Made by a program: the position numbers and the translations under genes | Notes under the pieces: generated by a model | Seen by the model: only the letters and a program-made list of their open reading frames with translations | Database searches by the model: none | Told to the model about the DNA's origin: nothing | Shown: piece by piece, positions 1 through 64,000 of the stretch | Numbering within the stretch: the stretch's first letter is position 1 | Layout: each line of letters starts with the position of its first letter | NCBI GenBank assembly: GCA_914767715.1 | Contig: OU612072.1 | Span: forward strand, 16,184,001 to 16,248,000 | DNA: 64,000 nt | From: Membranipora membranacea | Lineage: Eukaryota > Bryozoa > Gymnolaemata > Cheilostomatida > Membraniporidae | Direction: 5' to 3'

Positions 1-2527
1 CTTTTTTTAAACAAACGGTCTAACAAAACCAAACTATCACCGCGGAAGAATATATTTGCAGCCGGACGATGGGCTCATTCTGATAACCAATATGTCTTGT
101 ATGTCATCATGTCAGCAGCATGGCATAAGATTTCTCCAGATTCATTCTAGGTCTGTCAAATGGGGTCCCACCAGCAGGGACATCCCTTTAGGAAAATTTT
201 TGTGTTTGTGTATTAATTTCTGTCACAGCAGGTATTATTTTATTTGCTGATTTATCGGGGTGATCCAAGCTGTGTGTGTCAATACTAGCACGCTTTTTTG
301 AAATTTTTAATAATATTGACAATTTTTGGTTCTTTTTGAAGAGTTGTCTTCTCATCGCCCAATTTCTGAGCAATTTTGGAATGTTTTCAATTGTGGAGAA
401 AACAACAATTTGTCTTCCTCTGTCCTAGTTAATTGTTGGCCAATGAGAAGATCCGTGAGAAGACAGCTTCAAACATTTGCAAAAATAGTGGCGATTTTTA
501 AAAACATTCAGACTACATCGCATAGGTAGACATCTATTCACGAATGTTGGCACTGCTAAAAACAGCCAAAGAATGTCGTTGTACAAACTGACCTTGGAAG
601 TTTATAATTAGAGTAAATTGAATACTCGTTGGCCTGAAAATCCTAAACATTCATCAGGAAAATGTCTTAAATAAATACATTCGTGTGTAGGGTGCTACAT
701 ACTCAGTGTTCTGAGTCAGTGGGAACCGGTGGGAACTGAGTTCTCGCGCAAAAATATAGATGGGGAACCTTTAGGACACAGTTCCCATTGAATTCTGTTC
801 AAAAAGAGTCTGAAGTTGTCTCTTTTGACCAGATATCAATCGTACTATTACAGATCCATATTTCTGCATAATTTGATCTAGAAATTGCAAAAGATTCTCA
901 AAACTATTCTCAACCCAGAGTGTAGAGTACCCGCAAAGAAAATAGTCCACTTAGACCACTGTACATACTACATAGTGAGTAAGATAAATGAAGCATGTTG
1001 CTACCATAAATTACATGAAAAAAATGAAGGAGGAAGCAGAAAATGATGAACGCAAATTTCGCAGAATTTGGTAGGATTGAATGATATTAATTCATAAGGC
1101 TGGTTCGATTCACTGACAAAATAATGTATGAAATATATTTGAAAAGGCTGAGCTGCCTAGGTTTGTGCTGAATGATGATTTAAATATTGAACTGTACTGG
1201 GACTGGCGTTTCCTGGCTATTGTTTGGGTTCACTATCCATTGCAACCAGGTGTAGTGTAGTGTTCTGAACATAATTACAGACAAGTTGGACAGCTCATCT
1301 CATGTTGGCTTTGATTGATTTGGTCTGTGATGCAGTGAAATTACCATCTCACACAGGGCTGACTGCCAGGCTTTGAACAGGTAGAAAATTTGCCACAACA
1401 TGTGCACACTCACTCTGATCTGAGTATTGATGCTTATAATCTCAAATTTAGAGAACAACTGATGGCATCAGTGGTGCTCATCTTAGATGTAAACCGGATT
1501 TGTCTTTTGGAGATCAAGTTATAGGGTTAGAACACCAATCTTTCATGCAGTTAATTGATTCCATTTCTTGAGCTTGTCAATCAGTTTATGCATATCATTT
1601 GCCAGTTATTTTACATTTTTTTCATAAAAGAATTTATGAATTTGAGCTTGACATTGTCAATATTTCTACAACAACTCAACTTCAAAAGAAGCCAATCAGC
1701 AGAAGCAGAAGCTTGTAACGAGGTCTTGAAGTTGCCCTGTCAGTATTTGCCCGAAGGAACAGAAATTCCGCGGGTAACATCAGGGTTTCTATTGTGATAT
1801 TGTGAGTCAATCTCCTTCAAGCTTTGATGGCATGAATATAGCGCTGTGTGTAAATGTTTTTACTATAATTCGCCGGTTCCAATGTCATCTTGCACATGTT
1901 CTCTACTGATACTACTTTATCCACAGAGTTTTGAAAGTAGTATTGAACAAAAAAAAGTTTTCCATTTGACAAAATTCAGTAAACTTCAAAACATAGGGCA
2001 GTAAATCATTTAGAAAATCCTTGAGTTTGCTAATAAAATGGTTTATTTGGATAAATTCAGCTGGAATTTTATATAATTTGCATTTTTTTTTATCAACATG
2101 ACTCACAAAGTGAAAACTTACAGTGAGGCCATTCACAGTCAGTTTGTGTTTTAAGGATAGAAAACAATGGTTATGTAATAAAAACAGGAGGATGTTCATT
2201 TACAAAGGAGGCGATATGTGGTCCGGGTCAAGAAAGAATGTGAAGTTCCATGTTGTCGATTGGAGATCATGGTTGCCACAGCAGCAAGAGGCCTTTCTGG
2301 TCTGTTTGATGTATCTAAAACAAAGAGTGAGTGTGAAATTCAATGTCTGATTACAGAGTCACCTAGTTAAATTGGAAATTGTGCAATTTTCAAGCTGCTT
2401 TCAAGGTGAAAAGAAAGCCTTAATTTTTGATAAAGTCAGACAAACACAAATAAACTTATATGAATACATATGTAACTCACTCTTCTATTGAAGTTGCATC
2501 ACCACCTGCTGCTGAACATCCGATGAT

Positions 2528-2992
2528 CTAGTGATGTGATCTTTTCTCAGATTTCCGAGGAGTACTAACTCTGCAAGGATTATTAGATGCCCAAGGAGTA
2601 CTAAATGTGCAAGGAGCATGAGATGGTTTAAGAGTTGCAGATGTCCAGGGAGTACTAGATCTGCAAGGATTATTAGATGCCCAAGGAGTACTAAATGTGC
2701 AAGGAGCATGAGATGGTTTAAGAGTTGGAGATGTCCAGGGAGTTCTAGATCTGCAAGGATTATTAGATGCCCAAGGAGTACTAAATATGCAAGGAGCATG
2801 AGATGGTTTAAGAGTGTGAGATGTCCAGGGAGTACTAAATTTGCATATCCAAGGAGTTCTAAATCTGCAAGAAGAAGCAGGTCTCCAAGGTGTACTCGGT
2901 CTTGGAGAATTTTTCAGATACCGGGGAGGCCTTGCAATAGCTACAGAGACCGCCACCAAACAAAACACAGATGATATTGCCATGGCCTTCAT
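2528..2992 (-). CDS. Secreted Cys/Pro/Trp repeat peptide, copy P1 (154 aa)
   Basis: Predicted small secreted protein of unknown function. The start is the ATG at 2,992, because a splice acceptor (CAG, 3,012-3,014) lies just upstream and upstream in-frame methionines fall in the intron. Residues 1-20 form a signal peptide (MKAMAISSVFCL..., cleavage likely after a small residue before RPPRY). The mature part opens with a Pro/Arg-rich stretch, then Cys-containing TPW motifs and three 30-residue repeats of the form C-x3-TPWTS-x-TLKPSHAPC-x-FSTPWASNNP; Cys spacing alternates 17 and 11 residues. It ends in a basic His-tailed tail. Gene structure: exon 1 about 3,428-3,377 (UTR), intron 3,376-3,012, coding exon 3,011-2,481, downstream exon from 2,314. 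I recognise no family. Antimicrobial, venom or structural roles are only guesses. Confidence 0.72.
   Translation of the reverse strand: MKAMAISSVFCLVAVSVAIARPPRYLKNSPRPSTPWRPASSCRFRTPWICKFSTPWTSHTLKPSHAPCIFSTPWASNNPCRSRTPWTSPTLKPSHAPCTFSTPWASNNPCRSSTPWTSATLKPSHAPCTFSTPWASNNPCRVSTPRKSEKRSHH
2577..2846 (-). repeat. 90 bp tandem repeat inside peptide gene P1 (3 units)
   Basis: Three head-to-tail units of exactly 90 bp starting at 2,577, 2,667 and 2,757, each encoding one 30-residue peptide repeat. Because units are in frame and lack stops, other frames (a Leu-rich sense frame and an Arg/Cys antisense frame) are also open; I treat those as shadows. Confidence 0.9.
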
Positions 2993-3449
2993 GACGAGTG
3001 CGGCACCAGCTCTGAAAAGAGAAAAAAGTTCATTTGAATCCAAATCTTAATCTATCATCACTTGGTCAATTTGAAAGATACCACTTAAGTTTATTGCCCA
3101 AATAAGATGCTCAAATCAGTGTGAGCTGAATATTAGCACAGTTATAACCTTCATTAACATTGTTGTTAAATTCATTTACATTGAATAGCAAATTATCAGT
3201 AAAATTTAAATAACAACTCAATTATATCTTCTTTGATAGTTTCATTGTGAAATGGTGTCTGGAAATCTGTTGTGGAGGTAGTTTTATTAAATGATAGTTT
3301 TTTGAATATTCAGCGGCTCAAAAAAGTAAACAACTATACATCTTTGAAACTTAGTATGCATTCAGACTATACTCACTCCTTTATCAGAAATGTTGATGAA
3401 CTCGATATGCTGCAAGCAGGATAATGTGACATCTGTAAGCAAACCATCC

Positions 3450-3458
3450 CTTTATATA
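3450..3458 (-). promoter_or_regulatory. TATA box of peptide gene P1
   Basis: On the minus strand this reads TATATAAAG, about 75-80 bp upstream of a GTGAGT donor (3,376-3,371) that closes a short untranslated exon 1. The same box, spacing and donor are kept in all five intact copies. The transcription start is inferred about 25-30 bp downstream. Confidence 0.65.
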
Positions 3459-5458
3459 TGTTTATATCCAGATGTAACTCAAAGCACAGCTGTGCTCCAG
3501 TTCAACCTCCGATAACCAGAGTAATTAATGACTTGAACTTCCACATTTCCCATCACTTTAGATTTTAGTGGAGGCTGCAGTTTTCAAGTTTTGATTGATC
3601 ATCAAACTATCTCTGAAATACTACCAAACAATCTATTCATGCGGTCAGCTCACATCCATTTTTGCTGAGTAATGGTTATGGACAAATGATTTGGCAGGCA
3701 GTAGGAGGTTGCTGTAAAGTCAAATTGATTGATCTGTCTGAAAAACTAAATTGCATGTTCATCATTCTAAAAAAATTTATTTCATGGAGTGTTATTGATA
3801 TTAATGGTATGACACTTCAAAATAATAAGATTACCGCTGCAATAAGATGCTGTGTATCATCATTCACTATAATATAATCTGAGAAAAAGAACAAGTAAAC
3901 CTCTACCCAAGTAATGCATATATGAACTGTGACCTTGATAATTGAATAAAATATGGATAACACTCGTATTATCTCATACTTCCCCAAAAATATCCTGTTC
4001 GGTCTCACAGCAAAATTCACATGGATTCATAAATGTTGAGATTGAGTTTGTTTGGTGTTGGAGGGGTGCTAGAGGTAGGATTTAATATGAAGTTTTCTGA
4101 CAATGTGGATCAGAAAAAACGCAATTGCATACATAATTAAAATTCTTCACCTTATTTTTTTGGACTTTTTTTATCCTTCTTTGCAATAAACAGCTGGGTG
4201 ACAAGTACTTTCAAAAATAGGGTCAACAACCTTTTAAATTTTTCTTGATTATTTTTCTTATTAAGGAAGTCAATCAATTTAAACTGTCAAAACATACTTC
4301 CTGAACATGATTTAATTACTCAAAATTCCCTACTTTGATTTGGAATGGATGCTTGGTTTTAGCGAAAAGAAAATTTCAAACAGTAACAAATGAATATAAA
4401 TATCAATTTAGGTTTTCATTACCCTTAAATCAAGCCAATAGAAATTGGAAAGTATTTCAGCCTCCCTGTTTAGCCTTCCATTCCCTTTAGACTTGACCAC
4501 TTGAACTTGTAAGTGGAGAACATCCCTTGCTTCGATTTCACAACAACTTTAAGACTTATCAAATCATTGAAATAGCATTGGCACATTTTTTCACCAACTG
4601 TTGTGTCCCTTCATTCTATTTGCGCAACCCTATCCCGTTGAGGCAGCATGAGGGATTAACGGAGGCACCAATGCCTGTGACACTTGAGGCACGGTTTCAG
4701 GAACCAAAATCATCCATTCAAATAGAGAGTAGGCAACTTCATTTGAAATGGGACAATGATTGATGGGAATACTGCTTTTCAGCAGAAGTTGGTAAACCAA
4801 TAATGAACAGAAATTGGATGCTTTCTGAATTGGATGTATATAAAGTGAGTGCTGGAATGCCATTATCATTATCATTATAATAAGGTTATCAGAGGAAAGT
4901 TTGGCCGTGTCTCCATGGGAACTCTAGGTTTCAGTCTTGTTACAACATAGAAGAGCGTAATAACTTGCAGAAAATAAAGTACATCATTCACTTACAGCAA
5001 CTTTCTAATGCTAGTGCTAATACAACAATGGCTATTGCTCACGGCAACTGGCCTATTAATCAATATCAATATAAATGTCATTTATAAACAAAAATTTCCC
5101 AGCCCAAGCAGATGTTAACGGAAGATATGTCTGGGTGATTTATGTGATTGAGCTGAACTTTGAAAGTACTGCCTCTATTAATTAAAGATTTTGAAGAAAA
5201 AAGGCAACAAAATTAGTTAAATTCCTAGTCACTAACAATCACCCTAATGTCCGCTTTTTTCTAAAATGAATCCTAGAGTCGGGAAAAAGTGACTGTCAAT
5301 AGTAAGACAAGTATTGAGCATAACATCCATTTTCATATGTTTGTACTATGGAGTAAGTTACAGAGCAGCCATGCTTACAGTTAAAGAATAGCTCATGACT
5401 TGGACTTCCAGTTTTTCCATCAATCTTGATTTGAGTTTGCTACAGTATTTAATAAAAT

Positions 5459-8400
5459 CTCAGTTCATTAAAAGTATTTTGGCTTCAAGTTGCTGTAGAG
5501 TTATCTTCTCATTTTCATACAATTTTGTTCTTATAATGAACTAGAAGTTATCCCACTTTGCCCAATTTCCCATATCCCGTCCTTGTATCCGGCTAAACAT
5601 AGAGAATTCTTTACAGAAGAAGAATCTAGGATCAAAAATTGAATGTCTCCAAACATTAGAAATTTTATCAGCATACATGTTCTTCCTGTATACAGGTATT
5701 ATTTCAAACTCAAAGCACCAAGCAGAACAATCAATTGTGTTAATGTCGTTAAAAACTCTCCATTAACCCTTGCAAGATAATAATAGAATAGATAGCGATA
5801 GATATTTGATTCACAATTTCCAATCCAAATTCAATACTACCGATTTTAAATTTTGCTGGACTGGGTAAAAGTTTTTGAGCGGTTGGATTAAATGAGGTCG
5901 CGTAATTCATCTACTGGTACTTGAATCAACCCACCTTAACCAGTGATATGAACAAAGTTAGGGCCAGGGATACCCATCAAACAATTATAAAATATTTTAA
6001 TCCTGCGAAATACACAAGAAGGCCTGACACTATTACATTTCAAACAAGGATTAATCGAGGAAACAATGTCAATTAAAAATTAGTGAAGTTTATCAGAGTT
6101 GTTTCAAAAATAAATTACTGTCTTACAAGCAAAATGTTTAAGAGTTGATTGGGCAGTGCTTCTGATTTGAGCAAAAATAAGTGTCACATTCAAATCCCAA
6201 ATCCTTCCCTCATTGAAGCCCTAATAGTAGTAGTATTGATATTATAGAGGCATATTATATCAGATATAAAATATACGATTTTGATCAGGTAAACACCAGA
6301 GAGGGCACGAGAGGGATTTCATTTTTCAGCTTAATTTGAGCTAGAATATTCCCAAATGCAGTCACCAATAGCTCCTTGGCCATATGCCATCAACAGCTTG
6401 AAGTCAATATGGTTAGTTGGGTATCCAGATAAATCACAGTATGAAAGGTATTTACTATGGTACCTACCTATCATGAGGATATTATTGTTCACTGTGTTGA
6501 GGGCTGTGATGCCATACAGAGAGCAAGGACTTACAGGTAGCGCTGTCACGATTTTGTATTTGGCTAGGACTGCCTCGATTCTGATTGTGGCATCGATTTT
6601 CACGATTTCGATTTTTCGAATTTACACCTTCCCTTTCAACCAACCCTTGTCCCAATTTCGATTTTCGACCATAGTAACCGTGACAATGAATTTACCGCTG
6701 TGCAATCGACTTCAGCTGTCACCTTATTAAATCGCGATAATGAGGTGTGATCGATTAGGTATTCCCGATATGAATCGTATCCTGACAGCACTAGTTACAG
6801 GGGTCTTAGCCCATGATTATATTCAAAATTATATTGCGCTAGCCTAAATTATTAGCCATTGTTTTGTAAGCCCAATGCCAGCAACGACTCCTGGTATGCC
6901 TACCTGTAAATATGAGAGCACTACATAGCAAATCATTTGATTGTAGGACTAAACAGAGAGACATTGCGACAACGCAAACCAACACAATTATGAGATTATG
7001 TCCACTTAATCTTGTCACCAATCAATAGCTCAAGCGCCTGTTTTTAGAACAATTTTAATTGGCCACACAATTACACATCATTATGAAAAGCAGCACATGA
7101 TAACCCTGAGAATATGAGAAGAATGCTGTGTGTACAGCCTCTGCTTACAATTGAAATTGCTAGAAAAATAAATTATGCTGAGTTAAACATTGTCCAGCTC
7201 CTATCTCAATTTTAACTTATGAATCCCTATGCTCAGTACTAAGACATGCACATATTTTGGTAACCTTCCCTTTATCATAATATATATATTGCAATTCAGT
7301 ATTCATAGATCAGTTACTTGCAGAAATCTGTAATCCAAGAGTTACTCATGCCTGCCTATTGTCAAGCCCTGGGGACTAACCAAACCCATGACCTCCAATA
7401 CATGCGTGCTTAGCGACTGACACTCTTAGCGTATACCACCAACTCTTAAATCAATTTCATTCTTCTTAGCACGCTTTCTGCATTAATAAATGATTAAAAA
7501 TCGATTAAAATCAGATGACATATCACACGCCACATCCTGAAGCATGGGCGGGAAAATACTAGTTGCCTTAGGGGCTAGGCTGCAATATCTGCGCCCATTT
7601 GCTCTCAGTTTGCAGGCAGGTCGAGGCACACCTGGGGGTCCAACCAAACCCCAGCAGTCAGTAGACTTCAGTGGGACTCGAACCCATGACCTTCAACATT
7701 TGCATGCTGAAGGGGCGGCGCTCTAACCAACTGAGCTACCTCCTACTCCTATAATAATAATAATAATCGAAGCAACTAAAATATAATCTATTTTAGCAAC
7801 AATTTCTAAATTTAAAGATGCATTGCCGTTTGACTAAATAAGCCATCACAAAAGTACAAAGAAAATATTTTCGGGCTGACAGAGTTAGTGTATTGTGGAG
7901 GCATGTGTCATATGAGATTATAATAATATTAATTACCATTCACGTCATGGTATCACTGGCTTGCTATGCTTGGCTCAGGGAGGCTCTACTGGTCGTTGGG
8001 CAAGTCAATTGAATAGTATAAAACTCATGCATTTTCCCCGACAATCTGTTGTTTGACAAAGGTGAGCTAACCTATATATACATGGAAATTACAACTTGAC
8101 TACACATGAATAAAAAATCTTGTTGAGATTAAACATTGAAATAAGATGGGAAACCAAACAAGACTAATTGTGCCCATGACTCATTTCCACATTTGATGTT
8201 GAATGATGAGATTTTCTGCTAAATTACTCTATTCGAATCAGCACCATCAATAATTTATTTTATAATCAGAATATTTTGTAAGATGTAGTATTAACAATTT
8301 ATAATCTTTGGTATTAACAGCAAAGATTGTTAAGAGTATTAGGCAAACTGTAGTGGATTATAATTGTACTTGTGGCATTTGGGACAAAGGATTATTGTGC

Positions 8401-8878
8401 CTCATACATTGATTGAATTAAAAGCACGTTATAGATGAGGCTTTGTTAAGACAAAGAGAGTATATCAAAGGCTAAGGTCTCTGGCGTATTGCGCAAACGT
8501 TAGTATACATCAGGCATACTTTTAAAAAATAGATATACATGTTACATTTTGCTTGTATGCAATTTACAATGATGCAAAAATGGTCATTTTTGGACAGCCC
8601 TATTCTAAACGACCAAAACAAATTTGGAAGAAATCGGACTATTGGAAGTAGGTTTGCGATACATTACCTTGTTAGTAAAGGCTGTTTTTTGTAGATTTCT
8701 TTGAGAAATAATATTTTTTCTAAATATTATTGTTGCTCATTGGGTTTATATTGGTATAATGCATAATTACATGTGGGTCTAATTCACCTATGATAAATAC
8801 ACTTCCTTAGAGTGAAGTTCAAAGTTTGGTCAGGAGGAGATAATCACTAAATTCAGCCAATACTTTTAATGAACTGAG
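5459..8878. mobile_element. 3.4 kb DNA transposon with inverted termini, present only in copy 1
   Basis: P2 and P3 read straight through this point (AATAAAATCACCAAATACTC), whereas P1 is interrupted by 3,420 bp. The ends are inverted repeats: CTCAGTTCATTAAAAGTATT on the left and its near-complement on the right. The flanks share AT, so the target-site duplication looks like 2 bp (at most ATC). I find no long transposase reading frame; the longest ORF (6,356-6,730, 124 aa) resembles nothing I know. It looks non-autonomous or decayed. A 2 bp AT duplication is recorded for the ISL2EU/IS4EU group, but this assignment is tentative. Confidence 0.75.
7500..7750 (-). mobile_element. tRNA-derived SINE nested in the 3.4 kb transposon
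   Basis: Reading on the minus strand it has a tRNA-like head with a B box (GGTTCGAGTCCC-type), then a body with the conserved block around the cagguar GCAGGCAGGT segment and a tail near 7,500. It is the same family as the elements at 14,925-15,175 and 44,704-44,965. Translations such as DGIRTHDLQHLHAEG that appear here are the usual spurious reading of tRNA-like DNA. Confidence 0.75.
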
Positions 8879-9766
8879 ATCACCAAATACTCTGATGATG
8901 TGAAATTTGCTGAGTAATACCTATTTAGAATTGGCATAGCAATGGGAAGTTGCTGTCAAGTCAAATTGATTAATCTGTCTCATTAACCTTTTGAGACCTC
9001 ATCGTCTTCAAAACGATTTGAAAAGTGTCAAACCCTGCTCCAATTAAAAAGCTTGGAGTCAATGAACTCATATGGGAGTATGCAATGTACTTTTAACACT
9101 GGCCCTACTAATGCTTATCTTAGTAGGGTGCTCTTTATCAAACAATTAAACAATGAATGACAAACAAACACCATAATGTTCCTTTTGGTGATGCGCTATG
9201 CGAGACTAGGCAGGGGTTGCAAAAAGAGAATTTGTCTTTGATAGTATGTGTAAATTATGATATATCAGAATATGTCACCTCAATATTTTAGGATTGCTTG
9301 AAATAATCTTCTTAGATCCTGTTAAATCTGTTATAGGAATTCAATGTCGATCTTTGCAAGTATTTTGAGTGCATGAGAATAAAAGGAGGGTTAGTGAGGG
9401 TGCTATATTTGCATTCGGTAATTGTTTGAGGAAAATGCGAAGGCCTCTTTGCAATGCGTGGTGCACAAGGTGCATTATTCATTGAGGTTTTGTCTAAGTT
9501 GAAGTTAATCTGTGAAACTAAAATGGTAAAATGCGTTTAATTGAATATGGTGCTAGCATCGGCGCCTCATAAAAATCATGCTGTCAATGAACTACCTGTG
9601 GATTAAAGCAAACTATGGGGAGACAAATATTTAAACACAAGTTTACCGTTATAGGAACCTAGAATTAAGCCCTACAATAAGTAAGCTTAGTAAAAAAACT
9701 AAATATTTAATTTAATATTAAATATGCTGATGCTAAACCTTAGCTATAGAAATAGTACAAATTTGT
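8879..9766 (+). repeat. Spacer segment, copy 1
   Basis: Matches 21,307-22,150 and 37,078-37,990, the spacers at the centres of the two palindromes. No coding signal seen. At about 9,766 the sequence jumps directly to material equivalent to about 26,970, so the inverted arm (Q1) expected here is missing. Confidence 0.8.
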
Positions 9767-10590
9767 CTTACTCATTATGTAGTATGTACAGTGGTCTAAG
9801 TGGACTTTTTTCTTTGCAGGTACTCTACACTCTGGGTTGAGAATAGTTTTGAGAATCTTTTGCAATTTGTAGATCAAATTATGCAGAAATATGGATCTGT
9901 AATAGTATGATTGATATCTGGTCAAAAGAGACAACTTTACACTCTTTTTGAACAGAACTCAGTGGGAGCTGTGTCCTGTTATATCCGTAAAATGACATTA
10001 TTGGTTTCCTAAATGTAACCACGTTGACATTTTAATTACACTGGTCGTGATGAGATATTACTATGGTAGCCATTCCATTTCAATCAAAGACCAGGCACCT
10101 AGCATTTCTAACTAATAGATGATTCATCGTTAATGTATTTTAGCCACATCATTTTAACTGTCAGTTGAGTTCGTTGAATAGAGAAGAATAGAAGCATTAA
10201 CAACAGCTCGGTCTTTTCCCTTGTTTCCATCTCACCATCTTACGATCCAACTCACAAGCACTCTTTCACGCTAACTATAAGATCTTAAAACTCAACTTGA
10301 CATACAATGCAATACATGACGAGCACTTTAGCACTATAATAACACCCCACAGATATCCAGATACACGCTAATTTCCTTAGAGCAGTCCTAAAGGTTCCCC
10401 ATCTATATTTTCGTGCGAGAACTCAGTTCCCACGGATTCCCACTGACTCAGAACACTGGGTATGTAGCACCCTACACACAAACATATTTATTTAAGATGT
10501 TTTCCTGATGAATGTTTATGATTTTCATGCCAACGAATATTCAATTCACTCTAATTATAAACTTTCTAGGTCAGTTTATACAACGACATT
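9767..10590 (-). repeat. Remnant of inverted module arm in copy 1
   Basis: Reverse complement of roughly 16,380-16,790 in P2, interrupted by a solo LTR. It ends at about 10,590, where it joins a truncated peptide gene. The same junction is present at about 28,880. Confidence 0.8.
9977..10384 (+). mobile_element. Solo LTR
   Basis: A 408 bp segment starting TG and ending CA, flanked by the 4 bp duplication GTCC (9,973-9,976 and 10,385-10,388). The unoccupied site is visible in Q3 near 43,028 (GTGTCCTAAAGG). At the equivalent place in copy 2 a full element with two LTRs is present (27,169-28,674), so this is the product of LTR-LTR recombination. No ORF. Confidence 0.85.
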
Positions 10591-12680
10591 CTTTGGACGT
10601 TTTTAACAGTGCTTCGAAACCGAGTACCCCTTGGATATCTGCTACTCCTTGCAGATTTCCTTCTCCTTGGAAATGCAGATTTAGTACTCCCTGGACATCT
10701 CACACCCCAAAAACATCTCATGCTCCTTGTAGAGTTAGGTGTATACCTCTCCTTATATAACTGTTTATTTGTATACAGCTGTCTCTATGAAAGAATAAGA
10801 CCTGCTCGTCAGCTTGTAAACAGCTTGAGTATCACAAAAATTACCAAATTAGCTAGGATACTCTGTAGTTAGATAACAAATTTCACCCTCACTCTTTGTT
10901 TTAGATACATCAAACAGACCAAGAAGGCCTCTTGCTGCTGTGGCAACCAAGATCTACAACCAACAACTTGGAATTTCGCATTCTTTCTTGATATGGACCA
11001 CATATCGACTCCTTTGATGATAAACACCCTCCTGCTTTTATTATATTATAACCATTTTATAGAAACCCAAACTGACTGTGCATGGCTTCACTGAAAGTTT
11101 TCTCTTTGTGCGTCATGTTAAATAAAACACAATGCAAATTTTATCAAACTCACCTCAGTGACCTTATTGAAATCCATTAGTATGATTAAAACAGTTTCTT
11201 TCTATTTTGGTTGGAGAATATGTTAAGAAAGGACATGTTGGATTGCAGAAGTATCTATAGGTATTCAAATCAGTTGATGCACTTCTGTTTTGAAGTGGTT
11301 GTAAGTAATAGCAAAGCCATGCTATGAATAGCCCTTTGATTGATTGATGAACGTGACTTACTTTGTCAATCAATTGGTTTTGAAATGTTGAGGCTGCATT
11401 TTTCCAAATTTGATAGAATACCACATTATCTCATCACGTGGTAAACTCACATCCATTTTTGCTGATCTGCAAATGACATAAGAAAGTGAGGTTGCTATTT
11501 AGATCAAACCTAGGCAAATCAGCCGTTTTAAATATTTTTTATACATTTGTAACTAAATCAACCAAGCCTCATGAATCATTATCATTTAATCCTACCTAAT
11601 GTTGTTCACTTGTTTTATTATTTGCCACTCTCTGTTTCTTCTTTTCTTTTTTCATCTTATTCACGCAATTTATGATACCATGATTTCATTATCCTACACA
11701 CTATATAGTATGTAACACCTTACCACTTATATCTTTTTATTCAAGTCATTTTTTGTATCTATGTTAATGTGTGTGAGGTCAACAAGTTATTTTTAATTTG
11801 CTTTAATTATAGACTTTTAGAAAACCTCAATTAATATAATAATTAAATAAATTTAGGCAAATTGATCCATCGGTCGAATAATCTCATTTTGTGATCATAA
11901 TTTCCAAAATATGTGTAAAAATGTCAAATACATAATGTTCTCTTTTACAAATGGAAAATCAAATCTATATAAAAGTGATATAACTTGATCAACAGAAAAC
12001 TGCAAGTCAATGAGCTTTGTAGGAAACACATAATGTGTTATGAACATGGGCCCTTTTAATGTTGAGCTTAGTGAGTTGCCTATTTGCCACCGTCTAACAA
12101 TGATGTACTATGATGAAAGTGAAAATTAAATTGTGAAAACTGCAAGTAAATTATCATGATGAGGATGTAAATACATATAGTTGCACAGTTGCAGTTTGAG
12201 ATGCTTTACCTCGAATTTGAGAAATATGTTAAAGGTTAACGACCCCTTTTTTGAAAGTACAAATCACCTCTTTTTTTTGAAAAAGTGGATAAAAATTGAA
12301 GCGGAGAAATGAAAAAGTTTTACCACTCAAAGAAACTTAAAATCATTGCCTTTCACTTATCACCATCAATTTATCACAATAATGATAGAAACTACATTTG
12401 TGGGTAGTCTGGGTATTTAGTTTTCCACACAAACACACTCAACTTAACTCCACCAACTTCACACCGACCCAGACACGTAAGATTTGTGTTTTGATATTTT
12501 GTTTAATCACCACTGTCTCTTTTGCGCAAAATGTCAGCACTCTCGTCAACTTGCGTCAACAACCGTTTCAAAATCTGTGAAATATGTGAATTTCATCAAA
12601 ACCTCAGTTTCAACAATGTTTCGTCAATTTAGCAAGAAAATTGATATTGCAATTTGATTCCTTATGATAATATTATTACA
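10590..12680 (+). repeat. Old degraded module R1
   Basis: Near-identical to R2 (28,880-30,980). Within it are weakly preserved blocks of the young module: peptide repeat, the downstream CCCGN exon, an AATAAA at 11,121-11,126, and a block near 12,240-12,300 resembling the module sequence GACCCTATTTTTGAAAGTAC. It is an older duplicate that has diverged. Apart from the truncated peptide gene I see no coding sequence. Confidence 0.7.
10595..10760 (+). pseudogene. 5'-truncated secreted repeat peptide gene, copy R1
   Basis: The reading frame keeps KPSTPWISATPC, a CRFSTPWTSHT segment and SHAPC, clearly the same family, but the signal peptide, leader and tandem repeats are missing. The break coincides with the module junction at about 10,590. 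Compared with R2 it has lost about 14 bp before its end, changing the C-terminus. No TATA box or start codon context is retained, so I call it a pseudogene. Confidence 0.75.
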
Positions 12681-12689
12681 GTTGCAGCG

Positions 12690-13439
12690 ATGTATGACTC
12701 AGGCCCACCTATGGTATGGCTCATCATAGTCTGGGTGTTTATCGGTATAATGGTCTTCCTGATCGCAAATGTCATGTTCTTCTGGTGAGTATAACTATTT
12801 TGTTTTACTTTTTAATCAAATTTATGAAACATTCTGACCGATTTGCATCCAATAGATGCTTTATCGTATTTCTCCGGGACCTCTGAATACGATGGGTGCC
12901 AAATATTGCTTATAATTTGGATCATTTATGCCACCATAAGGCTCTGAGGATACAAACTTTTTTATGGCATCAATCAGCCATCTATCATCCCGCAAAGATA
13001 GATTCTTGCATTTCTGTCTTTGGTGGCATTACTTATATTTTGTAGATTGTAGAATTTGAATGTCGTAGTTGTCTTCACTTTTGACATGTGGGAATGACTT
13101 ACTATCATAGTGAAGAAAATAATGAGTTTTAAAGTAAATGTATGCAGGAAAGTGCTGATTTCCCAAATTTTGTTTAATTATATGTTTGAATAGGCAACAG
13201 GTTCTCTTACATGAGTGACGATTTCTATTAAAATTTAAACCAAGAGTAATAGATGTATCAGTAATAGGTTTTATATTTCCCAGAAATTTATTCATATTTT
13301 CCTTTTGGTGTTATCCAAGAATTGACTATTATCCGGTTGCTTTCACTACTGAGTTGCTGTGTTTTCCAGGAACACAATTCAAAGGTTGATGGTCAGATGG
13401 ACGTCAAAAAGGCGCTCAGTAGCTCAGGTAGCCTCATGA
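12690..13439 (+). CDS. Single-pass membrane microprotein, gene A (54 aa, spliced)
   Basis: Two coding exons: 12,690-12,784 and 13,370-13,439, joined in phase 2 across a GTGAGT donor and a TTTTCCAG acceptor. Exon 1 encodes MYDSGPPMVW and a strong hydrophobic helix (WLIIVWVFIGIMVFLIA, about residues 10-30). Exon 2 gives a very basic tail (RLMVRWTSKRRSV) and a stop. A 5' UTR exon probably ends at 12,476 (GTAAGA donor) before an acceptor at 12,681 or 12,687. Downstream, to 13,615, another frame encodes SLMRAFRANSLFQ..., which is in frame with this tail in the duplicate at 46,370; gene A therefore looks frame-shifted and shortened. The positive-inside rule suggests a cytosolic C-terminus. Family and role unknown. 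Confidence 0.5.
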
Positions 13440-13615
13440 GAGCTTTCAGAGCTAACTCTCTGTTCCAGTCAACCATTTCAATCAGAAGTAGACTGTCAGC
13501 GCCCATCAAACCAGTGAGTATCTTCACTCTCACTGGCCACACAGACATTGAGACTACACAGGTCTCCGAGTCGTTAGTGTCACATTTTCGACCACTGACA
13601 GCTTTAACAGCGTGA
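13440..13615 (+). pseudogene. Frame-shifted C-terminal part of microprotein gene A
   Basis: Open frame encoding SLMRAFRANSLFQSTISIRSR, then SAPIKPVSI and SESLVSHFRPLTALTA before a stop at 13,613-13,615. It is conserved with the minus-strand copy at 46,370-46,560 apart from a few substitutions. The minus copy has 22 more bases at the join, which puts this stretch in frame with the basic tail. Either gene A lost 22 bp or the other copy gained them. Confidence 0.4.
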
Positions 13616-14225
13616 AGCATAGAGCTACAAGGCTGGAGCTGCAGTGTTTGATGACAGCATCCTTCTGTATGGAGCTCTACTGGAGAGTTCTTTATTCTGC
13701 ATGCACGATGTTGTTGTACATACAGAAGACCTCCATTATTTATAGTCGTGATCTGAAGGAACTATGTGAACAGTCGAAGTCAAAACGATTTTCGGTAACG
13801 AACAGTGTTTTAGCCAACAGCCAGATACAGTTCTCAGTGTGAGAAGTCACCTGACCATCAAGTAAGGCCTCCATAATAATAAGAATCACAATTTTCATGT
13901 GGGATAGTTCCCCATATATCAGCTGGCCAGTTGAAATCTGATGATCTGACAAACATGCCACATGAACACCCAATATCATCTTTAGTCCTTAGGCTAGGCC
14001 TAGGCGGAATATTGAGTCGTTAATGAGCATTCCCCCCCCCGTCACAGAGGAAGAGCAAATCTGCTCAAACATGGTCCAATGGGACCAATAATCAGGGCAA
14101 GTATATTAGTCAACAGACATGAAACAAAACAATCTAGAACATTGTAGGTTATGGTACAGAAAATGTGACAGGAACGAGCATAGGTAAATAGTTACATAAA
14201 TCAGTTACATGTGATATTTGTAGTG

Positions 14226-14478
14226 TAAATGTATATGTAAATGTAATGTAAATGTAAATCACTTTTTATTTAGCTGCTCTCCAGCAATCTTTACATGAAT
14301 ATAAGATAGATACATATACATATTCAATTTAGCGCACTCCTGTACAAGGTAGGAGTGGGCAAGCTAGGCTATTGTCCAGAGAGCTCACCTCCTTCAGCAG
14401 CATGGGTAGTGACCGGGATTCGAACCTGCAACTCTCAGATTGAGATGCTCGAATCCTAACCACTACGCCACCCTGCCT
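14226..14478 (-). mobile_element. tRNA-derived SINE, second family
   Basis: On the minus strand the head reads TGGCGTAGTGGTTAGGAT (A box) and GGTTCGAATCC (B box), followed by a body and a TAAATG-type AT-rich tail. The homologous stretch near 45,745 in Q3 is uninterrupted, which fixes the limits and shows a 3 bp GTG duplication. The insertion therefore postdates the duplication or was lost exactly from the other copy. Confidence 0.75.
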
Positions 14479-14924
14479 GTGAGATGTAGGCTCCCTTCTT
14501 CACCAAGACCACTTAAAACCACTTATTTCATAAAACAGTAGTCTGAGTTATTTGAGGAAACTCACCTGCACAACCTGTCACCTGTCACCACCAAAATCGA
14601 TGGTTGTTGCTAAGATGCAAAACAATATCAATTTGGAAGTTGGCCTAGCAGTTTCAATTCTATCATGTGCCAGTACTGTGAGGTGTTGCATTAAGTTACA
14701 TTACTCTTGACGGTATTGTCGTTTAGGTTTGGCTAGGTTCATTATTTTAATCCATAGATCAAGTGGATTATTCTATTGAATGAGCATTTGCTTGTGATCA
14801 CAATACCAAATGAAACAAAAGTGATCGCTTTTAAATTCAATTAAAAGGAATTTGATCGGCTGCAAGCAGTTATGTTGTTTTTTACATGTACACCCTGCTT
14901 AATGTGCTGACCAAATGATTGAAA

Positions 14925-15175
14925 AAGGTTGATTGAAATCCGATGTCTTATCACTCGCCCATCCCGAGGCATGGGCGGCGAAATACTATTGCCTTATTAA
15001 CGAGGCCGCAATGTCTGCGCCAATTTGCTCTCTGTTTGCAGGCAGGTCGGAGCACACCTGGGGGACCAACTTATCCCCAGTAGAAGATTGACTGCAGTGG
15101 GATTCGAACCCACGACCTTCAACACTTGCGTGTTGAAGTCTGGCGCTCTAACCAACTGAGCATACTCCTACTCCT
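14925..15175 (-). mobile_element. tRNA-derived SINE, first family
   Basis: Minus-strand element with B box GGTTCGAATCCCACTGCAG and the same body as the copies at 7,500 and 44,704. Shared between this copy and Q3, so it was part of the module before duplication. A truncated remainder persists at 31,018-31,066. Confidence 0.8.
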
Positions 15176-17949
15176 GATTCCATGTTAAGTTACTGAATGT
15201 TATTGCTATTTTTAGCCATAGCAGGGCATTGAAACTTGAAACACTCAAGCTATGGCCCGGTTCATTAAGATTAAATAAAACTTCATAATCATTTTTATAA
15301 TGTGAACAGTGTTATATTACTATAAAAATCCAAAAGGTACCTAACTAACCTTCAGACTATATCATTTGAAACAAAATTGTACATACATTTTGCCTGCACA
15401 AAGAGGCGTAGTTGTTTTTATTTTGTCTAAAGATAAAATAAAATAGATAACTAACTAACTACAAAATCTGTATGCCCTGTGTACATGTAATTTGCAGTAT
15501 AGTTGAGTTACGTAACTAACCAGTGGTAACAATGCTCTACTTTACTAATTGCGTTGGTTTAGTTGGCTAATGTTGACACGTTGTGATCGATAGGGCGAAT
15601 AGCAAGAGTCAATTCGGACAAGCTAGTAATCTGTCTGTAGCTGTATTCTTCGCCTACTGGTTCTACTCTTGTCTTAACCTCACAATAACTTGCCTATGTG
15701 AATTCACGTGTGAGTGCGAAAACTGACTTTGATATGAACAGGATTGGTTTCAAACATATTACTCTCTTGTTATCCCAGTGCAGACAGACCATGTGTGTGT
15801 ACCTATAGTTCAGCTTTTTTTATACAAACGTTCTAACAAAACCAAACTATCACCGCGGAAGAACATATTTGCAGCCGGACGATGGGCTCATTCTGATAAC
15901 CAATATGTCTTGTATGTCATCATGTCAGCAGTATGGCATAAGATTTGTCCAGATTCATTCTAGGTCTGTCAAATGGGGTCCTACCAGCAGGGACATCCCT
16001 TTAGGAAAATGTTTGTGTTTGTGTATTAATTTCTGTCACAGCAGGTATTATTTTATTTGCTGATTTATCGGGGTGATCCAAGCTGTGTGTGTCAATACTA
16101 GCACGCTTTTTTGAAATTTTTAATAATATTGACAATTTTTGGTTCTTTTTTAAGAGTTGTCTTCCCATCGTCCAATTTCTGAGCAATTTTGGAATGTTCT
16201 CAATTTTGGAGAAAACAACAATTTGTCTTCCTCTGTCCTAGTTAATTGTTGGCCAATGAGAATATCCGTGAGAAGACAGCTTCAAACATTTGCAAAAATG
16301 TTGGCGATTTTTAAAAACATTCAGACTACATCGCATAGGTAGACATCTATTCACGAATGATGGCACTGCTAAAAACAGCCAAAGAATGTCTTTGTACAAA
16401 CTGACCTTGGAAGTTTATAATTAGAGTAAATTGAATACTCGTTGGCCTGAAAATCCTAAACATTCATCAGGAAAACGTCTTAAATAAATACGTTTGTGTG
16501 TAGGGTGCTACATACACAGTGTTCTGAGTCAGTTGGAACCGGTGGGAACTAAGTTCTCGCGCAAAAATATAGATGGGGAACCTTTAGGACACAGTTCCCA
16601 TTGAATTCTGTGCAAAAAGAGTTGTCTCTTTTGACCAGATATCAATCATACTATTACAGATCCATATTTCTGCATAATTTGATCTAGAAATTGCAAAAGA
16701 TTCTCAAAACTATTCTCAACCCAGAGTGTAGAGTACCGCAAAGAAAATAGTCCACTTAGACCACTGTACATACTACATAGTGAGTAAGATAAATGAAGCA
16801 CGTTGCTACCATAAATTACATGACAAAAAAGGAAGGAGGAAGTAGAAAATGACGAACGCAAATTTCGCAGAATTTGGTAGGATTGAATGATAATAATTCA
16901 TAAGGCTGGTTCGATTCACTGACAAAATAATGTATGAAATATATTTGAAAAGGCTGAGCTGCCTAGGTTTGTGCTGAATGATGATTTAAATATTGAGCTG
17001 TACTGGGATTGGCGTTTCCTGGCTATTGTTTGGGTTCACTATCCATTGCAACCAGGTGTAGTGTAGTGTTCTGAACATAATAACAGACAAGTTGGACAGC
17101 TCATCTCAGGTTGGCTTTGATTGATTTGGTCTGTGATGCAGTGAGATTACCATCTCACACAGGGCCGACTGCCAGGCTTTGAACAGGTAGAAAATTTGCC
17201 ACAACATGTGCACACTCACTGTGATCTGAGTATTAATACTTATAATCTCAAATTTAGAGAAGAACTGATGGCATCAGTGGTGCTCATCTTAGATCTAAAC
17301 CGGATTGGTCTTTTGGAGATCAAGTTATAGGGTCAGAACACCAATATTTCATGCAGTTAATTGATTCCATTTCTTGAGCTTATCAATCAGTTTATGCTTA
17401 TCATTTGCCAGTTATTTTACAATTTTTTCATAAAAGAATTTATGAATTTGAGCTTGACATTGTCAATATTTCTACAGCAACTCAACTTCAAAAGAAGCCA
17501 ATCAGCAGAAGCAGAAGCTTGTAACAAGGTCTTGAAGTTGCCCTGTCAGTATTTGCCCGAAGGAACAGAAATTCCGTGGGTAACATTAGGGTTTCTATTG
17601 TGATTTTATATTTTTGGTGTACTTAGCTGCGAAGGTGACACCTAAGCTTTTCCATCTAAAGATGTGAGTCAATCTCCTTCAAGCTTTGATGGCATGAATA
17701 TAGCGCTGTGTGTAAATGTTTTACTATAATTTGCCGGTTCCAACGTCATCTTCCACATGTTCTCTACTGATACTACTTTATCCACAGAGTTTTGAAAGTA
17801 GTATTGAACGAAAAAAAGTTTTCCATTTGACAAAACCCAGTAAACTTCAAAACATAGGGCAGTAAATCAACTAGAAAATCCTTGAGTTTGCTAATAAAAT
17901 GGTTTATTTGGATAAATTCAGCTGGAATTTTATATAATTTGCATTGTGT

Positions 17950-17955
17950 TTTATT
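17950..17955 (-). terminator. Polyadenylation signal of peptide gene P2
   Basis: AATAAA on the minus strand, about 220 bp beyond the start of the downstream exon (18,177). P1 and P3 carry a T-run at this position instead, so their transcripts may end elsewhere. Confidence 0.4.
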
Positions 17956-18389
17956 TAACATGACTCACAAAGTAAAAAACTTACAGTGAGGCCATGCACA
18001 GTCAGTTTGTGTTTTAAGGATAGAAAACAATGGTTATGTAATAAAAACAGGAGGATGTTCATTTACAAAGGAGTCGATATGTGGTCCGGGTCAAGAAAGA
18101 ATGTGAAGTTCCATGTTGTCAGTTGGAGATCATGGTTGTCACAGCAGCAAGAGGCCTTTATGGTCTGTTTGATGTATCTAAAACAAAGAGTGAGTGTGAA
18201 ATTCAATGTCTGATTACAGAGTCACTTAGTTAAATTGGAAATTGTGCAAATTTAAGCTGCTTTCAAGGTGAAAAGAAAGCCTTAATTTTTGATAAAGTCA
18301 GACAAACACAAATAAACTTATATAAATACATATGTAACTCACTCTTCTATTGAAGTTGCATCACCACCTGCTGCTGAACATCCGATGAT

Positions 18390-18854
18390 CTAGTGATGTG
18401 ATTTTTTCTCAGATTTCCGAGGAGTACTAACTCTGCAAGGATTATTAGATGCCCAAGGAGTACTAAATGTGCAAGGAGCATGAGATGGTTTAAGAGTTGG
18501 AGATGTCCAGGGAGTTCTAGATCTGCAAGGATTATTAGATGCCCAAGGAGTACTAAATGTGCAAGGAGCATGAGATGGTTTAAGAGTTGGAGATGTCCAG
18601 GGAGTTCTAGCTCTGCAAGGATTATTAGATGCCCAAGGAGTACTAAATATGCAAGGAGCATGAGATGGTTTAAGAGTTGGAGATGTCCAGGGAGTACTAA
18701 ATTTGCATATCCAAGGAGTTCTAAATCTGCAAGAAGAAACAGGTCTCCAAGGTGTACTCGGTCTTGGAGAATTTTTCAGATACCGGGGAGGCCTTGCAAT
18801 AGCTACAGAGATCGCCACCAAACAAAACACAGATAATATTGCCATGGCCTTCAT
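18390..18854 (-). CDS. Secreted Cys/Pro/Trp repeat peptide, copy P2 (154 aa)
   Basis: Intact paralogue with the same layout as P1: acceptor at 18,874-18,876, start ATG at 18,854, signal peptide ending ISVAIA, Pro/Arg-rich leader (RPPRYLKNSPRPSTPWRP), then three 30-residue repeats at 18,439-18,708. Repeat variants here include CRARTPW and CRSRTPW. Exon 1 about 19,290-19,239, intron 19,238-18,874, coding exon 18,873-18,343, downstream exon from 18,177. The stop lies 47 bp before the exon end, so the downstream exon can be 3' UTR without being an obvious nonsense-decay target. The gene region shares substitutions with P3 (a FSLFRAGTALV reading upstream), unlike P1. Confidence 0.72.
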   Translation of the reverse strand: MKAMAILSVFCLVAISVAIARPPRYLKNSPRPSTPWRPVSSCRFRTPWICKFSTPWTSPTLKPSHAPCIFSTPWASNNPCRARTPWTSPTLKPSHAPCTFSTPWASNNPCRSRTPWTSPTLKPSHAPCTFSTPWASNNPCRVSTPRKSEKKSHH

Positions 18855-19311
18855 GACGAGTGCGGTACCAGCTCTGAAAAGAGAAAAAAATTCATTTAAA
18901 TTCAAATCTTAATCTATCATCACTTGGTCAATTTGAAAGATACCACTTACGTTTATTGCCCAAATAAGATGCTCAAATCAGTGTGAGCTGAATATTAGCA
19001 CAGTTACAACCTTCATTAACATTGTTGTTAAATTCATTTACATTTAATAGCAAATTATCAGTAAAATTTAAATAACAACTCAATTATATCTTCTTTGATA
19101 GTTTCATTGTGAAATGGTGTCTGGAAATCTGTTGTGGAGGTAGTTTTATTAGATGATAGTTTTTTGAATATTCAGCGGCTCAAAAAAGTAAACAAATATA
19201 CATTTTTGAAACTTAGTATGCATTCAGACTATACTCACTCCTTTATCAGAAATGTTGATGAACTCGATATGCTGCAAGCAGGATAATGTGACATCTGTAA
19301 GCAAACCATCC

Positions 19312-19320
19312 CTTTATATA
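19312..19320 (-). promoter_or_regulatory. TATA box of peptide gene P2
   Basis: TATATAAAG on the minus strand with a GTGAGT donor at 19,238-19,233 downstream, as in the other copies. Confidence 0.65.
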
Positions 19321-21159
19321 TGTTTATATCCAGATGTAACTCAAAGCACAGCTGTGCTCACAGTTCCACCTCCGATAACCAGAGTAATTAATGACTTGAA
19401 CTTCCACATTTCCCATCACTTTAGATTTTAGTGGAGGCTGCAGTTTTCAAGTTTTGATTGATCATCAAACTATCTCTGAAATACTACCAAACAATCTATT
19501 CATGCGGTCAGCTCACATCCATTTTTGCTGAGTAATGGTTATGGACAAATGATTTGGCAGGCAGTAGGAGGTTGCTGTAAAGTCAAATTGATTGATCTGT
19601 CTGAAAAACTAAATTGCATGTTCATCATTCTAAAAAAATTTATTTCATGGAGTGTTATTGATATGAATGGTATGACACTTCAAAATAGTAAGATTACCGC
19701 TGCAACAAGATGCTGTGTATCATCATTCACTATAATATAAACTGCAAAAAGACCAAGTAAACCTCATACCAAGTAATGCATATATGAACTGTGACCTTTA
19801 TAATTGAATAAAATATGGATAACACTCGTATTATCTCATACATCCCCAAAAATATCCTGTTCGGTCTCACAGCAAAATCCACATGGATTCATAAATGTTG
19901 AGATTGAGTTTGTTTGGTGTTGGAGGGGTGCTAGAGGGAGGATTTAATATGAAGTTTTCTAACAATGTGGATCAGAAAAAACGCAATTACATACATAATT
20001 AAAATTCTTCACCTTATATTTTGGGACTTTTTGTATCCTTCTTTGCAATAAACAAAAATAGGGTCAACAACCTTTTAAATTTTTCTTGATTATTTTTCTT
20101 ATTAAGGAAGTCAATCAATTTAGACTGGCAAAACATACTTCCTGAACATGATTTAATTACTCAAAATTCCCTACTTTGATTTGGAATGGATGCATGGTTT
20201 TAGCGATAAGAAATTTCAAACAGTAGCAAATGAATATAAATATCAATTTAGGTTTTCATTACCCTTAAATCAAGCCAATAGAAATTCGAAAGTATTTCAG
20301 CCTCCCTGTTTAGCCTTCCATTCCCTTTAGACTTGACCACTTGAACTTGTAAGTGGAGAACATCCCATGCTTCGATTTCACAACAACTTTAAGAGTTATC
20401 AAATCATTGAAATAGCATTGGCACATTTTTTCACCAACTGTTGTGTCCCTTCATTCTATTTGCGCAACCCTATCCCGTTGAAGCAGCATGAGGGATTAAC
20501 GGAGGCACCAATGCCTGTGAGACTTGAGGCACGGTTTCAGGAACCAAAATCATCCATTCAAATAGAGAGTAGGCAACTTCATTTGAAATGGGACAATGAT
20601 TGATGGGAATTTTGCTTGTCAGCAGAAGTTGGTAAACCAATATTGAACAGAAATTGGATGCTTTCTGAATTGGATGTATATAAAGTGAGTGCTGGAATGC
20701 CATTATCATTATCATTATCATTATAATAAGGGTATCAGAGGAATGTTTGGCCGTGTCTCCATGGGAACTCTAGGTTTCAGTCTTGTTACAACATAGAAGA
20801 GCGTAATAACTTGCAGAAAATAAAGTGCATCATTCACTTACAGCAACTTTCTAATGCTAGTGCTAATACAACAATGGCTATTGCTCACGGCAACTGGCCT
20901 ATTAATCAATATCAATATAAATGTGATTTATAAACAAAAATTTCCCAGCCCAAGCAGATGTTAACGGAAGATATGTCTGGGTGATTTATGTGATTGAGCT
21001 GAACTTTGAAAGTACTGCCTCTATTAATTAAAGATTTCGAAGAAAAAAGGCGACAAAATTAGTTCAATTCCTAGTCACTAACAATCACCCTAATGTCTGT
21101 TTTGTTTCTAAAATGAATCCTAGAGTCGGGAAAAAGTGACTGTCAATAGTAAGACAAGT

Positions 21160-22470
21160 ATTGAGCATAACATCCATTTTCATATGTTTGTACTATGGAG
21201 TAACTTACAGAGCAGCCATGCTTACTGTTAAAGAATAGCTCATGACTTGGACTTCCAGTTTTTCCATCAATCTTGATTCGAGTTTGCTACAGTATTTAAT
21301 AAAATCACCAAATACTCTGATGATGTGAAATTTGCTGAGTAATACCTATTTAGAATTGGCATAGCAATCGGAAGATGCTGTCAAGTCAAATTGATTGATC
21401 TGTCTCATTAACCTTTTGACACCTCATCGTCTTCTAATCGATTGGAAAAGCGTCAAATTCTGCTCCAATTAAAAAGCTTGGAGTCAATGAACTCATATGG
21501 GAGTATGCAATGTACTTTTAACACTGGCCCTACTAATGCTTATCTTAGTAGGGTGCTCTTTATCAAACAATGAAACAATGAATGACAAACAAACACCATA
21601 ATGTTCCTGTTGGTGATATGCTATGCGAGACTAGGCAGGGGTTGCAAAAAGAGAATTTGTCTTTGATAGTATATGTAAATTATGATATATCAGAATATGT
21701 CACCTCAATATTTTAGGATTGCTAGAAATAATCTTCTTTGATCCTGTTAAATCTGTTATAGGAATTCAATGTCGATCTTTACAAGTATTTTGAGTGCATG
21801 AGAATAAAAGGAGGGTTATTGAGGGTGCTATATTCGCATTCGGCAATTGTTTGAGGAAAATGCGAAGGCCTCTTTGCAATGCGTGGTGCACAAGGTGCAT
21901 TATTCATTGAGGTTTTGTCTAAGTTGAAGTTTTACAAGATTTTATTTGATGTTACTGTTAATCTGTGAAACTAAAATGGTAAAATGCGTTTAATTGAATA
22001 TGGTGCTAGCATCGGCGCCTCATAAATATCATGCTGTCAATGAACTACCTGTGGATTAAAGCAAACTATGGGGAGACAAATATTTAAACACAAGTTTACC
22101 GTTATAGGAACCTCGAATTAAGCCCCACAATACGTAAGCTTAGTAAAAAAACTTAGCAACAAAATGAGCATGAAAGTAAGAGGAATCGGTGTACACACAC
22201 CAAGGCTCACTGGGCAACAATGAAGTTAAAAGCTCCCATAACTCTTTAAACCAGTGCAGCTATTTGGGCACGAAACAAAATTGCCTGACCCGAACAAGCC
22301 AAGTAATTATGACCAATCGACCTGCTCTTAGTCAAAAAGATGATGCACATTTATACAACACCAAAAAATCATCCCTTTGTATTCGCTCATATCTTGGAGT
22401 CGGTCATCGCCCAGATATGGTTGCTATTCCATAACCGATAACAACATTAGTTAATGAGTATACTTGTCTT
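21160..22470. repeat. Palindrome centre, copy 2
   Basis: About 1.3 kb unpaired loop between inverted arms P2 and Q2. The arms meet at the block GTGACTGTCAATAGTAAGAC (near 21,140) and its complement near 22,475. Equivalent to 36,930-38,390. The 81-residue ORF at 22,189-22,434 is not preserved as coding sequence in the other copy. No gene seen. Confidence 0.8.
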
Positions 22471-24414
22471 ACTATTGACAGTCACTTTTTCCCCGACTCT
22501 TGGATTTATTTTAGAAAAAACGGACATAAGGGTGATTGTTAGTGACTAGGAATTGAACTAATTTTGCCGCCTTTTTTCTTCGAAATCTTTAATTAATAGA
22601 AGCAGTACTTTCAAAGTTCAGCTCAATCACATAAATCACCCAGGCATATCTTCCGTTAACATCTGTTTGAGCTGGGAAAATATTGTTTGTAAATGACATT
22701 CATAGTGATATTGATTAATAGGTCAGTTACCGTGGGCAATAGCCATTGTTGTATTAGCACTAGGAAGTTGCTGTAAGTGATTGATGCACTTTATTTTCTG
22801 CAAGTTATTACGCTCTTCTATGTTGTTACAAGACTGAAACCTAGAGTTCCCCTGGAGACACGTCCAAACTTTCCTCTGATCTCCTTTTTATAATGATAAT
22901 GATAATGATAATGATAATGGTAATGATAATGGCATTCCAGCACTCACTTTATATACATCCAATTCAGAAAGCATCCAATTTCTGTTCAATATTGGTTTAC
23001 CAACTACTGCTGACAAGCAAAATTTCCATCAATCATTGGCCCATTTCAAATGAAGTTGCCTACTCTCTATTTGAATGGATGATTTTGGTTCCTGAAACCG
23101 TGCCTCAAGTGTCACAGGCATTGGTGCTTCCGTTAATCCCTCATGCTGCTTCAAAGGGATAGGGTTGCCCAAATAGACTGAAGGGACACAAAAGTTGCGT
23201 GAAAAAATGTGCCAAAGCTATTTCAATGATTTGATAACTCTTAAAGTTGTTGTGAAATCGAAGCTTGGGATGTTCTTTACTTACAAGTTCAAGTGGTCAA
23301 GTTTAAAGGGAATGGAAGGCTAAACAGAGAGGCTGAAATACTTTCGAATTTCTATTGGCTTGATTTAAGGGTAATGAAAACCTAAATTGATAATTATATT
23401 CATTTGTTACTGTTTGAAATTCTCTTATCGCTAAAACCAAGCATCCATTCCAAATCCAAGTAGGAATTTTTGAGTAATTGATCATGCTTAGGAAGTATGT
23501 TTTGACAGTTTAAATTGATTGACTTCTTTATCACGAAAAGTAATCAACAGAAATTTAAAAGGTTGTTGACCCTATTTTTGAAAGTACATGTCACCCAGCT
23601 GTTTATTGCAAAGAGGGATAAAAAAAGTCCCATAAAACAAGGTGAAGAATTTTAATTAGGTATGTAATTGTGTTTTTTCTGATCCATATTCTTAGAAAAC
23701 TTCATATTAAATCCTACCTCTAGCACCCCTCCAACACCAAACAAACTCAATCTCAACATTTATGAATCCATGTGGATTTTGCTGTGAGACCGAACAGGAT
23801 ATTTTTGGGGAGGTATGAGATAATATGAGTGTTATCCATATTTTAATCAAATATAAAGGTCACAGTTCATATATGCATTACTTGGTAAGAGGTTTATTTG
23901 GTCTTTTTCCAGATTTTATTATAGTGAATGATGATACACAGTATCTCATTGCAGCGGTAATCTTATTAATTTGAAGTGTCATACCATTCATATCGATAAC
24001 ACTACATGACACTTTTTCAATTTTTTTAGAATGATGAACATTCAAATTAGTTTATCAGACAGATCAATCAATTTGACTTTACAGCAACCTCCTACTGCCT
24101 GCCATGTCATTTGTCCATAAGCATTACTCAGCAAAAATGGATGTGAGCTGACCGCATGAATAGATTGTTTGGTAGTCATTCAAGGTGCAACCTCCACATT
24201 TGAAAGTGAATACAAATCATAAGTGACGACATGAGTTGACAAAAATAATTTGTTTTATTAAATAGTTTGATGATCAATCAACATTTGAACACTGCAGCGT
24301 CCACTAAAATCTAAAGTGATGGGAAATGTGGAAGTTTAAGTCATTAATTACTTTTGTTATCGGAGGTGGAACTGAGAGCACAGCTGTGCTTTTAGTTACA
24401 TCTGGATATAAACA

Positions 24415-24423
24415 TATATAAAG
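24415..24423 (+). promoter_or_regulatory. TATA box of peptide gene Q2
   Basis: TATATAAAG in a CATATATAAAGGG context, 82 bp upstream of the GTGAGT donor at 24,497 that ends the untranslated first exon. Confidence 0.65.
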
Positions 24424-24880
24424 GGATGGTTTGCTTACAGATGTCACATTATCCTGCTTGCAGCATATCGAGTTCATCAACATTTCTGATAAAGGAGTGA
24501 GTATAGTCTGAATGTATACTAAGTTTCAAAAATGTATATTTGTTTACTTTTTTGAGCCGCTGAATATTCAAAAAACTATCATTTAATAAAACTACCTCCA
24601 CAACAGATTTCCAGACACCATTTCAAAATGAAACTATCAAAGAAGATATAATTGAGTTGTTATTTAAATTATACTGATAATTTGCTATTCAATGTAAATG
24701 AATTTAACAACAATGTTAATGAAGGTTATAACTGTGCTAATATTCAGCTCACACTGATTTGAGCATCTTATTTGGGCTATAAACTTAAGTGGTATCTTTC
24801 AAATTGACCAAGTGATGATAGATTAAGATTTGGATTCAAATGAACTTTTTTCTCTTTTCAGAGCTGGTGCCGCACTCGTC

Positions 24881-25345
24881 ATGAAGGCCATGGCAATATC
24901 ATCTGTGTTTTGTTTGGTGGCGATCTCTGTATCTATTGCAAGGCCTCCCCGGTATCCGAAAAATGCTCCAAGACCGAGTACACCTTGGAGACCTGTTTCT
25001 TCTTGCAGATTTAGAACTCCTTGGATATGCAAATTTAGTACTCCCTGGTCATCTCCAACTCTTAAACCATCTCATGCTCCTTGCAGATTTAGTACTCCTT
25101 GGGCATCTAATAATCCTTGCAGATTTAGAACTCCCTGGACATCTCCAACTCTTAAACCATCTCATGCTCCTTGCACATTTAGTACTCCTTGGGCATCTAA
25201 TAATCCTTGCAGATCTAGAACTCCCTGGACATCTCCAACTCTTAAACCATCTCATGCTCCTTGCACATTTAGTACTCCTTGGGCATCTAATAATCCTTGC
25301 AGAGTTAGTACTCCTCGGAAATCTGAGAAAAAATCACATCACTAG
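24881..25345 (+). CDS. Secreted Cys/Pro/Trp repeat peptide, copy Q2 (154 aa)
   Basis: Intact plus-strand paralogue. Exon 1 about 24,445-24,496; intron 24,497-24,861 (GTGAGT/TTTTCAG); coding exon 24,862-25,392; donor GTGAGT at 25,393; downstream exon from 25,559. Signal peptide of about 20 residues (MKAMAISSVFCLVAIS...SIA), then RPPRYPKNAPRP and three 30-residue repeats (about 25,032-25,301) with Cys at alternating 17 and 11 residue intervals. The end is STPRKSEKKSHH. One repeat has CRFSTPW where others have CTFSTPW or CIFSTPW; most differences fall beside Cys. Extracellular or secreted location is inferred from the signal peptide; function is unknown. Confidence 0.75.
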   Translation: MKAMAISSVFCLVAISVSIARPPRYPKNAPRPSTPWRPVSSCRFRTPWICKFSTPWSSPTLKPSHAPCRFSTPWASNNPCRFRTPWTSPTLKPSHAPCTFSTPWASNNPCRSRTPWTSPTLKPSHAPCTFSTPWASNNPCRVSTPRKSEKKSHH

Positions 25346-25558
25346 ATCATCGGATGTTCAGCAGCAGGTGGTGATGCAACTTCAATAGAAGAGTGAGTTA
25401 CATATGTATTCATATAAGTTTATTTGTGTTTGTCTGACTTTATCAAAAATTAAGGCTTTCTTTTCACCTTGTAAGCAGCTTGAAAATTGCACAATTTCCA
25501 ATTTAACTAGGTGACTCTGTAATAAGATATTGAATTTCACACTCACTCTTTGTTTTAG

Positions 25559-25675
25559 ATACATCAAACAGACCAGAAAGGCCTCTTGCTGCTGTGGCAA
25601 CCATGATCTCCAACCGACAACATGGAACTTCACATTCTTTCTTGACCCGGACCACATATCGACTCCTTTGTAAAT
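25559..25675 (+). other. Conserved downstream exon of peptide gene, with Cys-rich frame
   Basis: Begins after a TTTGTTTTAG acceptor and is present in every copy. One frame reads YIKQTRKASCCCGN, HDLQPTTWNF and DHISTPL before a stop. Between the young and the old (R) modules at least five of the changes in this frame are synonymous third-position changes, which hints at past coding selection. However, no donor in the peptide exon joins it in the STPW frame, so in the present gene it is more simply 3' UTR. An alternative product using a shifted frame is possible but unproven. Confidence 0.4.
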
Positions 25676-27168
25676 GAACATCCTCCTGTTTTTATTATAT
25701 AACCCTTGTTTTCTATCCTTAAAACACAAACTGACTGTGCATGGCCTCACCGTAAGTTTTCACTTTGTGAGTCATGTTAAATATAACACAATGCAAATTA
25801 TATAAACGTCCAGCTGAATTTATCCAAATAATTATACCATTTTATTAGCAAACTCAATGATTTTCGAGTTGATTTCCTGCCCTATGTTTTGAAGTTTACT
25901 GGGTTTTGTAAAATGGAAATTTTTTTTCGTTCAATACTACTTTCAAAACTCTGTGGATAAAGTAGTATCAGTAAGAGAACATGTGCAAGATGACATTGGA
26001 ACCGGGAAATCATAGTAAAAACATTTACACACAGCGCTATATTCATGCCATCAAAGCTTGAAGGAGATTGACTCACATCTTGAGATGATAAAAGCTTAGG
26101 TGTCACCTTCACAGCTAAGTACACCAAAAATATAAAATCACAATAGAAACCCTGATGTTACCTGCGGAAATTCTGTTCCTTCGGACAAATACTGACAGGG
26201 CAACTTCAAGACCTCGTTACAAGCTTCTGCTTCTGCTGATTGGCTTCTTTTGAAGATGTGTTGCTGTAGAAATATTGACAATGTCAAGCTCAAATTCATA
26301 AATTCTGTTAAGAAAAAAAATGTCAAATAACTGGCAAATGATATGCATAAACAGATTGACAAGCTGAAGAAATAGAATCAATTAACTGCATGAAAGAGTG
26401 GTGTTCTCGACAAATTACTTGATCTCCAAAAGTCAAATCCGGTTAAGATCTAAGATGAGCACCACTGATGCCATCAGTTCTACTCTCAATTTGAGATTAT
26501 AAGTATTCATACTCAGATCACAATGAGTGTCCAATTGTCGTGGCAAATTTTGTACATGTTCAAAGCCTGCCAGTCAGCCCTGCGTGAGATAGCAATCTCA
26601 CTGCATCACAGACCAAATCAATCAAAGCCAACCCGAGATGAGCTGTCCATGTTGTCTGTATTATCAGCATGTTCAGAACACTGCACTACACCTGGTTGCA
26701 ATGGATAGTGAACCCAAACAATAACCAGGAAACGCCAGTCCCAGTACAGTTCAATATTTGAATCATCATTCAGCACAAACCTAGGCAGATCAGCCTTTTC
26801 AAATAAATTTCATACATTATTTTGTCAGTGAATCGAACCAGCCTTATGAATTATTATCATTCAATCCTACCAAATTCTGCAAAATTTGCGTTCGTCATTT
26901 TCTGCTTCCTCCTTCCTTTTTCGTCATTTAATTTATGGTAGCAACATGCTTCATTTATCCTACTCACTATATAGTTTGTACAGTGGTCTAAGAGGACTTT
27001 TTTCTTGGTGGACACTCTACACTCTGGGTTGAGAATAGTTTTGAGAATCTTTTGGAATTTCTAGATCAAATTATGCAGAAGTAATGATCTGTAATAGTAT
27101 GATTGATATATGGTCAAAAGAGACAATTTCACACTCTTTTTGAACAGAATTCAGTGGGAGCTGCGTCC

Positions 27169-28674
27169 TGTAATGTCCGTAAAATGATATTATTGGTTTC
27201 CTAAATGTAACCACGTTGACATTTTAATTACACTGGGCGTGATGAGATATTACTATGGTAACCATTCCATTTCAATCAAAGACCAGGCACCTAGCATTTC
27301 TATCTAATAGATGATTCATCGTTAATGTATTTTTGCCATATCATTTTAACTGTTAGTTGAGTTCGTTGAATAGAGAAGAATAGAAGCATTAACAACAGCT
27401 CGCTCTTTTCCCATATTTCCATATCACCATCTTACGACCAAACTCACAAGCACTCTTTCACGCTGACTTAGAACTCAACTTGACATACAATGCAATACGT
27501 GACGAGCACTTTGGCACTATAATAACACCCCACAGATATCCAGAAACACGCTAATCTCCTTAGAGCAAATGGTGGAGGACTGCGACGATCTCCGCTGCTC
27601 TCAGCCAAGCGATAATCAAGGACGATCATCTAAGGTGCCGGATGGATTATGTGCCTTCATATTAAATAAATAATATCTACACCGAAGAAGTAAGTTAAAC
27701 TTGACTCTAACAGCCAGACAGCACATCATGACAATATTATCTTCACACAATTAATCTTGCGACACTACTGCTATTACCTAAACTGTCTGGATAGTGACTT
27801 TTTAAATAATTATTACGCTGCCACGGAATCCTCAACCTGTAAGCTACCGCTCACTACTTCAGATCCGGAGGGATGGTATAATGATATGCTGGCCATCTGA
27901 AAGAAACAGCATGATTGAAACTGGTTGCCCAAGCGCAAGGGTGAATAATATTGCTGCGGTCCAAGTTGTGGACAAAAACCAGTCAGTGACGCCACCCGTT
28001 GTACTATGCTTGTCAACTTGCGGATCGGATAACGGATATTGATGAGTACGACTTCATGGCCACGAGCGCTATCCATACTGAGCTGAGGAATAGAGTATAC
28101 TCGGAGATTTATATTGTGTTGTTATTTTTTTGTCTTAATGTTGATTTGATGGACTTTTGTTATTTAAACTATTGTACCTTTACATATAAAGAATATGAAT
28201 ATTTTGCGCATTGATAATTTTAAGATTTGGATGAGCGAGGACTCTCATGTTTTAAAAGCTGGGTGTATGTTATATCCGTAAAATGGCATTATTGGTTTCC
28301 TAAATGTAACCACGTTGACATTTTACTTACACTGGTCGTAGTGAGATATTACTATGGTAACCATTCCATTTCAATCAAAGACCAGGCACCTAGCATTTCT
28401 AACTAATAGATGATTCATCGTTAATGTATTTTAGCCACATCATTTTAACTGTCAGTTGAGTTCGTTGAATAGAGAAGAATAGAAGCATTAACAACAGCTC
28501 GGTCTTTCCACTGTTTCCATCTCACCATCTTACGATCCAACTCACAAGCACTCTTTCACGCTAGCTATAAGATCTTAAAACTCAACTTGACATACAATGC
28601 AATACATGACGAGCACTTTGGCACTATAATAACACCCCACAGATATCCAGATACACGCTAATTTCATTATAGCA
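27169..28674 (+). mobile_element. Short LTR retrotransposon with two LTRs
   Basis: Two LTRs (27,169-27,567 and 28,268-28,674; about 400 bp, TG...CA) surround a 700 bp interior and are flanked by GTCC duplications (27,165-27,168; 28,675-28,678). The interior opens two bases after the LTR with TGGTGGAGGACTGCGAC, a plausible tRNA primer-binding site. The interior has no gag-pol; the longest ORFs (27,999-28,214 plus strand; 27,813-28,076 minus strand) resemble nothing known. It is a TRIM-like or internally deleted element. The same insertion is a solo LTR at 9,977-10,384. Confidence 0.85.
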
Positions 28675-28889
28675 GTCCTAAAGGTTCCCCATCTATATTT
28701 TTGTGCGAGAACTCAGTTCCCACGGGTTCCCACTGACTCAGGACACTGGGTATGTAGCACCCTACACACAAACATATTTATTTAAGACGTTTTCCTGATG
28801 AATGTTTATGATTTTCAGGCCAACGAATATTCAATTTACTCTAATTATAAACTTGCAAGGTCAGTTTATACAACGACATCTTTGGACGT

Positions 28890-29096
28890 TTTTAACAGTG
28901 CTTCGAAACCGAGTACCCCTTGGATATCTGCTACTCCTTGCAGATTTCCTACTCCTTGGAAATGCAGATTTAGTACTCCCTGGACATCTCACACCCCAAA
29001 AACATCTCATGCTCCTTGTAGAGTTACATATCCTCGGGTGTATACCTCTCCTTATATAACTGTTTATTTGTATACGGCTGTCTCTATTAAAGAATA
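28890..29096 (+). pseudogene. 5'-truncated secreted repeat peptide gene, copy R2
   Basis: Frame with KPSTPWISATPC, KCRFSTPWTSHT, SHAPC and a diverged tail RVTYPRVYTSPY up to a stop at 29,094-29,096. Signal peptide and leader are absent; the upstream sequence is the reverse complement of module DNA near 16,380. Only one repeat-like unit is left. Probably not expressed as a secreted protein. Confidence 0.72.
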
Positions 29097-29204
29097 AGAC
29101 CTGATCGTCAGCTTGTGAACAGCTTGAGTATCACAATAATTACCAAATTAACTAGGATACTCTGTAGTTAGATAATGAATTTCACACTCACTCTTTGTTT
29201 TAGA

Positions 29205-29320
29205 TACATCAAACAGACCAAGAAGGCCTCTTGCTGCTGTGGCAACCAAGATCTACAACCAACAACTTGGAATTTCGCATTCTTTCTTGATATGGACCAC
29301 ATATCGACTCCTTTGATGAT
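29205..29320 (+). other. Cys-rich downstream exon, old module
   Basis: After a TTTGTTTTAG acceptor the frame reads YIKQTKKASCCCGN, QDLQPTTWNF, DHISTPL and then continues because the usual stop is altered. It is the divergent comparison copy for the exon at 25,559, with conservative amino-acid changes and several synonymous ones. Confidence 0.4.
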
Positions 29321-30985
29321 AAACACCCTCCTGCTTTTATTATATTATAACCATTTTATAGAAACCCAAACTGACTGTGCATGGCTTCACTGAAAGATTT
29401 CTCTTTGTGAGTCATGTTAAATAAAACACAATGCAAATTTTATCAAACTCACCTCAGTGACCTTATTGAAATGCATTAGTATGATTAAAACAGTTTCTTT
29501 CTATTTTGGTTGGAGAATATTCTAAGAAAGGACATGTTGGATTGCAGAAGTATCTATAGGTATTCAAATCAGTTGATGTACTTCTGTTTTGAAGTGGTTG
29601 TAAGTAATAGCAAAGCCATGCTATGAATAGCCCTTTGATTGATTGATGAACGTGACTTACTTTGTCAATCAATTGGTTTTGAAATATCGAGGCTGCATTT
29701 TTCCAAATTTGATAGAATACCACATTATCTCATCACGTGGTAAACTCACATCCATTTTTGCTGATCTGCAAATGACATAAGAAAGTGAGGTTGCTATTTA
29801 GATCAAACCTAGGCAAATCAGCCGTTTTAAATATTTTTTATACATTTGCAACTAAATTAACCAAGCCTCATGAATCATTATCATTTAATCCTACCTAATG
29901 TTGTTAACTTGTATTATTGTTTGCCACTCTCTGTTTCTTCTTTTCTTTCTTCATCTTATTCACGCAATTTATGATGCCATGATTTCATTATCCTACACAC
30001 TATATAGTATGTAACACCTTACCACTTATATCTTTTTATTCAAGTCTTTTTTTGTATCTATGTTTATGTGTGTGAGGTCAAGTTATTTTTAGTTTGCTTT
30101 AATTATAGACTTTTAGAAAAGCTCAATAAAGATAATAATTAAATAAATTTAGGCAAATTAATCCATCGGTCGAATAAACTCATTTTGTGATCATAATTTC
30201 CAATATATGTGTAAAAATGTCAAATACTTAATGTTCTCTTTTACGAATGGAAAATCAAATCTATATAAAAGTGATATAACTTGATCAACAGAAAACTGCA
30301 AGTCAATGAGCTTTGTAGGAAATACATAATGTGCTATGAACATGGGCCCTTTTAATGTTGAGCTTAGTGAGTTGCTTATTTGCCACCGTTTAACAATGAT
30401 GTGCTATGATGAAAGTGAAAATTAAATTGTGAAAACTGCAAGTAAATTATCATGATGAGGATGTTAATACATATAGTTGCACAGTTGCAGTTTGAGATGC
30501 TTTACCTCGAATTTGAGAAATCTGATAAAGGTTAACGACCCCATTTTTGAAAGTACAAATCACCTCTTTTTTTTGAAAAGGTGGATAAAAATTGAAGCGG
30601 ATAAATGAAAAAGTTTTACCTCTCAAAGAAACTTAAAATCATTGCCTTTCACTTATCACCATCAATTTATCACAATAGTGATAGAAACTACATTTGTGGG
30701 TAGCCTGTTTATTTAGTTTTCCACACAAACACACTCAACTTAACTCCACCAACTTCACACCTACCCAGAAACGTAAGATTTGTGTTTTGACATTTTGTTT
30801 AATCACCACTGTCTCTTTTGCGCAAAATGTCAGCACTCTCGTCAAGTTACGTCAACAACCGTTTTAAAATCTTTGAAATTTGTGAATTTCATCAAATCCT
30901 CAGTTTCAACAATGTTTCGTCAATTTAGCAAGAAAATTGATATTGCAATTTGATTCCTTATGATAATAATATTACAGTTGCAGAG

Positions 30986-31017
30986 ATGTATGACTCCGGC
31001 CCACCTCAGGTATGGCT
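30986..31017 (+). pseudogene. 5' fragment of microprotein gene A
   Basis: Starts ATGTATGACTCCGGCCC as in gene A (12,690) but after 32 bp the sequence jumps into the middle of the SINE that lies at 15,130 in copy 1. The transmembrane segment and second exon are gone, so no product is expected. Confidence 0.85.
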
Positions 31018-34000
31018 GGTTGAAGTCCAGCGCTCTAACCAACTGAGCCTACTCCTACTCCTGATTCCATGTTAAGTTACTGAATGTTATTGTTATTTTT
31101 AGCCATAGCAGGGCATTGAAACTTGAAACACTCAAGCTATGGCCCGGTTCATTAAGATTAAATAAAACTTCATAATCAGTTTTATAATGTGAACAGTGTT
31201 ATACTACTATAAAAATCAAAAAGGTACCTAACTAACCTTCAGACTATATCATTTGAAACAAAATTGTACATACATTTTGCCTGCAAAAAGAGGCGTAGTT
31301 GTTTTTATTTTGTCTAAAGATAAAATAAAATAGATAACTAACTAACTATAAAATCTGTATGCCCTGTGTACATGTAATTTGCAGTATAGTTGAGTTACGT
31401 AACTAACCAGTGGTAACAATGCTCTACTTTACTAATTGCGTTGGTTTAGTTGGCTAATGTTGACACGTTGTGATCGATAGGGCGAATAGCAAGAGTCAAT
31501 TCGGACAAGCTAGTAATCTGTCTGTAGCTGTATGCTTCGCCTACTGGTTCTACTCTTGTCTTAACCTCACAATAACTTGCCTATGTGAATTCACGTGTGA
31601 GTGCGAAAACTGACTTTGATATGAACAGGATTGGTTTCAAAGATATTACTCTCTTGTTATCCCAGTGCAGACAGACCATGTGTGTATACCTATAGTTCAG
31701 CTTTTTTTATACAAACAGTCTAACAAAACCAAACTATCACCGCGGAAGAATATATTTGCAGCCGGACGATGGGCTCATTCTGATAACCAATATGTCTTGT
31801 ATGTCATCATGTCAGCAGTATGGCATAAGATTTGTCCAGATTCATTCTAGGTTTGTCAAATGGGGTCCTACCAGCAGGGACATCCCTTTAGGAAAATTTT
31901 TGTGTTTGCGTATTCTTATGTCACAGCAGGTATTATTTCATTTGCTGATTTATCGGGGTGATCCAAGCTGTGTGTGTCAATACTAGCACGCTTTTTTTAA
32001 ATTTTTAATTATATTGACAATTTTTGGTTCTTTTTGAAGAGTTGTCTTCCCATCGCCCAATTTCTGAGCAATTTTGGAATGTTTTCAATTTTGGAGAAAA
32101 CAACAATTTGTCTTCCTCTGTCATAGTTAATTGTTGGCCAATGAGAAGATCCGTGAGAAGACAGCTTCAAACATTTGCAAAAATGTTGGCGATTTTTAAA
32201 AACATTCAGACTACATCGCATAGGTAGATTCTATTCACGAATGTTGGCACTGCTAAAAACAGCCAAAGAATGTCGTTGTACAAACTGACCTTGGAAGTTT
32301 ATAATTAGAGTAAATTGAATACTCGTTGGCCTGAAAATCCTAAACATTCAACAGGAAAATGTCTTAAATAAATAAAGTGTTCTGAGTCAGTGGGAACCGG
32401 TGGGAACTGAGTTCTCGCGCAAAAATATAGATGGGGAACCTTTAGGACAGAGTTCCCATTGAATTCTGTTCAAAAAGAGTCTGAAGTTGTCTCTTTTGAC
32501 CAGATATCAATCGTACTATTACAGATCCATATTTCTGCATAATTTGATCTAGAAATTGCAAAAGATTCTCAAAACTATTCTCAACCCAGAGTGTAGAGTA
32601 CCCGCAAAGAAAATAGTCCACTTAGACCACTGTACATACTACATAGTGAGTAAGATAAATGAAGCATGTTGCTACCATAAATTACGTGAAAAAAAGGAAG
32701 GAGGAAGCAGAAAATGATGAACGCAAATTTCGCAGAATTTGGTAGGATTGAATGATATTAATTCATAAGGCTGGTTCGATTCACTGACAAAATAATGTAT
32801 GAAATATATTTGAAAAGGCTGAGCTGCCTAGGTTTGTGCTGAATGATGATTTAAATATTGAACTGTACTGGGACTGGCGTTTCCTGGCTATTGTTTGGGT
32901 TCACTATCCATTGCAACCAGGTGTAGTGTAGTGTTCTGAACATAATTACAGACAAGTTGGACAGCTCATCTCATGTTGGCTTTGATTGATTTGGTCTGTG
33001 ATGCAGTGAAATTACCATCTCACACAGGGCTGACTGCCAGGCTTTGAACAGGTAGAAAATTTGCCACAACATGTGCACACTCACTCTGATCTGAGTATTG
33101 ATGCTTATAATCTCAAATTTAGAGAACAACTGATGGCATCAGTGGTGCTCATCTTAGATGTAAACCGGATTTGTCTTTTGGAGATCAAGTTATAGGGTTA
33201 GAACACCAATCTTTCATGCAGTTAATTGATTCCATTTCTTGAGCTTGTCAATCAGTTTATGCATATCATTTGCCAGTTATTTTACATTTTTTTCATAAAA
33301 GAATTTATGAATTTGAGCTTGACATTGTCAATATTTCTACAACAACTCAACTTCAAAAGAAGCCAATCAGCAGAAGCAGAAGCTTGTAACGAGGTCTTGA
33401 AGTTGCCCTGTCAGTATTTGCCCGAAGGAACAGAAATTCCGCGGGTAACATCAGGGTTTCTATTGTGATATTGTGAGTCAATCTCCTTCAAGCTTTGATG
33501 GCATGAATATAGCGCTGTGTGTAAATGTTTTTACTATAATTCACCGGTTCCAATGTCATCTTGCACATGTTCTCTACTGATACTACTTTATCCACAGAGT
33601 TTTGAAAGTAGTATTGAACAAAAAAAAGTTTTCCATTTGACAAAATTCAGTAAACTTCAAAACATAGGGCAGTAAATCAACTAGAAAATCCTTGAGTTTG
33701 CTAATAAAATGGTTTATTTGGATAAATTCAGCTGGAATTTTATATAATTTGCATTTTTTTTTATCAACATGACTCACAAAGTGAAAACTTACAGTGAGGC
33801 CATTCACAGTCAGTTTGTGTTTTAAGGATAGAAAACAATGATTATGTAATAAAAACAGGAGGATGTTCATTTACAAAGGAGTCGATATGTGGTCCGGGTC
33901 AAGAACGAATGTGAAGTTCCATGTTGTCGGTTGGAGATCATGGTTGCCACAGCAGCAAGAGGCCTTTCTGGTCTGTTTGATGTATCTAAAACAAAGAGTG

Positions 34001-34198
34001 AGTGTGAAATTCAATGTCTGATTACAGAGTCACCTAGTTAAATTGGAAATTGTGCAATTTTCAAGCTGCTTACAAGGTGAAAAGAAAGCCTTAATTTTTG
34101 ATAAAGTCAGACAAACACAAATAAACTTATATGAATACATATGTAACTCACTCTTCTATTGAAGTTGCATCACCACCTGCTGCTGAACATCCGATGAT

Positions 34199-34660
34199 CT
34201 AGTGATGTGATTTTTTCTCAGATTTCCGAGGAGTACTAACTCTGCAAGGATTATTAGATGCCCAAGGAGTACTAAATGTGCAAGGAGCATGAGATGGTTT
34301 AAGAGTTGGAGATGTCCAGGGAGTTCTAGATATGCAAGGATTATTAGATGCCCAAGGAGTACTAAATATGCAAGGAGCATGAGATGGTTTAAGAGTTGGA
34401 GATGTCAAGGGAGTTCTAGATCTGCAAGGATTATTAGATGCCCAAGGAGTACTAAATATGCAAGGAGCATGAGATGGTTTAAGAGTGTGAGATGTCCAGG
34501 GAGTACTAAATTTGCATATCCAAGGAGTTCTAAATCTGCAAGAAGAAACAGGTCTCCAAGGTGTACTCGGTCTTGGAGAATTTTTATACCGGGGAGGCCT
34601 TGCAATAGCTACAGAGATCGCCACCAAACAAAACACAGATATTATTGCCATGGCCTTCAT
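34199..34660 (-). CDS. Secreted Cys/Pro/Trp repeat peptide, copy P3 (153 aa)
   Basis: Intact paralogue, one codon shorter than P2 in the leader (RPPRYKNSPRP). Exon 1 about 35,098-35,047, intron 35,046-34,680, coding exon 34,679-34,152, downstream exon from 33,985. Start at 34,660, directly after the splice acceptor. Three repeats at 34,248-34,517; variants include CRSRTPLTS (Trp changed to Leu) and CISRTPW, so one otherwise invariant Trp is lost here. All length differences between copies are multiples of three, consistent with purifying selection on the frame. Confidence 0.72.
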   Translation of the reverse strand: MKAMAIISVFCLVAISVAIARPPRYKNSPRPSTPWRPVSSCRFRTPWICKFSTPWTSHTLKPSHAPCIFSTPWASNNPCRSRTPLTSPTLKPSHAPCIFSTPWASNNPCISRTPWTSPTLKPSHAPCTFSTPWASNNPCRVSTPRKSEKKSHH

Positions 34661-35119
34661 GACGAGTGCGGTACCAGCTCTGAAAAGAGAAAAAAATTCA
34701 TTTAAATTCAAATCTTAATCTATCATCACTTGGTCAATTTGAAAGATACCACTTAAGTTTATTGCCCAAATAAGATGATCAAATCAGTGTGAGCTGAATA
34801 TTAGCACAGTTATAACCTTCATTAACATTGTTGTTAAATTCATTTACATTGAATAGCAAATTATCAGTAAAATTTAAACAACAACTCAATTATATCTTCT
34901 TTGATAGTTTCATTGTGAAATGGTGTCTGGAAATCTGTTGTGGAGGTAGTTTTATTAATAATGATAGTTTTTTGAATATTCAGCGGCTCAAAAAAGTAAA
35001 CAAATATACATTTTTGAAACTTAGTATACATTCAGACTATACTCACTCCTTTATCAGAAATGTTGATGAACTCGATATGCTGCAAGCAGGATAATGTGAC
35101 ATCTGTAAGCAGACCATCC

Positions 35120-35128
35120 CTTTATATA
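35120..35128 (-). promoter_or_regulatory. TATA box of peptide gene P3
   Basis: TATATAAAG on the minus strand, with the GTGAGT donor at 35,046-35,041. Confidence 0.65.
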
Positions 35129-36929
35129 TGTTTATATCCAGATGTAACTCAAAGCACAGCTGTGCTCACAGTTCCACCTCCGATAACCAGAGTAATTAAT
35201 GACTTGAACTTCCACATTTCCCATCACTTTAGATTTTAGTGGAGGCTGCAGTTTTCAAGTTTTGATTGATCATCAAACTATCTCTGAAATACTACCAAAC
35301 AATCTATTCATGCGGTCAGCTCACATCCATTTTTGCTGAGTAATGGTTATGGACAAATGATTTGGCAGGCAGTAGGAGGTTGCTGTAAAGTCAAATTGAT
35401 TGATCTGAGTGTTATTGATATTAATGGTATGACACTTCAAAATAATAAGATTACCGCTGCAATAAGATGCTGTGTATCATCATTCACTATAATATAGTCT
35501 GCAAAAAGACCAAGTAAACCTCATACCAAGTAATGCATATATGAACTGTGACCTTGATAATTGAATAAAATATGGATAACACTCGTATTATCTCATACTT
35601 CCCCAAAAATATCCTGTTCTGTCTCACAGCAAAATCCACATGGATCCATAAATGTTGAGATTGAGTTTGTTTGGTGTTGGAGGGGTGCTAGAGGTAGGAG
35701 TTAATATGAAGTTTACTAACAATGTGGATCAGAAAAAACGCAATTACATACATAATTAAAATTCTTCACCTTATATTTTGGGACTTTTTGTATCCTTCTT
35801 TGCAATAAACAGCTGGGTGACAAGTACTTTCAAAAATAGGGTCAACAACCTTTCAAATATTTCTTGATTATTTTTCTTATTAAGGAAGTCAATCAATTTA
35901 GACTGTCAAAACATACTTCCTGAACATGATTTAATTACTCAAAATTCCCTACTTTGATTTGGAATGGATGCATGGTTTTAGCGATAAGAAATTTCAAACA
36001 GTAGCAAATGAATATAAATATCAATTTAGGTTTTCATTACCCTTAAATCAAGCCAATAGAAATTTGAAAGTATTTCAGCCTCCCTGTTTAGCCTTCCATT
36101 CCCTTTAAACTTGACCACTTGAACTTGTAAGTGGAGAACATCCCATGCTTCGATTTCACAACAACTTTAAGAGTAATCAAATCATTGAAATAGCATTGGC
36201 ATATCTTTTCACGCAACTTTTGTGTCCCTTCATTCTATTTGCGCAACCCTATCCCGTTGAAGCAGCATGAGGGATTAACGGAGGCACCAATGCCTGTGAC
36301 ACTTGAGGCACGGTTTCAGGAACCAAAATCATCCATTCAAACAGAGAGTAGGCAACTTCATTTGAAATGGGACAATGATTGATGGGAATTTTGCTTGTCA
36401 GCAGAAGTTGGTAAACCAATATTGAACAGAAATTAGATGCTTTCTGAATTGGATGTATATAAAGTGAGTGCTGGAATGCCATTATCATTATCATTATCAT
36501 TATAATAAGGTTATCAGAGGAATGTTTGGCTGTGTCTCCATGGGAACTCTAGGTTTCAGTCTTGTTACAACATAGAAGAGCGTAATAACTTGCAGAAAAT
36601 AAAGTGCATCAATCACTTACAGCAACTTTCTAATGCTAGTGCTAATACAACAATGGCTATTGCTCACGGTAACTGACCTATTAATCAATATCAATAAGAA
36701 TGTCATTTATAAACAAAAATTTCCCAGCCCAAGCAGATGAAGATATGTCTGAGTGATTTATGTGATTGAGCTGAACTTTGAAAGTACTGCCTCTATTAAT
36801 TAAAGATTTCGAAGAAAAAAGGCGACAAAATTAGTTCAATTCCTTGTCACTAACAATCACCCTAATGTCTGTTTTTTTCTAAAATGAATCCTAGAGTCGG
36901 GAAAAAGTGACTGTCAATAGTAAGACAAG

Positions 36930-38390
36930 TATTGAGCATAACATCCATCTTCATATGTTTGTACTATGGAGTAACTTACAGAGCAGCCATGCTTACAGTT
37001 AAAGAATAGCTCATGACTTGGACTTCCAGTTTTTCCATCAATCTTGATTTGAGTTTGCTACAGTATTTAATAAAATCACCAAATACTCTGATGATGTGAA
37101 ATTTGCTGAGTAATACCTGTTTAGAATTGGCATAGCAATGGGAAGTTGCTGTCAAGTCAAATTGATTGATCTGTCTCATTAACCTTTTGACACCTCATCG
37201 TCTTCAAATCGATTTGAAAAGTGTCAAATTCTGCTCCAATTAAAAAGCTTGGAGTCAATGAACTCATATGGGAGTATGCAATGTACTTTTAACACTGGCC
37301 CTACTAATGCTTATCTTAGTAGGGTGCTCTTTATCAAACAATGAAACAATGAATGACAAACAAACACCATAATGTTCCTTTTGGTGATGTGCTATGCGAG
37401 ACTAGGCAGGGGTTGCAAAAAGAGCATTTGTCTTTGATAGTATATGTAAATTATGATATATCAGAATAAGTCACCTCAATATTTTAGGATCGCTAGAAAT
37501 AATCTTCTTTGATCCTGTTAAATCTGTTATAGGAATTCAATGTCGATCTTTACAAGTATTTTGAGTGCATGAGAATAAAAGGAGGGTTATTGAGGGTGCT
37601 ATATTCGCATTCGGCAATTGTTTGAGGAAAATGCGAAGGCCTCTTTGCAATGCGTGGTGCACAAGGTGCATTATTCAGTGAGGTTTTGTCTAAGTTGAAG
37701 TTTTACAAGATTTTATTTGATGTTACTGTTAATCTGTGAAACTAAAATGGTAAAATGCGTTTAATTGAATATGGTGCTAGCATCGGCGCCTCATAAAAAT
37801 CATGCTGTCAATGAACTACCTGTGGATTAAAGCAAACTATGGGGAGACAAATATTTAAACACAATTTTACCATTATAGGAACCTAGAATTAAGCCCTACA
37901 ATAAGTAAGCTTAGTAAAAAAACTTAATATTTAACTTAATATTAAATATGCTGATGCTAAACCTTAGCTATAGAAATAGTACAAATTTACACACCTTTTT
38001 GCTCTCATTAATGACCTCAAAATACACCTTTGCCCATAAATATGAATAACATTAAAGTTAGCAACAAAATGAGCATGAAAGTAAGAGGAATTGGTGTACA
38101 CACACCAAAGCTCACTGGGCAACAATGAAGTTAAAAGCTCCCATAACTTTTCAAACCAGTGCAGCTATTTGGGCACAAAACAAAATTGCCTGACCTGAAC
38201 AAGCCAAGTAATTATGACCAATCGACCTGCTCTTAGTCAAAAAGATGATGCACATTTATACAACACCAAAAAATCATCCCTTTGTATTCGCTCATATCTT
38301 GGAGTCGGTCATTGCCAAGATATGGTTGCTATTCCATAACCGATAACAACATTATTTAATGAGTATACTTGTCTTACTATTGACAGTCAC
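36930..38390. repeat. Palindrome centre, copy 3
   Basis: Loop between arms P3 and Q3, equivalent to 21,160-22,470. It retains about 130 bp near 37,920-38,050 that copy 2 lacks. No gene seen. Confidence 0.8.
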
Positions 38391-40274
38391 TTTTTCCCGA
38401 CTCTTGGATCTGTTTTAGAAAAAAGCGGACATTAGGGTGATTGTTAGTGACTAGGAATTGAACTAATTTTGCCGCCTTTTTTCTTCGAAATCTTTAATTA
38501 ATAGAAGCAGTACTTTCACAGTTCAGCTCAATCACATAAATCACCCAGACATATCTTCCGTAAACATCTGTTTGGGCTGGGAAATTTTTGTTTATAAATG
38601 ACATTCATATTGATATTGATTAATAGGTCAGTTACCGTGAGCAATAGCCATTGTTGTATTAGCACTAGGAAGTTGCTGTAAGTGATTGATGCACTTTATT
38701 TTCTGTAAGTTATTACGCTCTTCTATGTTGTAACAAGACTGAAACCTAGAGTTCCCATGGAGACACAGCCAAACATTCCTCTGATAACCTTATTATAATG
38801 ATAATGATAATGATAATGGCATTCCAGCACTCACTTTATATACATCCAATTCAGAAAGCATCAAATTTCTGTTCAATATTGGTTTACCAATTTCCATCAA
38901 TCATTGGCCCATTTCAAATGAAGTTGCCTACTCTCTATTTGAATGGATGATTTTGGTTCCTGAAACCGTGCCTCAAGTGTCACAGGCATTGGTGCTTCCG
39001 TTAATCCCTCATGCTGCTTCAATGGGATAGGGTTGCCCAAATAGAATGAAGGGACACAAAAGTTGCGTGAAAAAATGTGCCAATGCTATTTCAATGATTT
39101 GATAACTCTTAAAGTTGTTTTGAAATCGAAGCTTGGGATGTTCTTTACTTACAAGTTCAAGTGGTCAAGTTTAAAGGGAATGGAAGGCTAAACAGAGAGG
39201 CTGAAATACTTTCGAAATTCTATTGGCTTGATTTAAGGGTAATGAAAACCTAAATTGATAATTATATTCATTTGTTACTGTTTGAAATTCTCTTATCGCT
39301 AAAACCATGCATCCATTCCAAATCCAAGTAGGAATTTTTGAGTAATTGATCATGCTTAGGAAGTATGTTTTGACAGTTTAAATTGATTGACTTCCTTATC
39401 AAGAAAAATAATCAAGAGAAATTTAAAAGGTTGTTGACCCTATTTTTGAAAGTACATGTCACCCAGCTGTTTATTGCAAAGAGGGATAAAAAAAGTCCCA
39501 TAAAACAAGGTGAAGAATTTTAATTAGGTATGTAATTGTGTTTTTTCTGATCCATATTCTTAGAAAACTTCATATTAAATCCTACCTCTAGCACCCCTCC
39601 AACACCAAACAAACTCAATCTCAACATTTATGAATCCATGTGGATTTTGCTGTGAGACCGAACAGGATATTTTTGGGGAGGAATGAGATAATACGAGTGT
39701 TATCCATATTTTAATCAATTGTAAAGGTCACAGTTCATATATGCATTACTTGGTATGAGGTTTACTTGTTCTTTTTCTCGGATCATATTATAGTGAATGA
39801 TGATACACAGTATCTCATTGCAGCGGGTTATTATTTTGAAGTGTCATACCATTAATATCAATGACACTCCATGACATAAATTTTTTCATAATGATGAACA
39901 TGCAATTTAGTTTTTCAGACAGATCAATCAATTTGACTTTACAGCAACCTCCTACTGCCTGTCATGTCATTTGTCCATAAGCATTACTCAGCAAAAATGG
40001 ATGTGAGCTGACCGCATGAATATATTGTTTGATAGTCATTCAAGGTGCAACCTCAACATTTGAAAGGGAATTCAAATCATAAGTGTGGACATGAGTTGAC
40101 AAAAATAATTTGTTTTATTAAATAGTTTGATGATCAATCAATATTTGAACACTGCAGCCTCCACTAAAATCTAAAGTGATGGGAAATGTGGAAGTTTAAG
40201 TCATTAATTACTTTTGTTATCGGAGGTGGAACTGAGAGCACAGCTGTGCTTTTAGTTACATCTGGATATAAACA

Positions 40275-40283
40275 TATATAAAG
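40275..40283 (+). promoter_or_regulatory. TATA box of peptide gene Q3
   Basis: TATATAAAG, 82 bp before the GTGAGT donor at 40,357. Confidence 0.65.
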
Positions 40284-40740
40284 GGATGGTTTGCTTACAG
40301 ATGTCACATTATCCTGCTTGCAGCATATCGAGTTCATCAACATTTCTGATAAAGGGGTGAGTATAGTCTGAATGCATACTAAGTTTCAAAAATGTATATT
40401 TGTTTACTTTTTTGAGCCGCTGAATATTCAAAAAACTATCATTTAATAAAACTACCTCCACAACAGATTTCCAGACACCATTTCAAAATGAAACTATCAA
40501 AGAAGATATAATGGAGTTGTTATTTAAATTATACTGATAATTTGCTATTCAATGTAAATGAATTTAACAACAATGTTAATGAAGGTTATAACTGTGCTAA
40601 TATTCAGCTCACACTGATTTGAGCATCTTATTTGGGCTATAAACTTAAGTGGTATCTTTCAAATTGACCAAGTGATGATAGATTAAGATTTGGATTCAAA
40701 TGAACTTTTTTCTCTTTTCAGATCTGGTGCCGCACTCGTC

Positions 40741-41295
40741 ATGAAGGCCATGGCAATATCATCTGTGTTTTGTTTGGTGGCGATCTCTGTAGCTATTGCA
40801 AGGCCTGCCTGGTCCCTGAAAAATGCTTCAAGACCGAGTACACCTTGGAGACCTGTTCCTTCTTGCAGATTTAGAACTCCTTGGATATGCAAATTTAGTA
40901 CTCCCTGGACATCCCACACTCTTAAACCATCTCATGCTCCTTGCATATTTAGTACTCCTTGGGCATCTAATAATCCTTGCAGATCTAGAACTCCCTTGAC
41001 ATCTCCAACTCTTAAACCATCTCATGCTCCTTGCATATTTAGTACTCCTTGGGCATCTAATAATCCTTGCAAATCTAGAACTCCCTGGACATCTCCAACT
41101 CTTAAACCATCTCATGCTCCTTGCACATTTAGTACTCCTTGGGCATCTAATAATCCTTGCAGATCTAGTACTCCCTGGACATCTCCAACTCTTAAACCAT
41201 CTCATGCTCCTTGCACATTTAGTACTCCTTGGGCATCTAATAACCCTTGCAGAGTTAGTACTCCTCGGAAATCTGAGAAAAAATCACATCACTAG
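40741..41295 (+). CDS. Secreted Cys/Pro/Trp repeat peptide, copy Q3 (184 aa, four repeats)
   Basis: The longest member: one additional 90 bp unit gives four 30-residue repeats (about 40,891-41,250). Exon 1 about 40,305-40,356; intron 40,357-40,721; coding exon 40,722-41,342; downstream exon from 41,519; AATAAA at 41,730. Signal peptide as in the other copies (ISVAIA before the cleavage site), but the leader is altered to RPAWSLKNASRPSTPWRP, losing the PPRY motif. Variants include CRSRTPLTS, CKSRTPW and CRSSTPW. The change of unit number by exactly one repeat points to unequal exchange or slippage within the array. Confidence 0.75.
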   Translation: MKAMAISSVFCLVAISVAIARPAWSLKNASRPSTPWRPVPSCRFRTPWICKFSTPWTSHTLKPSHAPCIFSTPWASNNPCRSRTPLTSPTLKPSHAPCIFSTPWASNNPCKSRTPWTSPTLKPSHAPCTFSTPWASNNPCRSSTPWTSPTLKPSHAPCTFSTPWASNNPCRVSTPRKSEKKSHH

Positions 41296-41729
41296 ATCAT
41301 CGGATGTTCAGCAGCAGGTGGTGATGCAACTTCTATAGAAGAGTGAGTTACATATGTATTTATATAAGTTTATTTGTGTCTGTCTGACTTTATCAAAAAT
41401 TAAGGCTTTCTTTTCACCTTGTAAGCAGCTTGAAAATTGCACAATTTCCAATTTAACTCGGTGACTCTGTAATCAGACATTGAATTTCACACTCACTCTT
41501 TGTTTTAGATACATCAAACAGACCAGAAAGGCCTCTTGCTGCTGTGGCAACCATGATCTCCAACCGACAACATGGAACTTCACATTCTTTCTTGACCCGG
41601 ACCACATATCGACTCCTTTGTAAATGAACATCCTCCTGTTTTTATTACATAACCATTGTTTTCTATCCTTAAAACACAAACTGACTGTGCATGGCCTCAC
41701 TGTAAGTTTTCACTTTGTGAGTCATGTTA

Positions 41730-41735
41730 AATAAA
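41730..41735 (+). terminator. Polyadenylation signal of peptide gene Q3
   Basis: AATAAA about 210 bp into the downstream exon. P2 keeps the same signal, while Q2 has the weaker AATATA at the matching place. Confidence 0.4.
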
Positions 41736-42466
41736 ACACAATGCAAATTATATAAAATTCCAGCTGAATTTATCCAAATAAACCATTTTATTAGCAATCT
41801 CAAGGATTTTCTAGTTGATTTACTGCCCTATGTTTTGAAGTTTACTGAATTTTGTCAAATGGAAAACTTTTTTTCGTTCAATACTACTTTCAAAACTCTG
41901 TGGATAGAGTAGTATCAGTAGAGAACATGTGCAAGATGACATTGGAACCGGCAAATTATAGTAAAAACATTTACACACAGCGCTATATTCATGCCATCAA
42001 AGCTTGAAGGAGATTGACTCACATCTTGAGATGGAAAAGCTTAGGTGTCACCTTTGCAGCTAAGTACACCAAAAATATAAAATCACAATAGAAACCCTGA
42101 TGTTACCCGCGGAATTTCTGTTCCTTCGGGCAAATACTGACAGGGCAACTTCAAGACCCCGTTACAAGCTTCTGCTTCTGCTGATTGGCTTCTTTTGAAG
42201 TTGAGTTGTTGTAGAAATATTGACAATGTCAAGCTCAAATTCATAAATTCTTTTATGAAAAAATTGTAAAATAACTGGCAAATGATATGCATAAACTGAT
42301 TGATAAGCTCAAGAAATGGAATCAATTAACTGCATGAAATATTGGTGTTCTAACCCTATAACTTGATCTCCAAAAGTCAAATCCGGTTTAGATCTAAGAT
42401 GAGCACCACTGATGCCATCAGTTCTTCTCTAAATTTGAGATTATAAGTATTAATACTCAGATCACA

Positions 42467-42667
42467 GTGAGTGTGCACATGTTGTGGCAAATCTCCTACC
42501 TGTTCAAAGCCTGGCAGTCAGCCCTGCGTGAGCTGGAATCTCACGCCATCACAGACCAAATCAATCAAAGCCAACCTGAGATGAGCTGTCCAAGTTGTCT
42601 GTATTATCAGCATGTTCAGAACACTGCACTACACCTGGTTGCAATGGATAGTGAACCCAAACAATAA
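42467..42667 (+). pseudogene. Coding fragment with CPSC motif, possibly transposase-derived
   Basis: Open frame of 66 residues including LFKAWQSALRELESHA, then EMSCPSC and HLVAMDSEPKQ. The equivalents in P1, P2, P3 and Q2 are broken by frameshifts. The order CPxC followed by a hydrophobic stretch ending in Asp loosely recalls the start of KDZ-type transposase domains. That resemblance is weak; it may simply be a chance ORF. Confidence 0.25.
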
Positions 42668-43837
42668 CCAGGAAACGCCAGTCCCAGTACAGTTCAATAT
42701 TTGAATCATCATTGAGCACAAACCTAGGCAGATCAGCCTTTTCAAATATATTTCGTACATTATTTTGTCAGTGAGTCGAACCAGCCTTATGAATTATTAT
42801 CATTCAATCCTACCAAATTCTGCGAAATTTGCGTTCGTCATTTTCTGCTTCCCCCTTCCTTTTTTCTTTGCGGGTACTCTACACTCTGGGTTGAGAATAG
42901 TTTTGAGAATCTTTTGCAATTTCTAGATCAAATTATGCAGAAATATGGATCTGTAATAGTATGATTGATATCTGGTCAAAAGAGACAACTTCACACTCTT
43001 TTTGAACAGAATTCAGTGGGAACTGTGTCCTAAAGGTTCCCCATCTATATTTTTGTGCGAGAACTCAGTTCCCACCGGTTCCAACTGACTCAGAACACTG
43101 AGTATGTAGCACCCTACACACAAAAGTATTTATTTAAGACGTTTTCCTGATGAATGTTTATGATTTTCAGGCCAACGAGTATTCAATTTACTCTAATTAT
43201 AAACTTACAAGGTCAGTTTATACAACGACATTCTTTGGCCGTTTTTAGCAGTGCCAACATTTGTGAATGGATGCCTACCTATGCGATGTAGTCTGAATGT
43301 TTTTAAAAATCGCCAACATTTTTGCAAATGTTTGAAGCTGTCTTCTCACGGATCTTCTCATTGGCCAACAATTAACTAGGACAGAGGAAGACAAATTGTA
43401 TTTTTCTCCAAAATCGAAAACATACTAAAATTGCTCAGAAATTGGGCGATGGGAAGACAACTCTTCAAAAAGAACCAAAAATCGTCAATATTATTAAAAA
43501 TTTAAAAAAAGCGTGCTAGTATTGACACACACAGCTTGGATCACCCCGATAAATCAGCAAATGAAATAATACCTGCTGTGACATAAGAATACGCAAACAC
43601 AAAAATTTTCCTAAAGGGATGTCCCTGCTGGTAGGACCCCATTTGACAGACCTAGAATGAATCTGGACAAATCTTATGCCATACTGCTGACATGATGACA
43701 TACAAGACATATTGGTTATCAGAATGAGCCCATCGTCCAGCTGCAACAATGTTCTTTCGCGGTGGTAGTTTGGATTTATTAGACCATTTGTATAAAAAAA
43801 GCTGAACTATAGGTATACACACATGGTCTGTCTGCAC

Positions 43838-44234
43838 CAGTGGCGTATATTAGCACTCACGGCCCACGAATTTTCCGTGAGTGGCTGAATAGCTCAGTGT
43901 GTAGAGCGTCCGCCTTATAATCACTGTCAATAAGATTGTTGTGGGTTCGAATCCCATCAAGGTCAGTTTTTTTTTCAAATGGGTGCTTTATAACTGGAGC
44001 ATTTTTACCGTAATCCTCTACTGCTATTGAGTTGTTTTCTGAAAGTACCCAACAGCTCAGTGAGCTATTGAAATACCTCTCTGCTTGCACTATTTTGCTA
44101 CCGATATGCAAAAATTTCCGTGGTGGGAGGGCGCTTAAGCGCCCCTCCCACACCCTCCCCGCCACGCTGCGCCCAATTATTATGCTCATCTCTGAAAAGT
44201 CAGTGAGTGAATTTTTTTAGAATATACGCCCCTG
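43838..44234. mobile_element. 397 bp hAT-like MITE
   Basis: Bounded by inverted ends CAGTGGCGTATATT and CAGGGGCGTATATT (one mismatch) and by a perfect 8 bp duplication GTCTGCAC (43,830-43,837; 44,235-44,242). The empty site is preserved in P2 and P3 (for example near 15,775). Length, 8 bp duplication and CAG-starting termini fit the hAT superfamily. The 110-residue minus-strand ORF across it is a by-product of the tRNA-like segment and not a gene. Confidence 0.88.
43881..43965 (+). other. tRNA-like segment inside the MITE
   Basis: Has a D-arm (TAGCTCAGTGTGTAGAGC) and a T-arm (GTGGGTTCGAATCCCAT) in the right order, but the anticodon stem does not pair and the acceptor ends match poorly. It is a captured tRNA or SINE head and probably not a working tRNA gene. 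Confidence 0.6.
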
Positions 44235-44703
44235 GTCTGCACTGGGATAACAAGAGAGTAATATGTATGAAACAAATCCTGTTCAATCAAAGTCAGTTTT
44301 CGCACTCACGCGTGAATTCACATAGGCAAGTTATTGTGAGGTTAAGACAAGAGTAGAACCAGTAGGCGAGGAATACAGCTACAGACAGATTACTAGCTTG
44401 TCCGAATTGACTCTTGCTATTCGCCCTATCAATCACAACGTGTTAACATTAGCCAACTCAACCAACGCAATTAGTAAAGTAGAGCATTGTTACCACTGGG
44501 TAGTTACGTAACTCAACTATACTGCAAATTACATGTACACAGGGCAAACAGATTTTATAGTAGTATAAATTATAATATGACATTATAAAAATGATTATAA
44601 AATTTTATTTAATCTTAATGAACCGGGTCATAGCTTGAGTGTTTCAAGTTTCAATGCCCTGCTATGGCTAAAAATAACAATAACATTCAGTAACTTAAAA
44701 TGG

Positions 44704-44965
44704 AATCAGGAGTAGGAGTTGGCTCCGTTGGTTAGAGCGCCGGACTTCAACACGCAAGTGTTGAAGGTCGTGGGTTCGAATCTCACTGCAGTCCATCTTC
44801 TACTGGGGATTGGGTGGTCCCCCAGGTGTGCTCCGACCTGCCTGCAAACAGAGAGCAAATTGGCGCAGATATTGCGGCCTCGTCAATAAGGCAATAATAT
44901 TTCGCCGCCCATGCCTCGGGATGGGCGAGTGATAAGACATCGGATTCTCATCAACTTTTTTTAAT
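44704..44965 (+). mobile_element. tRNA-derived SINE, first family, plus-strand copy
   Basis: Most complete copy in the window. Head with A box (TTGGCTCCGTTGGTTAGAGC) and B box (GGTTCGAATC), a CTTCAACAC/GTGTTGAAG hairpin between them, then the family body and a T-rich end. Position and orientation match the element at 14,925-15,175 by inversion of the whole module. Confidence 0.8.
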
Positions 44966-45291
44966 CATTTGGTCAGCACATTCAGCAGTGTGACGTGTGT
45001 ACATGTAAAAAACAACATAACTGCTTGCAGCCGATTAAATTCCTTTTAATTGAATTGAAAAGCGATCACTTTTGTTTCATTTGGTATTGTGATCACAAGC
45101 AAATGCTCATTCAATAGAATAATCCACTTGATATATGGATTGAAATAATGAACCTAGCCTAACCTAAACGACAATACCGTCAACAGTAATATAACTTAAT
45201 GCAACACCTCACAGTACTGGCACATGATAAAAGTGAAACTGCTTGGCCAACTTCCCAATTGATATTGTTTTGCATCTTAGCAACAACCATC

Positions 45292-45614
45292 ATTACAAAA
45301 TAAAGTACAGTTGTGAAATACCCTTTACCAGTGGTTCCTACATATCGTAGCAGCAGGTGGATTGTGTATACCCACAAATGAGTGTAGCAAAAGTAGAGAG
45401 CTGAGCCTAGCATACACCCGCCCCAGCATGCAATCACATGAATCCAACATGCATTCAGACAAGCACACTTTGCCTGCCATTGTACTCCTTTGTTCACCAA
45501 ACAAAAGGCCTTTTGTTACACAACTCTCATAGGTGCATTGGGGGATGTCTCCCTGACATCGGCCCCCAGGGCCTATCCAACATACTACTGCATAGGTGTA
45601 CTTTATTTTGTAAT
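45292..45614. mobile_element. 323 bp MITE with perfect 18 bp termini
   Basis: Ends are ATTACAAAATAAAGTACA and its exact complement (45,597-45,614). Copy 1 is uninterrupted here (near 14,590). The target duplication is short and unclear (ATC at most). ORFs across it (45,180-45,689) are not genes. Confidence 0.75.
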
Positions 45615-46369
45615 TATCCATTTTGGTGGTGTCAGGTGACAGGTTGTGCAGGTGAGTTTCCTCAAATAACTCAGACTACTGTTTTATGAAATAAGTGGTC
45701 TTAAGTGGTCTTGGTGAAGAAGGGAGCCTACATCTCACTACAAATATCACATGTAACTGATTTATGTAAGTATTTACCTATGTTCGTTCCTGTCACATGG
45801 TCTGTACCATAACCTACAATGTTCTAGATTGTTTTGTTTCATGTCTGTTGACTAATAAACTTGCTCTGATTATTGGTACCTAGACCATGTTTGAGCAGAT
45901 TTGCTCTTCCTCTGTGACAGGGGGGGGGGGGGGAAAGCTCATTAACAACTCAATATTCCGCCTAGCCTTAGGACTAAAGGTGATATTGGGTGTTCATGTG
46001 GCAGGTTTGTCAGATCATCAGATTTCAACTGGCCAGCTGATATATGGGGAACTATCCCACATGAAAATTGTGATTCTTATTATTATGGAGGCCTTACTTG
46101 ATGGTCAGGTGACTTCTCACACTGAGAACTGTATCTGGCTGTTGGCTAAAACACTCTTCGGTACCGAAAGTCTTTTTGACTTCGACTGTTCACATAGTTC
46201 CTTCAGATCACGACTCTAAATAATGGAGGTCTTCTGTATGTACAACAACATCGTGCATGCAGAATAAAGAACCCTCCAGTATAGCTCCATACAGAAGGAT
46301 GCTGTCATCAACCACTGCAACTCCAGCCTTGTAGCTCTATGCTTCACGCTGTGTTAAAGCTGTCAGTGG

Positions 46370-46616
46370 TCAAAAAAGTGACACTAACGACTCGGAAACC
46401 TGTGTAGTCTCAATGTATGTGTGGCCAGTGAGAGTGGAGATACTCACTGGTTTGATGGGCGCTGACAGTCTGCTTCTGATTGAAATGGTTGGCTGGAACA
46501 GAGAGTTAGCTCTGAAAGCTCTCATGAGGCTACCTCTAAGCCTAGGATGATTTAGTCGTACTACTACTGAGCGCCTTTTTGACGTCCATCTGACCATCAA
46601 CCTTTGAATTGAGTTC
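46370..46616 (-). pseudogene. Second exon of microprotein gene, copy without exon 1
   Basis: After a TTTTTCAG acceptor the frame reads NSIQRLMVRWTSKRRSV and continues without a stop through SLMRAFRANSLFQ, RSRLSAPIKPVSI and SESLVS. This is longer than gene A's tail and may show the ancestral C-terminus. The first exon with the membrane segment is absent because the duplication ends at about 47,170, so no functional product is expected unless a new 5' exon has been recruited. Confidence 0.6.
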
Positions 46617-47170
46617 CTGAAAAACACAGCAACACAGTAGTGAAAGCAACCGGATAATAGTCAATTCTTGGATAACACCAATAGGCAAATATGAATAAAT
46701 TTCTTTGAAATATAAAACCTATTATTGATCCATCTATTACTTTTGGTTTAAATTTTAATAGAAATCGTCACTCATGTAAGAGAACCTGTTGCCTATTTAA
46801 ACTTATAATTAAACAAAATTTGGGAAATCAGCACTTTCCTGCATACATTTACTTTAAAACTCATTATTTTCTTCACTATGATAGTAAGTCATTCCCTCAT
46901 GTCAAAAGTGAAGACAACTACGACATTCAAATTCTACAATCTACCAAATATAAGTAATGCCACCAGGGAGAATTCTCCCTGATGCCACCAAACACAGAAA
47001 TGCAAGAAGCTATCTTTGCGGGATGATGGATGGCTGATTGATGCCATAAAAAAGTTTGTATCCTCAGAGCCTTATGAGGGGGACTGAGATAGATGGTGTC
47101 ATAAATGATCCAAATTATAAGCAATATTTGGCACCCATCGTATTCAGAGGTCCCGGAGAAATACGATTAA

Positions 47171-47601
47171 GCATATCAACAATCAACAATCAACAATGGC
47201 TTTATGCAGGTGAAGTCTACAAATACTTGTTTCAGGGTATATCCCACCCTCCCTGATCCCACCCTCCCTGCTTTCTTGATAAGGAAAAATAGATTGTCAA
47301 TTGGAAGTTGTGCTGTCATGTCAATAAAAAAGTAATTGTTGAAGGAATAACTCCTTGTATTAGGACCGCAATAAATAAAAGGCCGAGCTCTTTTTTTTGT
47401 CAGTTGAGGCGAGTGCTGTATAACAGCCACAAACTGACCATTCATAATTGTAAATAGCTCGTGCTAAGATCTTTCCTGAAGTAAAATTTTTTTCTTGGTA
47501 TTTCTCTCAAAGAAAGCATCTCCATTATACTTTGCTTTAGTCCCAACTTTGAGTACTGAATAGTTCATGATATATACTGAAGTTGACTTAGCTCAAGAAG
47601 C
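47171..47601 (+). promoter_or_regulatory. Presumed ZC3H14 promoter and 5' UTR
   Basis: Single-copy DNA between the end of the duplication complex and the first ZC3H14 codon. It contains short tandem repeats (AATCAAC near 47,180; CCCACCCTCCCTG near 47,245) but no clear TATA box. The promoter assignment rests on position alone. The duplication boundary lies only about 430 bp upstream of the gene. Confidence 0.4.
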
Positions 47602-48708
47602 ATGGATCAAGAGGAAATCAGTGAAAAGATAAGGGTAAGATCATTCTTTCATCATTGTTCACTCAAGTGAGTCTCCTCTCTCTCTCTAGTTAGTTTAGTT
47701 TGATTAAAACAAGGAATGGTAATGGACATGCCATTGTGTGATTGATATAATTGCAATTGGTTGTAGTCCTACAACAGCTTTCTTACAATAATAATTTTAC
47801 ATATGGAACACTTATAGGAATAACTTGTAGGCCTATTGATGGAAAGCAATGGCACACTCTCAACCAAAGAGCAGGGCCCACCCAATGAACTAAAGGTTTA
47901 GTTCATTGGCCCACCCACCCCGACTCACGACAGCCTGCCCAGGCTTAGGTGGCATAGCATACTAACTAGCCAAAAGTATAAGGCGTTGCCATACAAAAAC
48001 CAGTCATATCACAATTATATTCATTTTTTTTTAGAAAGCTATCAAAGCCAAATTAACAGAACTTGGCAGCTACATAGGTGAGTGAACCTTGGTTTGATTT
48101 GTAAGGTTCATAGTCCTACTTGTGTACACAAAGAGCCATCAGGTATTGACATCTCTTTCATTCTTAGGCCTTTTACTCGTCAGAGTCGGCAAGTATTGGT
48201 CCTCCTCCTGTCAACTCGCTGTATGAGATGGGAGGGTTCCTTTCAAATTTCTCACACAGAAGGAAAATGCCATACAGGTCTACAAAACATTACTGTATTG
48301 GTGACCTCCGTTTAACTGTGAACAGTAGGTACACTAATGAAAGATATTCACCACTTGCTTTCAGCGCATCTACCTTTAGTTACAGCAGCTTGTATTTGCT
48401 CATTCACCAAATGTTTTGCAGGGAGAACTCAAGTATCACACTGCCAAACATTTTAAGACTGTTGATAGTGGTTCTTTTAGTCATTCTTTTCACCATTGAA
48501 TTAATTCACCGCATATATATCGCCTAACACCGGAATTTTTTATGCCTATCTTGAGTAGGAAATGTTGACAGAAAAGTCCTCATATGATTATAGATGATGA
48601 ACTACCTGATTATATAATGGTGATGATAGCCAATAAGAAGCCTGTAGACCAGATGACCTCAGATCTTGACCTTTTTCTTGGTGATAATGCTGATCCTTTC
48701 ACTCAATG
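47602..48708 (+). other. ZC3H14: ZC3H14 exons 1-3: N-terminal Nab2-like domain
   Basis: Spliced product begins MDQEEISEKIRKAIKAKL, continues TELGSYIDDELPDYIMV and ends exon 3 with LDLFLGDNADPFTQW. The YIMVMIANKK segment and DQMTxDLxLFL pattern match the N-terminal PWI-like domain of animal ZC3H14, which in yeast Nab2 docks to the nuclear pore protein Mlp1. Phases are 0, 1 and 2. The clear start context and family match fix the initiation codon. Confidence 0.92.
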
Positions 48709-51700
48709 GTAAGTCTTTGTACTGGTTTAACTTGTGTTCCTTAACTGTGTCAACATGGTTGTAGGCGTAAAATAAGCTACCCATATACCTCCCTTGATTG
48801 CACTAGGAGCTCCTCACAGCAAGAAAACAGCTAATCGAGTTATTGGGTTATCCAACCTAACCTTTCTCTATGGGTGTCACCAATTGAGTGTGTTCAAAAT
48901 ATGTAAAAGTTGAGTTGTCAAGATCTCTGCGTACATTGACCAACATGCAGAGTCTAGCAATGTATAAGCTTGAACATGAGCCCCTTGGGGCCTTACTTTT
49001 TCCTAAATTTTAACCTTCAATATCTTGATTTTAATGGGTTGGCGATTTTAATTGCAGGCTCGAGAACCTTTTGAATCGTCTGCAGTCTGTAGCTAAATCA
49101 GTAGTGAAAGCTGAGCCAAAGTCCACCACACTCGGCCCTTCAGACACCAAACAGAAGAGAGTAAAGAATGAGAGTCAGCCTCAGTCTGAGGGTGATCGAC
49201 CTCTGACCCCCACTGCCTCTGTGGTAGCTCCGCCCCCTGCTGCCGTAGAGACCACTGAAGGTTATACTGTAGAAGATGAGGCTGAAGACGGAGAGCTGGT
49301 TACTCAGCCTGCCGCTGTACTCACACTACACGCTCAGGAGGAGGGTATGTGGGGTTTAGTGAGGGAATGAAAGGCAATTGATATTATTATAGTTGAGAAG
49401 AAAAAAAGAAGTAGCAACCTGATATGAAAGTTGGGCAGCAATATTTTATGAAACAAATTTTCCATTGAGAGGAATATCTGCTTTAACCTATCTCTATACT
49501 GCGCAACCATATGAGGTTCCCGTGTCGTTTTTTCTCTAATTTTCTCTATATTGACTCCCCTGTAAACCATTCATTATCTATCATTTTGGGTGGAACGATT
49601 TTCACCTACAGTTTGAAATCTATATGTACAAAATAATTGTACACTACATCAACATCCGTTGTTCATCATAGTTTGACTAATTCTGATGTAGATGAAGTTG
49701 AATTTGAAGATGATGATGACGATGATGAGCCTGTGATCCGGCCTAAGACTATACCAAAGCAGTCCACCGCCCCGAAAAGTAGGAATTCAGCTTCAGTAAG
49801 ACCTGCAGTTTCTAAGGCTAGGTCTGCAGTGACAAAGTCACATCCCAAATCCTCCTTTAGATCATCAGATGGTGAGAATACAGAATATTCTTCACCCATT
49901 TTGTATTTTACTTTTCTTTGTCACACTTGATCTTTTTTCTGTTTCACCCTATTAAGATGTGCTATCTTAAGAAAAGGTAGAATTTGGAGGCTAGTTACTC
50001 TATTCCATATCCTGCTGTGTCCAGCCGCATTTCCTCGAATCATGTCAAGTTGCATCTCAATCCAGTGTGTAAGGTTGTTTCGATATACATCATATTTCCT
50101 GATCAAATGATATGAACTGACATACCTTGCTTAGTTTAATTAATGGTCCCCCTGCGCAGAATCAGAAAATTGGTGCTATGTTGAGCCCAACCTTTTAAAG
50201 CTGATCGGTTGTACACCCCAAAATTTTGATTGTTGTAGGTGTTAAGTCAGAGAAGCTGGCTCGCACTTCTGAAGCACCAAGTGATCTGCTATCAGCCAGG
50301 AAGCGCATGATTTCTACTAGGTAAAGGAAACTAGATAATAATACTCTTTCATTAGGAGAAGAAGTGATGTAGCAGTTAAAGTGTCAGTCCTTCGTCAGTC
50401 GGCCATGTTAGGCTTTAAAGATCTCGGACTGAAAAGTCATTAGGGCATATGAAAAATAACAGCCTATGAACCTTATTGCAGAAAAACTGCTGCAAAGTCT
50501 GAACATTGGGATCAAAATGGATCATAGTGATTCATTGCCTCCACCTTACCACTATGATCCGCTATGATCCACTATGATCCTTACTTTTATATTTAAAAAA
50601 AAACTAAAATGCTATGTTCCACAATTTTTTTTATTATGTTTATTTGCCGTAAATGAACTCACAATGTTCTATTTACTGGGGAAATAATCCACTTTTCTAA
50701 TAGGAAAGACCCTTTAACAAGCAGCAGCCAATACTATGAAACCAGGTCAAAACCAACCCTGTTTATTAAAATCTCTTTCATAATCTTGATATACCATAAC
50801 GGATGTCTGAGAGGTTGGTTGTGAGTTCTATGAATCTCTGCAAGTCATACAGTTCACACAAGTTCACCAACCCCAATTACCTAATAACTGCAGAGCGTTT
50901 GCCTCCATAGAACAGATTATATGGTACAAACAAAAATAAGGGGAGCAACTTTTTGCATCTATGTAGGCTCCTGTAGTCATTTTCATGTAATTTAAGTAAT
51001 TGTTTCTCTTGATTTTTCACAATAGGAAAGTGATGCAGCATCAGCTCCCTATAACGTTTTCTGCCATGTACATTATATCATTATATATGTATGAAGTCTT
51101 ACTTTTAGAGGAGACAGTGAAGCCTTTGTACCTCGAGCAGAAGTGCAGCCCTCACGTCGGGCCATACAACCACCCGCCCCTACCAGGGATAATACAGATG
51201 ATGGAATCAGGTAATCATGGCTCGCAAATACTGACGATTTCTTCATTAAACAGAAGAAATAAAGAGATTTGAATGGAGTAGGGGTCAAATGTTTAAATGA
51301 CATGTCAATCAAGATTGAAGGTTTCAGTAAAGTGTAAGTTAAACCATAGACTTAAAGGCTACCCAATGACCTATGCATGTTATAGTCAGGTCAGTCAGTT
51401 ATGTCAGTTAGATTTGCATGGTAGAAAAATTATTGATTGTGAATAAAGCGCATCCTATAATGGAAGGTAACTCTAATTCTCTGCATTATGATGTCACAAA
51501 GCAAATCTGACAAAACTTTATCGAAAATAACTGCCTTACTATAACATGCATTGGTCTTTGGGTAGTCTTTAGCAAAATTAATGCATAGTTTCAATGTAGA
51601 ATAATCTCTCACGCCATGGACTTTCAAACTTTGAAAAGATCAGACAATTTTTGATTTACAGATCTCGAAGTCCTCCTCCTCGCAGGCGCAGTTCAGATAG

Positions 51701-54700
51701 AGGTCGAGGTAGGAGTCGTAGTAGGTCTCCTGGCGCTCGTCGCGGTCCTGTTAGCGCCAGACTTGGCCGATCCGCAGTCTCAGGAAACAACAGAGATAAG
51801 CTAGACGATAGACTGAGAGATCTAGCTAGTGGTAGGAGAGATGAGCATAGACCGAGAGACGGCGACAGCAGGCGAGAGGACAATAGAAGAGATAGAGACA
51901 GAGATAGACCTGCAGCTGGGTACGATAATAGAGAAAGGTCAGGAAGAGACTTCAGACCCTTCACTAAAAGACCCGTCTGGTAGGTTTATAATTTTAAACT
52001 CCGGTTCAACTTCAATCTTAGTACAAAGACAGGTTTGTGGTTGCACATCACTGCCAACATCCTGAAAAATTTAAGTAGTGTCACTCTCTTTCCCTACATA
52101 ATGATATCACTGTGAGCAGTACAAGAAACTAGCACTTCCTGTTCGTAGTGACATCATTATGCAGGGAATGAGTGTTACTTTCCCTTGTGGGAGACACTCT
52201 TTTCACCATAAATAATTCATTCCAAGTAGAGCATTGAAATGGTTTAGGCAATTCTTACATTAATTTTTCATAAAGTAACTGCCTGAATAGTACATGCATC
52301 GGTCTTTGGGTAGTCTTTAATTTTCCCTGTCTAGTTTACTTTGTGTTTCCTTGGACCAAAGCTTGTCTGTTCTTCAGCTTAGAATATTGAATCAACTGTC
52401 CAAAAGGAGTGCAGTTGCATACTGTGTTGGGACAGGGCTGTTTATGAATGTAGGAAGTAATCCCTCTGTTTATGTAATTTCAGGCGTGAAGCTGGAAGCG
52501 GTAGGGACAAATCCCCATCTGGTGGTGAGATGACATCACAGCTCGGTGCATCTGTACCCAGAGTAGATCTAGTGTCTGATGATAGTGACGAAGAAGGACA
52601 GGTTAGTCCTAGAAAGATTTCATTGAGTTTCAATTCTAGCATTCAACTCTGGCAACACTACTTTCCTACATCAACTTCTTCCAATTATATATTTATTTTG
52701 AGAATATTAATACTTGGCCAATCATGTTTGGTATGCTTGTTACTCAAACAAAATGGTGGACGAGAGTTTATAATTGAAATATTTAAAATTTTCTAATTCA
52801 ATATAATTTATTTTAACATGCAAATTTAGAAGGAGTACATCATTACGCATCAAATATCAAACTATAACTTTTGTGGTCGTCTGCCTCTAACTAAAGAGCC
52901 TCTACTGACTAACCAAAGAAATAAACATTCTTCCTGTTTAGGTTGGAGGTTTGGCGAGTGTGCTGAAGATACCGGAGCGTAGAAGTAGTGTACCTGAGAA
53001 ACTACAGGCCAATAGGAAGTTACTGATGAAAGCCATGGCTGAGGTCAACAAGTCTGTACCAGCTCCTAACTTAGGTATGTGCGGGCTTAGCATGAGTTTG
53101 GACTTGAGTCTTGTCTGAAGTCTACAATTTGTAACTAATGAACCGCTTAGATATGACTCACTTAGATTATGACCTGCATCTACTAGTGACTATACTAGAC
53201 TAGACTAGTGACTCATCTAAAATTGGCTCCTCACTCACGGCTCCCAGTTGCGATACCGACCCTTAATCGACTATTACAGTGTATTTTCCATAGTGTACCG
53301 AAATAGAGCTAGCTCAAATAAGGATTGTGTGGGGAAATCTTCGAATAGAATAGTGTAAAAGAATGTACTGAAAATGTTTTTAAGAGGCTCTGATTACTGA
53401 ATATATTGACAGGGAAGGGTCTTAAGAAAGATTTTCCAGGGCTTACTACATTTCAGCTATTCTAACTTGGGTAAGTTTAAACTACTGCTGCCACTCATGC
53501 AAATTTGCGCTCAATGAGTTCTGCATAGCTCCAAGATAATTAATTGAGACTTAAATCTCATTATTGTCACCTAATGGGCAAATAATTTGCACAAACTGAT
53601 CTTCAAATTCAGGGCATGAAATCTACACACCAGCTTATGACGTGTACAATTTGCACTAGTAAGATGGTAAATACGTCACCTGTTGTGGTAGATAATTAAT
53701 TTCATACCCTAATTTTGACGATCAGTTTGTGCAAATTATTTGCTCATTAGGTGACAATGCTTAGATTGCAGCCTCATTTTATTAGTTTTGAGCTATACAG
53801 AATTCTATAAGCACACATTTGGCTGTGTGGCAGTCGTGGTTTAAGATGCACCTCTTGTAACCAGCAACTCAAACAGCATGTATTGTGTATTTACAGAACT
53901 TGTCACAGTAGAGGACTCATCCTCCGACCCTGACAAGCCGTCCGCTGAGCAGAGAATAGACACTAAGAGACTCTCAGCAAAGCAGCGAATTGGCAGCACA
54001 AGGTCACCAAGAGGTCAGCCTTGGCCGCAGATACGGACTGGCGGTGTCCGGGACCTCGCTGAGCGAATCAACCGACGATCTCCTGATTATAAAAGAAGGA
54101 AATCTAGATCTCTCTCCCGATCTAGGTCCAGGTCTCCTCTAGATTATGATGGTTAGTGTTGAATATCCTTTTTGGGGGATAGGGGATGGCACAATCGGTT
54201 AGCTCGCTTGCTATTCACTGCTAGGCAATTGTCGGTTTGAGACCTTTCAATGCTGATTGTTCCAGCCCCCAGCACCCTCAGGTGTATACCTCTCCTGTGT
54301 ACTAGTCTTCTGACTTACTCATGGAAAGACATGCAGACAAGCTTGGAAGACATGCAGACAAGCTGGAAAGACAGCTGAAACTCACTTCAGGGGTGCTGCA
54401 GGATTTGTTGGTTCTAGTTCCACTGGGGGAGCTGTCAAGGTTGATTGTTTCAGCCCCCAGGGGTACCCTCTCCTAAACCACTCCTCCATTTTACTGTACA
54501 TGGCACTTACATTTTGTAAAACTTTTAATTCATAAAGCAAAATGTAAGAAGTGACAAATACTAGTTATTGTTATTCAACAATGTCAAAAGGCTTACCGTA
54601 AGGTCGTGTTTTGTAGCCGCATGGTTAATGTCCATGAGTGGTTAAAACTTAGTCAAGCATACCGCGGTTATAATAAGGGCATTGTTTGTATAGGCAGGCG

Positions 54701-57700
54701 GCTAATGAGTGAACATACATTATACTAACTCAGTTGTAACATGCTAGCATCGACTATATATCTCTTATTTTTATTAACAATATCCGACCTCAGAAGAGAC
54801 ATATAAAATTGGAGAGCTCAATGTATTGACCTTCAAGGTCAAGCAGTTGTTGCCTCGTTACACCTACATAAAATTATCATCCAATTAGAAACGATCTGAC
54901 CAATAGTTAACCAATCAGCATTCTTCTTCTCCAACCAGTCGATGCAATGCTTATTATTATGGCAGACAGAAATGTATCATAATGTTTTGTTTTGAAGAAG
55001 TAAGTAGGACAGCTGTGGGCTGTGGTCAGGTCTGTGCAGTGTGGTGGGAGGGCATTAGCATGTAACACATAGTGTGCATATTTCTTGATCATTATATTGC
55101 CTGGGCGGCTAGATATTGTCGTTAAATGACAGTGGGCTTGCTGGTGTGATATGGCTAAAATCTTTGTTTTGTTTCCTAAATTAATCCAGGCTTGTTCACC
55201 AACAAGCCACGTGGTTACAATACGCGACCTTACGGTAGTGTGATGTGATATTTGATGTTGTGTGTCAGAGAGGCTCTATTAATAATGGTCAATTTTAATT
55301 GTGGCAAGCAAAGCCTAAGCACCAAAATTCTATTCCATCAGATTGCCACTGGAATAGAATATATGAATTCAACTTGATGTTACTCACATATCCGAATTAA
55401 CCTTGATGAACAGTGGCAGTAGCACATTTAGTCTTAGTTTAGGTGAAATAACCTTTGCCAATACTGTTACACTGTATTTTCTCATGTAATAGTTAAAGAC
55501 TACCCGAAGACCAAAGCAGGTCATAGTCAGGCAGTTACTTATGATAAAATTGTGTCAGATTTACATGGTAAAAAATGTAATGCTCTAATTGGCATGAATT
55601 ATTGATGGTGGAAAGTGTGCCTTCCATATGGCAAAGTAACTCTTATGCTCTGCATTATGATGTCATAGTGAACAGGAAATGCTTATTTCTTGTATTGCAC
55701 ATCCTGTTCACTGTGTCATCATAACGCAGCAAATGAGAGTGACCTTCCCTTATGGGAGGCACTCTTTCAACCGTCAATAATTCATACCAAGAAGAGCATT
55801 TAATTTTTTACTATGTGAATATGACATAACTATATTGTAAGTAACTGCCTGAATATAACATGGTTTGGTTTTTAAGTGCGCTAGCCACTTGATTTCTTCA
55901 AAATGCTGTAATTATCCCGTGTATGTATTGATGGTTTTACAGAGGAAGATTTGTTAGAGGTTCTTGCATTGCTCAAAGAAAAGAAACGGCGTAAGCAACA
56001 GGGCAGTGAGTCTGTGCCTGACGAACCTGTCAAGGACACCGTTGTCACTCACAAGCTCACCGATAATATAAAGAAGCGAGTAGGAGACACAAGAAGGCGG
56101 GAGGGAGATGTCAGATTACGATTAGGTCGCAGAGCTGGAGGTAATAGAAAAGAAGAGATATTAGATAGCATATCACCTTCCCCTGAACAGATAGGTGTTG
56201 ATGAGACTGGAAATAGGGACAGGTAAACATTGGAAGCATTGTTTGCATTTACATTGTTTGCATTAGCAGTTGCATTAGCAAATGTTTGCATTTGCATTAG
56301 CATTGTTTGCATTGGTTGCATTTACTTTTTAATGTGGCTTTCTTCTCTTTCTTTTCTTAGGGAAACAAGCTTTCAAGTTACACTGTTTTTTCTGTTAAAT
56401 ACTACCCAAAGATCAATGCATGGTATAGTCGGTTGCTTTTGATAAGGTTATGTTAGATTGGCATGGTCAAAAATTCCAATGCCCTACTTGGCATGATTTA
56501 TTGATGGCGGAAAGAGTGCGTCATATAAGGGAAGGCAACTCTCATTCCCTACATTATGTCACTATATCACAAGTTCTATGTCCAAAACTCATCATGCAGA
56601 GAATGAGAGTTACCTTTCTTTATGGGATGCACTCTTTCCACCATCAATAATTCATGCCAAGTTGAGCATTGAAGTTTTTACCATGCAAATCTGACATAAG
56701 ACTATATAATGCATTGGTCTTTGGGTGGTATTTAATGATGTTATTCCCAGCATCTGGTCATTTATGCTTATGACCAATGATATGTTGGACTTGTAATAAT
56801 GTGGCAATATACAGTTGATAGTTACTTTGTTTGGGGGGAAAAAGAAAGAAAATAGAAGGGGTTAGATAGTTGATTTTCAGTTTTGAAGTTCCAAAGATTT
56901 ATTCTGCATCGCAACTAATTAATATCTAGCTAATATAGCCTAGACAAGTTTCATATTTTCTCCAACTGATGTTTTATATTGTGGCTTTCTCATTCCAATC
57001 ACAATGGACACTTCTACAGCAAATTGAAATCAAATCATCTTATTTTGTTGTATAGCGGTGGTGCCAGCCCTAAGTTTGTTGTGACATTGGACGCAGTATC
57101 AGACATGTCCAAACTTCTACCGTACGCCGCCGCTGGAACTCTGGATATAGATGATCTAGACTTGTTAGACAATTCTAGCGCTGACGCAGCTATGGGCTCT
57201 GACACCAACAGAACTGAGGTGAGTGTACTCATTAAAATATAGCTTGAGTGCTGTGTTTGGTTTGGGGTGGGACATGGCGCTTCACTTTTTACACGAGTTA
57301 TAACACTATCACTCCTTGAAGAATACATAATTAGCATTCCATCTTATATGGTTTATCCACTCACTCAAATTGATTGAGATTGATCAGAGCAGTTGGTCAA
57401 CTGCTCTGAAATAAGATGCAATATAAAATGGAGTCAGCATAGGAACAGTTTGATGGATCAGCCTCGAATTCCACAACTTAACTTCTGATTGTTTTGGTCC
57501 ATGAAACACGCAAGAGTAGCAAAGATCAAGTTTGATTGTTCACATGTTTGTAGTTATCCTCCTATCCTGTCCACCAGGGCGCACCTAATCTGAGGTAGCC
57601 AAGAAGGAAAGAAATGGCTCTTTCCGTTATATAGTTTCATTTGACTTGTTTCAATATCTAGTCTTGATACCCGCTCCGGAGTGGTGTAATCTTGCCTTGC

Positions 57701-60206
57701 CAAACTTTTGACGCTTTGTGTAAATCTGATTGTTTTTTTTTACAGGATGATATTATCTCTATGGATCTGAATTCTCCTTCTATTATCAGTGGAGACCCAA
57801 CAGATATATCCAACATGTGAGCGCAAAATACCGTCATAGTGACGTTATCCTATCAGATTACGCTTTCCCAAGTGCCCGGATTGCTTGTGGTGGCATTCCA
57901 ATATAAATGATCATGGAATACCGCTAAGCCAGCCAGCAGGAGCGGCAGGGGGATCGGGAACCTTGCCAACATAACATAGCTGTTAGGTTCTTGCTAAAAT
58001 ATCAGCAACGTGTCAAGTAGTGTTTTGATAAGTTTTAAATTTCACCTGCCTCGTATATTACCAGTCAATGAACTCCAAGATGCAACTGAGTTATATACAC
58101 ACTGACATCAAGATTACACTTTCAGAATATATTTCTCTTATCATAGAGTCAATGTAGCTTGAGTTCTTCATGTGTGCCCACCCCTAATGCTCTAAATATA
58201 CCTCGGTTCATCCCACCATATTCCCTCTGATGGTACTCAAGCTAGGAAAAATTATTCATCCTCTTTCGATCAGAGATAAAGATGCAAAAGTTTATCACAT
58301 GATCCATGTGAGAAATTATTTTTTTTATGTTTGATGAAAAGTCAAGCGATCTCCTATATATACATTTCTTTGTCATCTTTGTAGATTGTGCCGATTTCTT
58401 CCTAACTGTAAGGCAGGAGACGTATGTCCCTTCCTACACCCCATATGTAAGAACTACCCTAACTGTAGATTTGGATCATCATGTAAATACAAACATCCCG
58501 GGATAACTAGTGCTGCGCAGAGACCAGGAATTACTACTAGTGCTGGACCGATGTCATCAGTTATGTGTAAATTTGATGTCGCTTGCACTAAACCAAACTG
58601 TCCGTATAAACACACCAATTCGAAGAAATTAGTCAATCCAGGTATATTAAGCTATCTTTTATTATACTGATCCTCCTTTAGCAATGTTTAGTATTCTGTA
58701 AACATTTCCTTATATAATCATTGGCCAGTCTAAAAAGTTTATTTAACTCTAGTTTTCCCATTCAGGTCGTCATCCTACCTACGATCATTCAAATTATTGT
58801 ATCAAAACTTGGAAACTATTCAGTGTGTCCGGGTCTTGTCATGTCATTCTGATTGACTTCCATCCAGTGATAGCTCATTGGCCAATTGAATAGCTGTCAA
58901 TTTGAGAAAACTATGTTGGCTTGACTTTCAGCCTGTGCAGATATGATAAAAAACTTGCCAGAATGATTCATTTTATTTTGCAGGAGTTGTGCTCTCTCAT
59001 CTGAAGTTAAATCCCACAGCCACTGTGAAGCCTCCTTCTAAAACAATATGCAGATTTCATCCTAAGTGTACAAGTATGGACTGTGTCTATCTACATCCTA
59101 TGGTAAGACATGACGACATGTTACTTTACGTGTTGATTTATTGTTTGATAACCACAAAGAGCTGTTTACAATACAGATTTTGAGTAAATTTATGTGACTG
59201 TCTATGAAAATATTCTTCTAGAATGGCACACTTTTTTTTATAATACCTATCGATTGCTCTTCTTAGTGATTACAACAGATTTCGTCTCTTCTTCTTGTTC
59301 CATCAATCCATCATCTACCGCCTGAACTAAGCATCAGGAATAAATTGTTCTTGGCCTAGAACTTTGTTCGCACACAAACATTATTTTGTTTTGGCTTGTT
59401 TCCGGAGTCCGAGATGAGCGAGTTGTTGTCTGACCCAACTAGTAAACTCAGCAAAAGAATATCCCATCTATGACACTAATTATTGGCTGGCAGTCCAGGC
59501 TTTTGCGATTTCCTTTATTAGATTGGAACTGCTTCATGAATGAGTTTCTAATTGAAACTGAAGGCTGCGTATTTCAGTTCTATGCATCGCAAATTATGAT
59601 AAATGGAAGTATTATACATTTTCTTTGTAGCCGTGTAAGTTTGGGCTATCTTGTATGAGACGTACGTCCGGATGTAAGTTCTCTCATCCCAGTCTGCCAA
59701 CTAAGACACAACTAAAGTGGAGTAAGCCACTGGCAGCGGACAAGCAGCAGGGAAACAGCTCAGTGGAGGTGACAGCTCGGTCCTAAACTCTTACTACGAA
59801 CTCTCAAACATTGACTGAAGTTATCCGCTCGTTTGTAACTTGAGGAGTTACCTGCTCCCCTTATCTTAGCCTGTCTTGACAAGCTTGGTATGAGGGCGCT
59901 TTGTTACCCCCCTCACCCAGCCAAGCTTGTCAAGGCAAGCTCACCCTATCTATGCTAGTCACTAGAAGTTATCGGAAAATAATTTGTTTTTGAGCTTTTG
60001 AGAGTAAAAAACTGTTCAATGGATGAATTTGCAACACTGTTTTCTGGTTGCTCGTTTGTTGGATCAAATCATTTCTTGTATCTCTACAAACTTGACTCTT
60101 ATCATTTTAGTTAACCGTTCTGAATTATGCTGAGTTTGAGTTCAAGAAGTCAGTCATTAGTGACAAGTCCTATAAGAAAAGGAAGAAAACTGCAGTTATA
60201 CTATGA
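47602..60206 (+). CDS. ZC3H14: ZC3H14/Nab2-family nuclear poly(A)-binding zinc finger protein (929 aa, 18 exons)
   Basis: Coding exons: 47602-47634, 48035-48077, 48594-48708, 49058-49344, 49692-49871, 50239-50320, 51109-51210, 51662-51979, 52484-52601, 52942-53074, 53897-54151, 55943-56222, 57056-57218, 57746-57816, 58385-58641, 58984-59102, 59631-59768, 60111-60206. All junctions are GT-AG, phases match, and the sum is 930 codons with stop. Order of parts: N-terminal helical domain (residues 1-80), acidic and basic linkers, Arg/Ser-rich stretch (about 281-387), a second RS stretch in exon 11, the PKFVVTLD motif (about 655), five CCCH fingers (about 728-880) and a basic tail. The family binds poly(A) through the fingers, acts in the nucleus and limits poly(A) tail length. 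Human ZC3H14 is about 736 residues, so the linkers are longer here. Exon 18 is the least certain. Confidence 0.93.
47882..47909. repeat. Perfect 28 bp hairpin in ZC3H14 intron 1
   Basis: CCAATGAACTAAA, two G bases, then the exact complement. Too short to be a transposon by itself; may be a transposon relic or a small RNA hairpin. No flanking evidence for either. Confidence 0.6.
51352..51571. mobile_element. Foldback MITE copy A in ZC3H14 intron 7
   Basis: Ends TTAAAGGCTACCC and its complement GGGTAGTCTTTA. Shares with copies B-D the blocks CATGCATTGGTCTTTGGGTAG and GGAAGGTAACTCTAATTCTC. No coding capacity. Confidence 0.7.
51662..51979 (+). other. ZC3H14: ZC3H14 exon 8: Arg/Ser- and Arg/Asp-rich region
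   Basis: Encodes RSRSPPPRRRSSDRGRGRSR and further RDRDRDRP-type stretches across about 106 residues, typical of SR-like low-complexity regions in splicing and nuclear-speckle proteins. Human ZC3H14 localises to speckles, but an RS block of this size is not something I recall in it. Acceptor TTTACAG, donor GTAGGT; the donor splits a Trp codon completed by exon 9. Confidence 0.85.
52077..52320. mobile_element. Foldback MITE copy B in ZC3H14 intron 8
   Basis: Right end GCATCGGTCTTTGGGTAGTC is complete; the left part starts inside the element, so it is 5'-truncated or rearranged. Confidence 0.6.
53510..53808. mobile_element. Foldback element in ZC3H14 intron 10
   Basis: Two arms of about 90 bp with a loop of about 120 bp. 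The best-paired part is GTCACCTAATGGGCAAATAA (53,566) against its complement ending at 53,755, and the outer arms TTCTGCATAGCTC / TTCTGTATAGCTC also pair. No target duplication recognised. Confidence 0.6.
54596..55235. mobile_element. 640 bp Tc1/mariner-type non-autonomous element in ZC3H14 intron 11
   Basis: Inverted termini start CCGTAAGGTCGTGTTTTGTA on the left and match the complement of the right end with few mismatches. Both ends are bordered by TA (54,594-54,595; 55,236-55,237), the signature of Tc1/mariner insertion. No transposase ORF; the 61-residue minus ORF at 54,907 is not significant. Confidence 0.75.
55493..55875. mobile_element. Foldback MITE copy C in ZC3H14 intron 11
   Basis: About 380 bp, ends TTAAAGACTACCCGAAGACC and the complementary right end GGTTTGGTTTTTAA. 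The two halves are near-complementary, including TCCTGTTCACTGTG / CACAGTGAACAGG-type blocks. Confidence 0.7.
56225..56325. repeat. Imperfect TTTGCATT tandem repeat
   Basis: Irregular repeats of GTTTGCATT and TTGCATTAG-like units immediately after the exon 12 donor. Simple-sequence DNA; the small ORFs over it are not genes. Confidence 0.75.
56395..56735. mobile_element. Foldback MITE copy D in ZC3H14 intron 12
   Basis: About 340 bp, TTAAATACTACCCAAAGATC to GGTCTTTGGGTGGTATTTAA. Same family as A-C. The 66-residue ORF at 56,450 lies wholly inside the element. Confidence 0.7.
58385..59768 (+). other. ZC3H14: ZC3H14 exons 15-17: five CCCH zinc fingers
   Basis: Finger 1 CRFLPNCKAGDVCPFLH and finger 2 CKNYPNCRFGSSCKYKH (both C-x5-C-x5-C-x3-H), finger 3 CKFDVACTKPNCPYKH and finger 4 CRFHPKCTSMDCVYLH (C-x5-C-x4-C-x3-H) and finger 5, C-x5-C-x6-C-x3-H. 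The final finger is followed by QLKWSKP, matching the ALKWIRP that closes human ZC3H14. These tandem fingers are the poly(A)-binding part of Nab2/ZC3H14. Finger 5 is two residues longer between its second and third Cys than in the human protein. Confidence 0.93.
59871..59940. repeat. Inverted repeat in the last ZC3H14 intron
   Basis: CCTGTCTTGACAAGCTTGG and CCAAGCTTGTCAAGGCAAG face each other across about 30 bp. Could be a small foldback element. Lies between the alternative stop (59,784) and exon 18. Confidence 0.65.
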
Positions 60207-60902
60207 GTCTCAATTGACAATGATGTTCCCTATAAGATTTGAGTAGATGAATGTCCTAATGTATGTGACTTTGGAGCAACAAGCCCCAAGATACCTTAGA
60301 ACTTATGATTTATGTAAATATATTGTGTACATAAGAAAATCTGTATCTCTGATTCATGCCAAACAGCTAGTTAGATGCCCCCCCCCCCCCTACCTCCCCA
60401 CAAAATTTTGCCGCTGACCGATGGCCCAACCATCGTGATTGAGCTCAATTATTCCCTCCCTTGTATATCATCTTCCATTTGTATTGTGCGCTGAAAAGTT
60501 TTGACAGATATAAATTGAGCCGCCGGATGGGAGTTATGCTGTTGGCATGCTTTGATAGTCACGCCATTTTATTCTCTTTTTGAATAAGCTTTCAACCTAG
60601 CGAGTCTCTCTATGCTGGCCAACGCAGCAAACAAGCATTGTTTAGTATTGACTTGTGCTATACTTTACTTTGTTACGTTAAATCACTCTCGATTAGTTTG
60701 CTAGACTATCTTGCACACCTAACTTGTCGACTGCAAACGATTCTACACGGTAATATCAGTTTTGAAACGTCTTGTGCTCTGATCTGACTTCTATTTCTTG
60801 GTATTATTTCTAATACTCCTGCCCTTCCTCATTCTACCAAACCATTCTCTACCATTTTCTCTTCTGATCGTAAAATACTCGGACAACAGTCTTCAGTGAA
60901 CA
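60207..60902 (+). other. ZC3H14 3' flank and start of the next gene
   Basis: Follows the exon 18 stop. Contains a C-run (60,376-60,390) and no obvious AATAAA near the stop; the first clear one is at about 60,925. The stretch ends at a GTAAGT donor (60,903), which may close an untranslated first exon of the microprotein gene at 61,308. No other gene seen. Confidence 0.4.
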
Positions 60903-61307
60903 GTAAGTTTTGATTATCAGAAAAGTAATAAATGTGCACTACTGACTAATAACACCCGACTTGCCAGCGAGGTTCTTTGTCAGACATAAAAGAAAGCCAC
61001 GTGTCTTTGTAGCCAATTCCCTGTAATTTGTATCATCCCATAAATATGATGCATGATATTTTATCAATTATTGGTTATGAATAGACAAATCAAGAGGAGA
61101 GCCAAAAATTATCAGTTCACATTGATTAGCCTACATTACAAGACCCAACCACAGCCAACCCTTAAAAGCGTTCGGGATGGCGATCACAGCCGACCTGCAG
61201 TTTAGCCAAAACAGAAGCAGGCAAGCAGTACACGCTGAGCTGCTGGTGGATATTTAACGATTATCTTATTTCTCTAATTCCAGCGTGATATTGAGCGGAG
61301 ACCTACC

Positions 61308-62874
61308 ATGATTGACCATGTACATTTGATACTTCTGTGGGTGTTCATTGCCATATTGATTCTCATGATTCTGACCATGCTCTGCTTCCGGTGAGTTGAA
61401 AGAGGAGGAACAGCTGCGCCTCCCCATATCTGGTATCATTTAGAAGGTTTCAGGCTAATTAGTAGCACTGTGGCAACCTTTTGAATAGCCTATGAACACA
61501 GTGAAAATTATTAGCTTGACTGGAAAGAAAATTCTTCTCAACCACTAAAGTTATCCCCTCTTTATCGCTCTTTAATCGAGCAGTTGTCATGGTGTTCCTA
61601 ACTAGACTGAGACTTGGACTGTTACGAGATTTGGCCTTTGTCGGTTTCATGGCTCTTTTTTCTGTTTAGCACATAAGTTAAAGTTACGGGCCGTGTCCAA
61701 CCGTTAGCCCTCATGTCAGACAGCCAAGTGAATAACCACCAATGTATGACAACAGGTCAACAGCAGGACATTAGGTTAATTGATACACACTGTTACCTCT
61801 GCCATAGTGTCTTATTAGGAAGCGAACAAGATAATGTTAGCAATGATCTTCTGCCCCTCTTGTCAGAGGTTTCTACATCCAAGTGTGCTAGGGGCTGCGG
61901 AATCTATCAATCGTGCTCCCTTGATCGGACTCAAACCCAAAACCTTTACGTCACCAATCGGCAGACAGTGTTTAGCAAGTGTGCTAAACAATTTCGCCAT
62001 CTCCCTACCTCCGGGAGTCACGCTACTATGAGCAGTAGTAGTGAATAAACAAATAAATGAATAAAGTGAATATGTTATTGATATATCCAATGAATTCTCC
62101 ACGACCAATTCATGTGCATTCCGAAAAAAATGTCATCAACATAGCTAACATGACGCAGCTCTGCCACTGAATCATTATCTGTAGCCTAATGATAGTTTGT
62201 TGCCGCCCAATGACATGCTTGCTCATGTTTCTGATTATAACTGCGGTAGTTTTAGCAGCATAGTAGACGGAGTAGCTCGGCCACTTAATTACCTCACATG
62301 CTTTGATCATAAGACCATAAACTTAGCTGAGATGGTGGTATCAGCTTTATTCTGATCACAGGTGATACCATCATCTTATTTTGAGCCGGAGCATGTCGCC
62401 TATTAGCTTACATGTGTTAGCTCTGATCTCATTGGCTGTTTGGTGAGAGGAGAGCCAATGCCAGGTAAATGAGCGTACCTATTAACCTATTGACCTAGTA
62501 ACAGTGAGACTAAATCGCTTTTACATTCAATTTATTATAGCCAAAGAATTATCTGACCTGGTATTGGCTGTCTCCTACCCACCAGCCGATCAGAGCCAAC
62601 ACATTGGCTAGCTGACTTGCTCATTCATGATGACTATTCCAAAACATAAGCCTGTTTATTCGTCCCACTTAATATCGCTACTTGCAGAAAAGTGATTTTG
62701 GAGGCATGCGGCCAGTGTTGTTACAGGAATAAAAGCAAAGTAACACCGAATGTCGATGCTGATATGGCTCTGTTCATGAAGAGGTTGTCACTCACCCCGT
62801 CATACCAAAAAACGGGAGCAAAGAGAAGACAACCTTCGGACCAATCAGTTAGTACCATAAGAACTAAGAAATAG
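61308..62874 (+). CDS. Single-pass membrane microprotein, gene B (89 aa, spliced)
   Basis: Coding exons 61,308-61,390 and 62,688-62,874, joined in phase 2 (donor GTGAGT, acceptor CTTGCAG). Residues 1-27 are almost wholly hydrophobic (MIDHVHLILLWVFIAILILM...), forming one membrane helix and no obvious cleavable signal. The tail holds CGQCCYRNKSK, possible palmitoylation sites next to the membrane, and then a Lys/Arg-rich end (GAKRRQPSDQSVSTIRTKK). An acceptor at 61,281-61,283 suggests an upstream UTR exon ending at 60,902. The exon plan (helix in exon 1, phase 2 intron, basic tail in exon 2) is the same as gene A, including a WVFI motif. Family unknown. Confidence 0.6.
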
Positions 62875-63008
62875 CGATCAAAAGCTAGATAGAGTTTGCT
62901 TAATAACAAGCCTAAATTCGAATTTGTCCCCCCTTTGAGCCGCCCTATGTCAATGGTTGAGGAGGAGCAGCACTTAATGCAGACATTTATTAGCTAATAT
63001 AGAATTCT
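62875..63008. other. 3' flank of microprotein gene B
   Basis: Short AT-rich stretch after the stop. No AATAAA and no gene seen. Confidence 0.3.
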
Positions 63009-63475
63009 TCTTTCAGACAGGTGAGCACAACTCCAACCTTAAATAGACTGATCATGTGATATATATTATTCCTAATTTCTTCAAGACAGGGAACCTTGCC
63101 AGTACTAGCTACTAGTGCTTTGCAATTAAGCTTGTAGTAGTTTGGAAATAGAAACATGGCTAGTGCTTATGCTTTTTATGATCAATGCCAATTATGTGAC
63201 TGTTATAACATAGGATCAGCCAACCACAGCTATCGATGTGGTCATCCATCATGTAAGTCAACTGCAGGACAGGTTTCACAATATCATTATAGTAATACTA
63301 AACTAGTAAGTATGTTATTATGTATGTATGATCAAGGAGTAACAGGTCATCCTTGGTAGTCACTAGTACCTTGCACTGGCAAGGTGTCCGGTCTTGAGGA
63401 AATTACGAATAGTATATGTCACATGATCAGTCTATTTATGTTAGGAGTTGTGCTCACCTGTCTGAATTAAGAGTT
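63009..63475. mobile_element. Foldback element of about 470 bp enclosing a small ORF
   Basis: Arms of about 110 bp: CAGACAGGTGAGCACAACTC and ATAGACTGATCATGTGA on the left are matched by complementary blocks near 63,457 and 63,425 on the right; inner blocks around ACCTTGCCAGT also pair. The arms surround a 67-residue ORF. No target duplication recognised. Confidence 0.7.
63156..63359 (+). CDS. Small Cys/His-rich ORF inside the foldback element (67 aa)
   Basis: Starts MASAYAFYDQCQLCDCYN and includes CGHPSCK, giving C-x2-C-x-C and later C/H/C residues that could bind a metal. A GTAAGT sequence at 63,261 could act as a splice donor inside the frame. Nothing outside the ORF supports translation and I recognise no family; it could be a captured gene piece or chance. 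Confidence 0.25.
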   Translation: MASAYAFYDQCQLCDCYNIGSANHSYRCGHPSCKSTAGQVSQYHYSNTKLVSMLLCMYDQGVTGHPW

Positions 63476-63481
63476 CTTTAT

Positions 63482-63631
63482 TGGCGGTTTCGGTCGACCA
63501 AACCGTCACTAAAAAAGCAAACAAGTATGATTTGCAGCTACAGTGGCGATTTTGGTTGACCAAAACCGCCATAATTACAGGCACTGGGGATATTATGTGG
63601 GAAAAATTGGCAGTTTTGGTCAACCGTAGCT
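63482..63631. repeat. Three regularly spaced palindromes
   Basis: Near-palindromes at 63,482-63,508, 63,544-63,571 and 63,608-63,631, each centred on GGTygACC within a TGGCGNTTTTGGT...ACCAAAACCGCCA pattern. Starts are 62 and 64 bp apart. The first abuts the foldback element. They may be transposon termini, or binding sites for a dimeric factor. The flanking 63,632-63,902 shows nothing else. Confidence 0.65.
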
Positions 63632-63902
63632 AACCCTCTTTGAGCTCTTTTTTCTTATGCGGCGTGGGTTAAAAGTACCAAGCTGGAGAGAGGACAATTC
63701 CGAAAAAGGGCTCATATTATTAGGGGTCAGAAAGCTTTCTATTAGGCTTTCATTTGGTATTTTATAAGCTATTAGTTTGAATGTTACAGAGAGGATTATA
63801 ACAATTATTACAATTATAACATCTTCAATCTTGATGAATCCCTGTTGCCTTTGTGTGCACCTTGTTTGACCAGGGTGATTGATATTCACATTTGCCTTGC
63901 AG

Positions 63903-63967
63903 CAACCGGAGGCTGAGGCAGGAATTAAAGAAGTAAACGGAGTCCTTCAACAGTTCTGGCCTCAAAA
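63903..63967 (+). CDS. Partial coding exon at right edge, possible NF-Y subunit C
   Basis: Bounded by a CCTTGCAG acceptor and a GTAAGT donor; only one frame is open and reads QPEAEAGIKEVNGVLQQFWP followed by Q. The LQxFWP pattern resembles the segment just before the histone-fold of NF-YC (LQSFWPRVMEEI in human). The gene continues beyond the window and its start is not identified upstream. The match covers about seven residues, so the name is tentative. Confidence 0.35.
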
Positions 63968-64000
63968 GTAAGTTCAGCTCAGGGAACTAACATTAATGAC

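Follow-up and report, generated by a model that had tools for sequence, protein, structure and literature searches.

A cluster of small genes on chromosome 8 of Membranipora membranacea encodes what we tentatively regard as a real, lineage-restricted family of secreted, largely unstructured polycations, which are composed of Cys-x-x-x-Thr-Pro-Trp modules and may form part of a matrix, coat or adhesive. Judged from the gene and protein sequences, the product is probably expressed and secreted; for a protein of this type a role in a matrix, coat or adhesive appears evenly balanced against other functions. The family would be restricted to this lineage by the searches made here and looks like an apparently undescribed bryozoan secreted protein. 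The cluster also illustrates cleanly how inverted repeats can host the amplification and reshuffling of a gene family, and its compactness, clear gene structure and regular repeats make it testable with existing RNA-seq and a proteome. A preliminary description of this DNA is confirmed as an observation and partly supported in its interpretation.

The gene cluster

The window, i.e., the whole stretch of 64 kb that was analysed, is a part of chromosome 8. It contains five full copies (A to E) and two 5'-truncated copies (T1 and T2), just as counted in the preliminary description. The copies listed there are real, but the cluster extends further than was given, reaching about 17 kb past the left edge of the window. 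As a whole it comprises six intact, one frameshifted and four truncated copies in about 59 kb. A search of the genome yielded no match outside the cluster at E ≤ 0.001 and at E ≤ 10 among the best candidates scored. The arms of the cluster are inverted, and inverted copies swap sequence (recombining arms). Gene copies have multiplied within the cluster, as had been proposed, and the number of repeat units also differs, copy A having three and copy E four. The features are as follows (window coordinates; CDS with stop included):

2200–2314, minus strand: copy A exon 3, conserved first part up to the in-phase TAA
2528–2992, minus strand: copy A CDS, 154 residues (exon 2, 2481–3011)
3377–3458, minus strand: copy A TATA box (3450–3458), initiator (3423–3429) and exon 1 (3377–3427)
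about 10610–11151, plus strand: truncated copy T1, repeat exon from acceptor-like AACAG/TGCT, exon 3 from 10905
18063–18177, minus strand: copy B exon 3, conserved first part
18390–18854, minus strand: copy B CDS, 154 residues (exon 2, 18343–18873)
19239–19320, minus strand: copy B TATA box (19312–19320), initiator (19285–19291) and exon 1 (19239–19289)
24415–24496, plus strand: copy C TATA box (24415–24423), initiator (24444–24450) and exon 1 (24446–24496)
24881–25345, plus strand: copy C CDS, 154 residues (exon 2, 24862–25392)
25346–25392, plus strand: copy C exon 2 open tail past the TAG, same frame, 15 codons + 2 bases
25559–25673, plus strand: copy C exon 3, 37 codons + TAA, continuing the frame of the exon 2 tail
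about 28899–29450, plus strand: truncated copy T2, exon 3 from 29204
33871–33985, minus strand: copy D exon 3, conserved first part
34199–34660, minus strand: copy D CDS, 153 residues (exon 2, 34152–34679)
35047–35128, minus strand: copy D TATA box (35120–35128), initiator (35093–35099) and exon 1 (35047–35097)
40275–40356, plus strand: copy E TATA box (40275–40283), initiator (40304–40310) and exon 1 (40306–40356)
40741–41295, plus strand: copy E CDS, 184 residues (exon 2, 40722–41342)
41509–41623, plus strand: copy E exon 3, conserved first part
2548–2845, 18421–18707, 25028–25314, 34243–34516 and 40888–41264: arrays with a period of 90 nt

The encoded protein

All six intact copies encode a signal peptide-like start followed by a mature chain of 133–164 residues. 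The N-terminus shows a hydropathy peak of 2.94 over 12 residues and small residues at positions −3 and −1; by hydropathy and the −3/−1 rule only, it has the hydrophobic core and cleavage-site residues of a secreted protein, so that the signal peptide claimed earlier is supported as a signal-peptide-like N-terminus. The mature chains are strongly basic (pI 10.8–11.4, net charge +18 to +20) and contain 18–20% Pro, 7–10% Arg, 7–10 Trp and 0–1 Tyr; Cys is present in even number (8 or 10), Glu once, and Gly, Gln and Asp are absent in all six. The Cys residues are found at positions 22, 30, 48, 60, 78 and so on, interleaved with Pro repeats, and their gaps are 7, then 17, 11, 17, 11 and so forth in all intact copies, which bears out the reported alternation of 17 and 11. 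The Cys-x-x-x-Thr-Pro-Trp modules are arranged head to tail with linkers of fixed length, one of the TPW motifs having Leu in place of Trp in copies D and E. The Pro/Arg-rich leader of the preliminary description exists, but it is only about 21 residues long and already contains an STPW motif. AlphaFold2 (alignment of 6 rows) predicted a helix at residues 6–19 only, with a mean pLDDT of 35.

In a matrix, coat or adhesive role, the protein would be secreted via its signal-peptide-like N-terminus, and disulphides would link its modules inside one chain or from chain to chain. Its charges and tryptophans would bind anionic polymers (those of the chitin-protein cuticle, of mucus or of kelp polysaccharide), and gene copies and repeat copies together would raise its dose.

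The main rival is a host-defence peptide, where the mature chain or its cleavage fragments act on microbes via the Arg/Lys charge and Trp, and where the cluster is an expanded immune family. The high pI and net charge, the many Trp and the 8 or 10 Cys are in line with this, as are the small gene with its TATA box and initiator and the multiplied copies. We nevertheless consider it somewhat unlikely: the chain is long, repetitive and without a predicted fold, and the only two dibasic sites fall among the last 9 residues, with none between the repeats. Neuropeptide precursors have dibasic cleavage sites between their repeated peptides, and the location of the two sites led us to reject this assignment. 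A reproductive, larval or other secreted protein, e.g., of an egg coat or a settlement secretion, would also be of the secreted type, repetitive, multiplied and, by the searches made, lineage-restricted; we regard it as quite doubtful, and none of the evidence distinguishes it from a role in a matrix, coat or adhesive.

Variation among the copies

Of the 27 changes that separate the six intact copies, 24 are nonsynonymous, as compared to an expected fraction of 0.80 (P = 0.18), the null being the noncoding mutation spectrum and two changes in one codon being counted separately. Across all seven full copies, CDS and introns are similarly variable (29/459 versus 27/530 sites, P = 0.41). Positive selection had looked striking in a count of five copies (pN/pS 2.9; 21 of 22 variable codons nonsynonymous), a signal that was gone with six copies and the null. 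The changes among the intact copies look neutral and adaptive evolution is unsupported by these counts; the term "rapidly evolving", if meant as a claim of selection, is not supported. A dN/dS near 1 between the copies had been named beforehand as speaking against the first reading, and the outcome does count against it; however, the copies are young and their Cys and Thr-Pro-Trp (C/TPW) codons are mostly kept relative to the truncated copies. The CDS indels among the intact copies are of 3 and 90 nt, and within the modules synonymous variation is seen in the Thr and Pro codons. At its beginning the mature chain is more variable than the introns (9/62 versus 27/530, P = 0.008, one of several comparisons), which favours host defence; the CDS as a whole shows no sign of positive selection, which speaks against it.

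The same figures bear on the explanation that there is no working protein gene at all, i.e., that a transcribed or silent minisatellite-bearing segment was spread by segmental duplication and that the open frame is a by-product of the 90-nt period. The period-90 repeats are far beyond chance, and the length of the open frame by itself is weak evidence because this period holds other frames open too (142–167 aa). One of the seven full copies is frameshifted, the CDS varies like introns with a nonsynonymous share at chance expectation, and the chance of finding zero stops among 27 random changes is 0.30. Against this stands that in six of the seven full copies the ATG and the signal-peptide-like start lie outside the repeats, that the TATA, initiator, donor and acceptor sites match among full copies, and that the C/TPW codons are kept and exon 3 takes up the open frame in phase. 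All in all, we think this explanation unlikely.

Between the six intact and the four truncated copies 0–2 of 12 C/TPW codons are changed and 11–16 of 27 others (24 non-independent pairs, P 0.0026–0.083, motif picked after seeing the data). The older truncated branch keeps traces of a longer ancestral protein. T1 and T4 have a common open frame upstream of the repeats; T2 and T3 have indels in this region, and the truncated copies were therefore rejected as separate genes. An Innexin assignment of the T1 frame (17.3 bits versus a cut-off of 25) was not repeated with the T4 frame and was dropped.

The frame beyond the stop codon

Past the TAG the repeat frame stays open and runs in phase into exon 3, a continuation that the preliminary gene structure had missed. 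The 37 codons of exon 3 are 90% conserved relative to T2, the intron 75%. Among the seven full copies all 7 changes in exon 3 are nonsynonymous, and exon 2 tail plus exon 3 are as variable as introns (8/162 versus 27/530, P = 1.0). The third-position bias relative to the truncated copies is weak (7/11, P = 0.039 for the chosen frame) and, in our reading of the alignment, would fit an antisense open frame (25382–25759, minus strand) equally. On these grounds we rejected exon 3 as coding today; it may be a relic or a hidden C-terminus. It is conceivable, if highly improbable, that the TAG is not the end of every product and that readthrough or alternative processing gives a longer form with the Cys-containing C-terminus of exon 3, the short form being a cross-linkable polycation with which the outer coat of a kelp-dwelling bryozoan is built or anchored on the anionic algal surface, and the family a bryozoan invention with no counterpart elsewhere.

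Promoter and splice sites

The TATA box (TATATAAAG), already described as shared, is identical in all seven full copies of the cluster and so is the TCACATT initiator, the A of which lies 29 bases past the first T of TATAAA (copy C). The two GTGAGT donors and both acceptors likewise show no difference among the seven. Within 500 nt of exon 3 AATAAA is absent in copies C and H. Promoter constraint is not claimed, the variable sites from TATA to exon 1 being 2/86 versus 83/1221 in noncoding DNA (P = 0.12; versus introns alone P = 0.41). Because the apparent constraint was gone, we slightly lowered our still fairly high confidence in an expressed, secreted protein. A count that left off the last two bases of exon 1 gave 1/84 (P = 0.037) and excluded one variable base in copy E.

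Comparison with known proteins

In the collections searched no homologue of the repeat protein was found, which agrees with the earlier view that it belongs to no known family. With the copy C repeat protein, and likewise with the exon 2 tail joined to exon 3, no Pfam-A family reached its curated cut-off, antimicrobial families included, which argues against host defence; the Waglerin family (PF08121) was rejected with 15.8 bits versus a cut-off of 25, over 11 residues. The literature, as titles and abstract starts, contained no paper on the family among the matches listed.

Keratin-associated and small proline-rich proteins of vertebrate skin are products of clustered small genes, with Cys/Pro-rich repeats that are cross-linked and vary in number. 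They work in a similar way but are intracellular and without signal peptide, unlike this family, and no search made here related them to it. DOPA-type byssus and cement proteins of mussels and tubeworms are secreted, basic, repetitive and by definition Tyr-rich. They too may be compared in how they work; the family differs in lacking Gly and in having at most one Tyr per mature chain in the six intact copies, and was rejected as DOPA-type for its Tyr content.

The preliminary description had drawn an analogy to arasin 1 from the spider crab Hyas araneus, an antimicrobial peptide of 37 residues with 32% Pro and 19% Arg. Its N-terminal part is of the Pro/Arg type, its C-terminal part is distinct and holds 4 Cys that pair in two disulphides, and it is likened to penaeidins (PMC3543460, in the portion of the article drawn on). 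The family is likewise cationic, rich in Pro and Arg and even in Cys number. However, as far as that portion describes arasin 1, the analogy fails on length (133–164 residues), composition (18–20% Pro, 7–10% Arg) and layout, Cys and Pro being interleaved in repeats with no separate Cys part, which also weighs against host defence. Secreted cysteine-rich repeat proteins (SCREPs), described in the context of animal venom peptides with several disulphides (PMC6262176, again the portion drawn on), share with the family the secretion, which is predicted here, and the repeated Cys-containing units, but here no fold is predicted and each module carries one Cys and one TPW motif.

Copies of the gene and their number

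The gene cluster is real and well observed. The copy coordinates of the preliminary description were borne out on checking, and when the protein of copy C was compared with the whole genome (339,339,785 bases in 18 contigs, the eighth sequence having 27,174,903 bases) at E ≤ 0.001, every one of the 12 matches fell within C8:16166914–16225175 (C8, chromosome 8). They represent seven full copies, F being split into two matches, and four copies truncated at the 5′ end. The published assembly of Membranipora membranacea is given as 339,374,674 bp in 11 chromosomes and 21 scaffolds, with 27.17 Mb for chromosome 8 (PMC10290214).

Features of the cluster and its surroundings (copies from the copy C protein search)
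C8:16184001–16248000: the window
Left of the window: full copies F and H
Inside the window: full copies A, B and D (minus strand), C and E (plus strand)
Left of the window: truncated copies T4 and T3
Inside the window: truncated copies T1 and T2
Window 49035–59180, plus strand: exons of a Nab2-type CCCH zinc-finger gene; PF14608 above cut-off at 58338–58667 and below cut-off at 58950–59180

With a query spanning promoter and exon 1, 13 matches were obtained in the genome at E ≤ 10, namely the seven full copies and six 40-base partials at the same places. The peptide of exon 3 and the exon 2 tail (the open frame past the TAG) gave 18 matches at the same threshold, none of them outside the 11 copies. 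Six of the seven full copies are intact, because F (about C8:16169450–16170005) has a one-base frameshift in its signal-peptide codons, the sole full copy so affected; B, its partner in a recent segmental duplication, is intact. E and F have four repeat units, the other five full copies three.

A very recent segmental duplication links −16.4 to −1.9 kb with 16.6 to 31.0 kb (window coordinates; match 98.5–99.3%), and the inverted arms of the full copies match at about 91–97%. From promoter to intron 1, nine sites split minus- from plus-strand copies and one splits H and C from the rest, whereas downstream of exon 3 no site splits by strand and 17 split H and C from the rest (contrast with the 5′ part, P = 2 × 10⁻⁶). 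Copy E therefore combines a plus-type 5′ part with a minus-like 3′ part, which shows that inverted copies have exchanged sequence.

Gene anatomy and protein

The seven full copies do not differ from each other in TATATAAAG, in the initiator TCACATT or at any splice site (two donors, each GTGAGT, and two acceptors). Exon 1 of copy C (51 nt) is without ATG; the entire CDS lies within exon 2, and exon 3 is next. AATAAA occurs 220–269 nt past the exon 3 start in five of the seven, with none within 500 nt in C or H. Variability from the TATA box to the exon 1 end does not differ significantly from that of noncoding positions (2/86 versus 83/1221 sites, P = 0.12), and constraint there is therefore not shown.

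Each of the six intact copies encodes a signal-peptide-like start of 20 residues and, after it, 133–164 mature residues (pI 10.8–11.4, net charge +18 to +20). Gly, Gln and Asp are absent from the mature chain, which has a single Glu, 0–1 Tyr, 24–30 Pro, 7–10 Trp and 8 or 10 Cys; an N-glycosylation sequon is present in copy E alone. The chain can be read as modules Cys-x-x-x-Thr-Pro-Trp, each joined to the next Cys by a linker of 1, 5 or 11 residues (Cys gaps 7, 17, 11, 17, 11 and so on). Within the modules, Thr codons (ACT/ACA/ACC) and Pro codons (CCT/CCC) vary synonymously. AlphaFold2, run on a 6-row alignment, modelled a helix at residues 6–19 alone (mean pLDDT 35).

The analogy with arasin drawn earlier does not hold, since the bryozoan proteins differ from arasin in length, composition and layout. 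A search of 5.8 billion proteins with the repeat protein, in a collection of unchecked animal coverage, gave 8 candidates and zero matches at E ≤ 10, and neither a PDB match nor a Pfam family above cut-off was obtained. The cluster is apparently lineage-restricted. Composition and design favour a matrix, coat or adhesive-type secreted polycation that could be cross-linked by disulphides. The signal-peptide-like start would direct export; beyond that step we infer that disulphides would join the modules within or between chains. A role in host defence, also inferred, comes second to the matrix, coat or adhesive one.

Selection among the copies

Rapid evolution had been proposed, but adaptive change is not shown: 24 of 27 single-site changes among the six intact copies are nonsynonymous, and the mutation spectrum in noncoding sequence of these copies would lead one to expect a fraction of 0.80 (P = 0.18). 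With 27 random changes, a stop would be absent with probability 0.30. In the seven full copies, CDS and introns have 29/459 and 27/530 variable sites, respectively (P = 0.41). Differences among the young full copies are indistinguishable from drift. The first ~21 mature residues (window 24941–25005 and equivalents), most variable in copy E, vary more than introns (9/62 versus 27/530), with P = 0.008 as one among several comparisons.

The comparison of intact with truncated copies reaches further back in time. Over 39 codons, those for Cys and Thr-Pro-Trp differ in 0–2 of 12 and the others in 11–16 of 27 (P 0.0026–0.083 in 6 × 4 = 24 non-independent pairs, the motif having been defined after inspection).

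The frame past the TAG

The interest lies in a bryozoan family of putative secreted proteins with a C-terminus lost or hidden. Past the TAG, the repeat frame of exon 2 is open for 15 codons to the donor, with two bases left over, and exon 3 keeps its phase for 37 codons, then TAA. The translation of the exon 2 tail is identical in all seven full copies. Between C and T2, 101 of 112 bases of the exon 3 frame agree, gap-free, versus 124/165 in intron 2 (P = 0.0016) and 120/155 past the TAA (P = 0.008). Six pairs (A, C, E with T1, T2) agree at 88–90% in exon 3, 73–75% in intron 2 and 76–79% after the exon 3 frame; T4 has a deletion within exon 3. Of the 11 consensus differences in exon 3, seven are at third codon positions and two each at first and second positions; five of the nine changed codons are synonymous.

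Within the seven full copies, however, all seven exon 3 changes are nonsynonymous, and exon 2 tail plus exon 3 are as variable as introns, which counts against a present-day coding role of exon 3. The simplest reading is that a stop was already present when multiplication of the full copies began and that exon 3 is untranslated today, although it may still be reached by readthrough or alternative splicing. The tail and exon 3 peptide gave no Pfam family, no protein in a large collection and only two chance-level PDB entries (E = 0.7 and 9). In the truncated copies, homology to the full ones starts at AACAG|TGCT, which resembles an acceptor, so this may be the site of an ancestral intron.

Genomic setting

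Right of the cluster lies the gene with Nab2-type CCCH zinc fingers (PF14608, 61.5 bits), which we take to be ZC3H14. A dispersed element, perhaps a tRNA-derived SINE, is found at window 7488–7750 and, at 81–82% match, at 14913–15175 and 44708–44970; close to it is a tRNA-like Rfam match (15089–15167, minus strand; 30.5 bits versus gathering 29). The DNA pieces L009 and L010 lie to the left of the cluster. A helicase C-terminal domain (PF00271) is seen at L009 8639–8953, and a 290-residue open frame spanning the L009/L010 joint (L009 9966 to L010 835) recalls, by eye, a BED-finger transposase.
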